64,000 nt of DNA, taken from positions 9,416 to 73,415 of the forward strand of contig JAFZAZ010000020.1 of the NCBI GenBank assembly GCA_017561985.1. Direction: 5' to 3'. A program made the translations under genes and the position numbers. Every line of letters starts with the position of its first letter. Positions within the stretch are counted from its first letter, which is position 1. Positions 1 to 64,000 of the stretch are shown piece by piece. The stretch comes from Lachnospiraceae bacterium. GTDB taxonomy: Bacteria > Bacillota_A > Clostridia > Lachnospirales > Lachnospiraceae. The notes beneath the pieces were generated by a model. That model saw nothing but the letters and a program-made list of their open reading frames with translations. It had not been told where the DNA came from and ran no database searches.

Positions 1-662
1 ATCAGGTAAAGCAGCGCATTTTTCGTGCCGCGCTCCTTAGATACCACCGCGAGCTTTCCCTCGCCGTCGATCGTGAGGATCGGCTGAATCTTGAGCGCGC
101 TTCCGATGACCGCCTCGAACGACGAAAGCCGTCCGCCGCGCTTTAAGTGCATCAGATTCTCAACCGTAAACCAGGGGCTGCACGCACTCATGTCGTGCCG
201 TACCTTCGCGATCACCTCGTCCATCGATGCGCCTGACTTGTAAAGCTCGCCGGCTCTCGCGATGATCCATCCCTCGGCTACCGAAGCACTGAGCGTGTCG
301 ATCACGACGATCCGACGGTCCGGATAATCCTCTTCAAGCTCCTGTGCAACCATGCGCGCCGTCATGTACGTTCCGCTCAGCCCCGAGGAGAAGCACAGAT
401 ACAGGACATCTCTTCCCTCCTTAAGCGGAGCCTCCAGATATGTGCGGTACGTGTACGGATTGATCTGCGCGGTACTCGGCATCTCTCCGTTTCGAAGGCG
501 CTCGTAAAATGTTGCGAGCGGCATCTCACGGGCATCCGGATAATGCGTATACTCCGTCTCTCCGAACAAAAAGCCCATCGGGATGCATACGATTCCGAGC
601 TCGTCGTAAAGACCGGCGGTAAGGTCGCAGGTCACGTCGGTCAGCAGTGCATAATTCTTCAT
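1..662 (-). CDS. DegV family protein (C-terminus cut by window edge)
   Basis: The visible 220 residues start MKNYALLTDVTCDLT and are a DegV (EDD-fold) fatty-acid-binding protein. The N-terminal Asp-x-Thr-Cys-Asp-Leu motif, the CFSSGLSGTY stretch near residue 93 and the later LKRGGRLSS segment are family hallmarks. Known family members bind a fatty acid and, as FakB, present it to the FakA kinase. The reading frame is still open at base 1, so roughly the last quarter of the usual 280 residues is outside the window. The ATG at 660-662 follows a GAGGG-type ribosome site. It lies downstream of the small export protein gene on the same strand, with a 143-base gap. A second DegV paralogue lies at 53270-54121. 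No fakA gene is in view. Confidence 0.9.
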   Translation of the reverse strand, partial: MKNYALLTDVTCDLTAGLYDELGIVCIPMGFLFGETEYTHYPDAREMPLATFYERLRNGEMPSTAQINPYTYRTYLEAPLKEGRDVLYLCFSSGLSGTYMTARMVAQELEEDYPDRRIVVIDTLSASVAEGWIIARAGELYKSGASMDEVIAKVRHDMSACSPWFTVENLMHLKRGGRLSSFEAVIGSALKIQPILTIDGEGKLAVVSKERGTKNALLYL

Positions 663-778
663 TTGTTTCCCTCAACAAAGCCGCCGGGCGGCTCCTTCTT
701 CCGTCGTGCTATTTCTGCGAGCGGCACGACCATCGGCAAGCATACCACAGAAGTCGGAAAAAAGAAAGAATTCTGCGT

Positions 779-794
779 AATTTTTCGAAAAATT
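779..794. promoter_or_regulatory. AT-rich 16-bp palindrome in the 143-base gap between export gene and degV
   Basis: AATTTTTCGAAAAATT is a perfect palindrome 12 bases past the export-protein stop. On the - strand further downstream, TATGCT with an upstream TG (extended -10 type, about 733-738) could start degV transcription, but no good -35 is visible. The palindrome could be a weak terminator stem or a binding site. Confidence 0.3.
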
Positions 795-805
795 TATAAA
801 TATCT

Positions 806-1306
806 TCAACCGAAAAGCATCGTCAACAATCCGTAGAAAAGACTATCAACGATCAACGCTGCCATCAGGACACCGAGAACGATGGCGACGATCGCTTTCT
901 TGATGTCAAACTCCAGAAGCGATGCGATCAATGATCCCATCCATGCGCCCGTTCCGGGAAGAGGGATTCCGACGAACAACAGGAGGAAGATGAACTCTCC
1001 CTTCTCCACGCCCTCGGACTTTCTGTTCGCACGCGCCTCCAGTTTCTCAACAAGTCCCTTCAGGATGTTGTGTTTCTTCATGAACGCGAAGATCGCTTTG
1101 ATGAAGAACAGAATAAACGGGATCGGGATCAGATTGCCGACGATACACAGCAGATTCGCTTTCAGCAGCGGCATCTTCAGGAGCGAGGCAATGATCAAGC
1201 CTCCGCGGAGTTCGACGAACGGTACCATGGACACGAGAAAGATGAACACTTCCTTCGACATCCAGCTTCCGAGCGAGGACTCATACCATTCTACAAGTGC
1301 GTTCAT
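806..1306 (-). CDS. Small multidrug export protein family (COG2426-like membrane protein)
   Basis: The 166-residue product is a hydrophobic protein of about four to five membrane segments (residues 18-40, 48-72, 103-123, 133-163). It carries the VPFVELRGG motif near residue 30 and the PLPGTGAWMGS motif near residue 113, both typical of the Sm_multidrug_ex family. Transport function in this family is inferred from annotation history rather than shown here. Its ATG overlaps the thrC stop by four bases (ATGA), so the two are almost certainly translated from one mRNA by coupling. The functional link to threonine synthesis is unknown; export of an amino acid is one speculation. Confidence 0.8.
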   Translation of the reverse strand: MNALVEWYESSLGSWMSKEVFIFLVSMVPFVELRGGLIIASLLKMPLLKANLLCIVGNLIPIPFILFFIKAIFAFMKKHNILKGLVEKLEARANRKSEGVEKGEFIFLLLFVGIPLPGTGAWMGSLIASLLEFDIKKAIVAIVLGVLMAALIVDSLFYGLLTMLFG

Positions 1307-2805
1307 ACCGTATCATCCTTCCGGGCGAGGATGCGGCACACTTCCTTCTTCATGTCGGCCGTCTCGCAAACCGTGTCATGACGCACGGGCGCTTCCTTAA
1401 GCTCCGTGATGGCGCGCGGCAGACGCACGTTGGCAATGCCGCTCAACCGGTCGATTAGCGCAAAATCCTCCTCGTTGGAGGTCTTCTGCTCGATCGCGGT
1501 CATGACGCTTCTTGCAAACTTGAACGGGCTCGCCGTGGAGGCGATCACCGTGCGCGTATTGTCCTTCGTGTCGCGAACGTAATCGCGGTACACAGCGCTT
1601 GCGACAGCCGTGTGAGGATCGATTACGTAGCCGGTGCGCTCATAGAGCGTACGGATGGCAAGCGCCGTCTTCTCCTCGTCGGCATATCCGCCCACGAAAT
1701 CCGCAAGGCGAGCGCGCATATCATCCGTGATCGTGTAGCGCCCGGTCGCGGAAAGCTCGGTCATGAGCTCCTTCGTCTTCGCGCAGTCGTCTCCGGCGAT
1801 ATGATAGATCAGTCTCTCGAGATTCGAGGAGATCAGAATGTCCATCGAAGGCGAGCTGGTCAGTACAAACTCGCGGTTGCGGTCATACTCGCCGCTTTGG
1901 AAAAAGTCAAACAGCACCTTGTTCACGTTCGATGCGCACACGAGGCGGCGGATCGGAACGCCGATGCATTTTGCGTAATATGCTGCAAGAATGTTGCCGA
2001 AGTTGCCAGTCGGAACCGTCACGTTGATCTCTTCGCCGTCCGCGATGTGGCCCTCGGCGAGAAGTTTCGTGTAAGCGTAGGTGTAGTAAACGATCTGCGG
2101 TACAAGGCGACCGATGTTGATGGAGTTGGCCGAGGAGAAACGATAGCCGTTCGCCGCCAGCTCCTTCGCAAGCTCTGCATCCGTAAACATCTTCTTGACG
2201 CCCGTCTGCGCGTCGTCGAAGTTGCCGGTGATGCCGATCACGTACGTGTTGTCACCCTTCTGCGTCACCATCTGACGCTCCTGAATGGTGCTCACGCCGT
2301 GCTTCGGGTAAAATACGATGATCTTCGTTCCCGGAACATCCGCAAATCCCGCGAGCGCCGCCTTGCCGGTGTCGCCCGACGTCGCCGTCAGAATCACGAT
2401 CTCGTCGCAGATCCCGTTCTTCTTCGCCGCCGTCGTCATCAGGTGGGGAAGAATGCTGAGCGCCATGTCCTTGAAGGCGATGGTCGCTCCGTGGAACAGC
2501 TCAAGGTAATAAGCGCCGTCGGCCTGAACCAGAGGCGCAATCTCTTCTGTATCAAACTTCTCGTCGTAAGCGGCGTCGATACATGCCGAAAGCTCCTCGT
2601 CGGTGTAATCCGTGAGGAACAGTCGAAGCACCGTAAGCGCCGTCTCGCGATAATTCATGGTCGACAACTCGCGCATCGAAACCGGCAGTGCCGGGATCGT
2701 CTGCGGAACATACAAACCACCGTCCGGTGCGATTCCCGCAAGAATCGCCTTCGAAGCGGAAACTCCTTCCGCGCCCCCGCGCGTACTTCTGTAGAGCGTT
2801 TCCAT
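1303..2805 (-). CDS. thrC: Threonine synthase
   Basis: PLP-dependent conversion of O-phosphohomoserine to threonine in the cytosol. The 500-residue protein begins METLYRSTRGG, the classic thrC N-terminus. It contains the FHGATIAFKDMALS segment with the PLP lysine (about residue 115) and the LTATSGDTGKAAL phosphate-binding loop. Length matches the long (fungal/E. coli-like) class. The frame stays open upstream to 2925, but ATG 2803-2805 is chosen because GGAGG sits eight bases upstream and the upstream codons overlap the promoter. It is the first gene of a thrC/export-protein pair. A palindrome lies in its leader (see 2824-2839). Confidence 0.95.
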   Translation of the reverse strand: METLYRSTRGGAEGVSASKAILAGIAPDGGLYVPQTIPALPVSMRELSTMNYRETALTVLRLFLTDYTDEELSACIDAAYDEKFDTEEIAPLVQADGAYYLELFHGATIAFKDMALSILPHLMTTAAKKNGICDEIVILTATSGDTGKAALAGFADVPGTKIIVFYPKHGVSTIQERQMVTQKGDNTYVIGITGNFDDAQTGVKKMFTDAELAKELAANGYRFSSANSINIGRLVPQIVYYTYAYTKLLAEGHIADGEEINVTVPTGNFGNILAAYYAKCIGVPIRRLVCASNVNKVLFDFFQSGEYDRNREFVLTSSPSMDILISSNLERLIYHIAGDDCAKTKELMTELSATGRYTITDDMRARLADFVGGYADEEKTALAIRTLYERTGYVIDPHTAVASAVYRDYVRDTKDNTRTVIASTASPFKFARSVMTAIEQKTSNEEDFALIDRLSGIANVRLPRAITELKEAPVRHDTVCETADMKKEVCRILARKDDTV

Positions 2806-2823
2806 ATTCAACCTCCGAAGCGA

Positions 2824-2839
2824 TCGGTCTTTAGACCGA
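2824..2839. promoter_or_regulatory. Perfect palindrome in the thrC leader
   Basis: TCGGTCT-TT-AGACCGA is a 7+7 bp inverted repeat with a two-base centre. It lies between the predicted -10 and the ribosome-binding site of thrC. The very short loop suits a dimeric repressor operator better than an RNA hairpin. No T-box or riboswitch features are visible. Confidence 0.45.
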
Positions 2840-2858
2840 ATGTCGCATAGTCCTTCAA

Positions 2859-2887
2859 AGTATAGCATACTCTCCGAGCAGTTACAA
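2859..2887 (-). promoter_or_regulatory. Promoter of thrC
   Basis: On the - strand, TTGTAA (2887-2882), a 17-base spacer and TATACT (2864-2859), preceded by TGC (extended -10). The predicted start near 2852 gives a leader of about 45 bases. Confidence 0.7.
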
Positions 2888-2958
2888 CACCATTGTACGG
2901 AACGGACAGTAGAATCTTGTGTCATTTTCCGGGGCGTTGTTGTGCAAAATCTCTTCTG

Positions 2959-3357
2959 TCACAGCTTGAATCCGGTCCCCGTGAACTGTGCGATATCTCT
3001 TCCGGTGTCGTCCGTGACATCCACGTTGATCACGGTCGTGCTTCTTCCGCTCTTGCGGCAGACCGCTTTCGCCGTGAGGCGCGTGCCCTTCGGCGCACCG
3101 AGGTAGTTGATGCTCACCTGCTGCGCGACGGTCGGCCTGTGGATCTGATTTGCGCATACGGCAAATGCAAAATCCGCGAGTGTGAACATCACCCCGCCCA
3201 TGATGCCGCCGTTGGCGTTTTTGTGGCGGTCCGTAAGCGTCATCTCACACACCGCATAATCCTCGCCGAACTCCTTGAGTTCCATGCCGTTCTCGGTTGC
3301 AAACCGGTCTCCGCGGAAATACTCCTGTGCCTCCGCAAGCGTCGCAAATGTTCCCAT
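2959..3357 (-). CDS. PaaI-type hotdog thioesterase
   Basis: The 132-residue product is a single hotdog domain. The segment NANGGIMGGVMFTLADFAFA (about residues 48-67) matches the PaaI signature N-x-x-G-x-x-x-G-G with the later catalytic-type Asp, although the position that is often His in PaaI is Met here. Members hydrolyse acyl- or aryl-CoA; the substrate cannot be told from sequence. The start at 3355-3357 is chosen because AGGACAGGG precedes it and the longer frame (to 3624) runs into the upstream kinase gene. It lies downstream of the kinase with a 97-base gap holding hairpins. Confidence 0.85.
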   Translation of the reverse strand: MGTFATLAEAQEYFRGDRFATENGMELKEFGEDYAVCEMTLTDRHKNANGGIMGGVMFTLADFAFAVCANQIHRPTVAQQVSINYLGAPKGTRLTAKAVCRKSGRSTTVINVDVTDDTGRDIAQFTGTGFKL

Positions 3358-3374
3358 TTCCCTGTCCTTTCGCT

Positions 3375-3391
3375 GCGGGACATCCTCCCGC
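3375..3391. other. Small stem-loop before the thioesterase ribosome site
   Basis: GCGGGA and TCCCGC (3375-3380, 3386-3391) form a six-pair stem with a five-base loop, about 17 bases upstream of the thioesterase start on the transcribed - strand. It could tune translation; no family is recognised. Confidence 0.35.
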
Positions 3392-3408
3392 AATTTATTA
3401 TTCGCAAC

Positions 3409-3440
3409 AAGGACCGCGTGCAGTATCGGCCGCGGTCCTT
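3409..3440. terminator. Strong hairpin between kinase and thioesterase genes
   Basis: AAGGACCGCG and CGCGGTCCTT pair perfectly (10 bp, 12-base loop). The T-rich tail lies on the + strand side, while the transcribed - strand tail (GTTGCG) is weak. It may be a partial terminator or an RNA-stability hairpin between the two genes. Confidence 0.45.
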
Positions 3441-3454
3441 TGTTTTGTTCGTTT

Positions 3455-4543
3455 TTATCCGACGCGCAGCGCGTCCAGCAGGATCTGCTCAAGCTCCGGC
3501 ATCCGTCGGGAAGCGTCCTGCGCAAGCGCGATGTTGAGCCGCGCCTTGTCTCTGTTCTGCTCCGCGTATGCGGTCTTAAAATACCGGTCTCCCTCGAGGT
3601 AGTCCGTGAGATACCGAGCTGCAAGTTCCGCCGTCACCGCAGTGACACACGGCGTCATCGCCTTAAGCTCCGCGTCCGTGAGCATTTCCCTCGTCTCCGC
3701 GAGATACCCTTCCGCAAGCACGCGGTATTTGCCGGCGTCGATCGTTGCCGTCGGGGATTCCGCGCTCCCGCCCGTGACCTTCGCCACCGAGCGCACCGAG
3801 TCCGCAAAATCATACGCGACCATTCCCGTCAAAACGGTATCGAAATCGATGACGACCGCACCGTAAGGCGGCGTCTTTGACGTGAAGAGCACGTTGTTGA
3901 ACTTCGTGTCGTTGTGCGTCACACGGATCGGGTACTCTCCCGCCGCATACCGAAGAGACACCTCGCACGCCTCCGCCTCGAGCGCCTTTAGCTGCATAAG
4001 CTCTCTTCGCACGCTCTCGGTCCTGCCTGCCCGGTCCTCCGCCGCGGCCTTCCAAAGCGCGCGAAATCTCGCATACGTGTTGTGGAAGCCCCTCACAGTC
4101 TCCTTCAAGAGGCGCGGATCAAGGTCCGCCAGGGCTGCGTTCACCCTGCCGAACGCCCGTGCCATCTCGTACAAAACGTTCGGATCCTCGGGAGAAAGCT
4201 CCACCGCCTCCACATACTCCTCGACGCGCCAGTACTCGGTCGCACCGTTTCGCTGCAGCGTCAGCAGACGCTCACCGCTCCGCCCGACCGGATAAAGCCT
4301 GGCCATGCGGATTCCTTTGCGCCGCAGGTGTTCCGTGACCAGCACGATATTTTTCATCGATCCCCGCGGATCCTTCATGGCGTCCGCGTTGATCTTCTGC
4401 ACCAGATACGAATACAATGAAGCGCCGTCTCTTACGGTCACCCTGTACGTGAGGTTCACATTCCCCCCGCTCAGTTCCTCCTCCGAGACGACGCTTCCCG
4501 CTATGCCGTATCTTCGCAGAATGGTTTCTGTTATCTTGCTCAT
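3455..4543 (-). CDS. Aminoglycoside phosphotransferase-fold kinase, N-acetylhexosamine-1-kinase-like
   Basis: The 362-residue protein has a protein-kinase-like (APH) fold. An early GGNVNLTYRV loop and the YLVQKIN segment make up the ATP site. HNDTKFNN (about residue 215) is the catalytic loop and IDFDT (about residue 239) the metal-binding motif. The QKIN and NDTK-x-N-N patterns resemble NahK-type sugar 1-kinases of the lacto-N-biose pathway. Its position directly after nagB and glmM supports an amino-sugar substrate; both points are inference. The ATG at 4541-4543 is 17 bases after the glmM stop. No Shine-Dalgarno is visible there, and an in-frame TTG at 4555 is the alternative start. Confidence 0.82.
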   Translation of the reverse strand: MSKITETILRRYGIAGSVVSEEELSGGNVNLTYRVTVRDGASLYSYLVQKINADAMKDPRGSMKNIVLVTEHLRRKGIRMARLYPVGRSGERLLTLQRNGATEYWRVEEYVEAVELSPEDPNVLYEMARAFGRVNAALADLDPRLLKETVRGFHNTYARFRALWKAAAEDRAGRTESVRRELMQLKALEAEACEVSLRYAAGEYPIRVTHNDTKFNNVLFTSKTPPYGAVVIDFDTVLTGMVAYDFADSVRSVAKVTGGSAESPTATIDAGKYRVLAEGYLAETREMLTDAELKAMTPCVTAVTAELAARYLTDYLEGDRYFKTAYAEQNRDKARLNIALAQDASRRMPELEQILLDALRVG

Positions 4544-4560
4544 AGCTGATTGCAAATTGC

Positions 4561-5913
4561 CTATTTGATCCGGATCAGATGTCCGCTCTTCTTCATAGCC
4601 TCGATGATGGCGTCGACATGTTTCTCGCAGATCTCATAGGTCGTCGCCTCACTCATAACGCGGAGTACCGGCTCCGTTCCGCTCGCGCGCAGAAGCACAC
4701 GTCCGCTGTCGCCGAGCTCTGCCGTACACGCGTCAACCTGAAGCTTCACAGCCGGATCGTCGAGCGTCGCCTTCTTGTCGTCCACAACAACGTTCTTGAG
4801 CACCTGAGGATACATCTCAACCTCGGACGCGAGAACCGAAAGCGGAAGCTGCGTCTCGATCATAACCATCATCACCATGATGGCCGTGAGGATACCGTCG
4901 CCGGTGCGTGCGTATTTGCGGAAAATGACATGTCCGGAGTTCTCGCCGCCGATCAAATGGTCCTTCTCCTTCATGTTCTCATACACGAAGCGGTCGCCGA
5001 CTGCTGTCTTCTCGTAGGAGATGCCGATGCGGTCGAGCGCCTTGTAGAGACCGAAGTTCGACATGATCGTCGTAACGACCGTGTTGCTCGGAAGCTGGCC
5101 GATTCTCTTGAGATATTTTGCGCAGATATACATGATCTGGTCGCCGTTGACAACGTTGCCGTTCTCATCCACGGCAAGGCAGCGGTCAGCGTCGCCGTCA
5201 AATGCGAATCCGACATCAACCTTCTTATCCTTCACGAACTCCTGCAGACCTTCGATGTGCGTGGAACCGCATCCGCGGTTGATGTTCGTGCCGTTCGGCT
5301 CGTTGTTGATGACGAACGTCTTCGCGCCGAGTGCGTCAAATACGGCGCGCCCGATCATCCAGGAACTTCCGTTTGCGCAGTCGAGCGCAACCTTGCGGTT
5401 CTCGAACGATTTCGTTGCAACGTTTGCAAGGTATCCGATGTAGCGGTTGCGTCCGGTGTAGTAGTCAACCGTGCAGCCGATATTCTCGCCGGTAGCGAAC
5501 GGGATCTCTTCGATCTCGCCGTCGATGTACTGCTCGATCTTGTCCTGAAGATCGTCGTCCATCTTCTCGCCGTCGCCGTTCATCAATTTGATGCCGTTGT
5601 CGGTATAAGGGTTGTGGCTCGCGCTGATCATGATTCCGCAGTCAAAGCCGTCCGTTCTCGTGATATACGACACGCAGGGCGTCGTCGTCACGTGAAGGAG
5701 GTATGCGTTTGCGCCCGAAGCCGTGATGCCGGCTGCAAGAGCGTTCTCATACATGTAGGACGAGCGGCGCGTATCCTTGCCGATCACAATCTTCGCCTGT
5801 CCGTTTTTGCCGTAGTGCCATCCGAGGAAACGGCCGATCTTGAATGCATGCTGCGCTGTAAGATCAACGCCGGACTCTCCGCGGAAGCCGTCGGTTCCGA
5901 AATATTTTCCCAT
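4561..5913 (-). CDS. glmM: Phosphoglucosamine mutase
   Basis: Interconverts glucosamine-6-phosphate and glucosamine-1-phosphate, feeding UDP-GlcNAc and peptidoglycan. The 450-residue protein opens MGKYFGTDGFRG. It has the phosphoserine loop ISASHNPYTDNG (Ser near residue 100), the Mg-binding DGDADR (about residue 242), the GGENSGH sugar loop and the C-terminal RASGTEP phosphate loop. All four domains of the alpha-D-phosphohexomutase family are present at normal length. GGAGG precedes the ATG. In many Firmicutes glmM follows cdaA-cdaR; here it is instead next to nagB, about 43 kb from the cda genes. Confidence 0.97.
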   Translation of the reverse strand: MGKYFGTDGFRGESGVDLTAQHAFKIGRFLGWHYGKNGQAKIVIGKDTRRSSYMYENALAAGITASGANAYLLHVTTTPCVSYITRTDGFDCGIMISASHNPYTDNGIKLMNGDGEKMDDDLQDKIEQYIDGEIEEIPFATGENIGCTVDYYTGRNRYIGYLANVATKSFENRKVALDCANGSSWMIGRAVFDALGAKTFVINNEPNGTNINRGCGSTHIEGLQEFVKDKKVDVGFAFDGDADRCLAVDENGNVVNGDQIMYICAKYLKRIGQLPSNTVVTTIMSNFGLYKALDRIGISYEKTAVGDRFVYENMKEKDHLIGGENSGHVIFRKYARTGDGILTAIMVMMVMIETQLPLSVLASEVEMYPQVLKNVVVDDKKATLDDPAVKLQVDACTAELGDSGRVLLRASGTEPVLRVMSEATTYEICEKHVDAIIEAMKKSGHLIRIK

Positions 5914-5938
5914 TGTTTATATCCTCCGATTCTGTCGA

Positions 5939-6661
5939 TTACCCGTTGTAGCAGTCCTCGTCGCAAACGAGAACAACATCGTCGTGCAGGTTGAGGAAGG
6001 ATGCCGGGCAGCTCGTGGTAACCGTGCCCTTGAGCATCTGCATCACAGCGTCGTGCTTGTTCTTGCCGTTGGCAATGATAATGATCTTCTTTGCGGAGAG
6101 GATCGTTCCCATTCCCATCGTAAGAGCCTTCGTCGGAACGTCAGCAGCGCTTGCGAAGAAGCGTGCGTTCGCGTCGATCGTATCCTCGGTAAGTCCGGTC
6201 ACGTGCGTCTCGGGAACAAGCTCCGCATCGGGCTCGTTGAAAGCAATGTGACCGTTGCGGCCGATGCCGAGCACCTGGATGTCCGCGCCGCCGAGCGAGC
6301 GAACGAACTTCTCATATCTCTTTGCCTCTGCCTCGCCGTCCGCTGCACTGCCTTGCGGAACATGCGTGTGCGTCTTGTCGATATTGACCTTGTCGAACAG
6401 GTTCTTGTTCATAAAATACCGGTAGCTCTGATCGTTGTCCGGACTGATCGGATAGTACTCGTCAAGATTTACGGTCGTAACCTGCGAAAAATCGATCTCG
6501 CCGGCCTTGTTCATCTCAGCGAGCTTCGCGTACATACCCTCGGGCGTAGAGCCGGTCGCAAGACCGAGCACCGCGTTCGGTTTCTTCTTCATAACGTCGG
6601 CTACGATCTCGGCCGACTTTGCGGACACTTCGTCATAATTCTTACATACGATGACTTTCAT
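5939..6661 (-). CDS. nagB: Glucosamine-6-phosphate deaminase
   Basis: Converts glucosamine-6-phosphate to fructose-6-phosphate and ammonia. The 240-residue product has the LGLATGSTPEG phosphate loop (about residues 33-43), the catalytic NLDEYYP segment and LGIGRNGHIAFNEP with the catalytic-pocket His. The short form without the C-terminal extension is usual in Firmicutes. ATG 6659-6661 is chosen for the AAAGGAGA ribosome site; the open frame extends to 6706 without an initiation signal. The next gene is glmM, 25 bases on, so catabolic and anabolic amino-sugar steps share an operon. Confidence 0.96.
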   Translation of the reverse strand: MKVIVCKNYDEVSAKSAEIVADVMKKKPNAVLGLATGSTPEGMYAKLAEMNKAGEIDFSQVTTVNLDEYYPISPDNDQSYRYFMNKNLFDKVNIDKTHTHVPQGSAADGEAEAKRYEKFVRSLGGADIQVLGIGRNGHIAFNEPDAELVPETHVTGLTEDTIDANARFFASAADVPTKALTMGMGTILSAKKIIIIANGKNKHDAVMQMLKGTVTTSCPASFLNLHDDVVLVCDEDCYNG

Positions 6662-6944
6662 GTGCGTCTCCTTTAGTTTCGGAAAATATTCGATGCCGTT
6701 GCGCACGCGCGCGAACGCGCATCCGTTGTTTTTTCAACACCTAGATTATTTTACTTCCGGCGAAACGGAAAAGCAAGAAAAACCGTTTCCGGGGGTGCTA
6801 TTTTTTCAAACGGTTTGTCAACGAAAATTTAAAAATTTTTATCGTTCGTTGCAAATTTCTTTTTTCGCCTCAAAAAATTTCAAATTCATGTCGTGATTTT
6901 TTGCAAAAGCGGCTAACTCCGATTTTCCGTTTTTTTCATTTTTA
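6662..6944. other. AT-rich untranslated region upstream of nagB
   Basis: I see no gene in this 283-base stretch. On the - strand TTGACA (6822-6817) could be a -35 for nagB but its downstream -10 is poor. A 9-bp inverted repeat AAACCGTTT/AAACGGTTT (6780-6788, 6808-6816) sits on it and is a candidate operator for amino-sugar control. TAAAAT further downstream (about 6752) is another possible -10. Two copies of the window-wide CGGAAAAT octamer lie at 6680 and 6922, in opposite orientations. Confidence 0.4.
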
Positions 6945-6974
6945 TTGACATTGTTTATCACAAAGTAGTAAAAT
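6945..6974 (+). promoter_or_regulatory. Promoter-like sequence on + strand
   Basis: A consensus TTGACA (6945-6950) is followed by an 18-base spacer and TAAAAT (6969-6974). No + strand protein gene follows, only the structured region and terminator ending at 7133, which suggests a non-coding transcript. Confidence 0.5.
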
Positions 6975-7133
6975 GGGCACGTTGATGCGAAATTCTCCGA
7001 GCACGTCCCTGTGTTGCGATAGTACCGTTTCGCGGGGGCGTGCCCTCTCTCAACAAATATATTAATTTGACATTTTTCTCTCTTCTCTTAATAATTATCG
7101 CAAAAAGACCGTTCCTTTCGGAACGGTCTTTTT
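6975..7133 (+). ncRNA. Candidate structured small RNA (family not recognised)
   Basis: Nested pairings are visible. GGGCACG (6975-6981) pairs with CGTGCCC (7039-7045), GCGAAA (6987-6992) with TTTCGC (7028-7033), and a small GCAC/GTGT hairpin sits inside. A perfect intrinsic terminator ends the unit at 7133. The promoter-like sequence at 6945-6974 would start the transcript close to or slightly inside the outer stem, which is a weakness. The reverse strand could fold equally well as part of the nagB leader. It does not match the cores of SRP RNA, the glmS ribozyme or common riboswitches as far as I can tell. Confidence 0.3.
7102..7133 (-). terminator. Intrinsic terminator after the SH3b glucosaminidase gene
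   Basis: AAAAAGACCGTTCC and GGAACGGTCTTTTT form a perfect 14-pair stem with a four-base loop and T-runs on both strands. It ends the 7150-10062 gene on - and could also end a + strand small RNA. Confidence 0.9.
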
Positions 7134-7149
7134 GTATCCTGATGTATTC

Positions 7150-10062
7150 TCACTGTCGTTTCACAACAATCGTATACCGCGCGATCGCACCGCTCTCGGT
7201 CGTCACCGTCACAACAAGCCTGCTCTCCGCTCCGGTCAGCTTCTGCTTGCCCGTGCCGGACACCGTGGCCTGTCCGTTCACCGCTGCCGCCGCGATCGTC
7301 ACACTCTCCGTTCCCGAGGGAACCGTCACTGTGTACGTATATGTCTCAGCTGTAAGCGTCGGCGAGAGACTTCTCTTCGTACCGTCCGGCGTCGTCACCG
7401 TGAGCGACGATAAGAACGGATTCGGATTGCCGACCTGCTCCGGCGCTTTGACTGCCGACTCCGGCATGTTCCGGTACACAGGGATGGAGAACGTGATCGC
7501 CATCGTGCCGAAGCTGTCCATGTTTTTGTACGCCTGGTACACCTTGTTCGCCTCGGAGCGCGGCGCCTGTGCGTTGGACATGTATTGATGCCCGAACGTC
7601 GATTTCTTCGTCACATTGTACTTCTGAAGGTACACTGTGTTCTGCCCGCGGTTGATGTACGTGCTTCCGATATAGTAAGCTCCGCCCACCAAAGCGTCAT
7701 AGCGGTTGTTCCACGGGATCTTTGACGCCTTGTTCAGCGTCGCGCTGGTGCCGCCGTATTTTGCGAACTTCAGACCGTTTTTGATGGCGCCGAGCGCCGC
7801 GGTCGAATTGTACGCACCGATATTATAGAAGTTGTAATACCCTTCAAATCCTTCCACATTGCCCGTGGCGCTCCTCGAGAAGGATGTCTGGCCGGTCACA
7901 ACCTCCTGTTTGACGCGCGAGGCAAGATGATACGGGCTCACTCCCGAGTAAGCCGCCGCCTCGAGAAATGCCTGTGAATACAGGATGGTTCTGGACTTTC
8001 CGTTCTCATCCGTGTATGTAAAGCTCGTCTTGTACATCGGCGTGCCCTTGAGGATATTTTCCACGCCCTCCTGCGTCTGGTGCTCGGGATCGTACGTGAG
8101 GTCCTCGAACATGAAGATGTGTTCTTCGGTAATCCAGTTGCGCGGGTCCATAAAATACATCAATCCCGCCGTCGATATCATCATCCAGTAGCTTCCGTCG
8201 AAGGAGCGGAACGTATCCTTCTGCCAGTCATATGAGCCGCTCGCATACGAGAGCCACGACCTTCCGTTGTTCGACTCGATCAGGTTGTTTCCGAGCGTGT
8301 CCTCTCCCGCGATCGCCTTGCTCCAGTCCATTCCGGTGTCGTACGCGCGGAATTTCCACTCGGGATGCTGCGCGTGCAGAAGCATCAGATACGGGATGTA
8401 ACTCTCCGGGAAGCCCTCCTTGCGAAGGGACTCCGCGTACGACTCATCCGCGCCCTCCGGGCGGAACGGCTGTGCCGCGCTCGCGTCCGAAAGCGTCAAT
8501 TTGCCTGCTCTCACATATCCTACAAGTCTGCGGTCGCCGTCGGCCGCAATGACTTTCATCCATTTTACGTCGCTTTGCATCACCTCGTCGATGATGTACA
8601 CCGCCTCGCCCTTCGAAAGCTTCGCTGCGCTGCCGGACGACTTCGTCACAGCCTGTCCGGACGTCGACGCGGTCTTTCGGATCGTCTCGTCGGACACGTT
8701 GCACGTCGCCCAGACGCCGCCTCCGGAGAGGTCCATCTTCACATACGTTCCGGACATATAGCCCGTGAGCGTCTTTCCGTCGACATCCGCGGTGATGCGG
8801 TACCATACGATATCTCCTACCCACGCCTGGCCGCAGATCAGAACGCCCTGCGAGAGCGTGAGCTTTGCAATCGACTCATGGGATGTCCCCGCGCCGGTCC
8901 GCAGGTTCACGTGATTGCCCGTGACATGGCCGGGAATCTCATACGTGTGTGCAAACGTCGGGCTTGCGGCAGGCACTCCCGCCTTGGTCTCGTCGCCCTT
9001 GAAGGCAATGGCGCCGCTGTTGTTCGCGCCGACCAGCGGATAATCCGCCTCGGTCTTCACGTACTGCGAGTATACGTATCCGCGGTATTGCAGCACTCCC
9101 ACGGAAAATTCAACTTCATACCAGACGTCGCCGTCGCTCTCCAGCCCGAACGCCACGACCGTCAGCTTCTGACCGTTTTTGATCTGCACGATCTTCGGAT
9201 ACTCCGTGCCCGGACCCGTGCGAACATTGAGCGTCGAGGACGTCACGGTCGCGCCGGTGCTTCGGATGGCTTCCGGCGTGCTCGTAGGCTTCGGCGTCGG
9301 TGTGCTCGTCGGCGCAGGCGTCGGAGTGCTCGTAGGCTTCGGCGTCGGCGTGCTTGTAGGTTTCGGTGTCGGCGTAGGCGTCGCGATGCCCGCTCCGAGC
9401 TTTATATATTCCGCAAAGACATAAGCGCCGTCCTTGCGTCCTTTGTATTCAATCTGATACCAGAGCTGTCCCTTGGTGTCCTTCTTCTCCCCCGTCACAA
9501 CAAGCTTGTCGCCGCTGTACACCTTGCCGAGGATCGAGTACTGTGAGGAAGCTCCCTCGCGCACGTTCATGCGGGTGACCGAGACGGTTCCCGTTCTCGG
9601 GAACGCAGGCGTCGGGGTCGGCGCGGGCTTCTTCGTGGGAGTGGGCGTCGGCTTCCTGGTAGGCGTCGGTGTCGCGGTCGGCTTCCTGGTAGGCGTAGGC
9701 GTCGGTTTCTTCGTGGGAGTAGGTGTCGGCGCTGCGCCGGACACACTCACGTAGTCCGCCCAGAGATAGCCGTTCAGCGTCTTGCCTGAGACTTTCGTCT
9801 CGACCGGATACCACCATTTTCCGTCCGAGGATTTCGTCTTGCTTCCGGTCACGATAACGCTGTGCCCTTTCGTGAGCGTCGCCAGCACCGCATAGCTCGT
9901 TCCCGCACCCGCACGGAGATTCAGCTTGTTGGCGGTCACTTTTCCCTCAGTACGCGTGGCTGCATATGCATCAAAAGAAGACGGCGTTCCGGGGAACCCC
10001 GCCATGCACTTCAACACCAGCGCAAGCGCCAGCACAATCGCAATGCGTCTCGCGTATCTCAT
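7150..10062 (-). CDS. Secreted multi-SH3b beta-N-acetylglucosaminidase-like protein
   Basis: The 970-residue exported protein starts with a signal peptide (RRIAIVLALALVLKCMAG). It has SH3b domains at about 40-108, 155-222 and 267-338, joined by Pro/Thr-rich linkers (108-152, 224-265), and two more SH3b-like units (about 375-445, 450-530). A glucosaminidase-type catalytic region at about 560-880 includes ASRVKQEVVTGQ, EGYYNFYNIGAYNS and GAYYIGSTYINRGQ. The C-terminus is a cadherin-like beta-sandwich (about 885-970). It probably binds and cleaves peptidoglycan in growth or daughter-cell separation. The start has almost no Shine-Dalgarno, and the promoter -10 is only six bases upstream (see findings). 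A strong terminator follows, so it is monocistronic. Confidence 0.88.
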   Translation of the reverse strand: MRYARRIAIVLALALVLKCMAGFPGTPSSFDAYAATRTEGKVTANKLNLRAGAGTSYAVLATLTKGHSVIVTGSKTKSSDGKWWYPVETKVSGKTLNGYLWADYVSVSGAAPTPTPTKKPTPTPTRKPTATPTPTRKPTPTPTKKPAPTPTPAFPRTGTVSVTRMNVREGASSQYSILGKVYSGDKLVVTGEKKDTKGQLWYQIEYKGRKDGAYVFAEYIKLGAGIATPTPTPKPTSTPTPKPTSTPTPAPTSTPTPKPTSTPEAIRSTGATVTSSTLNVRTGPGTEYPKIVQIKNGQKLTVVAFGLESDGDVWYEVEFSVGVLQYRGYVYSQYVKTEADYPLVGANNSGAIAFKGDETKAGVPAASPTFAHTYEIPGHVTGNHVNLRTGAGTSHESIAKLTLSQGVLICGQAWVGDIVWYRITADVDGKTLTGYMSGTYVKMDLSGGGVWATCNVSDETIRKTASTSGQAVTKSSGSAAKLSKGEAVYIIDEVMQSDVKWMKVIAADGDRRLVGYVRAGKLTLSDASAAQPFRPEGADESYAESLRKEGFPESYIPYLMLLHAQHPEWKFRAYDTGMDWSKAIAGEDTLGNNLIESNNGRSWLSYASGSYDWQKDTFRSFDGSYWMMISTAGLMYFMDPRNWITEEHIFMFEDLTYDPEHQTQEGVENILKGTPMYKTSFTYTDENGKSRTILYSQAFLEAAAYSGVSPYHLASRVKQEVVTGQTSFSRSATGNVEGFEGYYNFYNIGAYNSTAALGAIKNGLKFAKYGGTSATLNKASKIPWNNRYDALVGGAYYIGSTYINRGQNTVYLQKYNVTKKSTFGHQYMSNAQAPRSEANKVYQAYKNMDSFGTMAITFSIPVYRNMPESAVKAPEQVGNPNPFLSSLTVTTPDGTKRSLSPTLTAETYTYTVTVPSGTESVTIAAAAVNGQATVSGTGKQKLTGAESRLVVTVTTESGAIARYTIVVKRQ
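9268..9393 (-). repeat. Pro/Thr linker repeat between SH3b domains 2 and 3
   Basis: Tandem degenerate units encode repeats of the TPTPKPTS type (about residues 224-265 of the glucosaminidase). The low-complexity DNA could vary in length between strains. Confidence 0.75.
9607..9741 (-). repeat. Pro/Thr/Lys linker repeat between SH3b domains 1 and 2
   Basis: Imperfect tandem units encode TPTPTRKPT/TPTKKPT repeats (about residues 108-152). The linker is basic, unlike the second one, and may contact anionic wall polymers. Confidence 0.75.
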
Positions 10063-10068
10063 AATCCC

Positions 10069-10097
10069 ATTGTAATGCTACTGCTGTAGAATTGCAA
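10069..10097 (-). promoter_or_regulatory. Promoter of the glucosaminidase gene, abutting the start codon
   Basis: On the - strand, TTGCAA (10097-10092), a 17-base spacer and TACAAT (10074-10069). The ATG begins at 10062, so the predicted transcription start falls on or next to the start codon. Confidence 0.65.
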
Positions 10098-10129
10098 GGA
10101 TTTCTTTGCTTTTCAGGCACTCTTTTCCG

Positions 10130-10216
10130 CGGAAAATGACGCCCTCCGGGCGCAAAAAGAAACACCGGAAGGGAATCCCCTGCCGGTGTTTTTTGTCGTG
10201 ATGGTTTCATTTTCCG
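10130..10216. repeat. Inverted CGGAAAATGA pair bracketing the aquaporin terminator
   Basis: CGGAAAATGA (10130-10139) and TCATTTTCCG (10207-10216) are perfect inverted copies 67 bases apart, with the terminator hairpin between them. The left copy is also part of a 14-bp palindrome TTTTCCGCGGAAAA (10123-10136). Confidence 0.6.
10161..10190 (-). terminator. Intrinsic terminator after the aquaporin gene
   Basis: AACACCGG and CCGGTGTT pair around an inner GGGAATCCC stem. On the - strand the stem is followed by TCTTTTT. It closes the purE-to-aquaporin run. Confidence 0.85.
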
Positions 10217-10238
10217 GCGGCGCATGGCGCAACCGGGA

Positions 10239-11009
10239 TTACTCCTCTTCGGAAGCCTCTTCCGCAATCTCTTCCGCAGCTTCTTTTGCCTCATCCGCAA
10301 CCTTCTCCGGTTCTGCGGAGGACATGAAGCGGTACGCGATCGTCGCGAGAACCGAACCCGCAAGAGGTCCTACGATAAATACCCAAACATCCGAGATTGG
10401 ACCGGACTTGCCCGTGAAGAGAACCACAAGGGCCGGTCCCAAACTTCTCGCAGGGTTCACGGAAGTTCCCGTGAAGCGGATGCCGAGGATGTGGACCAGG
10501 ACAAGCGTAAGGCCGATGACAAGACCCGCGAACGAGCCGTGGTTGCCCTCCTTCGACGTAACGCCGAGGATTGCGATGATAAAGATAAAGGTCAGGATAC
10601 ACTCAACGATCAGACCCGCAGCTACGCTTCCGTTCACGCCTGCAAGGCCGTTGGTTCCAAGCCCGCCGGTCTCGTCGGTCACTTTTCCGAGAGCGAACAC
10701 ACCCTTGAGGATACCTGCGCCGGCCAACGCGCCGAGGCACTGCGAGCAAACGTATCCGAGGAACGTGCTCGTTGTCAGATCACCCTTCATCCAAAACGCA
10801 GCGGAAACCGCAGGGTTGATGTGACATCCGGAGATGTTGCCGATGCTGTACGCCATTGCGACGATCGCAAGACCGAACGCAAGCGCAGTCAGCAGGTAAC
10901 CGCTGCCGGTCAAGTACTCGCAGCCGACCGCCATCGCCGTGCCGCAGCCCACGATCACAAGAACCATCGTGCCGATGAATTCCGCCAGATACTTCTTAAT
11001 GCTACCCAT
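10239..11009 (-). CDS. Aquaporin / MIP-family channel
   Basis: The 256-residue, six-helix membrane channel has both pore motifs: HINPAVS near residue 65 and SVNPARS near residue 189. The Arg after the second NPA motif and the short loops resemble AqpZ-type water channels more than GlpF, but the selectivity-filter call is tentative. The C-terminus is an unusual 30-residue acidic tail (EPEKVADEAKEAAEEIAEEA...), probably cytosolic. AGGAGG lies eight bases before the ATG. It is the last gene after the esterase, with a terminator downstream. Confidence 0.9.
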   Translation of the reverse strand: MGSIKKYLAEFIGTMVLVIVGCGTAMAVGCEYLTGSGYLLTALAFGLAIVAMAYSIGNISGCHINPAVSAAFWMKGDLTTSTFLGYVCSQCLGALAGAGILKGVFALGKVTDETGGLGTNGLAGVNGSVAAGLIVECILTFIFIIAILGVTSKEGNHGSFAGLVIGLTLVLVHILGIRFTGTSVNPARSLGPALVVLFTGKSGPISDVWVFIVGPLAGSVLATIAYRFMSSAEPEKVADEAKEAAEEIAEEASEEE

Positions 11010-11047
11010 AACCGTAAACCTCCTAATAGTTTTATCTATCGAAACAC

Positions 11048-12097
11048 TTAGCGTGTACCGATCGCACGGAAGAAGTTGAACAAGCCGGAGTAGATCGCAT
11101 TGTTGTCATGATCCGCATTGGGAATCTCGTACCAGATGTGCGCGATGCCGTTCTTCTCGAACAGCTCGTGATACGAGAGCGGGAATTTGCCGACCACCTG
11201 GTCTCTCGTACCGCAGCAGATGATGAGTGCATCGGGCACAGTCGTCCCCTCAGCCACCTTCACCGCATCCTCGGTCAGCGTTCCCGGGTGCGTCATGTAC
11301 TTGTCGACGCCGGGAACAAGACCCGGTGCCGCCGAGATCGCAACCACATATCGGAAGCGGTCGGGATATGACAAAAATGCGTACAGCGTCTCACGGCCGC
11401 CCATCGAAAAGCCTGCGAGATACGTGCCCTCGCGACCCTGTACGGTCGAATATTTCGCATCGATATGCGGGATCAGACAATCTACGAGTTCCTTCGGAAA
11501 ACGGTCGTACGGGATCATCGCCTCGCCCGTGAAGCCGGGCTGCTGCACCGTCTCGCCGGACGCCGCGAACATGTTCGTGCACACGATGATCACTTCCTCG
11601 CAAAGCCCGTCGGCGACGAGGTTTCCGAGGATGACAGGGATCGTTCCGTCCTTCGCAAAATCATTTTCCGAACCGAAAATGCCGTGCTGAAGGTACACGA
11701 CCGGATACTTCTTCTCCGTCGTGTATCCGGGCGGAAGCATGATCGTATAACCGCGGTCGCGGCCGCAGTAATCCGAGTGGTACGTCTCGTGAACAAACGT
11801 CCCGTAAGTCACGCCCTCCCGCTTCTTCATGTACTCCGCAGGGCACTTTGCGTACATACCGTTCTCATAGATCATCGAAGTCGGCGTGGGCGTCGCAGTC
11901 GGCGCCTCGGTCACAACCGCACCCGTGGGCGACGGCTCCAGAGCCTGCGTCGGCTCATTTGCGGGCTCGCCGGCAGGCGTATTGGTCGGTGTGTCCGCGG
12001 ATGCCTCGCTGTTGTTGGAATTGCTGCCGCCGCATCCCGCAAGAAGGGACGCAACCGCCATCACAAGAATTCCCAAAAGAACAATCTTCATCTTCAT
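11048..12097 (-). CDS. Lipoprotein esterase of the CE1 / putative esterase (D) family
   Basis: The product has 349 residues. The signal peptide ends in LLAGC (lipobox, Cys near residue 22), so it is a membrane-anchored lipoprotein facing outward. A Ser/Thr/Pro linker of about 50 residues follows, then an alpha/beta-hydrolase domain. Visible active-site parts are YLQHGIFGSENDF (oxyanion region), the nucleophile elbow AGFSMGG and a C-terminal NADHDN His. Feruloyl or acetyl-xylan esterases are close families, so a plant-polymer or cell-surface ester is a plausible substrate. ATG 12095-12097 is preferred for its AGAGGA site; a GTG at 12115 overlaps the purD stop and is the alternative. Confidence 0.85.
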   Translation of the reverse strand: MKMKIVLLGILVMAVASLLAGCGGSNSNNSEASADTPTNTPAGEPANEPTQALEPSPTGAVVTEAPTATPTPTSMIYENGMYAKCPAEYMKKREGVTYGTFVHETYHSDYCGRDRGYTIMLPPGYTTEKKYPVVYLQHGIFGSENDFAKDGTIPVILGNLVADGLCEEVIIVCTNMFAASGETVQQPGFTGEAMIPYDRFPKELVDCLIPHIDAKYSTVQGREGTYLAGFSMGGRETLYAFLSYPDRFRYVVAISAAPGLVPGVDKYMTHPGTLTEDAVKVAEGTTVPDALIICCGTRDQVVGKFPLSYHELFEKNGIAHIWYEIPNADHDNNAIYSGLFNFFRAIGTR

Positions 12098-12111
12098 ACC
12101 ACCGCTTCCTC

Positions 12112-13389
12112 TCACGCCTCGTCGATCGCCTTGCCGATGTCGTGACGCATGTATTTGTTGGCGAAGGAGATCAGCTCCGTCGCCTTGTAAGCGTTTGCAC
12201 GCGCCTCCCTGAGGTCCGCACCGAGCGCGGTCACGCCGAGAACACGGCCGCCGTTCGTGAGGATTTCTCCGTCCGGACCGAATTTAGTTCCCGCGTGGAA
12301 CACAAATTTGTCGCTGCAGCCCTTGAACGCCTCGAGCCCCGAGATCGGAAGTCCCTTCTCATAGTGCTGCGGATAGCCGTCGGACGCAAGCACGACGCAT
12401 ACAGCCGCATTGTCCGCAAACTTGAGCTCAATCTCGTCGAGACGGCCGTCGATGCACGCCTCGAACACGTCGACGATGTCATTTTCCATGCGCGGCAGAA
12501 CAACCTGCGTCTCCGGATCGCCAAAGCGAGCATTGTACTCGAGAACCTTCGGTCCCTCGGGCGTCAGCATCAGACCGACGAACATCACGCCCGTGAAAGG
12601 ACGTCCCTCCGCCGCCATCGCAGCCATCGTCGGCTCGTAAATATTCTTCACGCAAAACTCATGAATCTCGTCGGTATAGAACGGGCTCGGGGAAAATGTG
12701 CCCATACCGCCCGTGTTGAGCCCCGTATCTCCGTCACCGGCGCGCTTGTGGTCCTGCGCGCTCGTCATCGGACGGACGTTCCTGCCGTCGCAGAAGCACA
12801 GAGCCGACACCTCGCGGCCAGTCATGAACTCCTCAACAACCATCTTGTCGCCGGCCGTTCCGAAGTGCTTGTCAAGCATGATCTCCTTGACGCCCGCAAG
12901 CGCCTCTGCCTCGTTGTTGCAGATCAGAACGCCCTTGCCGAGAGCCAGTCCGTCCGCCTTCAGAACGACGGGGTACTTGCCCTGCGAAACAATGTATGCC
13001 GAAGCCTCCTCCGCGTCGGAAAACGTCTCGTATCCGGCCGTCGGAATGCCGTATTTCTTCATCAATTCCTTGGAAAATGCCTTGCTTCCCTCGATGATGG
13101 CAGCGTTCTTTCTCGGCCCGAAGACACGCAGTCCGGCTGCCTCGAAAGCGTCTACAACGCCGCCCACGAGCGGGTCGTCGGGACCGACCACTGTCAGGTC
13201 GATCGCATTTTCCGAAGCGAACGCAACGAGCTTGTCAAACTCCATCACGCCGATCGGTACACATGTCGCAAGCTCCGCGATTCCCGCGTTGCCGGGCGCA
13301 CAATAGATCTTCGTCGCCTTGCTGCTCTTTGCGATTGCCGTAACGATCGCATGCTCTCTTCCGCCGCCGCCGATAACAAGAATGTTCAT
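12112..13389 (-). CDS. purD: Phosphoribosylamine-glycine ligase (GAR synthetase)
   Basis: Second step of purine synthesis: ATP-dependent joining of glycine to phosphoribosylamine. The 425-residue ATP-grasp protein begins MNILVIGGGGREHAI. It shows GPDDPLVGG, the ATP-binding ADGLALGKGV strand and EYNARFGDPETQ near the Mg site. Normal length for bacterial monofunctional PurD. GGAGG is 11 bases before the ATG, a slightly long spacing. It sits 36 bases after purN and its stop overlaps the region of the esterase start. Confidence 0.97.
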   Translation of the reverse strand: MNILVIGGGGREHAIVTAIAKSSKATKIYCAPGNAGIAELATCVPIGVMEFDKLVAFASENAIDLTVVGPDDPLVGGVVDAFEAAGLRVFGPRKNAAIIEGSKAFSKELMKKYGIPTAGYETFSDAEEASAYIVSQGKYPVVLKADGLALGKGVLICNNEAEALAGVKEIMLDKHFGTAGDKMVVEEFMTGREVSALCFCDGRNVRPMTSAQDHKRAGDGDTGLNTGGMGTFSPSPFYTDEIHEFCVKNIYEPTMAAMAAEGRPFTGVMFVGLMLTPEGPKVLEYNARFGDPETQVVLPRMENDIVDVFEACIDGRLDEIELKFADNAAVCVVLASDGYPQHYEKGLPISGLEAFKGCSDKFVFHAGTKFGPDGEILTNGGRVLGVTALGADLREARANAYKATELISFANKYMRHDIGKAIDEA

Positions 13390-13425
13390 AGTCTGAAAAT
13401 CCTCCGAATGTATGTTGTTATTTTT

Positions 13426-14058
13426 TTACTTTCCTGCCGCAACAAACCAGTTTCCGTTGCCGTCCTGCCGGATGCGATCGTTCGCGATCGCGTCGATCAC
13501 CTGCGGAAGGATGATCCACTCCGCCTGCTCCATCACACGCCGCTGAAGCACTTCGGGCGTGTCGTCCGGCTCGATCATAACCGCCTTCTGCATCAGGATC
13601 GGGCCCGTGTCGGTTCCCGCGTCCACATAATGAACCGTCGCTCCGGTAACCTTCACTCCGCGCTCGAGCACGCGCTCATGCACGTGAAGCCCGTAGAAGC
13701 CGTCGCCGCAGAAAGACGGAATCAGCGACGGGTGAATATTGATGATACGGCGCTCGTAACGCCTGGTCATCTCCTCGGGGATGATGACCAAAAAGCCTGC
13801 CAGCACAACGAGGTCCGGCGCAAAGCTGTCCACTGCAGCGAGCAGTGCATCCTCAAACTCGGCGCGCGTTGCGTACGACTTGCGCGAGACGCACACCGCG
13901 GGGATTCCCGCGCCTTCCGCGCGCTTGAGCGCATACGCGTCCGCGCGATTGCTGATGACGCCGCAGATCTCCGTGCCGGTAATCCTTCCGTCCGCAATCG
14001 CGTCCATGATCGCCTGGAGATTCGTTCCGCCGCCCGAAACCATGACAACAATTCTCAT
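13426..14058 (-). CDS. purN: Phosphoribosylglycinamide formyltransferase
   Basis: Formylates GAR using 10-formyl-tetrahydrofolate. The 210-residue enzyme starts MRIVVMVSGGGTNLQAI (ribose-phosphate loop). It has NIHPSLIPSFCG with the catalytic Asn-His pair and TGATVHYVDAGTDTGPI, which holds the catalytic Asp. ATG 14056-14058 follows GGAGG. The longer frame to 14127 overlaps the hairpin and the purM stop and is rejected. The gene is separated from purM by a terminator-like hairpin. Confidence 0.97.
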   Translation of the reverse strand: MRIVVMVSGGGTNLQAIMDAIADGRITGTEICGVISNRADAYALKRAEGAGIPAVCVSRKSYATRAEFEDALLAAVDSFAPDLVVLAGFLVIIPEEMTRRYERRIINIHPSLIPSFCGDGFYGLHVHERVLERGVKVTGATVHYVDAGTDTGPILMQKAVMIEPDDTPEVLQRRVMEQAEWIILPQVIDAIANDRIRQDGNGNWFVAAGK

Positions 14059-14072
14059 AGTATCCTCCGCAT

Positions 14073-14115
14073 AAAAAAGCCGCCCGAACCGCAGGCCGCG
14101 GCCCGCCGTCCGGGC
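14073..14115 (-). terminator. Terminator-like hairpin between purM and purN
   Basis: On the - strand GCCCG (14115-14111) pairs with CGGGC (14086-14082), with a GGCCGCGGCC palindrome inside, followed by GGC and TTTTTT (14078-14073). This is the layout of an intrinsic terminator in the middle of the pur operon. Confidence 0.65.
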
Positions 14116-14123
14116 GTGCTTAC

Positions 14124-15152
14124 TCAATCAACGATGGTGATGCCCTTCTCGCCCTTGGTGATCTCGCCGACCACGAACGCCTTTTCGCCGGCCGCCGTGA
14201 GGAGGCGTACCGTCTCGTCCGCTTTCGTGCTGTCCACCGCGAGCATCATACCGATACCCATGTTGTAGGTGTTGTACATCATCTTCTGCTCGATATTGCC
14301 CGTCTTCGCCAGAAGGTCGAAAATCGCCGGGATCTCATAGCTGTTGCGGAAGATCTTCGCATTTGCTCCCTCGGGAAGCATACGCGGGATGTTCTCGTAA
14401 AATCCGCCGCCCGTGATGTGGCTGCAAGCCTTCACGGTGACGCCGCCTTCCTTGACGGCGCGCAGAGCGCGGACATAAATCTTCGTAGGAGTCAGCAATG
14501 CTTCGCCGAGCGTCGTTCCGAGCGAATCATTGTAACGTGCGAGCGTTGCCTCGCGCATATCGAACACCTTGCGCACCAGCGAGTAGCCGTTGCTGTGGAT
14601 GCCCGAGGAGGCGATACCGATGATGGTGTCTCCCGGAACTACCTTGCTTCCGTCGACGATCTCATCGCGGTCCACGATACCTACCGCAAATCCGGCGAGG
14701 TCGTACTCATCCTCCGGATAGAAGCCCGGCATCTCTGCCGTCTCTCCGCCGATCAGCGCGCATCCGGCCTGTTTGCAGCCTTCCGCAACACCCTTGACGA
14801 TCGTCGCGATCTTCTCCGGATAGTTCTTTCCGCAGGCGATGTAATCGAGGAAGAACAAAGGCTCTCCGCCCGCGCATGCGATATCATTGACGCACATGGC
14901 AACACAGTCGATACCGATCGTGTCATGCTTGTCCATAAGGAAAGCAAGCTTGAGCTTCGTTCCGACACCGTCCGTTCCCGAAACAAGAGTCGGATGCTTC
15001 ATCGTCAGAAAACGATCGAGAGAAAACGCACCGGAGAAACCTCCCAGCCCGCCGAGCACCTCGGGGCGCATCGTCTCCTTCACATGCTTCTTCATCAGTT
15101 CCACTGCGCGATATCCCGCTTCGATATCGACGCCGGCGTTCTTATAATCCAT
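14124..15152 (-). CDS. purM: Phosphoribosylformylglycinamidine cyclo-ligase (AIR synthetase)
   Basis: Closes the imidazole ring to give AIR. The 342-residue protein begins [17 protein letters not shown]. It carries [13 protein letters not shown] and the [11 protein letters not shown] loop typical of the PurM/PurL ATP fold. ATG 15150-15152 follows GGAGG; an in-frame upstream codon at 15167 lies before the ribosome site and is rejected. The octamer CGGAAAAT directly abuts the ribosome-binding site (15166-15173). Confidence 0.97.
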
Positions 15153-15303
15153 AACCAAAGCCTCCATTTTCCGTATCCCGGACCTGTTACTCCCTCCGGA
15201 ACCGTCCTCATTGTATCACAAAACATCTTCCCGCGCACCTGCAAAACGCTGCTTCGGCGCAGTTTTTCCTTCATTCAAACAATAAGCGCTGCTTATAGAT
15301 CGA

Positions 15304-15819
15304 TCACGAAAACTCCTTCGTATATCCTTCGTAGCCCAGTCTCTCGAGACGATCCTTCTTGCGCATTACGCCGTCCTTGAGCTCCTGCTTGTAGTCGATG
15401 ATCTTCGCGAGAAGCTCCTCGTCGTGCGTCGCAATGATCTTGGCCGCAAGGATACCCGCGTTCGCACCGCCGTCGATCGCAACCGTCGCCACCGGGATTC
15501 CGGAAGGCATCTGCACGATGGAATACAGCGAGTCAACGCCGCCGAGCGCCTTCGTCTGGATCGGCACGCCGATAACCGGAAGCGGGAAGATCGCCGCGCA
15601 CATGCCCGGCAGATGAGCCGCACCGCCGGCGCCCGCGATGATCACTTCAAAGCCCTTCTCACGCGCCGTGTTCGCATAGTCAAAAAACACATCCGGCATG
15701 CGATGCGCCGAGATGATGGTCATCTCGTACTCGATACCGAACTTCTCAAGGATCGCCGCAGCCTTCTGCATGATCGGCAGATCCGAATCACTTCCCATTA
15801 CAATTCCGACTTTCGCCAT
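15304..15819 (-). CDS. purE: N5-carboxyaminoimidazole ribonucleotide mutase
   Basis: Rearranges N5-CAIR to CAIR. The 171-residue class I PurE starts [15 protein letters not shown]. It has ISAHRMPD with the catalytic His, [11 protein letters not shown] and [17 protein letters not shown] precedes the ATG. The downstream 151-base gap to purM shows no clear promoter, terminator or gene, only a weak CTGC/GCAG stem. No purK is in the window. Confidence 0.97.
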
Positions 15820-15847
15820 GATGGATGCCTCCTGTTGTTACCGTTTA

Positions 15848-17935
15848 TTATTTGCCGGCCGCTTCGAGCTCTTCGAGCGGCTTGTTCAGTTCTTCCGTTC
15901 CCGGCACGACAAATCTTCCGTCCCGGATGATCGCGCCGATCACCGTACCATCCGCCGCATGCACCAGAATCTCGCCGAGCTCGTCGTACGGGATCGTGAT
16001 GTCCGTGTGGCAGTTCATGTACGCCTTCGCGGGATCCTCGCTGCGGAGCGCGGAAACCTCGTTCTCGCGCGCGATGATCTCCTTGCCGTTGGGGTTGTAC
16101 ACCTTGTGTTCCTCCGAGTGGCTGTAGCACGTATCACCCACCGCAAAATGAGGTCCGGTCTTCTCGGCGATCAGGATCGGCAGCTGCTCCTGGCAGTTGC
16201 AGCGGATTCCCATCGCATACGCGACCGTGTTCGTTCCGATCGCAAACTCGCCGATCGGCAGCGTGTCGTGCTGGAACAGGATCGTCTCGTTGAGGAACGT
16301 CGCATTTTCCGCTTCCGTCGGAAAATTCTCGCACGAGCAGGACGTGATCATACCGTCCTTAAACTGCAGTCTCAGGTTCTTGTATGTGGTGCAGTCGATG
16401 CTGACCTTGGTCACGTGGAGCGTACCCTCGGTGCCCTTGAGTACCGGCGAGGTGAACACTTCACCGACCGGGATGTTGACGTCGGCGCCGCAGTTTTCGA
16501 AGTTTGTCTGCGTCGCAGGATTCTCCAGCGTGTGGAGCATAACCTTCATGTTCGTCTCGTTCACACCGCAGCCGGTCACGGTGACGTATGCACCGCGGTC
16601 GAGCACATCGATCAGGCGCTGCTGGATCTCCTTGTACTTCGCGTTCGGAAGGTTGTTGCAACGGATCGTCTCGTGGAAAATCTCCTCGAAGTTGTCGCCG
16701 ATCGCCGGCACGGGATATGCGATGATCGTGAACGTTCTCTCCTCCAACGGAGCGTATTTTGCGGAGAGCTGAATCAGACGTCCGTGAAGCTCCTGGATAT
16801 ATCCGGCCATGCGTCCCTTCGCAGTCGGAACCGCCGGCTTGTTGACGAAATCAATCTCCGGAATACCGAACGCCTCTTGGCAGGCGACGCCGGCGTTCTC
16901 GCGCCAGCGGTTTCCGCCGTTGTCGTAAATCTCCTTCATGCTCTCGAGCACAACTTCCATGAGGTTGCGCTGAAGCACGCACATGTAATCGTTTCTGTGG
17001 TCGTATCCGCGCTGACGGTTGACCGACATTCCGGCCATACCGCCCGCAACAAATGCGCACTGGTAAACCATCATACAATTCTGCAGGAACAGCCTCGGTT
17101 CAAGTCCCTCCTCGCGGAAGAAATCGATGGCACGCGCCGTTACGCGCTCAAATCCGAAGAACACGTCGAACTGCACGGTTTTCTTCTTCGTACGGTCGAT
17201 CCGCATCGTGTCAAAGCTGTCGATGAAACCGTTCACAAACGTCTTCGCCATCGAGTCGATCGTCTCCTGCGACTGCTTCGCAAGGAAGCGGTGAACCTCA
17301 AGCGTACCTTCCGAGATCGGCATTCCGTAACCGTACAGCCCCGCCTCGCTCTCCGCAGCGCTGCGGATGAGCGTCTCAATCTCCTTCGTGCAGCCCGCAT
17401 CACCCTTCTCGTACATGCGGAAGGTGAGGAACTCACGACAGTAATCGTGCGTGTAATAATACAGGCTCTGTCTGATGCTTCGGGAAATGCCGTCCTTCTC
17501 GATCAGGCCGAACACTTCCGCTGCAAGCTCACAGGCGTACAGGAACGGTTTGCGGATGCCGCGCAGCAGGTACGGCACGGACTGGATGATCTCCTCGCAG
17601 AGGATGGAAATCACCTGCGCGTACGTTTTTCCGTACCAGCGGGTGCACACGGCGGGATTCAAAATCGATGTTTCATAGTTTTCGGCAAGTGCTCTCGCAT
17701 AGATCGAATCGTGCATTTTCCGACGCTCCTCAAGCGTCATCGTCTCCCACGTTCCGTTCGATGCGATGTCATACCACTTTTTCGCAGCCCCTGCGATCTC
17801 CGCGATCTCACGGATCCCCTCGGGCGCATTTTTCTCCTTTGCGGCGTTGCGAAGCCACGAAAGCACCAGCGTCAGGCGCTCACGCTCCTCCTTGCCCCAG
17901 GAAAGCATATCCGGTTTTTCGGCAATTTTTTTCAT
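15848..17935 (-). CDS. M29-family aminopeptidase with long N-terminal extension
   Basis: The 695-residue product has a C-terminal half (from about residue 399) that matches peptidase M29 (AmpS/aminopeptidase T). The family metal ligands appear as GEVFTSP (Glu near 492), GEFAIGTN (Glu near 563), HFAVGDTCY (His and Tyr near 597-604) and HTDI (His/Asp near 643). M29 enzymes are usually about 410 residues. The first 390 residues here are mostly helical, lack an obvious signal peptide and I do not recognise them as a named domain. ATG 17933-17935 follows GGAGG. It removes N-terminal residues from peptides in the cytosol by analogy. purE starts 28 bases downstream. Confidence 0.85.
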   Translation of the reverse strand: MKKIAEKPDMLSWGKEERERLTLVLSWLRNAAKEKNAPEGIREIAEIAGAAKKWYDIASNGTWETMTLEERRKMHDSIYARALAENYETSILNPAVCTRWYGKTYAQVISILCEEIIQSVPYLLRGIRKPFLYACELAAEVFGLIEKDGISRSIRQSLYYYTHDYCREFLTFRMYEKGDAGCTKEIETLIRSAAESEAGLYGYGMPISEGTLEVHRFLAKQSQETIDSMAKTFVNGFIDSFDTMRIDRTKKKTVQFDVFFGFERVTARAIDFFREEGLEPRLFLQNCMMVYQCAFVAGGMAGMSVNRQRGYDHRNDYMCVLQRNLMEVVLESMKEIYDNGGNRWRENAGVACQEAFGIPEIDFVNKPAVPTAKGRMAGYIQELHGRLIQLSAKYAPLEERTFTIIAYPVPAIGDNFEEIFHETIRCNNLPNAKYKEIQQRLIDVLDRGAYVTVTGCGVNETNMKVMLHTLENPATQTNFENCGADVNIPVGEVFTSPVLKGTEGTLHVTKVSIDCTTYKNLRLQFKDGMITSCSCENFPTEAENATFLNETILFQHDTLPIGEFAIGTNTVAYAMGIRCNCQEQLPILIAEKTGPHFAVGDTCYSHSEEHKVYNPNGKEIIARENEVSALRSEDPAKAYMNCHTDITIPYDELGEILVHAADGTVIGAIIRDGRFVVPGTEELNKPLEELEAAGK

Positions 17936-17964
17936 AATTATATCCTCCAAATCGCCGCAGGCAG

Positions 17965-18297
17965 CTACAGTGCGGCCCCGACAAGAATTAATCCGAATGT
18001 CACGATGGCCATGGTAAGATTCACTATCATCCCGGCCAACGCATAGCCGTCAAGAAACGGCGTCTCTCTGCGTGCAGCGGTTGCACAGATCGTACCCGCG
18101 ATCGCCAGCAGACCGTTCAAAACTCCCGGTACGCCGAGCGTCTTCGCGTCGTGCGACCGGCCGTACAAAATCAGGAACACGAGAAAGAACACGGTCAACA
18201 GGCCGACCGCGAGGGAGAATTTGCCGAGCACGGAACGGTGTCGTCCCCGGTAATTTACCTTCGTCTTGTCCTTCACCGGCTCCCTCCTTCTACTCAT
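17965..18297 (-). CDS. Small membrane protein (DUF6142-like)
   Basis: The 110-residue protein has a basic N-terminus (MSRRREPVKDKTKVNYRGRHRS) and three predicted membrane segments (about 26-44, 55-73, 84-108). It resembles the Lachnospiraceae family annotated DUF6142, from memory and with low certainty. Function is unknown. Its ATG overlaps the end of the VanZ-like gene by eight bases and uses a GGAGG inside that gene, so the two are translationally coupled. Confidence 0.7.
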   Translation of the reverse strand: MSRRREPVKDKTKVNYRGRHRSVLGKFSLAVGLLTVFFLVFLILYGRSHDAKTLGVPGVLNGLLAIAGTICATAARRETPFLDGYALAGMIVNLTMAIVTFGLILVGAAL

Positions 18298-18736
18298 CTT
18301 CCTCCGCCAGGTGCGAATTCACACAGGCAAACAGCAGGACCCCCAAAAGTCCGCCGAGAGTGTTGAGCAAAATATCGTCGATATCGAAGCTTCCGATATT
18401 GAGCGCGTACTGCAAAAGCTCTGCTCCGAGGCTTGCGACATACACGATCGCCATCGTAAACACGCCGTACCACCGCGTCCGCGTGAGCAACGGAACGAAA
18501 AAACCGAGCGGAAGAAATGCGGCGATGTTGCCCCCGATGTTCAGCCAGAACATGCTGTCGGTCAGGCCTTCCGAACCCTTCCAGTACCGGCTGATCTCCG
18601 CGAAAGGAGTGAGGTTGACGCCGTGGATGCTTCCCTGCGTCCGCCCGAACCTTGCGGAGAAAAATAAAACATACACGAGCACGGCCAGATACAGAAAAAA
18701 GACCACGCTCCAAAAACGTTTCCAACCTTTGGACAA
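18290..18736 (-). CDS. VanZ-like membrane protein
   Basis: The 148-residue protein has four to five membrane segments. VNLTPFAEI, NIGGNIAAFLPLGFF and DIDDILLNTLGGLLG are the conserved patterns of the VanZ family. VanZ gives low-level teicoplanin resistance in one setting, but most relatives have unknown envelope roles. The start appears to be TTG (18736-18734) after a GGGGG-rich ribosome site; no ATG is available before the first conserved segment. It is 40 bases downstream of the DUF4340 gene in the Gld-like ABC cluster. Confidence 0.85.
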   Translation of the reverse strand: MSKGWKRFWSVVFFLYLAVLVYVLFFSARFGRTQGSIHGVNLTPFAEISRYWKGSEGLTDSMFWLNIGGNIAAFLPLGFFVPLLTRTRWYGVFTMAIVYVASLGAELLQYALNIGSFDIDDILLNTLGGLLGVLLFACVNSHLAEEDE

Positions 18737-18776
18737 TGTATTTCCCCCCTGAGCACCGCGCAGCGCGGGATCCGCG

Positions 18777-20177
18777 TTACGGTGCGATACTTCCCAGATA
18801 CTTGATGAACGAATCGGTCAGACGCGCGTCCATCGTCATGTCGCACACGCCGAAACGCTCCACGATGTCGATACCGTCGCTTCCGCGGAAAATGCGGATC
18901 GTCACGTTGGCATACTTCGACGGGTCGATCGATTCCACGTCGATCGTAAGGATCGGATTCCCCGAAGGAGTCTCCTGCGGACGGAACGCGGTCGTCTTGA
19001 GCGAAAGGATCTGCGTAGCAATCCCAAAGGCCTCGGAGTTGTCCATCAGGTCTCCGTCGATCCGGTAGACATCGTCCTCACCCTGCTTTTCGTGCGTGAT
19101 CACATGCGTGATATTACCGCTGCTGAGCGTCACCTTCGAAAGCGAGGTGGTAACCGGATAGAATACGGCGTGGTAAGTGTTCGAGAACACATTGACGTCG
19201 CACATCATCGAAATCTTGTAGTTTGACATCACCAAAACTGCCTCGATGCCTTCGAGTTTCGCATAGTATGAACCGGTCTCCGGATCCTGGTTGCCGATCT
19301 GCAGCTTGTAGGAATTCCTCTCGGATCCCGTGGAGTTGGTGTAGCAGACTTTGAGCGTCGCCCTCGGGTTTGCAAGCCCGTATTTTGCGTACTCGTCAGG
19401 CTTCACTCTGATTACCTGTTCCGTATACAGCGTGAGGTACATCCCAAGCTGGTCGGCCCAGGCACCGCTGAGCGTATCAGCCTCCCACGGCTCGCGGTAA
19501 GGCTCCGTAAAATACCACGAAAGCGTTCCCTTGCCGGTGTAATCGCGGGGATTTTCCCTGTCGTATATCGCATGGAAACCGTTGAACAGGTCTCCCGTGA
19601 CTTCGACCTCCGTGATGTATCGGACATTCGCGATACTCGGGAGTTCCATGGAATCCACGTAGTACGTGCGCTCGCGCTGCATCAGGTTTGCGTAGCTCTC
19701 GGAGACGGTGTACACGGCATTCTCGTCGTTGAAGCGGCAGTAATACCGGTTCTTTGTGGGAACCTTGTCTCCGAGCTCGATCTTAACAAGCTTTTTATCC
19801 CCCGCATATGCCTCCAGTACGGCAGCCGACTCGGTGAGTCCGTACTCCCCAAACGAAGCCGGATTCTCAACCTTTGCAAGCGCCTTCAGGTTCGGCAGAA
19901 GAAGGTCGCAGAACTGCGCGATGATCTTCTGGTTCAGAATATCCTCCGTGCTGTACCACGCCTCCCCGCGGAGTTCAAACGTTCCGCTGTAATCTTTGTT
20001 GGAAAGCACGATCTTGTCGACGCTGTTCACGTCGATCGTGACGACCGTGAAATAATTCTCCTTCTCGCCGTCTCCGGTCGGGTTGTTCTTTTTGTTGTTC
20101 AACACAAGAAACACAACCAGAAGCACTGCTGCGACAGCGACCAGGGCAACGAGACTTATGATGTTGGATTTCTTCAT
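18777..20177 (-). CDS. DUF4340 domain protein, partner of Gld-like ABC transporter
   Basis: The 466-residue protein has one N-terminal membrane anchor (about residues 7-27) and a large outside-facing region made of repeated beta-rich DUF4340 units (for example ILSNKDYSGTFELRGEAWYST and the later YRIDGDLMDNSEAFG). DUF4340 proteins commonly follow GldG-like genes and are thought to be extracytoplasmic parts of that ABC complex; the substrate is unknown. The start overlaps the gldG-like stop by four bases (ATGA). Confidence 0.85.
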   Translation of the reverse strand: MKKSNIISLVALVAVAAVLLVVFLVLNNKKNNPTGDGEKENYFTVVTIDVNSVDKIVLSNKDYSGTFELRGEAWYSTEDILNQKIIAQFCDLLLPNLKALAKVENPASFGEYGLTESAAVLEAYAGDKKLVKIELGDKVPTKNRYYCRFNDENAVYTVSESYANLMQRERTYYVDSMELPSIANVRYITEVEVTGDLFNGFHAIYDRENPRDYTGKGTLSWYFTEPYREPWEADTLSGAWADQLGMYLTLYTEQVIRVKPDEYAKYGLANPRATLKVCYTNSTGSERNSYKLQIGNQDPETGSYYAKLEGIEAVLVMSNYKISMMCDVNVFSNTYHAVFYPVTTSLSKVTLSSGNITHVITHEKQGEDDVYRIDGDLMDNSEAFGIATQILSLKTTAFRPQETPSGNPILTIDVESIDPSKYANVTIRIFRGSDGIDIVERFGVCDMTMDARLTDSFIKYLGSIAP

Positions 20178-21622
20178 TCTTCCGTCTTTTCCTTCGTTTC
20201 AATTCGTTCCACGCGGCGCCGCAATATGACGACAACGCCTACGAAGAGGATGAGCACCGGAAGCAGGAACGACGCGAGCGCCACGTTGTTGCGCTGTCTC
20301 GTCGTCATCTGAAGTGCCTCCTCGAGCGCGCTCGTATCGGGAATCGCAATCGGATCCGCGGCTGCTCCAAGCTGCGCGTTCAGACTGTCGACAAAAATGT
20401 CGCGGTTTGCGCGGGCCGAGCTTCCCGTCATGAAGCTATCCATGAGGAAGTACGCGGAGCCGCACACGTACAGCGTTCCGACTTTGCCCTCGAAGGAGTC
20501 CTCAACCTTGACAAGCAGCGGGAACTGACCGCTCTCGTCATCCGGAGTCTTCTCGTAACCGGCGTCGGTCTGCTTGATATATGCGTCTTTGGTCGTTTCG
20601 TACACTCTCTTGATCGCCGCCGTGCTTCTCACACTACTGTCCGTGTAAAGCGGTGCGGTTCTCATCCAAACGGCGTTTTTGTCGTCGTGTGCTGTCAGAA
20701 GGTACGACGGATTGTCTCCGACCGTGCGGGAGCTGTCACCCTCGCACAGAAGTCCGCTTCCGACGCGGATTCCGTAATATCCGAGCAGCGACTGCAGATT
20801 TTTGAACACATCGCTTCCCGTGAGGATTGACAGAAACACGGTTCCTCCGCCGGTGATGTAGTCCTCGATCACCTTGACTTCGCCGTCCGAAAGATCGTAG
20901 GTCGGCGCGCCGATCAACAGGATATCGCAGTCATCCGGAACCGCAGCGAGCGTCGAGAGATCGATATGCTTGATCTTGTACGCGTTGAGGTTCATCAGAT
21001 CGGAAAATGTCTCGGTCACCATGTTCTTGGGATCGTTGTACTGACCGGTCGTCAGCCACTCCTCATGGTTGTTCGTGACGTAGACAGTACCCTTCTTCTC
21101 CTGCGTCACCTCAACGATCGCCTTGACGATCTCAACCTCGGCATCGTAGCCGACCAGCTGATTTGTAAGCGCCTGCGTATCCAGATAATAGATCTTCATC
21201 TTCTCCGAATCGATATAGCAATACCGATCCGGATCCTCGGTGTTGACAACGATGATACTGTTGTTTGTGATGTCCTCCATCCCGTTGTAGCGATATACAA
21301 ACTGAGGATACTGGACGGGGTCCTTGACCGTGAGGGTAATCTTGTCGCTCGCCTCCGCGATCAGCTCGGCGCCGGTCTTGATGATCAGATCCTCTTCGCC
21401 CTCGGACGTGATGTAATACAGAGCAACCGGGGTCTCCAGTTTCTCCACAAACGCGCGCGTCTCATCCGCGATCGAATACCTGCGATTCGACGTCACGTCT
21501 TTCTTCGTGAAAATGCTTCCGGAGATCAGGTTGACTGCGATCAGCACCAGGATCACCAGGAAGGAAACGGCAGTGGCGTATGCGCCGCCGCGGAATTTAC
21601 GGGATTTAATCGTACTGTTCAT
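20174..21622 (-). CDS. GldG-like ABC transporter auxiliary membrane protein
   Basis: The 482-residue protein has one N-terminal membrane helix (about 17-38), a large extracytoplasmic domain and one C-terminal helix (about 450-470) followed by RRR. The sequence TKKDVTSNRRYSIADETR and the later DCDILLIGAPTYDLSDGEV...YITGGGTVFL match the ABC_transp_aux/GldG family. In Bacteroidetes GldG works with GldA and GldF; in Firmicutes the role is not established. GGGAGG precedes the ATG, one base after the permease stop. Confidence 0.87.
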   Translation of the reverse strand: MNSTIKSRKFRGGAYATAVSFLVILVLIAVNLISGSIFTKKDVTSNRRYSIADETRAFVEKLETPVALYYITSEGEEDLIIKTGAELIAEASDKITLTVKDPVQYPQFVYRYNGMEDITNNSIIVVNTEDPDRYCYIDSEKMKIYYLDTQALTNQLVGYDAEVEIVKAIVEVTQEKKGTVYVTNNHEEWLTTGQYNDPKNMVTETFSDLMNLNAYKIKHIDLSTLAAVPDDCDILLIGAPTYDLSDGEVKVIEDYITGGGTVFLSILTGSDVFKNLQSLLGYYGIRVGSGLLCEGDSSRTVGDNPSYLLTAHDDKNAVWMRTAPLYTDSSVRSTAAIKRVYETTKDAYIKQTDAGYEKTPDDESGQFPLLVKVEDSFEGKVGTLYVCGSAYFLMDSFMTGSSARANRDIFVDSLNAQLGAAADPIAIPDTSALEEALQMTTRQRNNVALASFLLPVLILFVGVVVILRRRVERIETKEKTEE

Positions 21623-21623
21623 G

Positions 21624-22490
21624 TCACGCCTCCCATCTTCTCTTCTTGATGGCCTGAATGGTCAGGAACACGAAGAGGAAAATCATGCTGAGGTAGTACA
21701 CATAGGCGGACGGATCCACGATACCGTACTGGAACAGCGAGAAACGCGACTGAACCGAAAGCCATCCGAACACCTTCGCAAGGCTTCCGTCAAACTTCAG
21801 CGGATCGATCGCATATGCAACGATCAGACCTCCCACAGAGATCACCGCAAATGCGGCGGTAACGATCTTGCTCTTCATCATCACGTACGTAATTACGGCG
21901 ATGATCAATGCAAGGCCGATCAGAACCGCGAGTGCAAGCTCATGTCCGGTCGGAAGCATCTCGACCAGAAGGTCGATCATCAATGTGAACAGGATGACGA
22001 TAAATGTGAGAACCGCGGCAAAGATCTGGCTCTCCGTGAGCGCCGACACGAACATACCGATCGCCATATACGTGCAGCCGAGCAGGAAGAACGCGCCGAG
22101 TGTCGTGTACGCAACCGCATAGTTGGTCGCACCGTAGTTGTGCAGCACGATCGGGTAGACGCACACGATGGCAACCGCGATTGCGAACACCGTGATCAAT
22201 GCAAGGTATTTGCCGAGGACAATGCGCTCCACGCTGACCGGCGACGTAAACAGCAGCTGGTCCGTGCGCTGGCGCTTCTCCTCCGCAAGGATCCTCATAG
22301 TGAGGACCGGCACGAGAAGCAGGAACAGTGTCGCCACACCGTTGATCGCGCGCGCAAAATTCGCATACCCCTGATAAAGGTTGTAAATGTACTGGAACAC
22401 ACCGATAAACAACAGGAAAAATGCGATGAACAGATATCCGAGGAACGACGTAAAATACGATCGCAGCTCTTTCTTGTAGATTGCTGTCAT
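21624..22490 (-). CDS. ABC-2 type permease (GldF-like)
   Basis: The 288-residue protein has about six to seven membrane segments with the usual ABC-2 N-terminus (AIYKKELRSYFTSFLGY) and the EEKRQRTDQLLFTSPVS cytosolic coupling loop. It is a partner of the ATPase directly upstream, overlapping it by four bases. With the ATPase, GldG-like and DUF4340 proteins it forms one probable membrane complex. Confidence 0.88.
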   Translation of the reverse strand: MTAIYKKELRSYFTSFLGYLFIAFFLLFIGVFQYIYNLYQGYANFARAINGVATLFLLLVPVLTMRILAEEKRQRTDQLLFTSPVSVERIVLGKYLALITVFAIAVAIVCVYPIVLHNYGATNYAVAYTTLGAFFLLGCTYMAIGMFVSALTESQIFAAVLTFIVILFTLMIDLLVEMLPTGHELALAVLIGLALIIAVITYVMMKSKIVTAAFAVISVGGLIVAYAIDPLKFDGSLAKVFGWLSVQSRFSLFQYGIVDPSAYVYYLSMIFLFVFLTIQAIKKRRWEA

Positions 22491-23437
22491 ACCGTGTCGC
22501 CCTCCTTTCCGGTCATCTCGATGAACACGTCCTCAAGCGTCTTCTGGATCGCATTCATCTCAAACAAAGCGATACCGCGGCTTGCGCACAGCGCAAACAG
22601 ACGGTCGCGGATCTCGCTTCCGTCGGAGGAATAGACGCTGAACGCCATGAGACCTTCGCCCGGATTCTCGGGGAGCACGTCGCACCTCGAAACAACTCCG
22701 AGAGAGGAAACCGCGCTGCGGAACGTCTCTTCGTCGGCGCGGACGACTACGCGGACCGCACTCGTACCGCCGAGCGTACGGATGATATTTTCCGGGGTAT
22801 CAATGATGACTTTCTTTCCGTGGTTGATGATCAGCACACGGTCGCACACGGCGTTGACCTCGAACAGAATGTGCGAGCTCAAAATGACGGTGTGCTCTTT
22901 GCCGAGACTGCGGATCAGTTCGCGCATCCACGTGATCTGCATCGGGTCGAGACCGACCGTGGGCTCGTCGAGGATCAAAACCTCAGGATTTCCGATCAGC
23001 GCCTGCGCAAGACCGACTCTCTGACGGTAACCCTTGCTCAGATGCTTGATCAGCTTATTTTTCATGTGAGTGACATGCAAAAGATCCATCACGCGCGCCA
23101 CTTCCGCTTTGCGGTCCTTCTTCGGAACCTGCTTGAGCTCGGTGCAGAAGGAAAGGTATTCCTTCACGCGCATATCCGGATAAACCGGCGGGATCTCCGG
23201 CAGATAACCGATGCAGCGCTTCGCCTTCTCCGGCTCGTCATAGACATTGAAACCGTTGATGGTGACGTTGCCCTCCGTTGCGGAGTTGTAGCCGGTGATC
23301 ATGTTCATGGTTGTCGACTTGCCCGCGCCGTTCGGCCCGAGGAAGCCAAGAATCTCACCCTTTTCCACGGTGAAGCTGAGATCATCCACGGCGCGGAAAT
23401 CGCCGTATTGCTTCACCAGATGTTCCACAGTAATCAC
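22487..23437 (-). CDS. ABC transporter ATPase (GldA-like)
   Basis: The 316-residue ATPase has Walker A GPNGAGKST (about residue 35), Q-loop GYLPE, a signature region LSKGYRQRVGLAQAL, Walker B VLILDEP and the switch His in ILSSHIL. The extra 90 residues at the C-terminus, ending in LEDVFIEMTGKEG, are usual for ABC-2 exporters. The start is GTG (23437) after AAGGAGG. It probably energises the GldF-like permease. dapB ends 34 bases upstream. Confidence 0.93.
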   Translation of the reverse strand: MITVEHLVKQYGDFRAVDDLSFTVEKGEILGFLGPNGAGKSTTMNMITGYNSATEGNVTINGFNVYDEPEKAKRCIGYLPEIPPVYPDMRVKEYLSFCTELKQVPKKDRKAEVARVMDLLHVTHMKNKLIKHLSKGYRQRVGLAQALIGNPEVLILDEPTVGLDPMQITWMRELIRSLGKEHTVILSSHILFEVNAVCDRVLIINHGKKVIIDTPENIIRTLGGTSAVRVVVRADEETFRSAVSSLGVVSRCDVLPENPGEGLMAFSVYSSDGSEIRDRLFALCASRGIALFEMNAIQKTLEDVFIEMTGKEGDTV

Positions 23438-23471
23438 AATATCCTCCTTGTGACCGCTCCGACAGCGAATG

Positions 23472-24227
23472 TCAGCCGATCACGTCCTTCATCGTATAAA
23501 GACCGGGCTTCTGTCCGGCAACGTACTTCGCAGCCGCCACGGCTCCCTTGCCGAAGATCGCCTTCGAATATGCCGTGTGCTGGATCGTGATGACCTCATC
23601 CGTTCCGCAGAAGAGAATCTCATGATCGCCCACGATGGTGCCGCCGCGAACGGCGCTGATGCCGATCTCGCCCTGCGGTCTCCGCTCGCTTCTGGTGCTG
23701 CGGTCAAACACGTAAGGAAGCTCCTCGGGAAGAACTTCGTTGATGGCGTCAGCGATCGCAAGTGCGGTTCCGCTCGGCGCATCCTTCTTCAGATGGTGAT
23801 GCTTCTCCACGATCTCAATGTCGTAGCCTTCCTCGTACAATTTCTTCGCCGCCTCCTGGACGAGCTTCAGCAGCACGTTGACGCCGAGTGACATGTTGGC
23901 AGAGCGGACAACGGGCATCTCCTTCGCCGCCTCGTTGATCTCCTCGATCTGCTCCTTCGTGTATCCGGTCGTGCAGAGAACGATCGCGATACCGCGCTTC
24001 TTCGTCTCCGAAAGAAGCTTCGAAAGGATCTTCGGCGTCGAAAAATCAATGATGACGTCCGCCTCCTCCTTCACTTCCTCGATCGACGGATATACCGGAT
24101 ATGTGGCAAGCGGCGATGCAACAAGGTCAACGCCGGCAACGATCTCCGCGTTCGCGTCCTGCTCGACAATCTCCGAAATCACACGGCCCATATGGCCGCT
24201 GCAGCCGTTCATAATGATCCTGGTCAT
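23472..24227 (-). CDS. dapB: 4-hydroxy-tetrahydrodipicolinate reductase
   Basis: NAD(P)H-dependent step to tetrahydrodipicolinate for lysine and diaminopimelate. The 251-residue product has GCSGHMGRVI (dinucleotide loop), VIDFSTP, the EKHHHLKKDAPSGTAL active-site motif and the substrate-binding RGGTIVGDH. ATG 24225-24227 follows GGAGGAGA. The gap to dapA (85 bases) holds only a short GGCC stem. Confidence 0.96.
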   Translation of the reverse strand: MTRIIMNGCSGHMGRVISEIVEQDANAEIVAGVDLVASPLATYPVYPSIEEVKEEADVIIDFSTPKILSKLLSETKKRGIAIVLCTTGYTKEQIEEINEAAKEMPVVRSANMSLGVNVLLKLVQEAAKKLYEEGYDIEIVEKHHHLKKDAPSGTALAIADAINEVLPEELPYVFDRSTRSERRPQGEIGISAVRGGTIVGDHEILFCGTDEVITIQHTAYSKAIFGKGAVAAAKYVAGQKPGLYTMKDVIG

Positions 24228-24312
24228 GGTGGTCTCCTCCCATTCATTTATGCAACAAACGGGCCTTCGGCCGCACCTGTCCGGCGCGGTCAAGACCCGA
24301 AAGAAGTCGGAA

Positions 24313-25197
24313 TTACAGGATGCCCTGCTTCTCCATCTCAGCCTTCAGCACTGCAACGTTCTGAGGCTCCATCTCCGAAAGAGGCATGCGCACGCTGCCG
24401 TCGCACTGTCCCATCAGACAGGTCGCCGCTTTTACGGGGATCGGGTTAACCTCAAGGAACAGATCCTTCGCGAGGCGGAAGTATTTCACCTGAAGATCAC
24501 GCGCTGTGTCGACATCGCCGCGCAGGTACGAAGCTACCATCTCGTGAACCTGCTCCGGGATGACATGCGAGAGCACCGAAATGACTCCCTTTCCTCCCAC
24601 GGAAAGAATCGGTACGATCATGTCGTCGTTGCCCGAGTAGATATCCATCTTTCCGTCGGTGAGCGCAGCAATCTCCGTCGCAACACTGATGTCCCCGGTC
24701 GCTTCCTTCACCGCAACGATGTTCTCAACATTCTTGTAGAGCGTTGCAATCGTCGCAGGTGCCATCTTGCAGCCCGTGCGGGACGGTACGTTGTACAAAA
24801 TGATCGGCTTCTTCGTGGCCCCGGCAACCGCCGTAAAATGTGCCACAAGACCGTTTTGTGTAGCCTTGTTGTAATACGGCGTCACCACAAGCATCGCATC
24901 CGCACCGAGCGCATCCGCCTCCCTGGTAAGGTAGATGGCCGTCTCCGTACAGTTGGAGCCGGTGCCGGCGATCACGGGCACGCGCCCCGCCACCTGCTTC
25001 ACACAGAAGCCGATGACATCGAGGTGTTCCTCGTGGGAAAGGCAGGAAGCCTCTCCTGTCGTGCCGCACACGACGATGGCGTCCGTTTTGTTTGCAATCT
25101 GAAACTCAATAATCTTCGCAAAGCTGTCATAATCAACCTCGCCGCCCTTTTTGAACGGGGTGATAATGGCAACCGCCGAACCTGTAAAAATCGACAT
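24313..25197 (-). CDS. dapA: 4-hydroxy-tetrahydrodipicolinate synthase
   Basis: Condenses pyruvate with aspartate semialdehyde. The 294-residue TIM barrel has GTTGEASCLS, YNVPSRTG with the catalytic Tyr, and VAVKEATGD with the Schiff-base Lys (about 162). The start ATG 25195-25197 follows GGAGG. The gene has its own strong promoter and a short hairpin in its leader; no lysine riboswitch is visible. With dapB it supplies both cell-wall diaminopimelate and lysine. Confidence 0.97.
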   Translation of the reverse strand: MSIFTGSAVAIITPFKKGGEVDYDSFAKIIEFQIANKTDAIVVCGTTGEASCLSHEEHLDVIGFCVKQVAGRVPVIAGTGSNCTETAIYLTREADALGADAMLVVTPYYNKATQNGLVAHFTAVAGATKKPIILYNVPSRTGCKMAPATIATLYKNVENIVAVKEATGDISVATEIAALTDGKMDIYSGNDDMIVPILSVGGKGVISVLSHVIPEQVHEMVASYLRGDVDTARDLQVKYFRLAKDLFLEVNPIPVKAATCLMGQCDGSVRMPLSEMEPQNVAVLKAEMEKQGIL

Positions 25198-25235
25198 AAC
25201 AAACCTCCGATGTATTCGAGTTCTTTCGTCATCGG

Positions 25236-25258
25236 TTTTTCGGGCATTTACCGAAAAA
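25236..25258. other. Hairpin in the dapA leader
   Basis: TTTTTCGG (25236-25243) and CCGAAAAA (25251-25258) form an eight-pair stem with a seven-base loop between the dapA promoter and its ribosome site. It is far too small to be a lysine riboswitch. Confidence 0.4.
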
Positions 25259-25271
25259 TCATACAGGGATG

Positions 25272-25300
25272 ATTGTACCATTTTCCGCGTCGCATGTCAA
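25272..25300 (-). promoter_or_regulatory. Strong promoter of dapA-dapB
   Basis: On the - strand, consensus TTGACA (25300-25295), a 17-base spacer and TACAAT (25277-25272). The spacer contains the octamer CGGAAAAT (25287-25280). Predicted start near 25265. Confidence 0.85.
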
Positions 25301-25366
25301 GGAAATACATATCATCCTGCCTGACTCTGCAGTCGAAAAATCAACCGGACAACCTCTGTCCTTCCG

Positions 25367-25398
25367 CAAAAAAAGAATACCGCTTTTCACGGTATTCT
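25367..25398 (-). terminator. Intrinsic terminator after the isomerase gene
   Basis: AGAATACCG and CGGTATTCT form a nine-pair stem with a seven-base loop. On the - strand it is followed by a run of Ts. It ends the 25485-27273 operon just before the dapA promoter region. Confidence 0.88.
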
Positions 25399-25484
25399 AC
25401 AAAACAGCTGAAATCTTCGTTTTCCTGAAGTCTGCAGGTCGCATGCGCCGGGAACGAAAGCCACCCCGTTTCCGGGATCCGCCG

Positions 25485-26309
25485 TCAATACAGCCCCTGC
25501 AGTTCTCTCTTCAGGTACGCCATGTAGCGGAGGTACTCCTCGTCGGTGTGCAGATGCTCAAGGATCACCGGCATGTCCGGGTCCAGCGAATGCATTTTTT
25601 CGGCATAATAGCGGAGCGGGAATTCACCGGCGCCGGGGCCGCACTCCTCAAGGCGGAGCGTGTAATTATCGCTCAGATGAACGTCCTTGATATGGCAGCT
25701 GCGGATGCTCATTCCCAAAAGCTCGACGCACTCGTCGACGAGTTCCTCCGGGTGGAAATACCGATCCGCGGAATTGACCATGTTGATGATGTCCATGTGC
25801 ACCGCAAAGCGATCCCTGTCGACTTCCTCCAGAAGGCGCATGTAATCCTTCGGGCCGGTCGGAATCATCCACGGCATCGGTTCCAGCGTAAAATACGTGT
25901 TCTTCACGTTCGCACGGTCGATGATCTCACGGACCATCGCGACGGTCTCGCGCCATGCATTTTTCGAAAAATTCTCACGGTATCCGCCGTCCCACCGGGG
26001 TCCGAACGCGCCCGCAACGTTGACCGCGCAGCGCGCCCCGAGATAATCCGCAAGGCGAAGCTGCTCCACGCAGTAATCCCGGTTGCGCCTCCGCTCCTCC
26101 GGATCCGCCGCGAGAGCGTTTCTCCAGATTCCGACCTCGGCGACAGTCAGCCCTGCCTTGTCCGCGGCCTCCTTGTAAGCGATGATCGTCTTCTCCGGCG
26201 CATCGCCCGGCACCGGAAATACAACCGTTCCGCATCCTAAGTTTCGCTGATTTTCCGCCCACTCCTCAGGAGTGCGGTGATATAAAGGGGATGATGTTCC
26301 GAGTCTCAT
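25485..26309 (-). CDS. Sugar phosphate isomerase/epimerase-like TIM barrel protein
   Basis: The 274-residue protein belongs to the xylose-isomerase-like/AP-endonuclease 2 fold. The metal ligands typical of the family are visible: Glu in TLEPMP, Asp in VHMDIINM, His in CHIKDVH and Glu in ILEHLH. The exact sugar or cyclitol substrate cannot be given. It starts MRLGTSSPLYHR after GAGGAG. It is cotranscribed with the FMN-dependent oxidase gene (20-base gap), so oxidation and isomerisation of one carbohydrate-derived compound is a reasonable inference. Confidence 0.85.
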   Translation of the reverse strand: MRLGTSSPLYHRTPEEWAENQRNLGCGTVVFPVPGDAPEKTIIAYKEAADKAGLTVAEVGIWRNALAADPEERRRNRDYCVEQLRLADYLGARCAVNVAGAFGPRWDGGYRENFSKNAWRETVAMVREIIDRANVKNTYFTLEPMPWMIPTGPKDYMRLLEEVDRDRFAVHMDIINMVNSADRYFHPEELVDECVELLGMSIRSCHIKDVHLSDNYTLRLEECGPGAGEFPLRYYAEKMHSLDPDMPVILEHLHTDEEYLRYMAYLKRELQGLY

Positions 26310-26329
26310 GGTATCTCCTCGCTGTATGA

Positions 26330-27226
26330 TCAGGTCAATACAAGTGCACTGTCATCGATGCTCTTCACGTCGGCGCATCCCGTGCAGCTCATGATGAACC
26401 GCAGTTCTCTTCCGACCGACTGCAGATACCGGATCACGCCGTCCGCGCCGTCCTTCTCAAGATACGGGAGCATCGAGCGGCCGACCGCTGCGGCGCCCGC
26501 GCCGAGCGCCAGTGATTTGTACACATCCGCACCGCTGCCGATGCCGCAGTCCACAATGATCTCCACTCCGGTTCCGGCCAGCGCCTCGCGGATCTTCGGA
26601 AGTACTTTCATCGGCGGAACCGCGTACGGAAGCCGCCCGTGATGGTGGCTCACGATGATGGCCTTCGCGCCGATCTGCGCGCATTTTACGGCGTCCTCGA
26701 CACTGAGCACGCCCTTCACGACGAACGGAAGATTCGTCGATTCCACATAGGAGCGGAGCATGTCCGAAGTCTGTGCCGCCATCTCCTCTCCGACAACAAT
26801 GTCGTAGCCGTTGCCGCCGAAGATGTGGTCGATATCCATGCCGACGCCGAACGCGCCCTCGTCCTCCGCAAACTTCAGCTGGTCGCGCACCTTCGCATTG
26901 TCCGCATACGGCTTGACGATGCGCACCGTCTTCGCGCCGGTCTTTGCGATCTCGCGGAACATATCATTTTCCATCATCCCGCAGAAATTCAGAATGTTGC
27001 ACTCGCGAGCGGCGATCGAGTACTCGATCAGTCCGTTCTGCGGCCGCCCCTCATAGTTCCTCAGGTGGGAAAATGCGGGCGTCATCACGGGCATGGAAAA
27101 TGTCCCGCCCAGAAACTCCGTCGTCGTGTCCGCGCAGACGGAGTCGATCAGTCTCTCTTCGATCAATATGGAATCCATATACCGCGCTGTGATCTCATTG
27201 GCGTCAGATACTCTCGTGTAACTCAT
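26330..27226 (-). CDS. FMN-dependent alpha-hydroxy-acid oxidase-like protein
   Basis: The 298-residue TIM barrel is related to lactate/glycolate oxidases. FMN-contact segments are visible: SMPVMTPAFSHL near the start, VVKGVLSVEDA (Lys that stabilises FMN) and DCGIGSGADVYKSLALGAGAAAVGR near the end. The usual catalytic motif SNHGGRQ is changed to VSHHHGRLP, keeping a His and the Arg. The protein is about 60 residues shorter than classic oxidases, so activity may be a dehydrogenase or isomerase type. Its ATG overlaps a 16-codon leader ORF stop. Confidence 0.82.
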   Translation of the reverse strand: MSYTRVSDANEITARYMDSILIEERLIDSVCADTTTEFLGGTFSMPVMTPAFSHLRNYEGRPQNGLIEYSIAARECNILNFCGMMENDMFREIAKTGAKTVRIVKPYADNAKVRDQLKFAEDEGAFGVGMDIDHIFGGNGYDIVVGEEMAAQTSDMLRSYVESTNLPFVVKGVLSVEDAVKCAQIGAKAIIVSHHHGRLPYAVPPMKVLPKIREALAGTGVEIIVDCGIGSGADVYKSLALGAGAAAVGRSMLPYLEKDGADGVIRYLQSVGRELRFIMSCTGCADVKSIDDSALVLT

Positions 27227-27273
27227 AATAACCTCCGTACATCTTCCGCGATCTGTTCCATGCAGTTGTTCAT
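27223..27273 (-). CDS. 16-residue leader peptide translationally coupled to the FMN enzyme
   Basis: The short ORF encodes MNNCMEQIAEDVRRLL. Its ATG (27273-27271) has a perfect GGAGG seven bases upstream, and its stop TGA overlaps the FMN-enzyme start as ATGA. The predicted promoter start near 27297 puts the ORF about 25 bases into the mRNA. The peptide could be a coupling or sensing leader; I do not recognise it. It is equally possible that it only improves initiation at the next gene. Confidence 0.55.
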   Translation of the reverse strand: MNNCMEQIAEDVRRLL

Positions 27274-27303
27274 AGCCTTTCCTCCGTAGCTTATTTTACC
27301 AAA

Positions 27304-27332
27304 AGTATAACTGAGTATCAAAGGGCAAACAA
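27304..27332 (-). promoter_or_regulatory. Promoter of the leader/FMN-enzyme/isomerase operon
   Basis: On the - strand, TTGTTT (27332-27327), a 17-base spacer and TATACT (27309-27304). It is divergent from typA. Confidence 0.65.
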
Positions 27333-27475
27333 TGTGATATTCGATGTATCCCATGTCGATATTCGGCGGGTTCGAAACAACGCCCGTTTGGACCGTTCGG
27401 ATATAAATACACAAAAATTTCACAGTGCAGCGCGCAATGTTCGTTACCTTATCTATAGGAAAATGCGGCGCTTTA

Positions 27476-27484
27476 TGTTACAAT
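27476..27484 (+). promoter_or_regulatory. Extended -10 promoter of typA
   Basis: TG-T-TACAAT (TG at 27476-27477, TACAAT at 27479-27484) is an extended -10 element; the -35 region is poor. The leader would be about 90 bases. The 306-base divergent gap (27274-27579) otherwise shows no gene. Confidence 0.5.
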
Positions 27485-27579
27485 GTGTAAGGTTGTGCGC
27501 ATTTTTACCGCATTACTGCAAAAAAACACAGATCCGAACGAAAAAATACAGGGTCGGAAAAGCAGGGAAACACAAGTAT

Positions 27580-29403
27580 ATGAAGAGAAATGACATTCGT
27601 AATATCGCCATCATCGCACACGTTGACCACGGCAAAACGACGCTCGTGGACGAGCTTCTGAAGCAAAGCGGCGTCTTCCGCACCGGTCAGGTTGTTGAGG
27701 AGCGCGTGATGGACTCCAACGATATCGAGCGCGAGCGCGGTATCACTATTCTTTCGAAAAATACAGCCGTCACTTACAAGGGCGTAAAGATCAACATCAT
27801 CGACACCCCCGGCCATGCCGATTTCGGCGGCGAGGTGGAGCGCGTTCTCAAGATGGTGAACGGCGTTGTTCTGCTCGTTGACGCTTTCGAGGGTCCCATG
27901 CCGCAGACCAAATTCGTGCTGAAAAAGGCGCTTGATCTGCACCTTCCCGTCATCGTATGCATCAACAAGATCGACCGTCCCGAGGCGCGCCCGAAGGAAG
28001 TTATCGACGAGGTTCTGGAACTCCTCATCGATCTCGACGCCGACGAGGAGCAGCTCGACTGCCCGATCGTCTTCGCCTCCGCAAAGAGCGGCGTTGCGAT
28101 CCTCGAGCTCACGGACAAGCCCGTCAGCATGGATCCTCTCTTCGAGACGATTCTCGACTACATTCCCGCTCCGGAAGGCGACGAGACCGCCGGAACGCAG
28201 GTTCTCATCAGCACGATCGACTACAACGAGTATGTCGGCCGCATCGGCGTCGGCAAGGTGGACAACGGAACGATCCGCGTGAACCAGGAATGCGTCATCG
28301 TAAACCACCACGACCCCGACAAGCTCCGCAGGGTAAAGATCAGTAAGCTCTACGAGTTCGACGGTCTGAAGAAAGTCGAAGTGAACGAGGCGACCGTGGG
28401 AAGCATCGTTGCCATCTCCGGCATCAGCGACATCCACATCGGCGATACGTTGTGCTCCCCGGAGAATCCGCAGGCAATCCCGTTCCAGAAGATTTCCGAG
28501 CCTACGATCTCGATGAATTTCTTAGTAAACGACAGCCCTCTCGCAGGTCAGGAAGGCAAGTTTGTCACCTCGCGCCATCTGCGCGAGCGTCTCTTCCGCG
28601 AGCTCAACACCGACGTTTCGCTCCGCGTTGAGGAGACCGACACGACCGAGGCGTTCAAAGTCTCCGGACGCGGCGAGCTGCATCTCTCCGTATTGATCGA
28701 GAACATGCGCCGCGAGGGTTATGAATTTGCCGTGAGCAAGGCCCAGGTCATTTTCCGCGAGGACGAGAACGGCAAGAAGCTCGAGCCCATGGAGGAGTGC
28801 GTTGTCGACGTTCCGGAGGAATTCGCCGGCAACGTCATCGAGAAGCTCTCCGCCCGCAAGGGTGAGCTGCAGGGCATGAGCTCGTTCGGCGCAGGCTCCA
28901 CCCGATTGACATTCCAGATTCCCGCGCGCGGCCTGATCGGCTACCGCAACGAGTTCCTCACGGACACCAAGGGCGAGGGAATCATCAATACGATATTTTC
29001 CGGCTATGCGCCGTACAAGGGCGACCTTAACTACCGCTCGCAGGGAAGCCTGATCGCGTTCGAGAGCGGCGAGGCCGTAACGTACGGTCTGTTCAACGCA
29101 CAGGAGCGCGGCTGTCTCTTCATCGGCGCAGGCGAGAAGGTTTACGCCGGAATGGTTGTCGGTGAGAACGGCAAGCCCGAGGACGTCGAGGTCAATGTCT
29201 GCAAGAGAAAGCAGCTCACGAACACCCGCTCTTCCGCTGCCGACGAAGCTCTCCGCCTGACGCCTCCGCGCGTCATGAGCCTTGAGCAGTGCCTCGAGTT
29301 CATCGACAACGACGAACTTCTGGAAGTCACTCCGAAGAATCTCCGCATCCGCAAGAAGATCCTGGATTCTCTGGAGCGCAAACGTGCATCGCGCAAGAAC
29401 TGA
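27580..29403 (+). CDS. typA: Ribosome-associated GTPase TypA/BipA
   Basis: The 607-residue translational GTPase begins MKRNDIRNIAIIAHVDHGKTTLVDELL (G1 loop), with RGITILSKNTA (G2), DTPGHADFGGEV (G3) and NKIDRPEA (G4). The C-terminal RGLIGYRNEFLTDTKGEG and RNxR-type stretches are BipA-specific. Family members bind 70S ribosomes and help subunit assembly and stress growth. The frame is open back to 27334, but ATG 27580 matches the family start; its ribosome site (AGGGAAACA) is weak and distant. It is followed 30 bases later by the dCMP deaminase gene. Confidence 0.96.
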   Translation: MKRNDIRNIAIIAHVDHGKTTLVDELLKQSGVFRTGQVVEERVMDSNDIERERGITILSKNTAVTYKGVKINIIDTPGHADFGGEVERVLKMVNGVVLLVDAFEGPMPQTKFVLKKALDLHLPVIVCINKIDRPEARPKEVIDEVLELLIDLDADEEQLDCPIVFASAKSGVAILELTDKPVSMDPLFETILDYIPAPEGDETAGTQVLISTIDYNEYVGRIGVGKVDNGTIRVNQECVIVNHHDPDKLRRVKISKLYEFDGLKKVEVNEATVGSIVAISGISDIHIGDTLCSPENPQAIPFQKISEPTISMNFLVNDSPLAGQEGKFVTSRHLRERLFRELNTDVSLRVEETDTTEAFKVSGRGELHLSVLIENMRREGYEFAVSKAQVIFREDENGKKLEPMEECVVDVPEEFAGNVIEKLSARKGELQGMSSFGAGSTRLTFQIPARGLIGYRNEFLTDTKGEGIINTIFSGYAPYKGDLNYRSQGSLIAFESGEAVTYGLFNAQERGCLFIGAGEKVYAGMVVGENGKPEDVEVNVCKRKQLTNTRSSAADEALRLTPPRVMSLEQCLEFIDNDELLEVTPKNLRIRKKILDSLERKRASRKN

Positions 29404-29433
29404 CAACAGTTTCACAATAAGGAGAAGGGAACA

Positions 29434-29913
29434 ATGAAAAACACAAACTATCTGAACTGGGACGAGTATTTTATGGGCATCGCTCTCCTATCCGCAAAGC
29501 GCAGCAAGGATCCCAACACCTGTGTCGGCGCCTGCATCGTAAGTCCCGAAAACCGCATCCTCTCGGTCGGCTACAACGGCATGCCGCGCGGCTGCTCGGA
29601 CGACGAGTATCCGTGGGAGCGCGAGGGCGACGACCTGGAGACGAAGTACTTCTACGTCTGCCATGCCGAGCTCAACGCGATCCTCAACTACACCGGCACC
29701 AACATGAAGGGCGCGCGCGTTTACACGACGCTCTTCCCGTGCAATGAGTGCACCAAGGCACTCATCCAGGCCGGCATCACCGAAGTCATCTACCAGAGCG
29801 ACAAATACGACCTGACCCCCTCGAACATCGCCGCAAAGCGCATGTTTGCATCGGCAGGCGTCACGTACCGCCAGCTCCCCGTAACCGGCAAGGACGTCAT
29901 CATCGCCCTGTAA
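29434..29913 (+). CDS. Deoxycytidylate deaminase-like protein
   Basis: The 159-residue zinc deaminase has CHAELNAI (zinc His and catalytic Glu) and PCNECTKAL (zinc Cys pair), together with CVGACIV and GYNGMPRG at the substrate side. dCMP deaminases (ComEB-like) make dUMP for thymidylate synthesis. GGAGAAGGG precedes the ATG. It is in an operon with typA. The call of dCMP over riboflavin- or other CDA-family substrates rests on the GYNGMPRGC motif and the length. Confidence 0.9.
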   Translation: MKNTNYLNWDEYFMGIALLSAKRSKDPNTCVGACIVSPENRILSVGYNGMPRGCSDDEYPWEREGDDLETKYFYVCHAELNAILNYTGTNMKGARVYTTLFPCNECTKALIQAGITEVIYQSDKYDLTPSNIAAKRMFASAGVTYRQLPVTGKDVIIAL

Positions 29914-29929
29914 CCTTTCACTGATTTTT

Positions 29930-29979
29930 CGGAAAATGTGCAGAATCCTCCGTAAATTGCTTGGATATGACATTTTCCG
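29930..29979. repeat. Inverted CGGAAAATGT pair in the intergenic region
   Basis: CGGAAAATGT (29930-29939) and ACATTTTCCG (29970-29979) are perfect inverted 10-mers 30 bases apart, just past the dCMP deaminase stop. The loop has no terminator hairpin. Confidence 0.6.
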
Positions 29980-30007
29980 GAAGAACCCCTTTGCGTATAT
30001 TGGAAAA

Positions 30008-30029
30008 CAGTGCACTGCAGTCAGTGCCC
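30008..30029. promoter_or_regulatory. Palindromic site upstream of the ABC ATPase-permease gene
   Basis: CAGTGCACTG (30008-30017) is a perfect palindrome, followed by a further CAGTCAGTG. It lies about 45 bases before the ABC gene start. No convincing promoter hexamers are seen in this 158-base gap. Confidence 0.3.
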
Positions 30030-30071
30030 GGGCGATTGTCCGGCATATGAGGAAAATAGAGGAACGAAACA

Positions 30072-32810
30072 ATGCTTTCATTACATGACATCAAAAAGGA
30101 CTACCCGATCGGAGACGGGGTCGTACATGCTCTCAAGGGAATCGACCTCTCCTTCCGCGAGAGCGAATTTGTCGCAATTCTTGGGCCCTCGGGATGCGGC
30201 AAGACGACACTTCTCAACATTGTCGGCGGACTCGACAAATACACAAGCGGCGACCTGATCATCAACGGCCGCTCCACGAAGCAGTACAAGGACAAGGATT
30301 GGGACTCCTACCGCAATCACAGCATCGGCTTTGTATTCCAGAGCTACAACCTGATCTCCCACCAGACGGTTCTGAAAAACGTTGAGCTCGCGCTCACGAT
30401 CTCCGGCGTCTCCAAATCGGAGCGCAGGGAGCGCGCACGCAAGGCTCTCGAGGACGTCGGTTTGGGCGATCAGCTGAACAAGAAACCGAACCAGCTCTCC
30501 GGCGGTCAGATGCAGCGTGTCGCGATCGCGCGCGCTCTCGTGAACAACCCCGACATCGTGCTCGCCGACGAGCCGACCGGAGCTCTGGACACCGCCACGA
30601 GCGTTCAGATCATGGAGCTCCTCGCGGAGATCGCCAAGAACAAGCTCGTCATCATGGTTACGCACAACCCGGATCTCGCAGAGACTTACGCGACCCGCAC
30701 GATCTGCCTTCTTGACGGTGTTGTCACTTCCGACAGCGCGCCTGTCTCGGAGGAGGAAAAGTCTTCTACCGTAGACCGCAAGCCCGATCACACGTCGATG
30801 TCGTTTTTGACCGCGCTCTCTCTGTCGCTTACGAACCTCATGACAAAGAAGGCGCGCACGATTCTCACCGCATTTGCCGGAAGCATCGGTATCATCGGCA
30901 TCGCTTTGATCCTTTCGCTAAGCCACGGCGTAAACGGCTACATACAGCGTATTCAGGAGGACACTCTCTCCTCGTATCCGCTCACGATCCAGAAGAAGAC
31001 GGCGGACTCCTCCGCCATCATCTCGGCGATCCTCGGTTTGAGCAACGAAGATGTCGAGCGCCACGATGACGGCCGGATCTACTCGAGCGACATGATGGGT
31101 GAGATTCTCGACACCATGCTCTCCGAGATCAAGACCAACGACCTGAAGTCGTTCAAGGAGTTCCTCGACAGCAACGAGGAAATTCCCTCGCTCGTCACGG
31201 ACGTCCGCTACTCCTACAATATTGTTCCGCAGATCTACAAGTCGGACACGTCCGAAGGTATCTACCAGCTGAACCCGAGCACGATCCTCGGCAGCTTCTG
31301 GTCTGCGATGGGAATGACGGAATCCACCATCAACGAGATGAGCAGCATGATGAACATCGGCGGTTCCACAAAGGGCATGTCCGTGTGGTCCGAGATGCTC
31401 GACAACCAGGAACTTCTGGACGAACAATACGAACTCATTGCCGGCCGCTGGCCGAACGCCTACAACGAAGTAATGCTCGTTGTGGACAAGAACAATGAGA
31501 TCAGCGACTATACACTCTACTCTCTCGCACTGAAGAACCCCGACGAGATCTCGGAGAAATTCCGCAAGATCATGGCCGGTGAAGTCGAGAAGAGCGAAAA
31601 GATCTCCTTCAGCTACGAAGATCTCTTAAGCCTTACCTTCCGCCTTGTCATCCCCGCGGATTTCTACGAGTATGACGCGGAAGCTTCCGCATGGGTCGAC
31701 CGCTCGCAGGACAAGGAATACATGGCTAAGCTGATCGCGGACAACAGCCGCTCCGTACAGCTGTCGGTGGTCGGTATCATCCGCCCCGGCGACGAGGCGA
31801 TGGCTTCGTCCGTCAACGGTGCAGTCGGTTACACACACGCTCTCATCGAGCACATCGTGAACGAAACCAACAGCCGCGAGATCGTCAAGCAGCAGCTTGA
31901 GAACCCGAACCTCGACGTATTCACCGGACTTCCGTTCGAAGTTCCGAAGACGCCGGACGCAGCTGAGCTTCGCGCGATGCTTGCCGTTCAGCTCGAGAAA
32001 ATGACTCCCTCGGAGCTCGAGCGTCTCTCCGGAATGCTGGTTGCCTTCTTTAAATCGGACTCGACCGGACGCTACACCGAGATCGTCGAGAAGCTCGAGA
32101 GCGGCGAGCCGGTCTCTCCAGACAAAATGCTTGAGATGCTGCCCGACGAGGTTCTGATGTCCTCCTTCAAGCAGTACCTGAACTCCGACCAGTCGGTGAG
32201 CACATACGACATCAACATTGCAAAGCTGAGCAGCGCGGACCTCACAGACCCCTACTCCATCGGCATTTATCCGAAGGACTTCAAGTCGAAGGACCGCATT
32301 GTGAAGATGATCGCGGAGTACAACAACTCGCATGACGAAGAGCAAAAGATCGAGTACACTGACTACATCGAACTTCTGATGAGCTCCATCACAAGGATCA
32401 TCAACTCGATCACCTACATCCTGATCGCATTTGTCGCAATCTCGCTTGTGGTATCCTCGATCATGATCGGTATCATCACGTACATCTCCGTGCTGGAGCG
32501 CACGAAAGAGATCGGTATTCTCCGTGCGATCGGCGCTTCGAAGCGCGATATCGCCCGCGTATTCAACGCAGAGACGTTGATCATCGGTTTCGTCGCCGGC
32601 GCGTTCGGTATCCTTGCTACGCTTCTTCTGAACATACCGATCAACATGATCATCTACCGCATCGCCGAAGTCCGCGGGCTCTCGAAGCTCCCTGTCGACG
32701 GCGCTGTGATATTGATCCTCATCAGCATGGTTCTCACGCTGATCGCAGGCATCATCCCGTCCCGCATCGCGGCCCGCAAGGATCCCGTGATTGCACTCCG
32801 CACGGAGTAA
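30072..32810 (+). CDS. Fused ABC ATPase-FtsX-type permease (MacB-like)
   Basis: The 912-residue protein joins an ATPase domain (about 1-225) to a MacB/FtsX-type permease. ATPase motifs are GPSGCGKTT, LSGGQMQRVAIARAL and VLADEPTGAL. One membrane helix follows (about 262-285), then a large extracytoplasmic domain (about 290-765), then three helices (about 780-905) with VSSIMIGIITYISVLERTKEIGILRAIGASKRDIARVF as the FtsX core (shown here in part only for orientation). Relatives transmit mechanical force or export peptides and lipoproteins rather than small molecules. The single-chain layout is common in Clostridia. It is monocistronic. Confidence 0.92.
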   Translation: MLSLHDIKKDYPIGDGVVHALKGIDLSFRESEFVAILGPSGCGKTTLLNIVGGLDKYTSGDLIINGRSTKQYKDKDWDSYRNHSIGFVFQSYNLISHQTVLKNVELALTISGVSKSERRERARKALEDVGLGDQLNKKPNQLSGGQMQRVAIARALVNNPDIVLADEPTGALDTATSVQIMELLAEIAKNKLVIMVTHNPDLAETYATRTICLLDGVVTSDSAPVSEEEKSSTVDRKPDHTSMSFLTALSLSLTNLMTKKARTILTAFAGSIGIIGIALILSLSHGVNGYIQRIQEDTLSSYPLTIQKKTADSSAIISAILGLSNEDVERHDDGRIYSSDMMGEILDTMLSEIKTNDLKSFKEFLDSNEEIPSLVTDVRYSYNIVPQIYKSDTSEGIYQLNPSTILGSFWSAMGMTESTINEMSSMMNIGGSTKGMSVWSEMLDNQELLDEQYELIAGRWPNAYNEVMLVVDKNNEISDYTLYSLALKNPDEISEKFRKIMAGEVEKSEKISFSYEDLLSLTFRLVIPADFYEYDAEASAWVDRSQDKEYMAKLIADNSRSVQLSVVGIIRPGDEAMASSVNGAVGYTHALIEHIVNETNSREIVKQQLENPNLDVFTGLPFEVPKTPDAAELRAMLAVQLEKMTPSELERLSGMLVAFFKSDSTGRYTEIVEKLESGEPVSPDKMLEMLPDEVLMSSFKQYLNSDQSVSTYDINIAKLSSADLTDPYSIGIYPKDFKSKDRIVKMIAEYNNSHDEEQKIEYTDYIELLMSSITRIINSITYILIAFVAISLVVSSIMIGIITYISVLERTKEIGILRAIGASKRDIARVFNAETLIIGFVAGAFGILATLLLNIPINMIIYRIAEVRGLSKLPVDGAVILILISMVLTLIAGIIPSRIAARKDPVIALRTE

Positions 32811-32902
32811 TCCGCGAGGCATTCGCGCAGACGACAAACCACAGCGCAATCAGACAATCGGTTCAATCTGCCAATGCAACATCGTTTGATAACGAATCAA
32901 AT

Positions 32903-32944
32903 AAAAAAGCAAGCCAAAGTTCATCTTTGACTTGCTTTTATTTT
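32903..32944. terminator. Bidirectional terminator between convergent genes
   Basis: AAAAGCAAG-C-CAAAG and CTTTG-A-CTTGCTTTT pair with one mismatch and a short loop. T-rich tails occur on both strands, serving the ABC gene (+) and the guaB-amidase operon (-). Confidence 0.9.
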
Positions 32945-32992
32945 GACTTCTTTTGTCCTGATCTGCGTTCGTTTCGCCTGTGAATCGGATCG

Positions 32993-33715
32993 TCAATTGC
33001 TCTTCTTCACTACCGGATTGCTCGTCGTAAAATCCTTGCCCTTGATGGCAAGCGCGACGTCGTCGAGGAAATTCTTCCAGGACTCCTCGTTCTTTACGAA
33101 GAACAGAGGACAATCCTTGCCGGTCAGATCGTAATGACGCTTGACGTCAGACGCCTTCAGATCAAACTCATCGCAGAGATAACCGACCAGCGTCACCAGA
33201 CTCTTGTATGTATCCTTGGACATCGAGCCGTCCGCCTCAATGCAGCAGAACTCGATCGAGAGTCCGTTCTCATTGCTCGATTTGGAGCCGTACGCCGCCT
33301 CGTTGATCGGGATACACTGGATGATCTCACCGTCCGGTCCGACGATGAAATGCATGCTCTCAAGCGCATCCTTGGCATTGCTCGCCTCACGCAGTCTCTC
33401 GTAATAATCGCGCTGATCCTTCGCGGTAGTGCCGGGCATTCCCGCATAATGGATCACGATGGTCTTGACGTTGTTGAGCGCCGTCCCCGGCCTCGTCCTG
33501 TCGCTGACCGTGAGAAGTTTCTGCGTTACCGGAATGTCGCCGACCTTCTTGACCAGACCGTCGTCCGTTCCGCTGAAGATCCACGATATGATTTTGACAA
33601 ACAGCAGAAGCACAAGTATCAGGGCAACCGCCAGACCGCCGAGAATGGCTATTTTCCGCATTCTCTTGCGGCGAAGCCGCCTGCGCTTCCACTCCTTCTT
33701 GCTCATGACCGCCAT
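32993..33715 (-). CDS. Membrane-anchored N-acetylmuramoyl-L-alanine amidase (Amidase_2)
   Basis: The 240-residue protein has a very basic N-terminus and one membrane helix (about 24-46), then a PGRP/amidase-2 domain facing outward. Zinc-site features are VIHYAG (His near 88) and HYDLTGKDCP (His and Cys near 194-202). It probably cleaves the amide between MurNAc and the stem peptide. The start MAVMSKK is used; an ATG three codons on is an alternative. It lies downstream of guaB with a 53-base gap. Confidence 0.87.
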   Translation of the reverse strand: MAVMSKKEWKRRRLRRKRMRKIAILGGLAVALILVLLLFVKIISWIFSGTDDGLVKKVGDIPVTQKLLTVSDRTRPGTALNNVKTIVIHYAGMPGTTAKDQRDYYERLREASNAKDALESMHFIVGPDGEIIQCIPINEAAYGSKSSNENGLSIEFCCIEADGSMSKDTYKSLVTLVGYLCDEFDLKASDVKRHYDLTGKDCPLFFVKNEESWKNFLDDVALAIKGKDFTTSNPVVKKSN

Positions 33716-33768
33716 CGGCCGTTTCCCCCTTTCGCAACCGTTTCTGCCAACCTGACCTTCGGAAAATA

Positions 33769-35241
<1,473 letters not shown>

Positions 35242-35253
35242 TTATGTGAAATA

Positions 35254-35267
35254 ATTTTGCGCAAAAT
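35254..35267. promoter_or_regulatory. 14-bp palindrome upstream of guaB
   Basis: ATTTTGCGCAAAAT is a perfect palindrome ending on the last base of the upstream gene. TTGATT partly overlaps it on the - strand as a possible -35, but the -10 is poor. It is a candidate operator controlling guaB. Confidence 0.35.
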
Positions 35268-35782
35268 CAATATGCGGAAATCTTCCGCGGCGACTTCTGC
35301 TTCATGTATGAAAGCAGATTGTCATCAGGCTCGAAGCGAATAAGCTCGACGCCCTTATCCCCCTGGTTAACGATTACGTAAACGCGGTGCTCCGCCTCAT
35401 TTTTCGAGTGAGCCGTATAATCCGACGGCTTCTCGGGCTTGTTGCGGTAGCTGTCGAGCGCGTGCGAGCGCTCCGGCGCGACGAGGATCACCTGATCCAT
35501 GTCGATGCGCTTGAGATGCTTGCGGGCATCCCCGCCCATGATCTTGTCGAAGTCCAGCTGGCCGTCGACGAAAACATACTCATACACCACATTAAACCGC
35601 GACCAGAACGCGATCACAAGATACCATGCGACAGCCGCCAGCGCCAGCACCAGCGGATGAATCAGCAATCCGAGTATAATAAACAATGTTGCAAGAGCAA
35701 TCAGCGAAACCTTGATCACGATATCGCGCCCCGTCTTCTCACGACGAACGGTGCATTCGGTGTAACATCCGTCTCCCCGCAT
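35267..35782 (-). CDS. Conserved membrane protein of unknown function (DUF6106-like)
   Basis: The 171-residue protein has two membrane segments (about 23-41 and 43-61) and a soluble C-terminal domain (about 65-171) with YEYVFVDGQLDFDKIMGG, a pattern seen in PH-like membrane-proximal domains. I associate it with the Lachnospiraceae DUF6106 family, from memory only. AGAGG precedes the ATG. It is linked to the DUF6062-like gene (31-base gap) and guaB (40 bases), suggesting one operon from glnS onward. Confidence 0.75.
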   Translation of the reverse strand: MRGDGCYTECTVRREKTGRDIVIKVSLIALATLFIILGLLIHPLVLALAAVAWYLVIAFWSRFNVVYEYVFVDGQLDFDKIMGGDARKHLKRIDMDQVILVAPERSHALDSYRNKPEKPSDYTAHSKNEAEHRVYVIVNQGDKGVELIRFEPDDNLLSYMKQKSPRKISAY

Positions 35783-35813
35783 GACCGGTACCTCTTTTCT
35801 CCGTTGAACGGAC

Positions 35814-36542
35814 TTATTTTTTCGCCTTCTCCTCGACGGAAACGGCGTTGGTCTTCAGCAAAGCGCGAATCAGCGCATCCCGCGAATTTTTCCACGGCGC
35901 GTCCGCATTGCGATAGTCGAACTTGTCGGTAAACCACTCCAGATCGTCGCGCACGCGCGTCCAGTTCTCGAGGAAAATGCGGTTGATGCACGTGTCGAAC
36001 TCCTCGAGATTCGCCTTGCTCAGGTGCGAAGGCGCCATCTGATGGAGTTCTCCGTAGTGCTTCATGCAGAATCCCTTGGAGCGCGCGAATTTGTCGCGGA
36101 ACGAAGCGTCGGTGTTGTACAGATACAAAATTGTCACAAGGTAACGCTCGTATGAATGCGCCATGCGGTCGCATACGTAGCAGGAGCACTGCTGCTTTGC
36201 GAGATACTCCGCCAAAGCGTCGCCCTCACCCTTGGAAAACCACGAGGAAGCGCCGCGTTTCTTCTTCGCGAGCGATTCGATCTCCTTGCGCTGTCTGTCC
36301 ATGTAAGTAAGGATCATGAGCCCCAGGCCGAGGCGGTTCTGATTCTTGTACAGCATCGGCAGATGCGTTGCGCAGAAGCCCTTCTTGTCGGTCTCCATGC
36401 GCACATCGTCCTCCATGTAGCTCGCGCCCATGACGAAATCGATCGCGTCGGCCTCGAGCTTGTCGTGCATCGCGCATACCGGACATTCGGTATCCGCGTC
36501 AAATGCATCGTTTACGGGGATGGTGTAGAGTTGTTCCTTCAT
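35814..36542 (-). CDS. Conserved cysteine-rich protein of unknown function (DUF6062-like)
   Basis: The 242-residue protein has two similar metal-binding-like modules: CPVC...CATH (about residues 21-59) and CYVC...CMKH (about 125-166). Each has the order C-x-x-C, then C-x-x-H about 30-35 residues later, and the modules look like an internal duplication. No membrane segment is visible. The DUF6062 label is from memory. GGAGG precedes the ATG. It follows glnS by 27 bases. Confidence 0.75.
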   Translation of the reverse strand: MKEQLYTIPVNDAFDADTECPVCAMHDKLEADAIDFVMGASYMEDDVRMETDKKGFCATHLPMLYKNQNRLGLGLMILTYMDRQRKEIESLAKKKRGASSWFSKGEGDALAEYLAKQQCSCYVCDRMAHSYERYLVTILYLYNTDASFRDKFARSKGFCMKHYGELHQMAPSHLSKANLEEFDTCINRIFLENWTRVRDDLEWFTDKFDYRNADAPWKNSRDALIRALLKTNAVSVEEKAKK

Positions 36543-36569
36543 CGGTCCCTCCGGGTGTCTATATTACCG

Positions 36570-38273
36570 TTATACAGGCTTGTAGCTGCTCTTCATCGAG
36601 CATACGCGGTTGAATACGAGCTTGTCCGGCGCGCTGTCCTTGCAGTCCACGCAGAAATAACCGTTGCGCAGGAACTGGAATGTGTCGAACTCCTTTGCTC
36701 CCGCAACCGAAGGCTCAACGAAGCCTTCGCGGATCACAAGCGAGTTCGGGTTGACATTGACCTTGCCGGTCTCCTCGTCGTACACGCCCTTCTCCTCGTC
36801 CACAAGGTTCTCGTAAAGACGGATCGTCGCAGGAACGGCGGTCTTCGCAGCAACCCAATGGATGGTTCCCTTGACCTTGCGGTCGGCGCACTCGCCGCCC
36901 TTCGTCGCCGGGTCATAGGTGCAGTGAACGCACGTCACATTGCCTTCCGCATCGGTGTCACAGCCGGTGCAGCGCACGAAATACGCGCCCATCAGACGAA
37001 CTTCGTTGCCGGGGAAGAGGCGGAAATACTTCTTCGGCGGCTCGATCATGAAGTCCTCTCGCTCGATATAGAGCTCGCGGCCGAACGGAACCGTACGGCT
37101 GCCGAGTGCTTCATTTTCCGGATTGTTCGAGACCGTAACGTCCTCCGTCACGTCCTCGGGATAATTGTCGATCACAAGCTTCACAGGGTCGACGATGGCC
37201 ATCACGCGGCTCTTCTTGAGCTTCAGATCCTCGCGGATGCAGTACTCAAGCATCGCATAGTCGACCGAGGAATTGCTCTTCGAGACGCCGCACAGCTCCA
37301 TGAAGAGCTTGAGCGACTCGGGAGTAAAGCCTCGGCGGCGCAGTGCCGCGATCGTCACGAGACGGGGATCGTCCCAGCCGTCCACCGTGCCGTCCTCGAC
37401 GAGTCTCTTGATATATCTCTTGCCCGTGACCACATTGGTCAGGTACATCTTGGCAAATTCGATCTGCTTCGGCGTGTCGTCGATCTTCTCCTTGTAGCCG
37501 CACTCGATCATCACCCAGTCGTAGAGCGGGCGATGGTCCTCAAACTCGAGCGTACAGATGGAGTGTGTGATACCCTCGACAGCGTCCTCGATCGGATGCG
37601 CAAAATCGTACATCGGGTAGATGCACCATGCGTCGCCGGTGTTGTGGTGCGTCATGCGTGCCACGCGGTAAATTACCGGGTCGCGCATGTTGATGTTCGG
37701 CGAAGCCATGTCGATCTTCGCGCGGAGCACTTTCGAGCCGTCCGGGAACTCGCCGTTCTTCATTCCCTCAAACAGTCTGAGGTTCTCCTCGATGCTGCGG
37801 TCGCGGTAAGGGCTGTTCTTGCCGGGCTCGGTGAGCGTTCCGCGGTACTCGCGGATCTCGTCCGCCGTAAGGTCGCACACGAACGCCTTGCCCTTCTTGA
37901 TCAGCCGCACGGCTGCCTCATACATCTCTCCGAAATAGTCCGAAGCAAAAAATAAACGGTCTTCAAAATCAGCGCCGAGCCACCGTACATCCTTCGCAAT
38001 CGATTCCACAAACTCCGACTTCTCCTTCGTGGGGTTCGTGTCGTCAAAACGCAGGTTGAACTGGCCGCCGTACTTCTTCGCAAGACCGTAATTCAGCAGT
38101 ATTGACTTTGCATGTCCGATATGGAGATAACCGTTCGGCTCGGGCGGAAAGCGCGTAATCACCTTGGAACATTTGCCCTCGGCAAGATCCCGCTCGATGA
38201 TCATCTCGATAAAGTTTTTGGAAACGACTTCCGATGTCTCCTCCGCCGTTCCAATGTTCGTCTCCATTTCCAT
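36570..38273 (-). CDS. glnS: Glutaminyl-tRNA synthetase
   Basis: Attaches glutamine directly to tRNA(Gln), which many Firmicutes instead make by the GatCAB route. The 567-residue class I enzyme has [17 protein letters not shown] (HIGH), RFDDTNP and the [17 protein letters not shown] acceptor-end motif. The position of the usual MSKR loop reads VTGKRYIKR. Two C-terminal anticodon-binding beta-barrels follow (about 350-560) with the typical [15 protein letters not shown] 38271-38273 has GGAGG at good spacing. First gene of a likely glnS-DUF6062-DUF6106-guaB-amidase operon. Confidence 0.96.
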
Positions 38274-38304
38274 CAGAAGACCTCCAGAAAAAAATATTTA
38301 TGAC

Positions 38305-38333
38305 ATTCTATCACAAATGACTCGGAAATGAAA
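38305..38333 (-). promoter_or_regulatory. Promoter of the glnS operon
   Basis: On the - strand TTTCAT (38333-38328), a 17-base spacer and TAGAAT (38310-38305) preceded by TGA (extended -10). Confidence 0.6.
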
Positions 38334-38356
38334 GCAAAATTTTAAGAAATTTTTGT

Positions 38357-40237
38357 TTATCGATATTTGCGGTAAATGTGGAAGTAAAGGTTCGCTCTTC
38401 CCTCCTCCGAAGTCATCTGTCGAAGCTCGTTTTTGAGCTCCTCGTTCTCGTCGATAAACTTCACGATGTCCGGATTGTACTGCGTTCCGGCGCTCTTTTT
38501 GAACTCCGCGATCACCGACTCAAACGTCTTTCCCTTTGTGTAATTGCGGCCGAACACATCCGTTGCGGCGTCCATGCAATCGCAGATCGTAAGCAGGTCG
38601 ATCAGGATGCGGAACTTGCTCTTGCGGTTGTCGAAGTACATCGGGTAACCGCTCTTGCCGTCGTAGCTGCGGTGATGTCCGAGCGCGATCTCCGCACAGG
38701 GCTGCAGCGCACGGTTGCGCATGAGGATCTCGTAGCTCCACTTCGGGTGGAACTTGATGTACGAGTACTCCATATCCGACAGCCGGCGGATCTGCGTATT
38801 TACAATGTTCGCGATCAAAATCTTGCCGATGTCGTGGCAGCGCGCCGCGCTCTCCATCAGATCCTCGAGTACCTCGCGGTACTGCTCCACCTCCTCCGAG
38901 GAATCCACGGAGAGAACCTCACAGAACATCTCGGGATGCGCTGTGATCAAAGGCTTCAAAACGGTCGTGCAGAGCTTGCCGGTCATCACGGTGTGGATCA
39001 GCGTCGACATCTGGCGGCTGATGATAAGGCACTCGATGAACTCGATCGCCATCGCAGCGCCGTCCATATACGGGATCAGGTCGTACAGCAAATGATACAG
39101 CGCCTGGTCGAGGTACTCCTTGCACGCACACTCGCGCGGGATCGTCTCTATATAGGTCTGCAGCTCATACAGAAGCTCCGCCTTCATCCGCACTTTCTTC
39201 TCGCGGTTGCAGGAGAACTTCTCAATCATCTCGATCATCGGTTTCGTCGTCGAAGTGAACACGGCGAAACGGCTGTCCGCAGGCTGATCGTACCAGTTCG
39301 GATCGTTGAAGTCGTACTCTTTTTCGATGGAATGGCTGTATGCGCGAAGCAGCGTGAACGTCTGCTCCGGCTTCAGCAGTCCGGAGTAAAACGCATAGAC
39401 GATATAGCCGACATAGACCTTCATGTTCCGCTGTTCCGCGGGAAGCTTGGTCTGTTCGATGAAACCGATCGGGTAGGTCGGTCCGATATTTGCCTTGAGC
39501 TTCTCATCCACCGAATCCCAGTGGAGCACGGCCATGAACAGGACGTCGGTTCCGACCTCCTGCAGCGGCTTCTCGATCGTCTCCCATGCGGCATCGTCGA
39601 AATACGAGCGATACTGCCGGATCTTGGCAAGGTTGTTGTAGCACTCGATCATCCGGTTTACGTTCGGCATAAACTGCGAGCTCTCCATCTCATACTGGCT
39701 GCGGAGCGTACCGAGGATACGCTGCACATCCATCAGGAAATCGTTGTCGTTCTTGTGGAGATCGCGCAGATAGTCGATGCGGTCCATATATCCGGACACC
39801 CACTCCGCCTGCTCCATCGCAAGCTTGCGCAGGTTGCCCTCTACGTTCAGAAACGCGTTGTTGGAAAATGCGCATCGACACGAGCGCTCATTGAATTCGT
39901 CCCCCTGCTGATGGAAATAGTTCCACAGGCGGACAAACATCTGCGACTCCATGACGTCGTCGCACATGACATTCTGAAAATAATCGTAAGCACCCTCGTA
40001 AAGTTCCTTCGCCGTCTCCTCATCGAGCGGTTTCTCCCCGTACAGGATGGGATTGATGTAGGCGTTCAGTTCCTTCTCGGTCTGCTTGTAGTAGTTTCGT
40101 ACGAGTTCCGATTTGCGGTTGAGGCGCTCCAGCCAGTCCTCGAGATTATCTGTGCGCAACAACTCCTGCTCGATCGAATCGACGTCGTCGAGCCGCTTCT
40201 TGTAATCGCGATACAGATCCGTGATCGAACTGACCAT
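38357..40237 (-). CDS. HD-GYP domain protein with unknown N-terminal region
   Basis: The 626-residue protein has a C-terminal HD-GYP-type domain (about 440-600). HDIGK near residue 463, a further metal-site HPKWSYEIL His and GHHRSYDGKSGYP near 520 are visible, the last a relaxed form of the GYP signature. Active members hydrolyse cyclic dinucleotides. The N-terminal 400 residues are helical, without membrane segments or a receiver domain that I can recognise. GGAGGGG precedes the ATG. No diguanylate cyclase is in the window; the cyclic dinucleotide made nearby (cdaA) is c-di-AMP, so the substrate is open. Confidence 0.8.
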   Translation of the reverse strand: MVSSITDLYRDYKKRLDDVDSIEQELLRTDNLEDWLERLNRKSELVRNYYKQTEKELNAYINPILYGEKPLDEETAKELYEGAYDYFQNVMCDDVMESQMFVRLWNYFHQQGDEFNERSCRCAFSNNAFLNVEGNLRKLAMEQAEWVSGYMDRIDYLRDLHKNDNDFLMDVQRILGTLRSQYEMESSQFMPNVNRMIECYNNLAKIRQYRSYFDDAAWETIEKPLQEVGTDVLFMAVLHWDSVDEKLKANIGPTYPIGFIEQTKLPAEQRNMKVYVGYIVYAFYSGLLKPEQTFTLLRAYSHSIEKEYDFNDPNWYDQPADSRFAVFTSTTKPMIEMIEKFSCNREKKVRMKAELLYELQTYIETIPRECACKEYLDQALYHLLYDLIPYMDGAAMAIEFIECLIISRQMSTLIHTVMTGKLCTTVLKPLITAHPEMFCEVLSVDSSEEVEQYREVLEDLMESAARCHDIGKILIANIVNTQIRRLSDMEYSYIKFHPKWSYEILMRNRALQPCAEIALGHHRSYDGKSGYPMYFDNRKSKFRILIDLLTICDCMDAATDVFGRNYTKGKTFESVIAEFKKSAGTQYNPDIVKFIDENEELKNELRQMTSEEGRANLYFHIYRKYR

Positions 40238-40280
40238 CTGCTACCCCTCCCCACGCGCCATCCAAAAGGCGCTTTTATCT

Positions 40281-40310
40281 ATGATAGCACAAAAAGCCTG
40301 AAAAATGCAA
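40281..40310 (-). promoter_or_regulatory. Promoter of the HD-GYP gene
   Basis: On the - strand TTGCAT (40310-40305), an 18-base spacer and TATCAT (40286-40281), with TGC just before the -10. Confidence 0.6.
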
Positions 40311-40330
40311 GGTTGCGGAGCGTGATTTTC

Positions 40331-41869
40331 TTATTTTGCGCTCTCTCCGTAGATCAAAGTGTCATAGAAATCGGAGCGCTCCTCGAGGAGATCGTCCAGC
40401 TTCTTCTGACCGTATTTTTCGTACATCGTCTGCTCTTCCGAGAACAGGTTGACGCCGATGCCGAGGCGGTTGCCCTCGATCTTGAAGCCCATCGCCGCAA
40501 GCGTCGTCGGATACATGTCCATCGACGTGAATTCACGCGCGTACGAGAGCGTGTACGGGATCGCCGAGTTGACGATCGCGCAGTAGCTGCGGCGCTGGTA
40601 TTGGTCCGTATAATACTCGAGATTGTCGGTGTACTTCGTGTCCATGGTCGGATGGTCGCCCACGATCACGATCGTCGTGTTCTCGTAGAACGGCTGCTCC
40701 GAGAGCCATGCGAGGAACGAATCCAGCTGCATCGACGCGCACGAGATTACGTTGCTGTACTGGCTGTCATGCGTGTCGGGACAAAGTCTGCAGCGGTAGC
40801 CGTTCGTAAAATGCGTATCCATCGTCATCATCGTGAACGCAAACGGCTTGCCCTTCGCTGCGAGCTCGGTGAGCTCATCCTTCGCAAACTCGTACAGTTT
40901 CTCGTCCTCAAAGCCCCACCACTGCTTGTATCCCTTCGGCAGTTTACCGTTGTCGAGGTACGTGTTCCAGTCGTACAGGTCGTATTCGCCGTGCGTGGAG
41001 AGATAAATGTCGGCTCCGGAAAATTCCTTCTCCGAACCGATCAGAAACGCCATCTCATAGCCTTCCCTGCGAAGCACCTGCCCCAGCGTGTAAACGCCCG
41101 GAAGGAACGTCTTGTAATCGCGCTTGCCCATCGCGTTCTGGCCGATAGGGATCGTGAGCGGAACGCCTGCCGTCTGTGCCACAAGGGACGCCATCGTCCA
41201 CGTGGTTCCCGTGGTCGGGTGAGCACCGTTCAGAAGCTCGCTTCCCTCCGGCGTAAAATTCACGTTCTCGTTGGCAAGTTTCGTCATCTCCGGGATCAGA
41301 TCCGTCGCCGACACGCCGCCGTGCTTCGTATCCGAGTAGGAAATCTCCATGGACTCCATGTAAATGTAGATGAGGTTGCGCGGAGTCTCGGGCGCGGTGA
41401 TGGCCACGTCCTGCGGCGCACGGTACTCATCATCGTAGATCGGAGAATTGCCGAACTGGCTGAGTGCGTATTTTACGATGTGAAGTCGATATCCGATGAA
41501 GCAGATTGCTGCGATCATCAACAGAACCGCACCGATGCGGCGCAGTGAAAGAAGGCGGTTCACCATCTTCACGCTCTTGCCGCTCTCGAGGCGCTTTTTA
41601 CGCCATTTTGCGACAAGAAACAATATGCTTAGCTCCACGACAAGCATCGCGGGACCGATGGTGAACAAAAGAATAAAGATCTCGTAGAAATTGGACGGAT
41701 CCGCGCCGCCCATCGGCACTTTCAGCTGGAACAGGATCGTCGTCATATCCATGGTTCCGAACCGGATCTTCAGCCAGACTGCAGTGATCACCAAAAAGTT
41801 GGCGATCATCAAAAATACGATCGTAGCAATGTTTTTTCCTGTTTTATAACGCGCAAGTTTGTTTTTCAT
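40331..41869 (-). CDS. LtaS/OpgB-like sulfatase-fold phosphotransferase
   Basis: The 512-residue protein has three N-terminal membrane helices (about 13-33, 60-85, 103-123) followed by an extracellular sulfatase-fold domain. LIYIYMESMEISYSD resembles the metal-binding start of OpgB/LtaS enzymes, HPTTGTTWTMASL holds likely nucleophile threonines, and VIVGDHPTMD is the C-terminal metal site. It probably transfers phosphoglycerol or phosphoethanolamine to an envelope polymer. Three helices instead of the five of LtaS points to an OpgB-like or divergent clade. ATG 41867-41869 is used; the only upstream signal is CGGAAAATGT, part of the window-wide octamer. GTG at 41893 is an alternative. Confidence 0.82.
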   Translation of the reverse strand: MKNKLARYKTGKNIATIVFLMIANFLVITAVWLKIRFGTMDMTTILFQLKVPMGGADPSNFYEIFILLFTIGPAMLVVELSILFLVAKWRKKRLESGKSVKMVNRLLSLRRIGAVLLMIAAICFIGYRLHIVKYALSQFGNSPIYDDEYRAPQDVAITAPETPRNLIYIYMESMEISYSDTKHGGVSATDLIPEMTKLANENVNFTPEGSELLNGAHPTTGTTWTMASLVAQTAGVPLTIPIGQNAMGKRDYKTFLPGVYTLGQVLRREGYEMAFLIGSEKEFSGADIYLSTHGEYDLYDWNTYLDNGKLPKGYKQWWGFEDEKLYEFAKDELTELAAKGKPFAFTMMTMDTHFTNGYRCRLCPDTHDSQYSNVISCASMQLDSFLAWLSEQPFYENTTIVIVGDHPTMDTKYTDNLEYYTDQYQRRSYCAIVNSAIPYTLSYAREFTSMDMYPTTLAAMGFKIEGNRLGIGVNLFSEEQTMYEKYGQKKLDDLLEERSDFYDTLIYGESAK

Positions 41870-41933
41870 ACATTTTCCGGCAGTCGCCCCCACGACTTGC
41901 CGCCCTTTCCTGTGTTAAACCCTTTCAAAAGCG

Positions 41934-41959
41934 GAGACCAGCACCTCGGCGCTGGTCTC
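41934..41959 (-). terminator. Intrinsic terminator after the zinc-ribbon protein gene
   Basis: GAGACCAGC and GCTGGTCTC pair perfectly with an eight-base loop. On the - strand the stem is followed by CGCTTTT. Confidence 0.75.
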
Positions 41960-41985
41960 TGCGTATTCCTTCTCTTACCGAAATC

Positions 41986-43338
41986 TTAGTCGATATTGAG
42001 CTTCTCAACCGTGCTCTCATCGATCAGGATTACGTTCCATTCTTCGCCGTCGTTGTAGAAAATATACAGATCCGACATGCTCTTCGTACCCTTGTCGCCC
42101 TTGTACTTGGAGACATTCTCGACCAGATATGCTTTCTTCATCGTAACTTCCTCGCCCATGAGTTCCTCAACGGACTCGGCAAGTTTCTTCGGGCTGTCGA
42201 TCTCATACTTGAGATAAGCCTTCTCGGAAACGCTCGACACTTCGCCGCACGCCTCCTCAAGGTACTTCTCATAACTGTCCTCAAGAAGTGTCGGAACATC
42301 CTTCGCACCGAAGATCTCGCAAGCGTACTTCACAGCGAAATCCGGAAGAGCCTTCTTGAACTTTCTCGCATTGACCTCGGCAAATGCCTCGTCGATCGTC
42401 TCGATCTTCTCGAGGAACGCCTTCTCCTCACTGTCGGAGAGCTGCGTAAAATCAAGCACGTTGAGGTCGATACCAAAGTAGTTCTTCTCGCCGTTCTTAT
42501 CAAAGAAGGTGAGATATGCGATACCGCTGCCGGCAAGGATCAAAAGGATGAGCAAAATGCTGATGATGATCACCGGAGCCTTGGACTTTTTCTTCTTCGC
42601 GGGCGCCGGCTGCTGGAACACCGGCTGCTGCGGATATCCGGGCTGTGCATACACAGGCTGCTGCGGGAATCCCTGCTGAGGCGCTGCCTGCGGGAATCCG
42701 GGCTGCTGATAAACCGGCTGCTGTCCTGCCTGAGGCGCTGCCTGAGGCATGCCGGGCGCAACGGGCTGCTGATATACAGGCTGCTGGTAAACCGGCTGCT
42801 GCGGTGCTGCAGGAGCTTCGGGAGCTGCCTGAGGAGCTGCCGGTGCAGCGGGCTGCTGATATACAGGCTGCTGGTAAACCGGCTGCGGTGCTGCAGGTGC
42901 TTCGGGTGCTGCCGGTGCAACAGGCTGCTGATATACCGGAGGAACGGTCTCTTCCGCTGCTGCCTTTACGGCTTCCACTGCGGTAGCTGCCGGAGCCGCT
43001 GCCTCAACAATAGGCGCTGCTGTCTCGACAACAGGAGCCGCAACGCTCTCCGCTGCCGTCTGTACATTCTCTTCCACTGCCGCCGCGACAGGAGCTGCGA
43101 TCTCTTCCACAGCTGCTGCGGGGGCTTCTGCTGCTGCCGCCACAGGTGCAACGGTTTCTTCTACGGCTGCGACTGCGGGCTGCACTGTCTCCTCCACAGC
43201 TGCCGCTGCGGACTGTACTGTCTCTTCCACGGCTGCCGCAACCGGCGCCGCAGGATTCTCAACTGCTACACGGGTTCCGCAAACGCCGCAGAACAACGCG
43301 TCGGGTACCAGCGGATTCCCACAATTCCTACAAACCAT
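41986..43338 (-). CDS. Zinc-ribbon membrane protein with Ala/Glu/Val and Tyr-Gln-Gln-Pro repeats
   Basis: The 450-residue protein has an N-terminal zinc ribbon (CRNCG...CGVCG), an Ala-rich stretch of repeated VEETV units (about 30-135), a Pro/Gln/Tyr region of PVYQQP repeats (about 138-248), one membrane helix (about 258-280) and a C-terminal domain of about 165 residues facing the other side. Zinc-ribbon/helix proteins are common in Clostridia and mostly uncharacterised. The repeats look disordered. The ATG 43336-43338 follows AAGGA. It has its own promoter and terminator. Confidence 0.82.
   Translation of the reverse strand: MVCRNCGNPLVPDALFCGVCGTRVAVENPAAPVAAAVEETVQSAAAAVEETVQPAVAAVEETVAPVAAAAEAPAAAVEEIAAPVAAAVEENVQTAAESVAAPVVETAAPIVEAAAPAATAVEAVKAAAEETVPPVYQQPVAPAAPEAPAAPQPVYQQPVYQQPAAPAAPQAAPEAPAAPQQPVYQQPVYQQPVAPGMPQAAPQAGQQPVYQQPGFPQAAPQQGFPQQPVYAQPGYPQQPVFQQPAPAKKKKSKAPVIIISILLILLILAGSGIAYLTFFDKNGEKNYFGIDLNVLDFTQLSDSEEKAFLEKIETIDEAFAEVNARKFKKALPDFAVKYACEIFGAKDVPTLLEDSYEKYLEEACGEVSSVSEKAYLKYEIDSPKKLAESVEELMGEEVTMKKAYLVENVSKYKGDKGTKSMSDLYIFYNDGEEWNVILIDESTVEKLNID
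42600..42930 (-). repeat. Coding repeat region (PVYQQP units)
   Basis: Repeated ggctgctgata/ggctgctggtaaaccggctg-type units encode YQQP motifs in the zinc-ribbon protein. Near-identical units suggest recent expansion and possible length variation. Confidence 0.7.
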
Positions 43339-43373
43339 ACCATTCCTTCTTTCCGCGCTGACGCGCAAATTAT

Positions 43374-43388
43374 ATGCCGTGACGGCAT
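43374..43388. promoter_or_regulatory. Palindrome in the leader of the zinc-ribbon gene
   Basis: ATGCCGT-G-ACGGCAT is a perfect 7+1+7 repeat between the promoter and the ribosome site, either a hairpin or an operator. Confidence 0.35.
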
Positions 43389-43410
43389 TTTTGTTTCGTC
43401 GTCTTTTGTT

Positions 43411-43440
43411 ATTATATTGCAAAACCGTCCGAAAACGCAA
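43411..43440 (-). promoter_or_regulatory. Promoter of the zinc-ribbon protein gene
   Basis: On the - strand TTGCGT (43440-43435), an 18-base spacer and a consensus TATAAT (43416-43411). Confidence 0.65.
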
Positions 43441-43472
43441 GTGTAATTTACCGAAAACGCCCCTTATTTACC

Positions 43473-45092
43473 CTAGGAACGCATCTCGATAATCGGGGCT
43501 CCTTTGCCCTTGATGTAATCCGCCGTGATGGTCACGGTGCCGATGGAATCATCCTTCGGGATCTCGTACATGATGTCGAGCATGAACTCCTCGATGATCG
43601 ACCGAAGCGCACGCGCGCCGGTGTCGCGCGAGATCGCCTCCTCCGCGATGACATCGAGCGCCGCATCGTCAAATTCGAGCTTGACTTCGTCCATCGCGAG
43701 AAGCTTCTGGTACTGCTTGAGGATCGCATTTTTCGGCTCAATCAGGATGCGCTTCATCGCCTCCTTGTCAAGCCCGCGAAGAGCAAATACCATCGGCAGA
43801 CGTCCGATGAACTCGGGGATCATACCGAACTCGCGCAGATCCTCCATCGTCGTCTTCGAGAGAAGATCCGGATCCTTGTCGTACGTATCCTTGAGGTTTG
43901 CGTTAAATCCCATCGTAAACGACTTCGTCAGCCGGTTCTTCACGATCTCGTCAAGCCCCGGGAACGCGCCACCGCAGATAAAGAGGATGTTGCTCGTGTT
44001 GAGCGTCGTCTGCGGAACCATCGCACTCTTGCTCGAAGCTCCGACCGGAACCTCGACATCCGCGCCCTCGAGAAGCTTCAAAAGCCCCTGCTGCACGCTC
44101 TCGCCGCTGACGTCACGGCTCGTCGTATTTTTCTTCTTTGCAATCTTGTCGATCTCGTCGATGAAGACGATACCGTGCTCCGCGCGCTCCACGTCATTGT
44201 CCGCGTTCGCGAGAAGCTTCGAGAGGACGCTCTCCACGTCGTCTCCGATGTAGCCGGCCTCGGTCAGCGACGTCGCGTCCGTGATGGCGAGCGGCACGTT
44301 CAGAAGACGCGCGAGCGTCTGTACCAGATACGTCTTGCCGCAGCCGGTCGGTCCGATCATCAGCATGTTGGACTTCTCAATCACGACATCGTTTTTGAAC
44401 TGCTCTTCCTTCTGTCTGCGCACACGCTTGTAATGGTTGTAAACCGCAACGCTCACGACCTTCTTCGCATGCTCCTGACCGATCACGTACTCGTCGAGAC
44501 GAGCCTTGATCTCATGGGGTGCAGGCAGGCTCGCGATGTCCATGACATCGGGGTTGGCCTCCGCCTCGCCCTCTTCCCTGGCTTTTTTCTTCGGACGAAC
44601 CCTTGCGTTCTCGCCCTGCATCATATCGGGGAACACGAAGCGGATCCGATCAAACGGGAATCCCTCGAACGGAATTCCCTGTCCGCGCCCGCTGTTTTCA
44701 TTTTTCGCGGAACCGCTGTTCGCATCGGCTCCGTCGCCGTCCGTTCCGCCCGAAACGTCCGTCTTAGTGTCCGCGCCGGTTCCGTCCTGCCCTGCGTCCT
44801 TCTTCGCGCTGTCCTTCTTTGCGCCGTCCGCAGTGCTGTCGTCGGATGCGGTTTCCTTCGCGTCGCCGGTTTCGTCCGTCGTCTCCGCGGTCGGATCCAT
44901 CGGGTTTCCGAAGGGCATTCCTTTTGCAAAAGGCGACTTGTGGAACTGCTCCATCAGGTGCTTCATGCATTTGCCGCATACTTCTATGCCCGGCATGATC
45001 GTGATCAGGGCATCGACGTCGCGCTCCATGCGTCGGCAGATCATACAGAAGCGTTCCTTCTTGTCGTCCTTGTTGTTATCGTCGTTATTCAT
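43473..45092 (-). CDS. clpX: ClpX-like AAA+ unfoldase with long disordered linker
   Basis: The 539-residue protein has an N-terminal zinc-binding domain (CMICRR...CGKC, about 16-43), then roughly 110 residues rich in Asp, Gly, Ser, Lys and Thr, then a full ClpX AAA+ core (from about 195). Motifs are Walker A GPTGCGKT, pore loop GYIG, Walker [16 protein letters not shown] near sensor regions and [10 protein letters not shown] of the small domain. The ClpP-docking loop reads MGF where IGF is usual. E. coli ClpX is about 424 residues, so most of the excess is the linker. AAAGGA precedes the ATG. It lies 15 bases after glf; no clpP is in the window. Confidence 0.88.
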
Positions 45093-45107
45093 ACGTTCCT
45101 TTCTGTC

Positions 45108-46208
45108 TCATACACCGAACTCCGCCGCGCAGCGAGTGCGTGCGGAGGCGATGACCTTGTCCATGTCATAGTAGCGGTACTCGCCGAGGCGGCCGCCGAA
45201 AATGACTTTTTCGTTTTTGTCCGCCAATGCGCGGTAACGCTCGTAAAGCGCCCGGTTCGCGTCGTCGCCGACCGGATAATAAGGCTCCTCGCCGGGCTTC
45301 CACTCGGTCGGATACTCCTTCGAGATCACGGTCTTGGGCTGCTTTCCGAACACAAAATGCTTGTGCTCGATGATGCGGGTATACGGAATACTGCGCTCCG
45401 TGTAATTGACAACCGCGTTGCCCTGGTAGTTGTCCGTGTCGATCACCTCGTGCTCGAACGTCACCTTGCGGTATGCGAGATTGCCGTAGCAGAATCCGTA
45501 AAATTCATCGATGGCGCCGGTGTAAACGACTTTCTTCGCCTGCGCGTCCCACGCCTCGCGGTCCGCGAGATAATCGACGCCGAGGCGCACCTCGATACCG
45601 TCGAGCATGCGCTCCACCATCGCGGTGTAGCCGTCGACGGGAATTCCCTGATAGCGGTCGTTGAAATAGTTGTTGTCATACGTAAAACGAAGCGGCAGAC
45701 GCCTGATGATCGACGCGGGAAGATCCTTGCAGTCGCGTCCCCACTGCTTCTCCGTGTAGCCCTTGACAAGCTTCTCAAAGACGTCGCGGCCGACCATGGA
45801 GATCGCCTGTTCCTCGAGGTTTTTGGGCTCCGTGATGCCCTCTGCGGCAATCTGCGACTCGATGATCGCCTTCGCTTCCGCGGGCGTCTTGATGTTCCAC
45901 AGGCGGCTGAAGGTGTTCATGTTGAAGGGCAGGTTGTAAAGCTCATCCCCGTACACGGCAACCGGCGAATTCACGTAGTTGTTGAACTCCGTGAAGCGGT
46001 TGACAAACTCCCAGATCTCACGGTCGGAGGTGTGGAAAATGTGCGCCCCGTACCAATGCACCGGGATGCCCTCGATCTGCTTGCAGTATGCGTTGCCGGC
46101 GATGTGGTCGCGGCGGTCGATCACGCACACGCTCTTGCCTTTCCTTGCCGCTTCATAGGCAAATGTGGCGCCGTACAGACCGGCTCCCACGATCAGATAA
46201 TCATACAT
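45108..46208 (-). CDS. glf: UDP-galactopyranose mutase
   Basis: Interconverts UDP-galactopyranose and UDP-galactofuranose for surface glycans. The 366-residue flavoprotein starts MYDYLIVGAGLYGATFA (FAD loop). It contains GIPVHWYGAHIFHTSD, the GYTEKQWGRD substrate motif and PYTRIIEHKHF near the C-terminus. ATG 46206-46208 follows AAGGAG and overlaps the cytidylyltransferase stop by eight bases. The longer frame to 46289 is an artefact of that overlap. Together with the cytidylyltransferase it points to galactofuranose- or polyol-phosphate-containing polymers. Confidence 0.95.
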   Translation of the reverse strand: MYDYLIVGAGLYGATFAYEAARKGKSVCVIDRRDHIAGNAYCKQIEGIPVHWYGAHIFHTSDREIWEFVNRFTEFNNYVNSPVAVYGDELYNLPFNMNTFSRLWNIKTPAEAKAIIESQIAAEGITEPKNLEEQAISMVGRDVFEKLVKGYTEKQWGRDCKDLPASIIRRLPLRFTYDNNYFNDRYQGIPVDGYTAMVERMLDGIEVRLGVDYLADREAWDAQAKKVVYTGAIDEFYGFCYGNLAYRKVTFEHEVIDTDNYQGNAVVNYTERSIPYTRIIEHKHFVFGKQPKTVISKEYPTEWKPGEEPYYPVGDDANRALYERYRALADKNEKVIFGGRLGEYRYYDMDKVIASARTRCAAEFGV

Positions 46209-46944
46209 ATTCTGTCTCCTTCTCTTTCCCCTGCCGCGATACGCGCGCGAGCGCGGCCTCGTAATCCTCCGGCGTCGTGATCTTGACATTTCCGCGTTCT
46301 CCCGCCACCGTCAGGACGCGAAGTCCCGTCGCGATGTAGCAGCCGCTGATGTCCGTGCGGAGTTCTCTCTCATCCGGAGTCATTCTCTCGTAAACCTTGC
46401 GCCATTCGCCGAGATATACGGTCTGCGGTGTCTGTGCGAGAAGCATGCGGCTTCTCTTCGGAACCTCGCGGACCTCGCCGTTCTCGTGAACGCGGAGCAC
46501 GGTGTCCGTCGCCGGGATTGCCGTCGTCACCGCAAAGCCCTTCCCTGCGCGGGAAAGCGTCTCGATGCCGGCCGTGACCGCCTCTTTCGTGACAAAAGGA
46601 CGTACCGCGTCGTGCGTCACAAGTATCGTGTCCGCATCCGCACCGAGCTTAGCGATCGCCGTCTCCGTGATGCGCCACAAAGTCTCGTTTCGGTTCGCAC
46701 CGCCCTCCGTGAGGAGGATCTTGCGGCGTTTGTCGCCAAATACGAAATCGTCGAAAAGCGCAGCCGAATACGCCAGCCATTCCTTCGGAACGCCGACGAT
46801 CACGGCATCCATGCGCGGATGATTCAAAAACGTTTCCACGGACCACAGCAGGATCCGCTTCGTGCCAAGACGCAAAAACTGTTTGGGAATCGACGTTCCC
46901 ATCCGGCTCCCCGAACCGCCGGCTACGATTGCCCCGATGATCAT
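46201..46944 (-). CDS. IspD/TarI-family cytidylyltransferase
   Basis: The 247-residue nucleotidyltransferase has AGGSGSRMGTSIPKQFL (CTP loop), GGANRNETL, VTHDAVRPF and a C-terminal NVKITTPEDYE. IspD makes CDP-methylerythritol for isoprenoids; TarI makes CDP-ribitol for teichoic acid. The PKEWL and THDAVRPF stretches read closer to TarI, and the overlap with glf favours a surface-polymer role, but no tarJ-like reductase is adjacent. ATG 46942-46944 follows GGGAGG; a GTG at 46962 is rejected. Confidence 0.82.
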   Translation of the reverse strand: MIIGAIVAGGSGSRMGTSIPKQFLRLGTKRILLWSVETFLNHPRMDAVIVGVPKEWLAYSAALFDDFVFGDKRRKILLTEGGANRNETLWRITETAIAKLGADADTILVTHDAVRPFVTKEAVTAGIETLSRAGKGFAVTTAIPATDTVLRVHENGEVREVPKRSRMLLAQTPQTVYLGEWRKVYERMTPDERELRTDISGCYIATGLRVLTVAGERGNVKITTPEDYEAALARVSRQGKEKETEYV

Positions 46945-46963
46945 ACCTTCCTCCCGACTCACA

Positions 46964-48649
46964 CTAGGCGGACGTCCCTCCGTCCTTCAGACGGTTGACC
47001 GCACAGAACATCGCGCGGATGGACGCTCTGGTGATGTTGGAACTGATGCCCACGCCGAATGTCTTGCGCCCCGTCACGGCATCCTCCATGTGCACGTACG
47101 CGGCAGCCTGCGCCTCGGAACCCGAATGCAGCGCGTGCTCCGTGTAATCGAGGATGCGGATGCTCAGGCCGAGATCGTTCTCCAGACCCTTCTTGACCGC
47201 GTCGATGGGACCGTTTCCGAAGCAGTCCAACTCTGCTTCCTTCCCGTCGTAGGTGTAAACCAGATGCGCGTGCGTCGTGAATGCGTCTTCCGTGTCGGTC
47301 CGGTCATCCACACTGCATCGCAGAAAATGAAGCGGCGACTTCCGCTCGAGATACTCTCTGCGGAACAGCTCGAACACGTCTTCCCTCGTGAGCTCGCCTC
47401 CGAGCGTCTCGGCCATGCGCTGTACGCGCGCGCCGAACTCGGGGTGCATCGCCTTCGGCAGATGGAAGCCGTAGTAATCGCGCAAAATGTATGCCGCGCC
47501 GCCCTTGCCGGACTGCGCGTTGATGCGCACGACCGTCTCGTACGTACGGCCGATATCCGCAGGATCGATCAAAAGATACGGAACTCTCCACGTGCGGTCC
47601 TCCGGGTGTGCGGCCATCGCCGCAAAGCCCTTGCTGATCGCATCCTGGTGTCCTCCGGAAAATGCGGTGAACGCAAATCTTCCCGCGTACGGATGACGCG
47701 GAGAAACCGGCATCTTGACAAGCTCCTCGTAGCTCTCCAGGATCGAATCGATATCCGAGAGGCTGAGGCCCGGATCGATGCCCACGGCGTAAAGATTGTA
47801 CGCAAGCGTGATCACATCCATATTGCCGGTCCGCTCGCCGTTTCCGAAGAGCGTTCCCTCGACGCGCTCCGCTCCTGCGAGAAGCGCAAGCTCGGTTTCG
47901 GCAATACCGGTACCGCGGTCGTTGTGCGTGTGAACGCTGACCGTGACAAACTCGCGGTATTTCAGGCGGTCCGAAAGCCATTCCACCTGATCTGCAAAAA
48001 CATTTGGCGTATTCATCTCGACCGTTGCCGGGAGATTGATGATCGCGCGCCGTTCCTCACAGGGTTCCCACACATCGAGCACGGCGTTGCACACGTCAAG
48101 TGCATAATCGGTCTCGGTTCCCGTGAAGCTCTCCGGCGAATACTCAAGGATCAGCTCGCCTTCAAACGACTCCGCAAGTTCTCTCACCTTGCGCGTCGCG
48201 CGAACCGGAATATCGCGGATCTCCTCTTTCGACAATCCGAACACAACCTCCCGCTGCAGCACGGAGGTCGGATTATAAATGTGCAAAATGACGCGCGGGA
48301 TACCGCGAATCGCCTCGAACGTCTCGACGAGCTGCTCCTCGCGGCACTGGCTCAGCACCTGCACGTATACTCCCTCGGGGATTCCCTCCTCGGCCAGCAC
48401 GCGAACGAACTCCCGCTCGGCGCTCGACGCCGCCGGAAAACCGACTTCGATCTGACGAAATCCCATGTCGCAGAGCAGCTTAAACAGCTGTTTTTTCTCA
48501 TCCACGGTCATGGGATCCACGAGCGCCTGATTACCGTCGCGAAGATCCACGCTGCACCACTCGGGCGCCTTCGTGATCAGTTTCGACGGCCACCGCCGCT
48601 CCGGATAGTTGATCACCGGAAATCTCTTGTATCGATCGACATTCTGCAT
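46964..48649 (-). CDS. leuA: 2-isopropylmalate synthase
   Basis: First committed step of leucine synthesis (acetyl-CoA plus 2-oxoisovalerate). The 561-residue protein is of the long LeuA type 2 class: CSVDLRDGNQALVDPM (metal Asp), SVHTHNDRGTGIAE, LFGNGERTGNMD and a C-terminal regulatory domain (about 430-555). ATG 48647-48649 follows GGAGAAAC. The frame extends to 48700 through a structured leader and is rejected. No leucine-rich leader peptide or T-box is visible. Confidence 0.95.
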   Translation of the reverse strand: MQNVDRYKRFPVINYPERRWPSKLITKAPEWCSVDLRDGNQALVDPMTVDEKKQLFKLLCDMGFRQIEVGFPAASSAEREFVRVLAEEGIPEGVYVQVLSQCREEQLVETFEAIRGIPRVILHIYNPTSVLQREVVFGLSKEEIRDIPVRATRKVRELAESFEGELILEYSPESFTGTETDYALDVCNAVLDVWEPCEERRAIINLPATVEMNTPNVFADQVEWLSDRLKYREFVTVSVHTHNDRGTGIAETELALLAGAERVEGTLFGNGERTGNMDVITLAYNLYAVGIDPGLSLSDIDSILESYEELVKMPVSPRHPYAGRFAFTAFSGGHQDAISKGFAAMAAHPEDRTWRVPYLLIDPADIGRTYETVVRINAQSGKGGAAYILRDYYGFHLPKAMHPEFGARVQRMAETLGGELTREDVFELFRREYLERKSPLHFLRCSVDDRTDTEDAFTTHAHLVYTYDGKEAELDCFGNGPIDAVKKGLENDLGLSIRILDYTEHALHSGSEAQAAAYVHMEDAVTGRKTFGVGISSNITRASIRAMFCAVNRLKDGGTSA

Positions 48650-48660
48650 AGTTTCTCCAT

Positions 48661-48725
48661 AAACAACGAAGTGCTCTATATAGACCCGCATACAAAGCAC
48701 TTCCGCATTCGTTCTTTCGTTGTTT
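48661..48725 (-). promoter_or_regulatory. Alternative-hairpin leader upstream of leuA
   Basis: AAACAACGAA (48661-48670) pairs perfectly with TTCGTTGTTT (48716-48725). The overlapping GAAGTGCT (48668-48675) pairs perfectly with AGCACTTC (48696-48703). The two stems share three bases, so they compete or stack. The second arm lies 12 bases before the leuA ribosome site. Confidence 0.45.
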
Positions 48726-48732
48726 CCGCCAG

Positions 48733-48999
48733 TTATGCGAGTTCAAATCCGCACTCAACGCCCGCAATCAGCTCACGCAGAGCATCCTCCTCGCCCTCGC
48801 CGTCGCAAACGACCTCAATCTCCTCACCCTTCTTGACCTGTGCACTCAGAATACCGAGCACGCTCTTCGCATTCACGCGGTACTCGCGCACCACAAGGTA
48901 CGCCATGCAGGGGTAAGACAGTGCGATGCTGCTCATCTTGCCGGCAGGCTTGATGTGCAACCCTTTCTCGTTGACCACCGTAGCTTTTCCCGTAACCAT
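48733..48999 (-). CDS. HPr-family phosphocarrier protein
   Basis: The 88-residue protein matches HPr: GLHIKPAG with the phospho-accepting His15 and VNAKSVLGIL with Ser46, the HPr-kinase site in Firmicutes. Residue 17 is Lys rather than the Arg that usually sits beside the active His (HARPA). A PTS role is likely, but a regulatory (Crh- or NPr-like) role is possible; Crh lacks His15, so it is not Crh. ATG 48997-48999 follows AAGGAG. It is placed between cdaR and leuA, away from ptsI. Confidence 0.88.
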   Translation of the reverse strand: MVTGKATVVNEKGLHIKPAGKMSSIALSYPCMAYLVVREYRVNAKSVLGILSAQVKKGEEIEVVCDGEGEEDALRELIAGVECGFELA

Positions 49000-49054
49000 A
49001 CGCCTTCTCCTTTTTGTAAACCCGGTGCCTGTGCACCAACCCTCAACCCAACTA

Positions 49055-50323
49055 TTATGAACGGTCATCCGAGCTGGCGGTAACCGTCACATTCAGACTC
49101 ACGGACTGCGACCGCTGCAGACTTCTCTCGACAACCTCGTTCGTCGAGTGCAGGTTCGCAGTGAAATTTCCCTCCTCAAGCACTCCCGCAAGGTCCACAT
49201 ACAGCCCGAGGTTTTCCTCCGTAACATCCACAAGCTGTGCGTTCAGATCCTGAATGGTAAACTCGATCGATTTCTCCGCGATCTCGCAGGTAAACTGCGG
49301 CTGCAGATTGCGCACCGTAATCTCGGACGTCGCTACCGTAAACGTCTTGTAACTCTGTCTCTCGACAACGACGATGATCGAGATGACATCGTCCTGCGTT
49401 GCCGGATAAATGCCGTCCGGAAGATAATTCTCAAGCGGAATGCTGCCGTTGCATTTTTCGTCGCCCGGCATCAGATTGAGCGCCTGATAGCGAACCTCGA
49501 TCTTGTCGAGACCCGCGAGCGCATCCTTTGTACCGGCCACGGAAACCGTCTTCGTCCATGTGATGTTCGCGATACCGAAGCCCGTCGCCGCGGAGATGTT
49601 GGTCGTGTTGACGACAACCTCCTTCTCCTCCACGGGAAGAATATCGATATCCACAAGGATCGTTTTGATCGGCAGCTCGATCGCTACCTCTTCACCGTTT
49701 TTGTCCACCGCCTTGAGCTTGACTTCCTTCTGGCGGATATTCGAGGTCGATCCCTCGACGTTTACAACCGCCACAAGTCTTGCGATCGTCTTCATGACGT
49801 TCTTGGAGCCCGAGATGTTCAGCGACTTCGCACTCTTGTCGGAGCATCTCGCAAAATAATGGTCCGGAACGCCGGTCATTCGCACATCGATATCGAGGGT
49901 ATTCTCTTCCTTCTCCTCTATGTTTCCGGTCATAACGGTCGCGGACTGTTTTGTAATCTCAACGATGTCGGCAACCGTCTCGTTCGTCGGTTCCACATGA
50001 ATCGGCACGGCAAAAAGCTGGCTCATCTCACGGAAATCGACATATGCGACAAAATCGCTTGCATTCAGATCTTCAATCTTCGAGCGGACACCGCTGATGC
50101 GGATTGAGATCGTTGCGTCGTCTCCCATATCCGCAACGTAGGTCGTGTTGCCGGAAGAAACCAGCTCCGCGTTGCGGCGCTCGATCCGAATTCCCGAGAT
50201 CGTGCGCGTCACGACGGGATCGTTCATGTTGATGATGGTTACCCAGACAAGAAACGCAATGACGATGGAGACAAGCTTCATCCCGATGTTTCTTGTCAAC
50301 CAGGCCTTAAGCTTGTTTTTCAT
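49055..50323 (-). CDS. cdaR: CdaA regulator (YbbR-domain protein)
   Basis: The 422-residue protein has one N-terminal membrane helix (about 14-31, IGMKLVSIVIAFLVWVTIIN) and four extracytoplasmic YbbR repeats of about 85-95 residues. In other Firmicutes CdaR binds CdaA across the membrane and modulates c-di-AMP synthesis. It overlaps cdaA by 17 bases. The ribosome site is AAGGACTGGAAC, somewhat distant. Confidence 0.93.
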   Translation of the reverse strand: MKNKLKAWLTRNIGMKLVSIVIAFLVWVTIINMNDPVVTRTISGIRIERRNAELVSSGNTTYVADMGDDATISIRISGVRSKIEDLNASDFVAYVDFREMSQLFAVPIHVEPTNETVADIVEITKQSATVMTGNIEEKEENTLDIDVRMTGVPDHYFARCSDKSAKSLNISGSKNVMKTIARLVAVVNVEGSTSNIRQKEVKLKAVDKNGEEVAIELPIKTILVDIDILPVEEKEVVVNTTNISAATGFGIANITWTKTVSVAGTKDALAGLDKIEVRYQALNLMPGDEKCNGSIPLENYLPDGIYPATQDDVISIIVVVERQSYKTFTVATSEITVRNLQPQFTCEIAEKSIEFTIQDLNAQLVDVTEENLGLYVDLAGVLEEGNFTANLHSTNEVVERSLQRSQSVSLNVTVTASSDDRS

Positions 50324-51170
50324 TGTTGTTCCAGTCCTTTCTGAACCGTCTGCGGCTTCCCGAGGACTTGTTCTGGCTCTCGGTCAGCTTGCTGCGGATC
50401 AAATCCTCCGTCACATCGCGGAGCAGCTGTCCGCGCTGTGCCATCGCGACCTTACCGGTCTCCTCGGAGACGATGATGGTCAGACAGTCGGAGTTCTCAC
50501 TGACGCCGACGCCCGCGCGATGTCTCGTTCCGAGTTCCTTCGAAAGACGCATATTTTCCGAAACGGGAAGAATACACGTAGCCGCAACCGCACGGTTTCC
50601 GCGCACGATAACCGCGCCGTCGTGAAGCGGCGTGTTGTGTTCGAATATGTTGATCAAAAGTGCGCTCGTCACAAGCGAATCAAGCGCGATACCGGTCTTC
50701 TCGTACTCCTCGAGGGACACATTCTCCTCGATGACGATCAGGGCGCCGGTCTTAACCTCAGCCATGGAGAGAACTGCCGCGATGATCTCCTCGCGCGTCT
50801 CATCGGAGAAACGCTCGACAGTTCCTTTGCCGTTTCCGAAGAAACCGACAATGTTACGCTGGCCGAGCTGTTCGAGCGCACGGCGCAGCTCAGGCTGGAA
50901 AATGATAAACAAAGCGATGATACCCACGCTCAGCGTGTTTCGGAAAATCCACAAAATCGCTGTGAACTCAAAGATCGTCGCGACAAACCATACCACGATA
51001 AGCACGATCAAACCCTTCACCAGGTACCATGCGCGTGTACGTTTGATCCAGTTGATCAGATGGTAGATCAGAAACGCGATCAGCAATATCTCGATCACGT
51101 CCGTCACGCCGAATTTCGGGAATGAAACCCAGCTGAAAGCATTGCGTATGGCTTCCAGGACAGCTCCCAT
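50307..51170 (-). CDS. cdaA: Diadenylate cyclase
   Basis: Makes c-di-AMP from two ATP at the membrane. The 287-residue protein has three N-terminal helices (about 17-37, 44-62, 65-87) and a DAC domain (about 100-250) with the active-site DGAVIV and LGTRHRAGVGVSE motifs. AAAGGAG precedes the ATG. c-di-AMP controls potassium, osmotic and wall homeostasis in Firmicutes. In the classic order glmM follows cdaR, but here the following gene is an HPr. Confidence 0.95.
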   Translation of the reverse strand: MGAVLEAIRNAFSWVSFPKFGVTDVIEILLIAFLIYHLINWIKRTRAWYLVKGLIVLIVVWFVATIFEFTAILWIFRNTLSVGIIALFIIFQPELRRALEQLGQRNIVGFFGNGKGTVERFSDETREEIIAAVLSMAEVKTGALIVIEENVSLEEYEKTGIALDSLVTSALLINIFEHNTPLHDGAVIVRGNRAVAATCILPVSENMRLSKELGTRHRAGVGVSENSDCLTIIVSEETGKVAMAQRGQLLRDVTEDLIRSKLTESQNKSSGSRRRFRKDWNNNEKQA

Positions 51171-51216
51171 GCGATTTCTCCTTTCCGGCGTCGATCCGCC
51201 TGTTTTTTATTCCGTC

Positions 51217-52671
51217 TTACAGATAATCCTCGTCTGCCTCGTCGGCGTTGCCGGACTTGGGCTCCGCTGCGTCGCCGAAGTAACCGTAGATCACCTGCTC
51301 GTCCTCATCATCGTCATCGTCGTCATCCGCAAGAGGTATCGGAACGGGGCGCGATGCGGGCGCCGCCGGTTTTGCCGCAGGTGCCGCCGGTCTTGCCGCA
51401 GGCGCTGCGGGAGCGGCTTTCACAGCCTTCGAAGCCGCGGGTGCCGAAGGTTTTACATTTTGCGCAGGCTCGGACTTTCCTCCCGCCACGGTAACCGCGC
51501 GGACAGGCGCGTCTCCGTCTGCATTTTCCGCCTCACGAACGGCAACGCGGCGCGCGTGTTCCTTCGCAAAGCTGCGGATATCGTCGATATCGCCGAACTC
51601 GTCGTCCTCGTCCTCTTCCTCCTCGGCAGAGGCGTCGGTCTTCGCGTCCTTGATGCTCTCGGCAGCCCTGTTGCTGTAATCGATCAGGCCGAGTGCGGTA
51701 TCCTCGAACTCCTCGTCGTCATCCTCGCTGTCTCCGTCACGGCGACGGCGGATCACTTTCTTCTCCTTGCGCTTCGGCGCGCCCTCCTTGATCTTCGGGA
51801 TCGCCTTTACGTAGTAATAGTAATCGTCATCTTCAAACTCGACATGCTCCGCAGCCGAGTAGCGCAGCACGCGGTAGAAGAACAGAATCACCAGCGAAGC
51901 GCCGGCGCTGATCAGGCTCATCACAACCATGCCTGCGATCTTGATGCCCATGTCATACTTCAGGTCCGCAATGATATAACCAAGCATCATCACACCCGTA
52001 CCGACGGCAATGCTGATCTCAAACGCATAGTCCATATTGATACGGCGGATAAAGTATACCGCAACGATGACGACGGTCATGATCAGCATGACAACGTACA
52101 TCGGCGGGTTCTTCAAAAGCTGGTCCAGAACCGTGGTGAAGATCGTCATCGGTTCCGTCACGATATTGACCTGACTGAGTGCATCGATATTCTTTCGCAC
52201 GAACAATATTGTGTAGTAAGCAAACACGCCGCAGCACACCGGAACGATCGACATGAGGTTGCTGAACAATCCCATCAGAAGCGGAAGTGCGTACGGAACG
52301 CCGAACGACTGCATCACCGGCATCGCGATCATCGCCGAACCCTGGCGAGGCGCAAAACGCAGGAAGAAGCAGTAGCAGATCATAAACAGTGCAAACACCG
52401 TGATTGCAAGGATCATCGATTTCGACATAATCTGCATCGACACATATGCCGCCGCGACAACCACCATCAGACTCGACGGCAGGAACGCCGATACAAGCGC
52501 GAGCACCAGGACAACCAGTGTCTTCGACAGCGTCGCGTTGTACGGAAGCAGTGCCTTGATACGGCTGTAAGCAATAAACAGCAGTGCGAACCGGAACGCC
52601 AGATTGATCCAGAAATCGTATTTCTGGTAAATCGACGTGACCTTGGCACGCAGTTCAAACAATAACATCAT
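51217..52671 (-). CDS. Polytopic membrane protein with charged low-complexity tail (unrecognised)
   Basis: The 484-residue protein has eight to nine membrane segments in the first 270 residues. A cytosolic tail follows that alternates acidic (EFEDDDYYYY, DSEDDDEEFED), basic (KRKEKKVIRRRR) and Ala/Pro-rich (AAPAAPAARPAAP) runs. I do not recognise the family. It sits between the 52689 gene and cdaA (46-base gap), suggesting an envelope role linked to c-di-AMP. The start is one of two adjacent ATGs (52671 or 52668) after a poly-G ribosome site. Confidence 0.75.
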   Translation of the reverse strand: MMLLFELRAKVTSIYQKYDFWINLAFRFALLFIAYSRIKALLPYNATLSKTLVVLVLALVSAFLPSSLMVVVAAAYVSMQIMSKSMILAITVFALFMICYCFFLRFAPRQGSAMIAMPVMQSFGVPYALPLLMGLFSNLMSIVPVCCGVFAYYTILFVRKNIDALSQVNIVTEPMTIFTTVLDQLLKNPPMYVVMLIMTVVIVAVYFIRRINMDYAFEISIAVGTGVMMLGYIIADLKYDMGIKIAGMVVMSLISAGASLVILFFYRVLRYSAAEHVEFEDDDYYYYVKAIPKIKEGAPKRKEKKVIRRRRDGDSEDDDEEFEDTALGLIDYSNRAAESIKDAKTDASAEEEEDEDDEFGDIDDIRSFAKEHARRVAVREAENADGDAPVRAVTVAGGKSEPAQNVKPSAPAASKAVKAAPAAPAARPAAPAAKPAAPASRPVPIPLADDDDDDDEDEQVIYGYFGDAAEPKSGNADEADEDYL

Positions 52672-52688
52672 TGGTTTCTTTCCCCCCC

Positions 52689-53105
52689 TTATTCCTCTTC
52701 AGCATCGCGGAGCCGCTCTTCCCGCTCTTCGATCTTGCGGACCTTCGTGAGCATGCGGTAGTAACGGTTTAAACGTCTGTGCGAATGCATATAATAGATC
52801 TGGTATCCGATCGCCGTGATCGCGACGAAGATTACCAGCAGGATTAAATACGACCCGAGGATCCATTTGCCGAGCATCAGATAGTTGAGATCCAATGCGT
52901 TGTCGAGCAGGAATTCCGATTTATAGGCGATGACGAGCGCAAGCAGAATGATGCTTCCGAAAGTCACGGCGAGCACAGTCTTCATGATCTCATGGCGCAG
53001 GAAATCAGACCGGAAGTAGTTTGCAACTTCCAGATCGTCCCGGCCTTCGCCGTTCTCATAGCTTGCCAGCTTCGTCATCAGACGAACCTTTTCATTGTTT
53101 ACCAT
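52689..53105 (-). CDS. Small membrane protein with helical tail (unrecognised)
   Basis: The 138-residue protein has a soluble N-terminal 40 residues, two membrane helices (about 42-61, 78-100) and a charged C-terminal helix (RKIEEREERLRDAEEE), possibly coiled coil. No family is recognised. ATG 53103-53105 follows AGAGG; the frame to 53168 has no initiation signal. It is first in the run toward cdaA and ends 17 bases before the polytopic protein gene, its probable partner. Confidence 0.75.
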   Translation of the reverse strand: MVNNEKVRLMTKLASYENGEGRDDLEVANYFRSDFLRHEIMKTVLAVTFGSIILLALVIAYKSEFLLDNALDLNYLMLGKWILGSYLILLVIFVAITAIGYQIYYMHSHRRLNRYYRMLTKVRKIEEREERLRDAEEE

Positions 53106-53195
53106 AAAAACCTCTGAATTATTTCGTACGGTCTCTTCCGCGAACCTCATTGCTGTGTCCGGGCACACTTTCCGACCATACTCATACTTACGGAA

Positions 53196-53224
53196 AGTTT
53201 ACCACACTTCTCGTGAAATAGCAA
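53196..53224 (-). promoter_or_regulatory. Promoter of the membrane-protein/cdaA/cdaR operon
   Basis: On the - strand TTGCTA (53224-53219), a 17-base spacer and TAAACT (53201-53196) preceded by TGG (extended -10). The leader is about 85 bases. Confidence 0.65.
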
Positions 53225-53234
53225 CAAAAACAAG

Positions 53235-53263
53235 CGCCCGCGAAACATTTCTGTCCGCGGGCG
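53235..53263 (-). terminator. Intrinsic terminator after degV
   Basis: CGCCCGCG and CGCGGGCG pair with a 13-base loop. On the - strand it is followed by CTTGTTTTTGTT. Confidence 0.82.
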
Positions 53264-53269
53264 GGAAAA

Positions 53270-54121
53270 TCATTTTTCGACATAGAACAGTATTCCGATG
53301 GTGTTCGGTCCGCAGTGGCTGGAGATTACCCCTCCTGCGAATGTCTCGCAGATTTCGTCAAAGCGGTTCAGGCTTGCGAGGTACTCTTTCGCCCTCTCGA
53401 CCAGAGCCCTGTCTGCCGTCGAGTGCGTGACGAAAACCCTCTTGGTCTCGGCCTTTGCCAGATCGTCGGCGAGGTCCGCCATGTAGCGTTCCAGCGACGA
53501 GATCATGTTACCGCGGTATTTCTTCGCGACGCCCATCGCGCCGTTCGCCACCGCGATCATCGGGTGGATCTTGAGTGCGTTTCCGACAAATGCCGTCGTC
53601 GCCTTGCAGCGTCCTCCTCGAGCAAGATATGTGAGCGTGTCGACGATGAAGCTCGCGCGAACGCGGTCTCTCGCCCCCTCGATCTCCGCGACGATCTCCT
53701 CCGCGGACGCGCCGTTCTGCGCCATCTCCGCGGCCTTAAGCACCTGGAGACCGATGCCGGTCGAAAGGTTCATCGAATCGATCACGTGAAGTCTGTCGTA
53801 CTCATGCTCTTCTCCGAACAGCCTTACCACATTGCACGTCGTGCTCATGTCCATGGAAATTCCGAGGAAAATGATGTCGTCCCCGGCTTCCATCAGCGGC
53901 AGCATGCGCTGTTCAAGCACCTCGAACGTCACAGCGGCCGTCTTCGGCGTCGTCTTGTTGGCGTCCGCCCAGGCGTAAATCTCTAACGGCGTGATCTCCT
54001 CCCCGTCGTAGTAGCTCTTTCCGTCCATGATGATGCACAGCGGAAGGACCGTGATTCCGTACTTTTCGATCTGCTCCTTCGAGAGATCACACGTGCTGTC
54101 CGCAACAATACGTACCGCCAT
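53270..54121 (-). CDS. DegV family fatty-acid-binding protein
   Basis: The 283-residue full-length DegV protein shows VADSTCDL near the start, SMDMSTTCN at the ligand loop, LARGGRCKATT and the C-terminal SHCGPNTIGILFY, all usual. It probably hands fatty acids to a FakA-type kinase. ATG 54119-54121 follows GGAGGAAG. It is monocistronic, with its own promoter and terminator. The paralogue at the left end of the window differs clearly in sequence. Confidence 0.93.
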   Translation of the reverse strand: MAVRIVADSTCDLSKEQIEKYGITVLPLCIIMDGKSYYDGEEITPLEIYAWADANKTTPKTAAVTFEVLEQRMLPLMEAGDDIIFLGISMDMSTTCNVVRLFGEEHEYDRLHVIDSMNLSTGIGLQVLKAAEMAQNGASAEEIVAEIEGARDRVRASFIVDTLTYLARGGRCKATTAFVGNALKIHPMIAVANGAMGVAKKYRGNMISSLERYMADLADDLAKAETKRVFVTHSTADRALVERAKEYLASLNRFDEICETFAGGVISSHCGPNTIGILFYVEK

Positions 54122-54175
54122 AACTTCCTCCGAATCCGGTTTATTTTTCCAAATCGGCATCGTAGCCTATGTTTG

Positions 54176-54203
54176 ATTATACTCTAAGCAAAAGCATTTT
54201 CAA
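54176..54203 (-). promoter_or_regulatory. Promoter of degV
   Basis: On the - strand TTGAAA (54203-54198), a 16-base spacer and consensus TATAAT (54181-54176). Confidence 0.7.
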
Positions 54204-54253
54204 ACATCGCGCGCGAAGTTTATAAAATTTTTATAATTTCTGCTGAAAATGCA

Positions 54254-54278
54254 AAAATCCCGGGCACTCGGCCCGGGA
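54254..54278 (-). terminator. Intrinsic terminator after efp
   Basis: TCCCGGGC and GCCCGGGA form a perfect eight-pair GC stem with a five-base loop, followed on the - strand by TTTTTGC. Confidence 0.9.
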
Positions 54279-54292
54279 CTCTCGTTTGAAAA

Positions 54293-54850
54293 TTAAACTC
54301 TCTTCATATACTCGCCGGTTCTGGTATCGATCTGGATAACCTCACCCTCGTTTACGAACAGCGGAACATAAACCGTTGCGCCGGTCTCAACGATCGCGGG
54401 CTTGGAAGCGCCGGTCGCGGTATCGCCCTTGAAGCCGGGCTCCGTCGAAGTGATCTCAAGCTCTACGAACATCGGAGGCTCGATTGCGAAAACCTGACCC
54501 TGATGCGAAAGCATCTTAACCATCTCGTTCTCCTTAACGAACTTGAGCGCGTCGCCAACCTGCTCAGCCGTCATGGCGATCTGGTCGAAAGTCTCCGTAT
54601 TCATGAAATTATACATATCGCCGTCGTTGTAGAGATACTGCATATCCAGTCTCTCGATGTGCGCCTGCGGGAATTTCTCCGTCGGGCGGAAGGTTCTCTC
54701 AACAACGCCGCCATTCTTGATATCCTTCAGCTTCGTACGCACGAAAGCAGCGCCCTTACCGGGCTTTACATGCTGGAACTCAACTACCTGATAAACGGCA
54801 TTGTCGATCTCCAGAGTAACACCGTTGCGGAATTCACCTGCTGATAACAT
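54293..54850 (-). CDS. efp: Elongation factor P
   Basis: Relieves ribosome stalling at proline runs. The 185-residue protein has the three beta-barrel domains. The loop [12 protein letters not shown] carries the modifiable Lys (about 32), and the C-terminal signature with [11 protein letters not shown] is typical. Several proteins in this window are rich in poly-Pro or Pro-repeat linkers, which fits a need for EF-P. GGAGG precedes the ATG. Confidence 0.97.
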
Positions 54851-54886
54851 ACAATAGTTCCTCCTTCAAAAAGAACATGTTTACAT

Positions 54887-54925
54887 ACTTACTGTAAGTT
54901 TATCCTATTTGCGGTCGGTTTGCAA
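54887..54925 (-). promoter_or_regulatory. Promoter of efp overlapped by a palindrome
   Basis: TTGCAA (54925-54920), a 17-base spacer and TAAACT (54902-54897) on the - strand. The palindrome ACTTAC-T-GTAAGT (54887-54899) overlaps the -10 and the start site. A CGGAAAAT octamer (54936-54943) lies just upstream of the -35. Confidence 0.6.
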
Positions 54926-54984
54926 CACAATTTTTCGGAAAATGCGCAAAATCTTGGCGAACCGTCCCCCTCAGACGCGTCCCG

Positions 54985-56067
54985 TCACACGGGAATCTCG
55001 ATCAGTTCCTTCGGGGAATGCGCAAAATTCTCGCAGCCGTCCTCGGTCACAAGGACCAGATCCTCGATGCGGACGCCGCCGAAGTCCTCGATGTAAATGC
55101 CGGGCTCCACGGTCATCAGACTGCCTGCGCGCACGATCTCTTCGCTGCGCGCGTTCGCATACGGAGGCTCGTGGATCTCAAGGCCGACGCTGTGTCCGAG
55201 GCCGTGTCCGAAGCACCCCTCAAAGCCCGCGGCGTTGATGATATCCCTTGCGATCGTATCGATCTCCCTGCCGGTCATGCCGGCGCGGATCTTCGCAAGC
55301 ACCGCCGTCTGTGCGGTGAGGACGGTATTGTAAATCTCGCGCTGCCTCGGGCTTGCCTCGCCGAGCACGACGGTTCTCGTCATGTCCGAGCAGTATCCTT
55401 CGTATACGCAGCCGAAATCCATAGTCACAAAATCGCCCGGGCGCAGCGCTCTCGCCCCAGGCATCGCGTGCGGCATCGACGAGTTGATGCCCGACGCCAC
55501 GATCGGCGGGAACGAATTGCCGGACGCGCCGAGCATGCTCATGTAATACGTGAGCTTCGCAGCGATCTCCGACTCGGAAACTCCGGGCTTCAGATCTCCG
55601 AGGATGCGCGCAAAAGCCTCGTCGCCGATGCTCTCCGCCCTGCGCAGCAGGCGCAGTTCCTCCTCCGTCTTGATCTTCCGAAGCTCGATCAACACATTGT
55701 CCACAGGAACAAGCTCTGTGCCGCTGTCTTTGAAAGCCTCCGTCAGCGCCTCGAAAGCGCGGTAACCTGTCGCATCGCGTTCAAAAGCAACGCGCTTCGC
55801 GCCGTGTCCTGCACACAGCTGTGCCGTCAGTTTCGCGTAGCTCGTTCCTGCGACGTCGATCACTTCGCACTCCGCGGCTTCCTTCTTCGCCTGAAACAAA
55901 AACCGGAAGTCGGTCATCAGAAAGGCGCTTCCGTCCGCAAACAGAAGCAGTTCGCCCGTATCGTTCGTGTATCCGCTCAAATACCGGATATTTGCCGTGT
56001 CCTTAATGATCATCGCGTCCGCGGGAATCTCCCCGAGAACGGCGATCGCACGTGTCAAAGCACTCAT
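54985..56067 (-). CDS. pepQ: M24 family Xaa-Pro dipeptidase/aminopeptidase
   Basis: The 360-residue protein has a creatinase-like N-terminal domain (1-125) and a pita-bread M24 domain. The dinuclear metal ligands are visible in MDFGCVYEGYCSDMTR (two Asp), GHGLGHSVGLEIHE (His), VEPGIY (Glu) and GVRIED (Glu). It cleaves X-Pro bonds in the cytosol. The ATG is embedded in ACGGAAAATG, so the octamer supplies the purine-rich stretch before the start; a GAGG lies further upstream. It begins six bases after aroQ ends, a metabolically unrelated neighbour. Confidence 0.92.
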   Translation of the reverse strand: MSALTRAIAVLGEIPADAMIIKDTANIRYLSGYTNDTGELLLFADGSAFLMTDFRFLFQAKKEAAECEVIDVAGTSYAKLTAQLCAGHGAKRVAFERDATGYRAFEALTEAFKDSGTELVPVDNVLIELRKIKTEEELRLLRRAESIGDEAFARILGDLKPGVSESEIAAKLTYYMSMLGASGNSFPPIVASGINSSMPHAMPGARALRPGDFVTMDFGCVYEGYCSDMTRTVVLGEASPRQREIYNTVLTAQTAVLAKIRAGMTGREIDTIARDIINAAGFEGCFGHGLGHSVGLEIHEPPYANARSEEIVRAGSLMTVEPGIYIEDFGGVRIEDLVLVTEDGCENFAHSPKELIEIPV

Positions 56068-56073
56068 TTTCCG

Positions 56074-56550
56074 TCAATTCCTCGTTCTTTGCTCTTTTTC
56101 GCGCTCTTCCGCAATCATCGTCACGAAATCCATCGCATCCGCATAGCCCGCAAAGCCGCGCCCGTACACCTGGCGGTCGCACGCCTGCGCCGTCACGGAG
56201 TTGCTGCGGAACGATTCACGGTTGTAGATGTTGGTCAGATGAACCTCGATCTTCGGAACGCTCAGCATCAGGAGCGCATCGTAAATCGCATAGCTGTAGT
56301 GCGTGTATGCGGCGGGGTTGATGATCACGCCGTAGTAATTTCCCTGCATCGCCTTGTTGAGACGCGTCACGATATCTCCCTCGGAGTTGCTCTGGAAGAT
56401 CTCGGTGAGGTATCCGCGCTTCTGTGCCTCGGCGCGGAGGTATTTCTGAAGATCGTCATACGTATCGCTGCCGTATACAAGGGGTTCTCTCCTGCCGAGC
56501 ATCAAAAGGTTCGGCCCGTTGATGATCAAAAGTGTTTTCGTAACTGCCAT
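56074..56550 (-). CDS. aroQ: Type II 3-dehydroquinate dehydratase
   Basis: Third shikimate-pathway step. The 158-residue enzyme has IINGPNLLMLGRREP with the N-terminal catalytic loop (Arg), QSNSEGDIV, IINPAAYTHYSYAI and EVHLTNIYNRESFR with the catalytic His and Arg. The usual active-site Tyr appears as the Tyr of LVYGSDTY. GGAGAAGGAG precedes the ATG. It lies 99 bases downstream of the YqeG-shikimate kinase gene; that gap holds one CGGAAAAT octamer and no clear promoter. Confidence 0.93.
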   Translation of the reverse strand: MAVTKTLLIINGPNLLMLGRREPLVYGSDTYDDLQKYLRAEAQKRGYLTEIFQSNSEGDIVTRLNKAMQGNYYGVIINPAAYTHYSYAIYDALLMLSVPKIEVHLTNIYNRESFRSNSVTAQACDRQVYGRGFAGYADAMDFVTMIAEEREKEQRTRN

Positions 56551-56649
56551 GTAAGACTCCTTCTCCGTTCACCCGGAATGTCCTTTGTATTCCAAATCCC
56601 GCATTTTCCGCAGGATTGCTGTTCGAATCTGATCGATCCGCGAATCGAT

Positions 56650-57681
56650 TTACAGTGCGTCCTTGACTGCGTCCGCAATCTGCGCAAAGCTTCTGTCGTC
56701 GATGTCGACCGTGCGGTGCGCCACCATCGGATAGATGAACCGCCAGCGCAGGAAGAGGTTCTTTCTCTCCTCCTCGTTGCGCTCCGCCAGAAGGACCGGG
56801 CGCTCCTGCGGATCAAGTTCCGCGACGCGCTTCATCATCTCCTCCTCGCTGCCGTTCAAGTACACGACCGTTCCGAGTTTGCGAAGCATCGTCTGGTTCT
56901 TCGTGCGCACGGGCATGCCGTCGCCCGTCGCAATGACCGTGTGCGTCTTGGATTTCAGAATTCCCTTGAGCGCCATCGTCTCCAGGTCGCGGAAATACTC
57001 CTCGCCCTTCGTTCGGAAAATCTCGGCGATGCTCATGCCGACCTTCTCCTCGATATATCGGTCGGTGTCGACGAAATCGTACCCCATCTCCTCCGCGAGA
57101 ATCCGCCCGACCGTCGTCTTGCCGGACCCCATGAAGCCGATCAGCACGATATTCAGCTGATGCATCTTCTCCCAGCGGTCGCGGCGATAGAAATGCATGA
57201 CCACGCGCTCGAGCTTGCGCTTTGCGATGATCTGGATCTCCTCGGCCTTGTTGATGGGCTTAACCAGGATGGAACGGATGCCCGAGCGGTTGGCGCCGTA
57301 CACGTCGGTGAACAGCTGGTCGCCGATGAACAATGTATTCTTCTTGGTCGTGCGCATCAACACCATCGCCCTGAGGTAATTCTTGCGCGCGGGTTTGTGC
57401 GCGTTGAAGATATAGTGAAGTTTCACGCCCTTGACGCGCGCGCCGCGGTAGAACCGGCGCACCCGGGGTGCCTTGTTGTTCGACAACAGGCAGATGCGGA
57501 AACCGATCTTGTTGAGACGACGAAACAGCGCGATCACCTCCGCATTCGCGTCGGCACCGTGCTCCACAAGCGTGTTGTCGATGTCATAGATCAGGCCCCG
57601 GTACCCTCTTCGATACAGCTCTTCGTAGTCGATATCGTATGAGGATTCGGCCATCTCCGCAGGATAAAACATGCGAAACAT
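56650..57681 (-). CDS. Fusion of YqeG-like HAD phosphatase and shikimate kinase
   Basis: The 343-residue protein has two domains. Residues 1-170 are a YqeG-type HAD-IIIA phosphatase: YDIDNTLVEHG (nucleophile Asp), CLLSNN (motif II Ser) and KPARKNY/FIGDQLFTDVYGAN (motifs III/IV). Residues about 174-343 are a shikimate kinase: Walker A GFMGSGKTT, DTDRYIE, EIFRTKGEEYFR and RPVLL. The kinase motif that is usually Gly-Gly-Gly reads ATGDGMP. The DNA shows one continuous frame with no stop between the domains. Its position beside aroQ supports a real AroK role. ATG 57679-57681 has GGAG nine bases upstream. Confidence 0.9.
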   Translation of the reverse strand: MFRMFYPAEMAESSYDIDYEELYRRGYRGLIYDIDNTLVEHGADANAEVIALFRRLNKIGFRICLLSNNKAPRVRRFYRGARVKGVKLHYIFNAHKPARKNYLRAMVLMRTTKKNTLFIGDQLFTDVYGANRSGIRSILVKPINKAEEIQIIAKRKLERVVMHFYRRDRWEKMHQLNIVLIGFMGSGKTTVGRILAEEMGYDFVDTDRYIEEKVGMSIAEIFRTKGEEYFRDLETMALKGILKSKTHTVIATGDGMPVRTKNQTMLRKLGTVVYLNGSEEEMMKRVAELDPQERPVLLAERNEEERKNLFLRWRFIYPMVAHRTVDIDDRSFAQIADAVKDAL

Positions 57682-57772
57682 AAACTATACTCCGGCTCTG
57701 CGGGCGCTTCCGCAGACGCGCGGTGCACCGCAATTGCGGGCGCTTTCCGTACTGCGTCCGCATCTGTCTCAC

Positions 57773-57801
57773 AGTGTAACAATCTTTCCCCTCATTGTCA
57801 A
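57773..57801 (-). promoter_or_regulatory. Promoter of the YqeG-shikimate kinase gene
   Basis: On the - strand consensus TTGACA (57801-57796), a 17-base spacer and TACACT (57778-57773) preceded by TGT. The 85-base leader contains two direct copies of AAGCGCCCGCA. Confidence 0.8.
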
Positions 57802-57867
57802 TCGGATTTGCGCCGTAACTCGCGGGAAACAAAGCATTTTGCGGGGCTCTGCCGCCCCGGTCCCTCC

Positions 57868-57943
57868 TTCGGAAAATGCCCCCGGGCGCAAAAAGGACGG
57901 CCGCACGAAAATGTGCAGCCGTCCGCGATGATCATTTTCCGAA
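57868..57943. repeat. Inverted TTCGGAAAATG pair bracketing the fusA2 terminator
   Basis: TTCGGAAAATG (57868-57878) and CATTTTCCGAA (57933-57943) are perfect 11-bp inverted copies 54 bases apart. The fusA2 terminator hairpin lies between them, as at the aquaporin terminator. Confidence 0.65.
57890..57924 (-). terminator. Intrinsic terminator after the FusA2-type EF-G gene
   Basis: GGACGGC-C-GCAC and GTGC-A-GCCGTCC pair with one mismatch and a six-base loop; on the - strand it is followed by TTTTTGCG. Confidence 0.88.
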
Positions 57944-57984
57944 ATATGCATATTCCGGGGAGGATACCGGTTTCTGCCGGAGGA

Positions 57985-60072
57985 TTACTCCTCGTCCTCA
58001 ACCTTATCCGATTCCTCGATAACCTTCGCCTGAACATCCGCAGGTGCGGGCTCATATCTTGCGAACTCGTAGGAGTAATCGCCGATACCGCCGGTCATGG
58101 AGCGAAGATCGGTCGAGTATCCGTACAGCTCGGACATCGGGATGTCCGCGATGATCTCCTGCTTTCCGCCCGCGATCGGGTTCATACCGAGAACGCGGCC
58201 GCGGCGCTTGCTGAGGTCGCCCATGATATCGCCGGTGAACTTGTCCGGAACGACAACCTTCATCGAAGCGATCGGCTCGAGAATGATCGGCGTAGCATCC
58301 ATGATACCGGCCTTGAAAGCCTTGCGCGCGGCAAGCTTGAACGCCATTTCGTTCGAGTCTACCGGATGGTAGGAACCGTCGATGAGCGTCGCCTTGATGC
58401 CGACAACCGGATATCCTGCGAGAGGTCCTGCGAGAACGCTCTCCTGAATACCTTTCTCAACTGCCGGGAAGAAGTTGCGCGGCACGGAACCGCCGAAGAT
58501 CTTCTCCTCGAATACGTAAGGCGTCTCAAGATCGCCCGAAGGTTCGAACGTCATGATAACGTCACCGAACTGGCCGGCACCGCCGGACTGCTTCTTATGA
58601 CGGCCCTGAACCTGAACCTTCTTGCGGATCGTCTCGCGGAAGGCAACCTTCGGCTTGGAGATAACTACCTCAACCTTGTAGCGCGAAAGCATCTTGCTCA
58701 CGGTTACGTCGAGCTGCTGCTCGCCGATACCGTAGAGGAGCGACTGACGGTTTTCCTTGTCGTTGACCGTCTTCAGCGTCTTGTCCTCTTCCATCAGCTT
58801 CGAGAGCGCCTGGGAAATCTTATCGTCATCGCCCTTGTTCTTCGCCTCGTAGCGCACGTAGGTGTACGGAACGGACATCTTGATCGGATCGTAGATGATC
58901 GGGTTTGCCTTCGTCGAAAGCGTATCGCCGGTCTGTGTGTCGGACAGCTTGCCGATCGCGCCGATATCGCCGGCGTAAAGTTCCTTGACTTCGATCTGCT
59001 CCTTGCCGCGAAGCACATACAGACGGGAAAGTTTTTCCTCGGTGCCCTTGTTCGCGTTGTAGATCACGGAGTCGGACTTGAGAACACCGGAGCAAACCTT
59101 GATGAGGGAGAACTTACCGATGAACGGATCCGCGATCGTCTTGAATACGCGTGCGGAGAAGTCCTTGTTCGCATCGTAGTCTGCGAAGAAGGTCGTCTCG
59201 GTCTTCTGGCTCATACCGGTGATGACGTTCTTGTTCGGCGACGGGAAATACTTGTCAATCGCCTGCAGAAGGGCGAACGTACCTCTCGCCTGAACGCCGG
59301 AACCGCAAAGCACGGGGATCATGTCGCCGGATGCCACGCTGGAGCGGATCGCATTCTCGATCTCGACCATCGTGAACTCCTCGCCCTCGAAGAACTTGTT
59401 CATAAGGTCTTCGCTCGTCTCGGCGATGGACTCCATCAGAGCGTCGCGGTAGTTGTTCACATACTCCATGCAGTAATCCGGAATATCGCCGTCAACATAC
59501 TCGCCGAGGTTGTTGCTGAAGCGGCGTCCCGCCATCTTCACAACATTGACGAAACCGATGAACTTCTCGTTCTCACGGATCGGGGTGTGGAACGGTGCGA
59601 TACGGTTGCCGTAATCTTCCTTCAAAGCCTCGACAACGTTGCGGAAGGACGCATTGTCATCGTCCATATCCGTTACGAAGATCATGCGGGGCAGCTTATA
59701 TCTCTCGCAGATGTCCCAAGCCTTCTTCGTACCGACTTCGATGCCTGCCTTCGCGGAGACAACGATGATTGCCGCATCCGCTGCGCTGATCGCTTCCTCA
59801 ACCTCACCGACAAAGTCAAAATAACCCGGAGTATCCAGGAAATTAATCTTCGTATCTTCCCAAAGGATCGGAACCAGCGTCGTGCTGATGGAGAACAGTC
59901 TCTTCTGCTCTTCCTTGTCGTAGTCGCTGATCGTGTTCCCTTCTTCCACTCTGCCCATGCGCTTGGTGATACCGGTCGTGTATGCCATAGCCTCAACAAG
60001 CGTCGTCTTACCGCAGCCGCCGTGTCCCAAAATCGCGACATTGCGGATCTTTTCGTACTTGTACGTCTGCAT
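57985..60072 (-). CDS. EF-G paralogue of the FusA2 type
   Basis: The 695-residue translational GTPase family protein has all EF-G domains. G1 reads GHGGCGKTTL. G3 reads LDTPGYFDF, with Tyr in place of the GTPase-activating His of canonical EF-G. G4 reads FVTDMD in place of NKMD. This combination marks the EF-G-like (FusA2) group rather than the essential translocase, which should be encoded elsewhere. Domain IV (about 475-595) lacks the usual basic tip features, and GGSVPRNFFPAVEKG is conserved. ATG 60070-60072 follows GGAGG. Its function is unproven; ribosome rescue or regulation has been proposed for relatives. Confidence 0.9.
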   Translation of the reverse strand: MQTYKYEKIRNVAILGHGGCGKTTLVEAMAYTTGITKRMGRVEEGNTISDYDKEEQKRLFSISTTLVPILWEDTKINFLDTPGYFDFVGEVEEAISAADAAIIVVSAKAGIEVGTKKAWDICERYKLPRMIFVTDMDDDNASFRNVVEALKEDYGNRIAPFHTPIRENEKFIGFVNVVKMAGRRFSNNLGEYVDGDIPDYCMEYVNNYRDALMESIAETSEDLMNKFFEGEEFTMVEIENAIRSSVASGDMIPVLCGSGVQARGTFALLQAIDKYFPSPNKNVITGMSQKTETTFFADYDANKDFSARVFKTIADPFIGKFSLIKVCSGVLKSDSVIYNANKGTEEKLSRLYVLRGKEQIEVKELYAGDIGAIGKLSDTQTGDTLSTKANPIIYDPIKMSVPYTYVRYEAKNKGDDDKISQALSKLMEEDKTLKTVNDKENRQSLLYGIGEQQLDVTVSKMLSRYKVEVVISKPKVAFRETIRKKVQVQGRHKKQSGGAGQFGDVIMTFEPSGDLETPYVFEEKIFGGSVPRNFFPAVEKGIQESVLAGPLAGYPVVGIKATLIDGSYHPVDSNEMAFKLAARKAFKAGIMDATPIILEPIASMKVVVPDKFTGDIMGDLSKRRGRVLGMNPIAGGKQEIIADIPMSELYGYSTDLRSMTGGIGDYSYEFARYEPAPADVQAKVIEESDKVEDEE

Positions 60073-60124
60073 GTTTGTAATCCTCCAATACATTTCTTTT
60101 CCGCCGGAGCGAAAATCATATCTG

Positions 60125-60153
60125 ATTTTACCAATTTTTCGGAAAATAATCAA
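60125..60153 (-). promoter_or_regulatory. Promoter of the FusA2-type gene
   Basis: On the - strand TTGATT (60153-60148), a 17-base spacer and TAAAAT (60130-60125) preceded by TGG. The spacer begins with ATTTTCCG, the window-wide octamer (60140-60147). Confidence 0.75.
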
Positions 60154-60163
60154 TTCTTTTTGT

Positions 60164-60196
60164 TGCATTTTACAAAAAACTTTCCCGTAAAATGCA
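60164..60196. promoter_or_regulatory. Inverted repeat upstream of the FusA2-type promoter
   Basis: TGCATTTTAC (60164-60173) and GTAAAATGCA (60187-60196) are perfect inverted copies 13 bases apart, 10 bases upstream of the -35. Candidate operator for fusA2 control. Confidence 0.4.
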
Positions 60197-60230
60197 AAAA
60201 ACGGCAGCCATGCGTCTGCACAGCTGCCGT
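60195..60230 (-). terminator. Intrinsic terminator after the DUF885 lipoprotein gene
   Basis: ACGGCAGC and GCTGCCGT pair with a 14-base loop; on the - strand the stem runs into TTTTTTGC. Confidence 0.88.
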
Positions 60231-60289
60231 ATCTCGTTGATTTTGTCAAATGTCGTGTCAGTTATCGGCAAAACAGCCTGTTTTTTGCA

Positions 60290-62212
60290 TTACTCCGCCG
60301 AAAGGCCGAGGTGCTTGCGAAGCACGCTGAAGCTGCTAGGGCCGACCTTGAGGAACGCCTCATAAGCCTCCTTCTGCGTCATTCCCTTCTGCATGAGCTC
60401 GTCGATAATGTCGAGACACAGGAAATGGCACAGCGAGTACGAGAGCGACGTGCCGGGATCCGCGACAACCGATGCGTAAATCTCATTCGCATATTTTTCG
60501 TTCAGCATGTTCTCGCTCATAAACTTGCGGAGCTCGTCCTTGCTCCAGTTGTAGTAGTTCACACCGATATCACAGCATGCAACCATCGCCATCGAGAACG
60601 TATAGTCGAGGTCAAAGATGAAGGCAACATTCTCGTCGCCGTCCGCCGCCCACAGGTACGCGTTCTTGCCCATCATGGTCGCCCAGCCTTCCAGGTATCC
60701 CGTGTAATGAAACTGCGTATTGATCGGATGATATCCCTCGGACGAACGGAAATACTCATTCTGGTACAGGTGTCCGGGGTATCCCTCGTGCGCAAGCGTC
60801 GAGAACAGCTCTACGCTGTCCTGATCGTTGTCCGGGTTCACACGGATGACCTTGTGATCCGGGTTATCGTACTGCGGCTCAAGGAAGTATGCCAGAATAC
60901 CCTCCACGCGAAGCTCCTCCGGAAGCGCGTCAGCGATAAATTTCGTGTCGCGGATCTTCGGATATTCGTTCGCGGTGCGTTTCTTGAGATCGTTAAGAAT
61001 CACGTCAAAATCCCTCGAGCCGTACTCCAGCTTCGCTTTACGGCTCATCACAGTTCTGTCGCTGTTGCGGATCGCGGTGTAATCGGTCAGCATCTTCTCG
61101 CCCCTGTAGAGCAGGTAGCTGTACAACCGGTCGACACTCCATCCGGAGCCGGTCGTCGACTCGACAAGGAACTCGTAATATTTCTTTCCGCCGTCGCGGC
61201 TTCCGAGCGATACCGGGTCGCTGACATAGATTTCAAGCGTGCGAACGTCCGCGAGCATCTGCTCCGCTGCAGGAATAAACGCCTGCTCCATGGCAGTCTT
61301 CGCGAGCTCGGTGTATTTGTCGATAATATCGTTACTGAACCCGCCCTGCTTCATGTTCGCGACAAATGCGATCAGCAGAACGTTATCGTCCTTCTTGCAC
61401 AGACCTTTCGTGTTCTCAACCGTCGTATCATACATTCCCTGCGTCGGACAGAGACCTGCCATACAGAGACTCTTCATCGATGCGAAAAGTTTCGGAAAAT
61501 ACTCCGCAACCGCATAGAGTTCCTTCACATACGACTCGAGGTCCTTCTCTTCGATCAGCGGATACTCCATGAGCATCGTGGAGATGCCGTTCACCGAGTT
61601 GCCGCTCTCTTCCATCAGATAGTTGTACGCAGGCTTGATGTCGCGGTAGCGCTCGCAGAGAGAGAGCTGGTACATAAGACGGTCGTAATTGATCTTCTGC
61701 GGCTCCGTCAGATTCTCGTAGTTAAACTCGAAGAGACCATCCGCGTACTCCTTCATCTGAAGGTACGCCTCCTCGTAATCGACCGGCTCCTCCGTGTAAT
61801 CGTACGTCGGAGTGATTCCGTACTCCTCGGGATGCTCCAGGACGAAATGAAGCGAAATGCTGTCCGTTCCGACCATATCCACGAAGATCTCCGTGAGATA
61901 TTCGTCAAATGCGGCTCTCTCCTCCTCTACGGAATCAAAGCTTCCGCGGGGGGTGGGAGTAGGTGTCGCCGATACCGGTGTAGGTGTCGGAGTCGCTGCC
62001 TCGGTGGGCGTCGGCGTTGCCGTCGGATCCGGCGTAGGTTCCGCCGTCGGCTCCGGCGTCGCGGTCAGACCCGCGGTAGGAGTCGGCGTAGATTCGTTAT
62101 TGGGTTCCTTGCCGCCCTCTCTCTTCTGCGCGCGCTCCGCGCCGCATGCAGTCACCAGAACGATGACAAGGAGCAGACAAAGGATTCGTTTCCATATTCC
62201 TCTTTTGTACAT
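60290..62212 (-). CDS. DUF885 family lipoprotein, probable zinc hydrolase
   Basis: The 640-residue product has a signal peptide with lipobox VTAC (Cys near residue 23), a Pro/Thr-rich linker (about 40-90) and a long helical DUF885 domain. HEGYPGH (about 475-481) followed by a Glu in YLEGWA (about 508) forms a gluzincin-like zinc site. It is probably an outward-facing metallo-carboxypeptidase-type enzyme; substrates in this family are poorly known. ATG 62210-62212 follows AAAGGAC. The PT linker matches those in the glucosaminidase and the esterase, so the organism uses one linker style on exported enzymes. Confidence 0.88.
   Translation of the reverse strand: MYKRGIWKRILCLLLVIVLVTACGAERAQKREGGKEPNNESTPTPTAGLTATPEPTAEPTPDPTATPTPTEAATPTPTPVSATPTPTPRGSFDSVEEERAAFDEYLTEIFVDMVGTDSISLHFVLEHPEEYGITPTYDYTEEPVDYEEAYLQMKEYADGLFEFNYENLTEPQKINYDRLMYQLSLCERYRDIKPAYNYLMEESGNSVNGISTMLMEYPLIEEKDLESYVKELYAVAEYFPKLFASMKSLCMAGLCPTQGMYDTTVENTKGLCKKDDNVLLIAFVANMKQGGFSNDIIDKYTELAKTAMEQAFIPAAEQMLADVRTLEIYVSDPVSLGSRDGGKKYYEFLVESTTGSGWSVDRLYSYLLYRGEKMLTDYTAIRNSDRTVMSRKAKLEYGSRDFDVILNDLKKRTANEYPKIRDTKFIADALPEELRVEGILAYFLEPQYDNPDHKVIRVNPDNDQDSVELFSTLAHEGYPGHLYQNEYFRSSEGYHPINTQFHYTGYLEGWATMMGKNAYLWAADGDENVAFIFDLDYTFSMAMVACCDIGVNYYNWSKDELRKFMSENMLNEKYANEIYASVVADPGTSLSYSLCHFLCLDIIDELMQKGMTQKEAYEAFLKVGPSSFSVLRKHLGLSAE
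61943..62095 (-). repeat. Pro/Thr linker repeat of the DUF885 lipoprotein
   Basis: Degenerate tandem ggcgtcggcgtag-like units encode TPTPT/EPTPDPT repeats that tether the enzyme away from the membrane. Confidence 0.7.
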
Positions 62213-62290
62213 TGTATTGTCCTTTCTGAAGCAAAATGGTGTGTAAAATAGAGTAGTCCCCACTCGTTTTCCAACCAAAAGGTTATTCCC

Positions 62291-62319
62291 ATTATAAGAG
62301 AGACCGCCCCAATTTTCAA
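62291..62319 (-). promoter_or_regulatory. Promoter of the DUF885 lipoprotein gene
   Basis: On the - strand TTGAAA (62319-62314), a 17-base spacer and consensus TATAAT (62296-62291). Confidence 0.8.
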
Positions 62320-62352
62320 CAAATTTCATCACAAAGATTTCAAAATTGCTCC

Positions 62353-62381
62353 TTGATTTTTTGTTAAATATCTGTTACAAT
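62353..62381 (+). promoter_or_regulatory. Promoter of the XRE regulator
   Basis: TTGATT (62353-62358), a 17-base spacer and TACAAT (62376-62381) preceded by TGT. It is divergent from the lipoprotein promoter, with the two -35 elements 33 bases apart. Confidence 0.8.
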
Positions 62382-62389
62382 CCAATTGG

Positions 62390-62408
62390 TTGTAAATAGT
62401 GTTTACAA
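62390..62408. promoter_or_regulatory. Palindromic operator at the XRE transcription start
   Basis: TTGTAAA-TAGTG-TTTACAA is a perfect 7+5+7 palindrome just past the predicted start site. An extra TTACAA half-site overlaps the -10 (62375-62380). This is the expected place for autorepression by the regulator. Confidence 0.6.
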
Positions 62409-62463
62409 GAAACGCAATGCGCGTCAAGCGATTTTTTGATAAAGACAGGAGGAATAATTGCCT

Positions 62464-62994
62464 ATGGATCGAGCTGAAATCGGACGAATCATTAAAGAAG
62501 CACGTCTGGCCAAGAAGATGACTCAGAGTCAGGTTGTCGGAGATTTCATCACCCGCAACATGCTCTCGCAGATTGAAAGCGGTACCGCTGTTCCGTCGAT
62601 TAAAACCCTCGAGTACCTCTCGAAGAAGCTGGATATTTCCATTCATTTGCTGACGCCGGAAGAGCGCCGTCTCTCCATCACTGAGAACGAGGGCGACTCG
62701 GTACCGATTACGAAAGCGAAGGCGCTTTACCGCGCCGGTTCTTTCTCCGAGGCTGCCGCGACCGTAAAGCCGCTGCTTGTTTCGGACAATCTCTTCTACG
62801 ACGAGGCCTGCGCCGTGTACACGATGAGCTGCCTCGCACATGCGAAGAGCGGTGTCTCCGCAGCGGACGTTCGCACGTACGCGCGTGAGGCGATGGCATA
62901 CGCGGACAAGGGCTTCTACGCCTGCCGCGAGTGGAAAGTCGAGGCCTGCTGCCTCGTGGAGTCCACGCAGAGTCCCGCCAACGAGAAGGACTGA
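62464..62994 (+). CDS. XRE-family transcriptional regulator
   Basis: The 176-residue product has an N-terminal helix-turn-helix domain (about 5-60; MTQSQVVGDFITRNMLSQIESG is the DNA-reading region, shown partly as MTQSQVV...MLSQIESG). A C-terminal helical region of about 110 residues follows and looks TPR-like. ATG 62464 is used; a TTG at 62458 is closer to the AGGAGG and is a real alternative. The gene is divergent from the DUF885 lipoprotein and monocistronic. The C-terminal part may bind a peptide, as in Rgg/PlcR-type regulators, but it is much shorter. Confidence 0.88.
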   Translation: MDRAEIGRIIKEARLAKKMTQSQVVGDFITRNMLSQIESGTAVPSIKTLEYLSKKLDISIHLLTPEERRLSITENEGDSVPITKAKALYRAGSFSEAAATVKPLLVSDNLFYDEACAVYTMSCLAHAKSGVSAADVRTYAREAMAYADKGFYACREWKVEACCLVESTQSPANEKD

Positions 62995-63005
62995 TCACAG
63001 ACGTC

Positions 63006-63041
63006 AAAAAGAGGATGCCTCAATCGGCATCCTCTTTTTTT
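63006..63041. terminator. Bidirectional terminator between the XRE gene and thrS
   Basis: AAAAAGAGGATGCC and GGCATCCTCTTTTT pair perfectly (14 bp, six-base loop), with T-runs on both strands, between convergent genes. Confidence 0.93.
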
Positions 63042-63064
63042 GTTGTCATTTTTTGAATGAAGCT

Positions 63065-64000
63065 TTATGCGTTCTCTTCGACTTCGATCTTGCGGATCGT
63101 CTTGTTGTCGATTTCCTCGCGGATCGCCTTGATGAACTCGGAAAGCGGCTTCGCTCCCTCGTCGCCCAGGAAACGACTGCGAACGGAAACGAGTCCCTCC
63201 TCGGCCTCCTTCGCACCGACAACGAGCATGTAAGGAACGCGCTCGAGTCTCGCCTCGCGGATCTTGTAACCGATCTTCTCGGAACGGCAGTCTGCCGAGA
63301 CAAAGATGCCTGCCTTCTTCAACTCCGCGCGAACGGAATCCGCGTAGTCGTTGTACTTCTCGGAAATCGGAAGCACGCGAACCTGCTCCGGGCACAGCCA
63401 GGTCGGGAACTGTCCCGCATAGTGCTCGATCAGCCAGGCAAGCGTACGCTCGTAGCAACCCATCGAGGTGCGGTGGATGATCCACGGCTGAGCCTTGTTG
63501 CCGTCGGCGTCGATGTAGTACATACCGAACTTCTGGGCACTCTCGCAGTCGAGCTGGATCGTCACCATCGTGTCTTCCTTGCCGTATACATTTTTCGCCT
63601 GAATATCGATCTTCGGTCCGTAAAATGCTGCCTCGCCGTCCGCCTCGGTGAACTTTATGCCGTTCTTGTTCATGACGTCGCGGAGGTACTGCTGCGTCGA
63701 GTTCCAGTACTCCTCGTCGCCTTCGTACTTGTCCTTGTTCTCGGGATCCCACTTGGAAAGGCGGTACGTTACGTCGCCGTCGATACCCAGAGTCTTCATG
63801 ACGTAGTTGGCAAGTTCAACGCATCTCGTGAGCTCCTCCTCCGCCTGATCCGGACGGAGAACGATGTGGCCCTCCGTGATTGTGAACTGACGGACTCTCG
63901 TAAGGCCGTGCATCTCGCCGGAATCCTCGTTGCGGAACAGCGTACTCGTCTCGGACATGCGGTACGGAAGGTCTCTGTAGGAGCGCTGCTCGTTCATGTA
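63065..64000 (-). CDS. thrS: Threonyl-tRNA synthetase (N-terminal part outside window)
   Basis: The visible C-terminal 311 or so residues contain class II motif 2 (RMSETSTLFRNEDSGEMHG with RVRQFTITEGHIV), the catalytic-core PKIDIQAKN, motif 3 (IIHRTSMGCYERTLAWLIEHY) and an anticodon-binding domain (about the last 100 residues: QVRVLPISEKYNDYA...). Zinc-ligand His residues are kept in EGHI and IIHR. The stretch usually read as DDAHIF is TEGHIV. The reading frame is still open at base 64000, so the editing domain content cannot be judged. Confidence 0.94.
   Translation of the reverse strand, partial: YMNEQRSYRDLPYRMSETSTLFRNEDSGEMHGLTRVRQFTITEGHIVLRPDQAEEELTRCVELANYVMKTLGIDGDVTYRLSKWDPENKDKYEGDEEYWNSTQQYLRDVMNKNGIKFTEADGEAAFYGPKIDIQAKNVYGKEDTMVTIQLDCESAQKFGMYYIDADGNKAQPWIIHRTSMGCYERTLAWLIEHYAGQFPTWLCPEQVRVLPISEKYNDYADSVRAELKKAGIFVSADCRSEKIGYKIREARLERVPYMLVVGAKEAEEGLVSVRSRFLGDEGAKPLSEFIKAIREEIDNKTIRKIEVEENA

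What the first reader, a model, noticed from the sequence alone, without database searches (positions are those of the whole stretch)
2924..61500. The octamer CGGAAAAT/ATTTTCCG is massively over-represented and biased to intergenic DNA
By hand I count 39 exact copies, 23 as ATTTTCCG and 16 as CGGAAAAT on the + strand. With about 55% GC, base composition predicts one or two in 64 kb on both strands. Twenty-four of 39 extend to CGGAAAATG. Seventeen lie in the roughly 4.8 kb of non-coding DNA, where about three would be expected even if the copies were spread evenly. Intergenic copies start at 2924, 6680, 6922, 10130, 10209, 15166, 25280, 29930, 29972, 33760, 41872, 54936, 56066, 56603, 57870, 57934 and 60140. 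Part of the coding excess may be codon context, but that cannot explain the intergenic bias. It could be a DNA-uptake signal, a site for a chromosome-wide binding protein, or remnants of a small repeat family. I know of no such motif described for this group.
Basis: partly seen in the sequence, partly recalled or inferred. Interest (0 to 1): 0.72.

Follow-up and report, generated by a model that had tools for sequence, protein, structure and literature searches.

The report
Self-recognition DNA tag in Lachnospiraceae
A nine-letter DNA word is repeated about every 1.5 thousand bases through the genomes of an uncultured group of gut bacteria, with related species using their own spellings, which looks like the tags some bacteria use to recognise and import DNA of their own kind, a system I know only from two Gram-negative families.

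Summary
The octamer is real: 40 exact copies in the window (3.7 expected from shuffles, 6.1 under Markov-3). It is genome-wide in relatives: ten of 22 genomes of one Lachnospiraceae genus carry 1,163-1,839 copies each, against 8-35 for the reversed word. Fold-excess over a matched background is the same in genes and spacers in three relatives, so the intergenic bias is mostly base composition. Copies are symmetric to gene direction, occur in all reading frames, have nearly blank flanks and tolerate mismatches only at certain positions. Relatives use variant spellings: G406 CGG[C/A]AAATG[T/C]NAC, G420 CGG[C/A]AAATGC, another lineage GGCAAAATC. Synonymous positions inside sites are conserved among same-spelling genomes, not towards others. 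Same-strand copies avoid each other within about 400 bp; opposite-strand copies cluster within 100 bp. Nearly all the genomes encode ComEA, ComEC and DprA, and 17 of 22 a full PilB-type pilus ATPase. Best explanation: a DNA uptake sequence (DUS/USS-like tag for natural transformation) evolved independently in a Gram-positive lineage. Uptake itself is untested and no receptor is known. Chi/KOPS polarity, start-codon context, repeat remnants and a HIP1-like palindrome do not fit; an unknown genome-wide binding protein is the main rival. My open-access paper searches showed no such motif for this group.

The parts
2924..2931 (-). motif copy, intergenic; its ATG coincides with the first ATG of the thrC ORF 1303-2925
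4919..4926 (+). motif copy, in glmM ORF 4561-5913
6680..6687 (+). motif copy, start-ambiguous stretch
6922..6929 (-). motif copy, intergenic
9102..9109 (+). motif copy, coding
9816..9823 (-). motif copy, start-ambiguous stretch
10130..10137 (+). motif copy, intergenic; inverted pair with 10209
10209..10216 (-). motif copy, intergenic; inverted pair with 10130
11663..11670 (-). motif copy, coding
13207..13214 (-). motif copy, in purD ORF
15166..15173 (-). motif copy, at first ATG of purM ORF
16304..16311 (-). motif copy, coding; inverted pair with 16319
16319..16326 (+). motif copy, coding; inverted pair with 16304
17715..17722 (-). motif copy, coding
18886..18893 (+). motif copy, coding
21001..21008 (+). 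motif copy, coding
22787..22794 (-). motif copy, coding
25280..25287 (-). motif copy, at first ATG of dapA ORF (the family match begins at residue 35, so this ATG is probably not the start)
26250..26257 (-). motif copy, start-ambiguous stretch
28750..28757 (-). motif copy, coding, opposite to gene
28995..29002 (-). motif copy, coding, opposite to gene
29930..29937 (+). motif copy, intergenic just after a stop; inverted pair with 29972
29972..29979 (-). motif copy, intergenic; inverted pair with 29930
33651..33658 (-). motif copy, coding
33760..33767 (+). motif copy, intergenic after IMPDH gene
37113..37120 (-). motif copy, in class I E/Q-type tRNA synthetase ORF (GlnRS)
41017..41024 (+). motif copy, coding
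41872..41879 (-). motif copy, start-ambiguous stretch
47656..47663 (+). motif copy, coding
50553..50560 (-). motif copy, coding
50941..50948 (+). motif copy, coding
51523..51530 (-). motif copy, coding
54936..54943 (+). motif copy, intergenic
56066..56073 (-). motif copy, at first ATG of an M24 peptidase ORF
56603..56610 (-). motif copy, intergenic
57014..57021 (+). motif copy, coding
57870..57877 (+). motif copy, intergenic; inverted pair with 57934
57934..57941 (-). motif copy, intergenic; inverted pair with 57870
60140..60147 (+). motif copy, start-ambiguous stretch of EF-G-like gene
61493..61500 (+). motif copy, coding

Best explanation
The word CGGAAAATG is the local dialect of a DNA uptake sequence: a short asymmetric tag spread over both strands of the chromosome that a DNA-binding part of the competence machinery (perhaps a minor type IV pilin or ComEA) recognises on free DNA, so that conspecific fragments are bound, pulled in and recombined, much as DUS in Neisseriaceae and USS in Pasteurellaceae. 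Copies accumulate because fragments bearing them are taken up preferentially (molecular drive and/or selection). Shown here: genome-wide excess, a binding-site-like tolerance profile, gene-strand symmetry, presence in all frames, spelling variants with a shared core, lineage-specific conservation, inverted pairing, same-strand spacing, and presence of competence genes. Inferred: that a receptor reads the word and that uptake is biased by it. The orientation-dependent spacing further suggests that the tag acts directionally, one tag per strand every few hundred bases being enough.
For: (1) Ten genus genomes carry 1,163-1,839 copies of CGGAAAAT, reversed-word control 8-35; against Markov-3 on 278-400 kb samples 189/27.0, 292/37.0 and 260/46.5. 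(2) Single-substitution profile like a protein site: variants at positions 1, 3 and 9 are 2.7-8.7-fold enriched, variants in AAAT 0-1.8-fold, flanks nearly blank (G414, G425). (3) Spelling variants: the refined matrix converges from three seeds to one word in G406 and to another in G420 (k-mers); a word seen in 21 kb of another lineage and picked for its likeness proved genome-wide, 854 GGCAAAAT against 45, while five other genomes gave 156-336 against 46-126. (4) Same against opposite strand to the gene 70:74, 102:98, 98:88, 38:39; all frames. (5) Close pairs within 100 bp are inverted in 55 of 63. (6) Same-strand pairs 0.60 and opposite-strand pairs 1.22 of expectation at 8-400 bp; 0 of 300 control words as extreme. 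(7) Synonymous codons inside CGGAAAATG identical in 103 of 132 against 67.8 expected among dialect-A genomes, but 51 of 99 against 51.5 towards non-A genomes, e.g. 14 of 26 against 12.8 towards G406. (8) ComEC in 20, ComEA-type over cut-off in 21, DprA in 20 of 22 genomes; PilB-type ATPase over the whole profile in 17 of 22, and one pil cluster read directly.
Against: No uptake or transformation data. Competence genes are widespread (the three families ring in 10, 9 and 10 of 14 control genomes), so their presence is only permissive; ComEC of G408 and G415 is in two pieces. Unlike DUS and USS, where one orientation is commoner inside genes (PMC2346458), copies here are even. Sites are not converted in place between spellings (GGAAAAT to GGCAAAT in 1 of 103 aligned sites). 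The longest motif-free stretch is ordinary host genes and motif-free 4-kb windows are no commoner than Poisson (3 against 3.5); depletion in low-GC DNA is modest (43 against about 67 in 15 windows). The matrix is seed-dependent in G001, G409, G424 and G417, so their spelling is unsure; G411 looks like G406 in 40 kb but its whole genome has more GGAAAATG (863) than GGCAAATG (424). G417, G418 and G423 show little in the sampled stretches. G420 is close kin of the A genomes (GlnRS 95%) yet has a mixed spelling. No receptor is identified.
Confidence: 0.66

Rival explanations
1. Binding site of an unknown intracellular genome-wide DNA-binding protein (nucleoid organiser, repair or recombination factor) that needs a site about every kilobase on each strand.
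For: Even spread, binding-site-like profile, maintenance among relatives and same-strand spacing fit any sequence-reading protein. B. subtilis Noc binds ATTTCCCGGGAAAT (recalled, no call), which resembles an inverted pair of this word.
Against: No single fixed spacing between inverted copies, no regional concentration in the stretches sampled (counts per 20 kb near Poisson), no gene-strand polarity. Spelling change among close relatives would be unusual for a house-keeping site. Noc sites are tens per genome (recalled).
Confidence: 0.2
2. Recombination or segregation polarity element (Chi for AddAB/RecBCD, or KOPS/SRS for FtsK/SpoIIIE).
For: Short asymmetric word, hundreds of copies per Mb, nearly blank flanks.
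Against: These elements are skewed along the leading strand (recalled); here orientation is even to gene strand in four relatives, and 23:17 in a window with 50 of 55 called genes on one strand. Inverted neighbours are favoured. Gene strand is only a proxy for replication strand.
Confidence: 0.04
3. Recognition site of a non-palindromic methyltransferase or defence system that marks self DNA (type III, BREX-like), giving self-discrimination by methylation rather than by uptake.
For: Asymmetric A-containing word; lineage-specific spelling.
Against: Such sites are not expected to rise 6-10-fold above background, nor to show graded tolerance at some positions or same-strand avoidance. Not tested with methylation data.
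Confidence: 0.05
4. Ordinary sequence context: start-codon or ribosome-site context, codon-pair bias, terminators or remnants of a small repeat.
For: Four window ORFs begin at the ATG inside the motif (2924, 15166, 25280, 56066). Of 42 intergenic inverted GGAAAAT pairs within 80 bp, 27 lie within 150 bp of a stop codon on the strand that would read into them, so some copies may double as terminators.
Against: Symmetric to gene strand and in all frame-orientations of the three larger dialect-A samples, with similar fold-excess in and out of genes; nearly blank flanks; inverted preference also inside single genes (80 same, 178 opposite within 400 bp); control words show the opposite spacing pattern.
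Confidence: 0.05

Closest known systems
DUS of Neisseriaceae and its dialects (Frye et al. 2013, PMC3630211; passages read)
   Same: Many copies of a roughly 10-12-mer on both strands, in and out of genes; dialects with an invariant core consistent with phylogeny; two dialects in one genome (as G420 here); frequent inverted pairs linked to terminators; DUS more conserved than surroundings (PMC2397512, passages); annotated genes starting at the ATG in the tag (PMC2346458, part 1 of 3).
   Different: Unrelated sequence (ATGCCGTCTGAA), different phylum and cell envelope. One orientation is commoner inside neisserial genes, here both are equal. Inverted preference here reaches beyond hairpin range and same-strand copies repel to about 400 bp; I did not run that test on DUS. 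No ComP orthologue was sought.
USS of Pasteurellaceae (PMC12616744, passages)
   Same: 9-mer core AAGTGCGGT, two dialects following phylogeny, no general orientation bias along the genome (PMC2346458); copies per kb similar (recalled).
   Different: Different word; the extended USS has an AT-rich 3' flank, here flanks are nearly blank in the A spelling.
HIP1 of cyanobacteria (PMC4390886, start of abstract in listing)
   Same: Hugely over-represented octamer.
   Different: HIP1 is the palindrome GCGATCGC, tied to orphan methyltransferases; this word is asymmetric.
Chi / KOPS (recalled)
   Same: Short asymmetric words, hundreds of copies.
   Different: Those are polar with replication; this is even to gene strand.

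Membership tests
DNA uptake sequence (DUS/USS) | Hundreds to thousands of copies far above background | tested here: met
   1,163-1,839 against control 8-35 in ten of 22 genus genomes; the other twelve 284-767 against 41-104. The reversed-word control is lenient: eight outgroups have 28-431 against 64-166. Markov-3 ratios 5.6-7.9 in three samples
DNA uptake sequence (DUS/USS) | In coding and non-coding DNA, both strands, no general polarity | tested here: met
   70:74, 102:98, 98:88, 38:39, window 9:12. Sites not wholly in a gene nor clearly outside were dropped: window 5 of 40, G416 11 of 189, G414 19 of 292, G425 12 of 260, G406 3 of 93
DNA uptake sequence (DUS/USS) | Frequent inverted pairs | tested here: met
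   55 of 63 neighbour pairs within 100 bp inverted; 445 control words 32-44% inverted by distance class
DNA uptake sequence (DUS/USS) | Dialects with shared core following phylogeny | tested here: met
   Distinct matrices in G414, G406, G420 and a further word in G426. Nine genomes with GlnRS 91-96% identical to the window are the high-count A type, nine at 79-89% are not. Exceptions: G420 (95%, mixed), G407 (A type, no GlnRS orthologue), G415 and G422 (no orthologue); no tree was built
DNA uptake sequence (DUS/USS) | Tag conserved more than its surroundings among same-dialect genomes | tested here: met
   exact retention 66 of 162 against 1,044 of 5,065 for 600 permuted words; codons 103 of 132 against 67.8, control words 179 of 273 against 152.3; comparisons not independent
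DNA uptake sequence (DUS/USS) | Scarce in recently acquired DNA | tested here: inconclusive
   low-GC windows 43 against about 67; longest gap is host genes; motif-free windows at Poisson level
DNA uptake sequence (DUS/USS) | Competence genes and type IV pilus present | tested here: met
   ComEC 20 (two of them in two pieces), ComEA-type 21, DprA 20 of 22; PilB-type over the whole profile in 17, partial in 2 (G413, G419), not seen in 3 (G406, G421, G422) of 22 draft genomes; cluster in L255
DNA uptake sequence (DUS/USS) | Tag raises DNA uptake or transformation | not testable with these tools
   needs a competent isolate
DNA uptake sequence (DUS/USS) | Dedicated receptor such as ComP | not tested
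   two pilin-like genes with N-methylation motifs in L255 are candidates only
Chi / KOPS | Orientation skew with replication | tested here: not met
   gene strand as proxy; no closed chromosome was available
HIP1 | Palindromic octamer | tested here: not met
   asymmetric consensus

The most novel reading that the evidence does not exclude
A third, independently evolved uptake-sequence system, the first in a Gram-positive lineage, with several spellings across Lachnospiraceae, in which the tag acts directionally: each strand carries its own series of tags spaced at least a few hundred bases apart, as expected if a tag commits one strand (or one direction) of the fragment to import.
Probability: 0.4. 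Interest if true: 0.92.

Novelty: new variant of a known kind. Interest (0 to 1): 0.83.

Why it matters
Uptake sequences are known to me only from Neisseriaceae and Pasteurellaceae, both Gram-negative, and whether they exist by selection for safe recombination or by selfish drive is unsettled. A Gram-positive case with several spellings among closely related gut species would show that such tags arise repeatedly, imply frequent natural transformation in an abundant gut family, give experimenters a tag that may make these bacteria transformable, and give a spacing pattern that tests whether tags are read by strand.

Tried and rejected
Start-codon context: my first idea, since four ORFs begin at the motif's ATG; rejected by strand and frame symmetry, and for dapA the family match starts at residue 35.

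Intergenic preference: in three relatives it disappears with a composition-matched background; in the window a difference of 5.5 against 7.9 remains on 21 and 14 copies.

Mobile-element avoidance: the longest motif-free gap (11.3 kb in L151) holds a Trp-repressor-like gene, a DUF1836 gene, a UvrD/PcrA helicase, a trypsin-PDZ protease and a cellulase, so it gives no support.

In-place dialect conversion: not seen (1 of 103 sites); sites have turned over instead.

Samples of G218, G386 and G082, raised in the family count, were too short to judge (3.2, 6.8 and 13.1 kb; CGGAAAAT 0, 5 and 2 copies).

Rfam at gathering thresholds and the tRNA scan found nothing in the window. Paper searches: Lachnospiraceae + natural competence + uptake sequence gave 0 papers; the 9-mer string gave 173, of which ten were listed, unrelated by title; searches showed no paper on such a motif in the rows listed, but most lists were capped (15 of 26, 12 of 20, 14 of 22,305, 10 of 146) and one search was too broad to be useful. 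Most subscription papers are not in that library.

Mended after the filing check: G411 is no longer called a clear G406-type genome; G001's matrix is seed-dependent; the terminator count was misprinted; one search was added.
Full report
WHAT IS THERE. The window (64 kb, 55.8% GC) is an uncultured member of the Lachnospiraceae: for the one protein searched, the named hits among the closest are mostly Lachnospiraceae MAG proteins, and its GlnRS is 82% identical to that of the MAG 'Lachnoclostridium sp. UBA1781'. It holds 40 exact copies of CGGAAAAT on the two strands, 25 of them CGGAAAATG. Shuffles give 3.7 for the octamer; a Markov-3 model gives 6.1 and 1.7. GGAAAATG (37 against 3.8) and CGGAAAAT rank first and second of all octamers by Markov-3 z-score.

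IT IS GENOME-WIDE IN RELATIVES. The window's own genome is not held. In 22 genomes of the genus of G198, the closest of 397 family genomes for one protein (64% identity), the octamer was counted with the word read backwards as control. Ten genomes (G198, G407, G410, G412, G413, G414, G416, G419, G421, G425; 'A type') have 1,163-1,839 copies (480-707 per Mb from rounded sizes; the window has 625 per Mb) against 8-35. The other twelve have 284-767 against 41-104. The reversed word is a lenient control: eight outgroup genomes reached through GlnRS have 28-431 against 64-166. Against Markov-3, samples of 278, 390 and 400 kb give 189/27.0 (G416), 292/37.0 (G414) and 260/46.5 (G425). In 397 genomes of the family CGGAAAATG is highest in G198 (763 against 14); the others run from 4 to a few hundred, by eye commonly two to five times the control, with a few more strongly raised (G409 421/18, G082 401/15, G386 354/17, G218 340/5, G098 337/20).

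SHAPE OF THE MOTIF. Alignment of all GGAAAAT sites shows C before, G after, a weak C/A/T next and very little beyond. Replacing one base of CGGAAAATG in G414 and G425: variants at positions 1, 3 and 9 are themselves 2.7-8.7-fold over expectation, at position 4 1.4-3.4-fold, at position 2 1.4-2.5-fold, and in AAAT 0-1.8-fold. In G406 (CGGCAAATG) positions 1, 3 and 4 are tolerated but position 9 hardly (1.5-1.7). This is the profile of a protein's graded preference, not of a copied repeat.

DIALECTS. A refined matrix converges from three different seeds to one word in each of G414 (CGGAAAATg), G406 (CGG[C/A]AAATG[T/C]NAC with a strong extra A) and G420 (CGG[C/A]AAATgC). In G001, G409, G424 and G417 the result depends on the seed, so their spelling is unsure; two of three seeds in G001 give AAAATGC, in line with its k-mers. 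Whole-genome counts: GGCAAATG 614 and GGAAAATG 491 in G406, 622 and 672 in G420, while A-type genomes have GGAAAATG 1,202-1,763 and GGCAAATG 191-437. G411 looked like G406 in 40 kb but has 863 GGAAAATG and 424 GGCAAATG. G417, G418 and G423 show little in the sampled stretches; G408, G412, G415 and G422 were sampled too thinly to judge (5-16 kb). Outside the genus I scanned the 52 of 80 loci that are at least 15 kb long (counted); ten had an octamer over the cut. L041's word, picked because it resembles the motif, is GGCAAAATC; its whole genome has 854 GGCAAAAT against 45, while five other genomes have 156-336 against 46-126. The A type goes with kinship: nine A genomes have GlnRS 91-96% identical to the window (G421 in two pieces, 91% and 80%), nine non-A genomes 79-89%; G420 (95%) is the exception; G407, G415 and G422 gave no orthologue. 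No tree was built.

WHERE COPIES SIT. With a simple gene caller trained on each genome, fold-excess over a compartment-specific Markov-3 model is equal in genes and spacers: 7.4/7.4 (G416), 8.1/8.3 (G414), 5.9/6.0 (G425), 10.1/10.2 (G406 with GGCAAATG); the window 5.5/7.9. Sites follow or oppose the gene equally (70:74, 102:98, 98:88, 38:39; window 9:12). In the three larger A samples all six frame-orientations occur, two of them about twice as often as the rest. Sites neither wholly in a gene nor clearly outside were left out (5 of 40, 11 of 189, 19 of 292, 12 of 260, 3 of 93).

SPACING. Sites are spread about evenly (mean gap 1.2-1.5 kb, coefficient of variation 0.81-1.05). Orientation matters: for GGAAAAT in four data sets (1,213 sites) same-strand pairs are at 0.54, 0.50 and 0.67 of expectation at 8-100, 100-200 and 200-400 bp, opposite-strand pairs at 1.66, 1.10 and 1.08; beyond that both are 0.91-1.01. 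Control 7-mers behave the other way (same 1.25-1.78, opposite 0.83-0.94), and none of 300 control rows was as extreme (at least one word was listed twice). The direction holds in each data set (same:opposite 9:15, 35:67, 53:135, 55:102) and inside single genes (80:178), so it is not only terminator hairpins, though 27 of 42 intergenic inverted pairs within 80 bp lie near a stop codon. A smaller sample of G406 (GGCAAAT, 130 sites) leans the same way below 500 bp. In Neisseria the inverted arrangement does not change transformation, which needs one DUS (PMC2397512).

MAINTENANCE. In 603 reciprocal best-hit gene pairs from the held stretches, A-type genomes (76% nucleotide identity) keep CGGAAAAT exactly in 66 of 162 cases against 1,044 of 5,065 for permuted words. 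Where the amino acid is unchanged, codons lying wholly in CGGAAAATG are identical in 103 of 132 against 67.8 expected from the same codons elsewhere (1.52; twelve control words 179 of 273 against 152.3, 1.18); towards all non-A genomes the figure is 51 of 99 against 51.5, for example G406 14 of 26 against 12.8 and G420 7 of 11 against 6.5. Comparisons run in both directions and over several pairs, so counts are not independent. Conversion of a site from GGAAAAT to GGCAAAT in place was seen once in 103 (G406, G411 and G409 together).

MACHINERY. Of the 22 genomes, ComEC is found in 20 (G408 and G415 in two pieces), a ComEA-type protein over cut-off in 21, DprA in 20. comEA and comEC lie about 4 kb apart on one contig in 16 genomes and under 1 kb apart in three (G409, G415, G424). 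In the loci read, a response regulator and a sensor-like gene follow comEA, and another gene precedes comEC (named from sequence look). These families also ring in 9-10 of 14 control genomes, so they are permissive evidence. A PilB-type ATPase over the whole profile is in 17, partial in 2, not seen in 3. The G425 locus L255 reads pilB, pilT, pilC, two pilin-like genes, a prepilin-peptidase-like gene, pilM-like and further genes (named by order and look; the ATPase was found and the pilins carry N-methylation motifs). In S. pneumoniae a type IV pilus binds DNA in transformation (PMC3694846, title and start of abstract in listing), so a Gram-positive envelope is no bar.

HOW IT PROBABLY WORKS. 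A surface receptor binds the tag on free DNA, the pilus retracts, ComEA/ComEC import one strand, DprA/RecA recombine it. DNA from close kin carries a tag about every kilobase or so. Tags lost by mutation are restored by recombination with tagged DNA. The steps from receptor to import are inferred. Same-strand avoidance with opposite-strand tolerance would follow if a tag commits one strand or direction; in N. gonorrhoeae single-stranded DNA with the Crick-strand DUS shows some transforming ability relative to no DUS and to the Watson strand (passage in PMC12061091).

KNOWN COUNTERPARTS. DUS and USS share most features tested (PMC3630211, PMC2397512, PMC5031613 and PMC12616744, passages only; PMC2346458, part 1 of 3). 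The words are unrelated, and inside genes DUS and USS favour one orientation (PMC2346458) while this word does not. I did not see a Gram-positive or Lachnospiraceae uptake sequence in the rows listed by ten searches of an open-access library, most of them capped lists; this is not proof of absence. HIP1 is palindromic, and Chi/KOPS are polar; neither fits.

LIMITS.

Noticed in passing
L218-L221 and L214-L217 (G406, G420, G419, G416, G418, G423, G412): comEA is followed by a response regulator and a sensor-like gene, and comEC is preceded by another gene, suggesting a two-component system inside the competence locus; in G409, G415 and G424 comEA and comEC lie under 1 kb apart.
   Followed up: partly
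L134 (G425:C1:1-20000): A low-GC (44.5%) stretch with relatively few motif copies for its composition, possibly acquired DNA.
   Followed up: partly
L141 about 14700-19800: Several small WXG100-like proteins, perhaps a type VII secretion cluster; named from sequence look only.
   Followed up: no
G417 stretches L194, L195, L228-L231: Other over-represented words (AAGCTTTCCG, GTGGTACTAA) of unknown meaning.
   Followed up: no
G420: Two spellings of the motif in similar numbers (GGAAAATG 672, GGCAAATG 622) in a close relative of the single-spelling genomes.
   Followed up: partly
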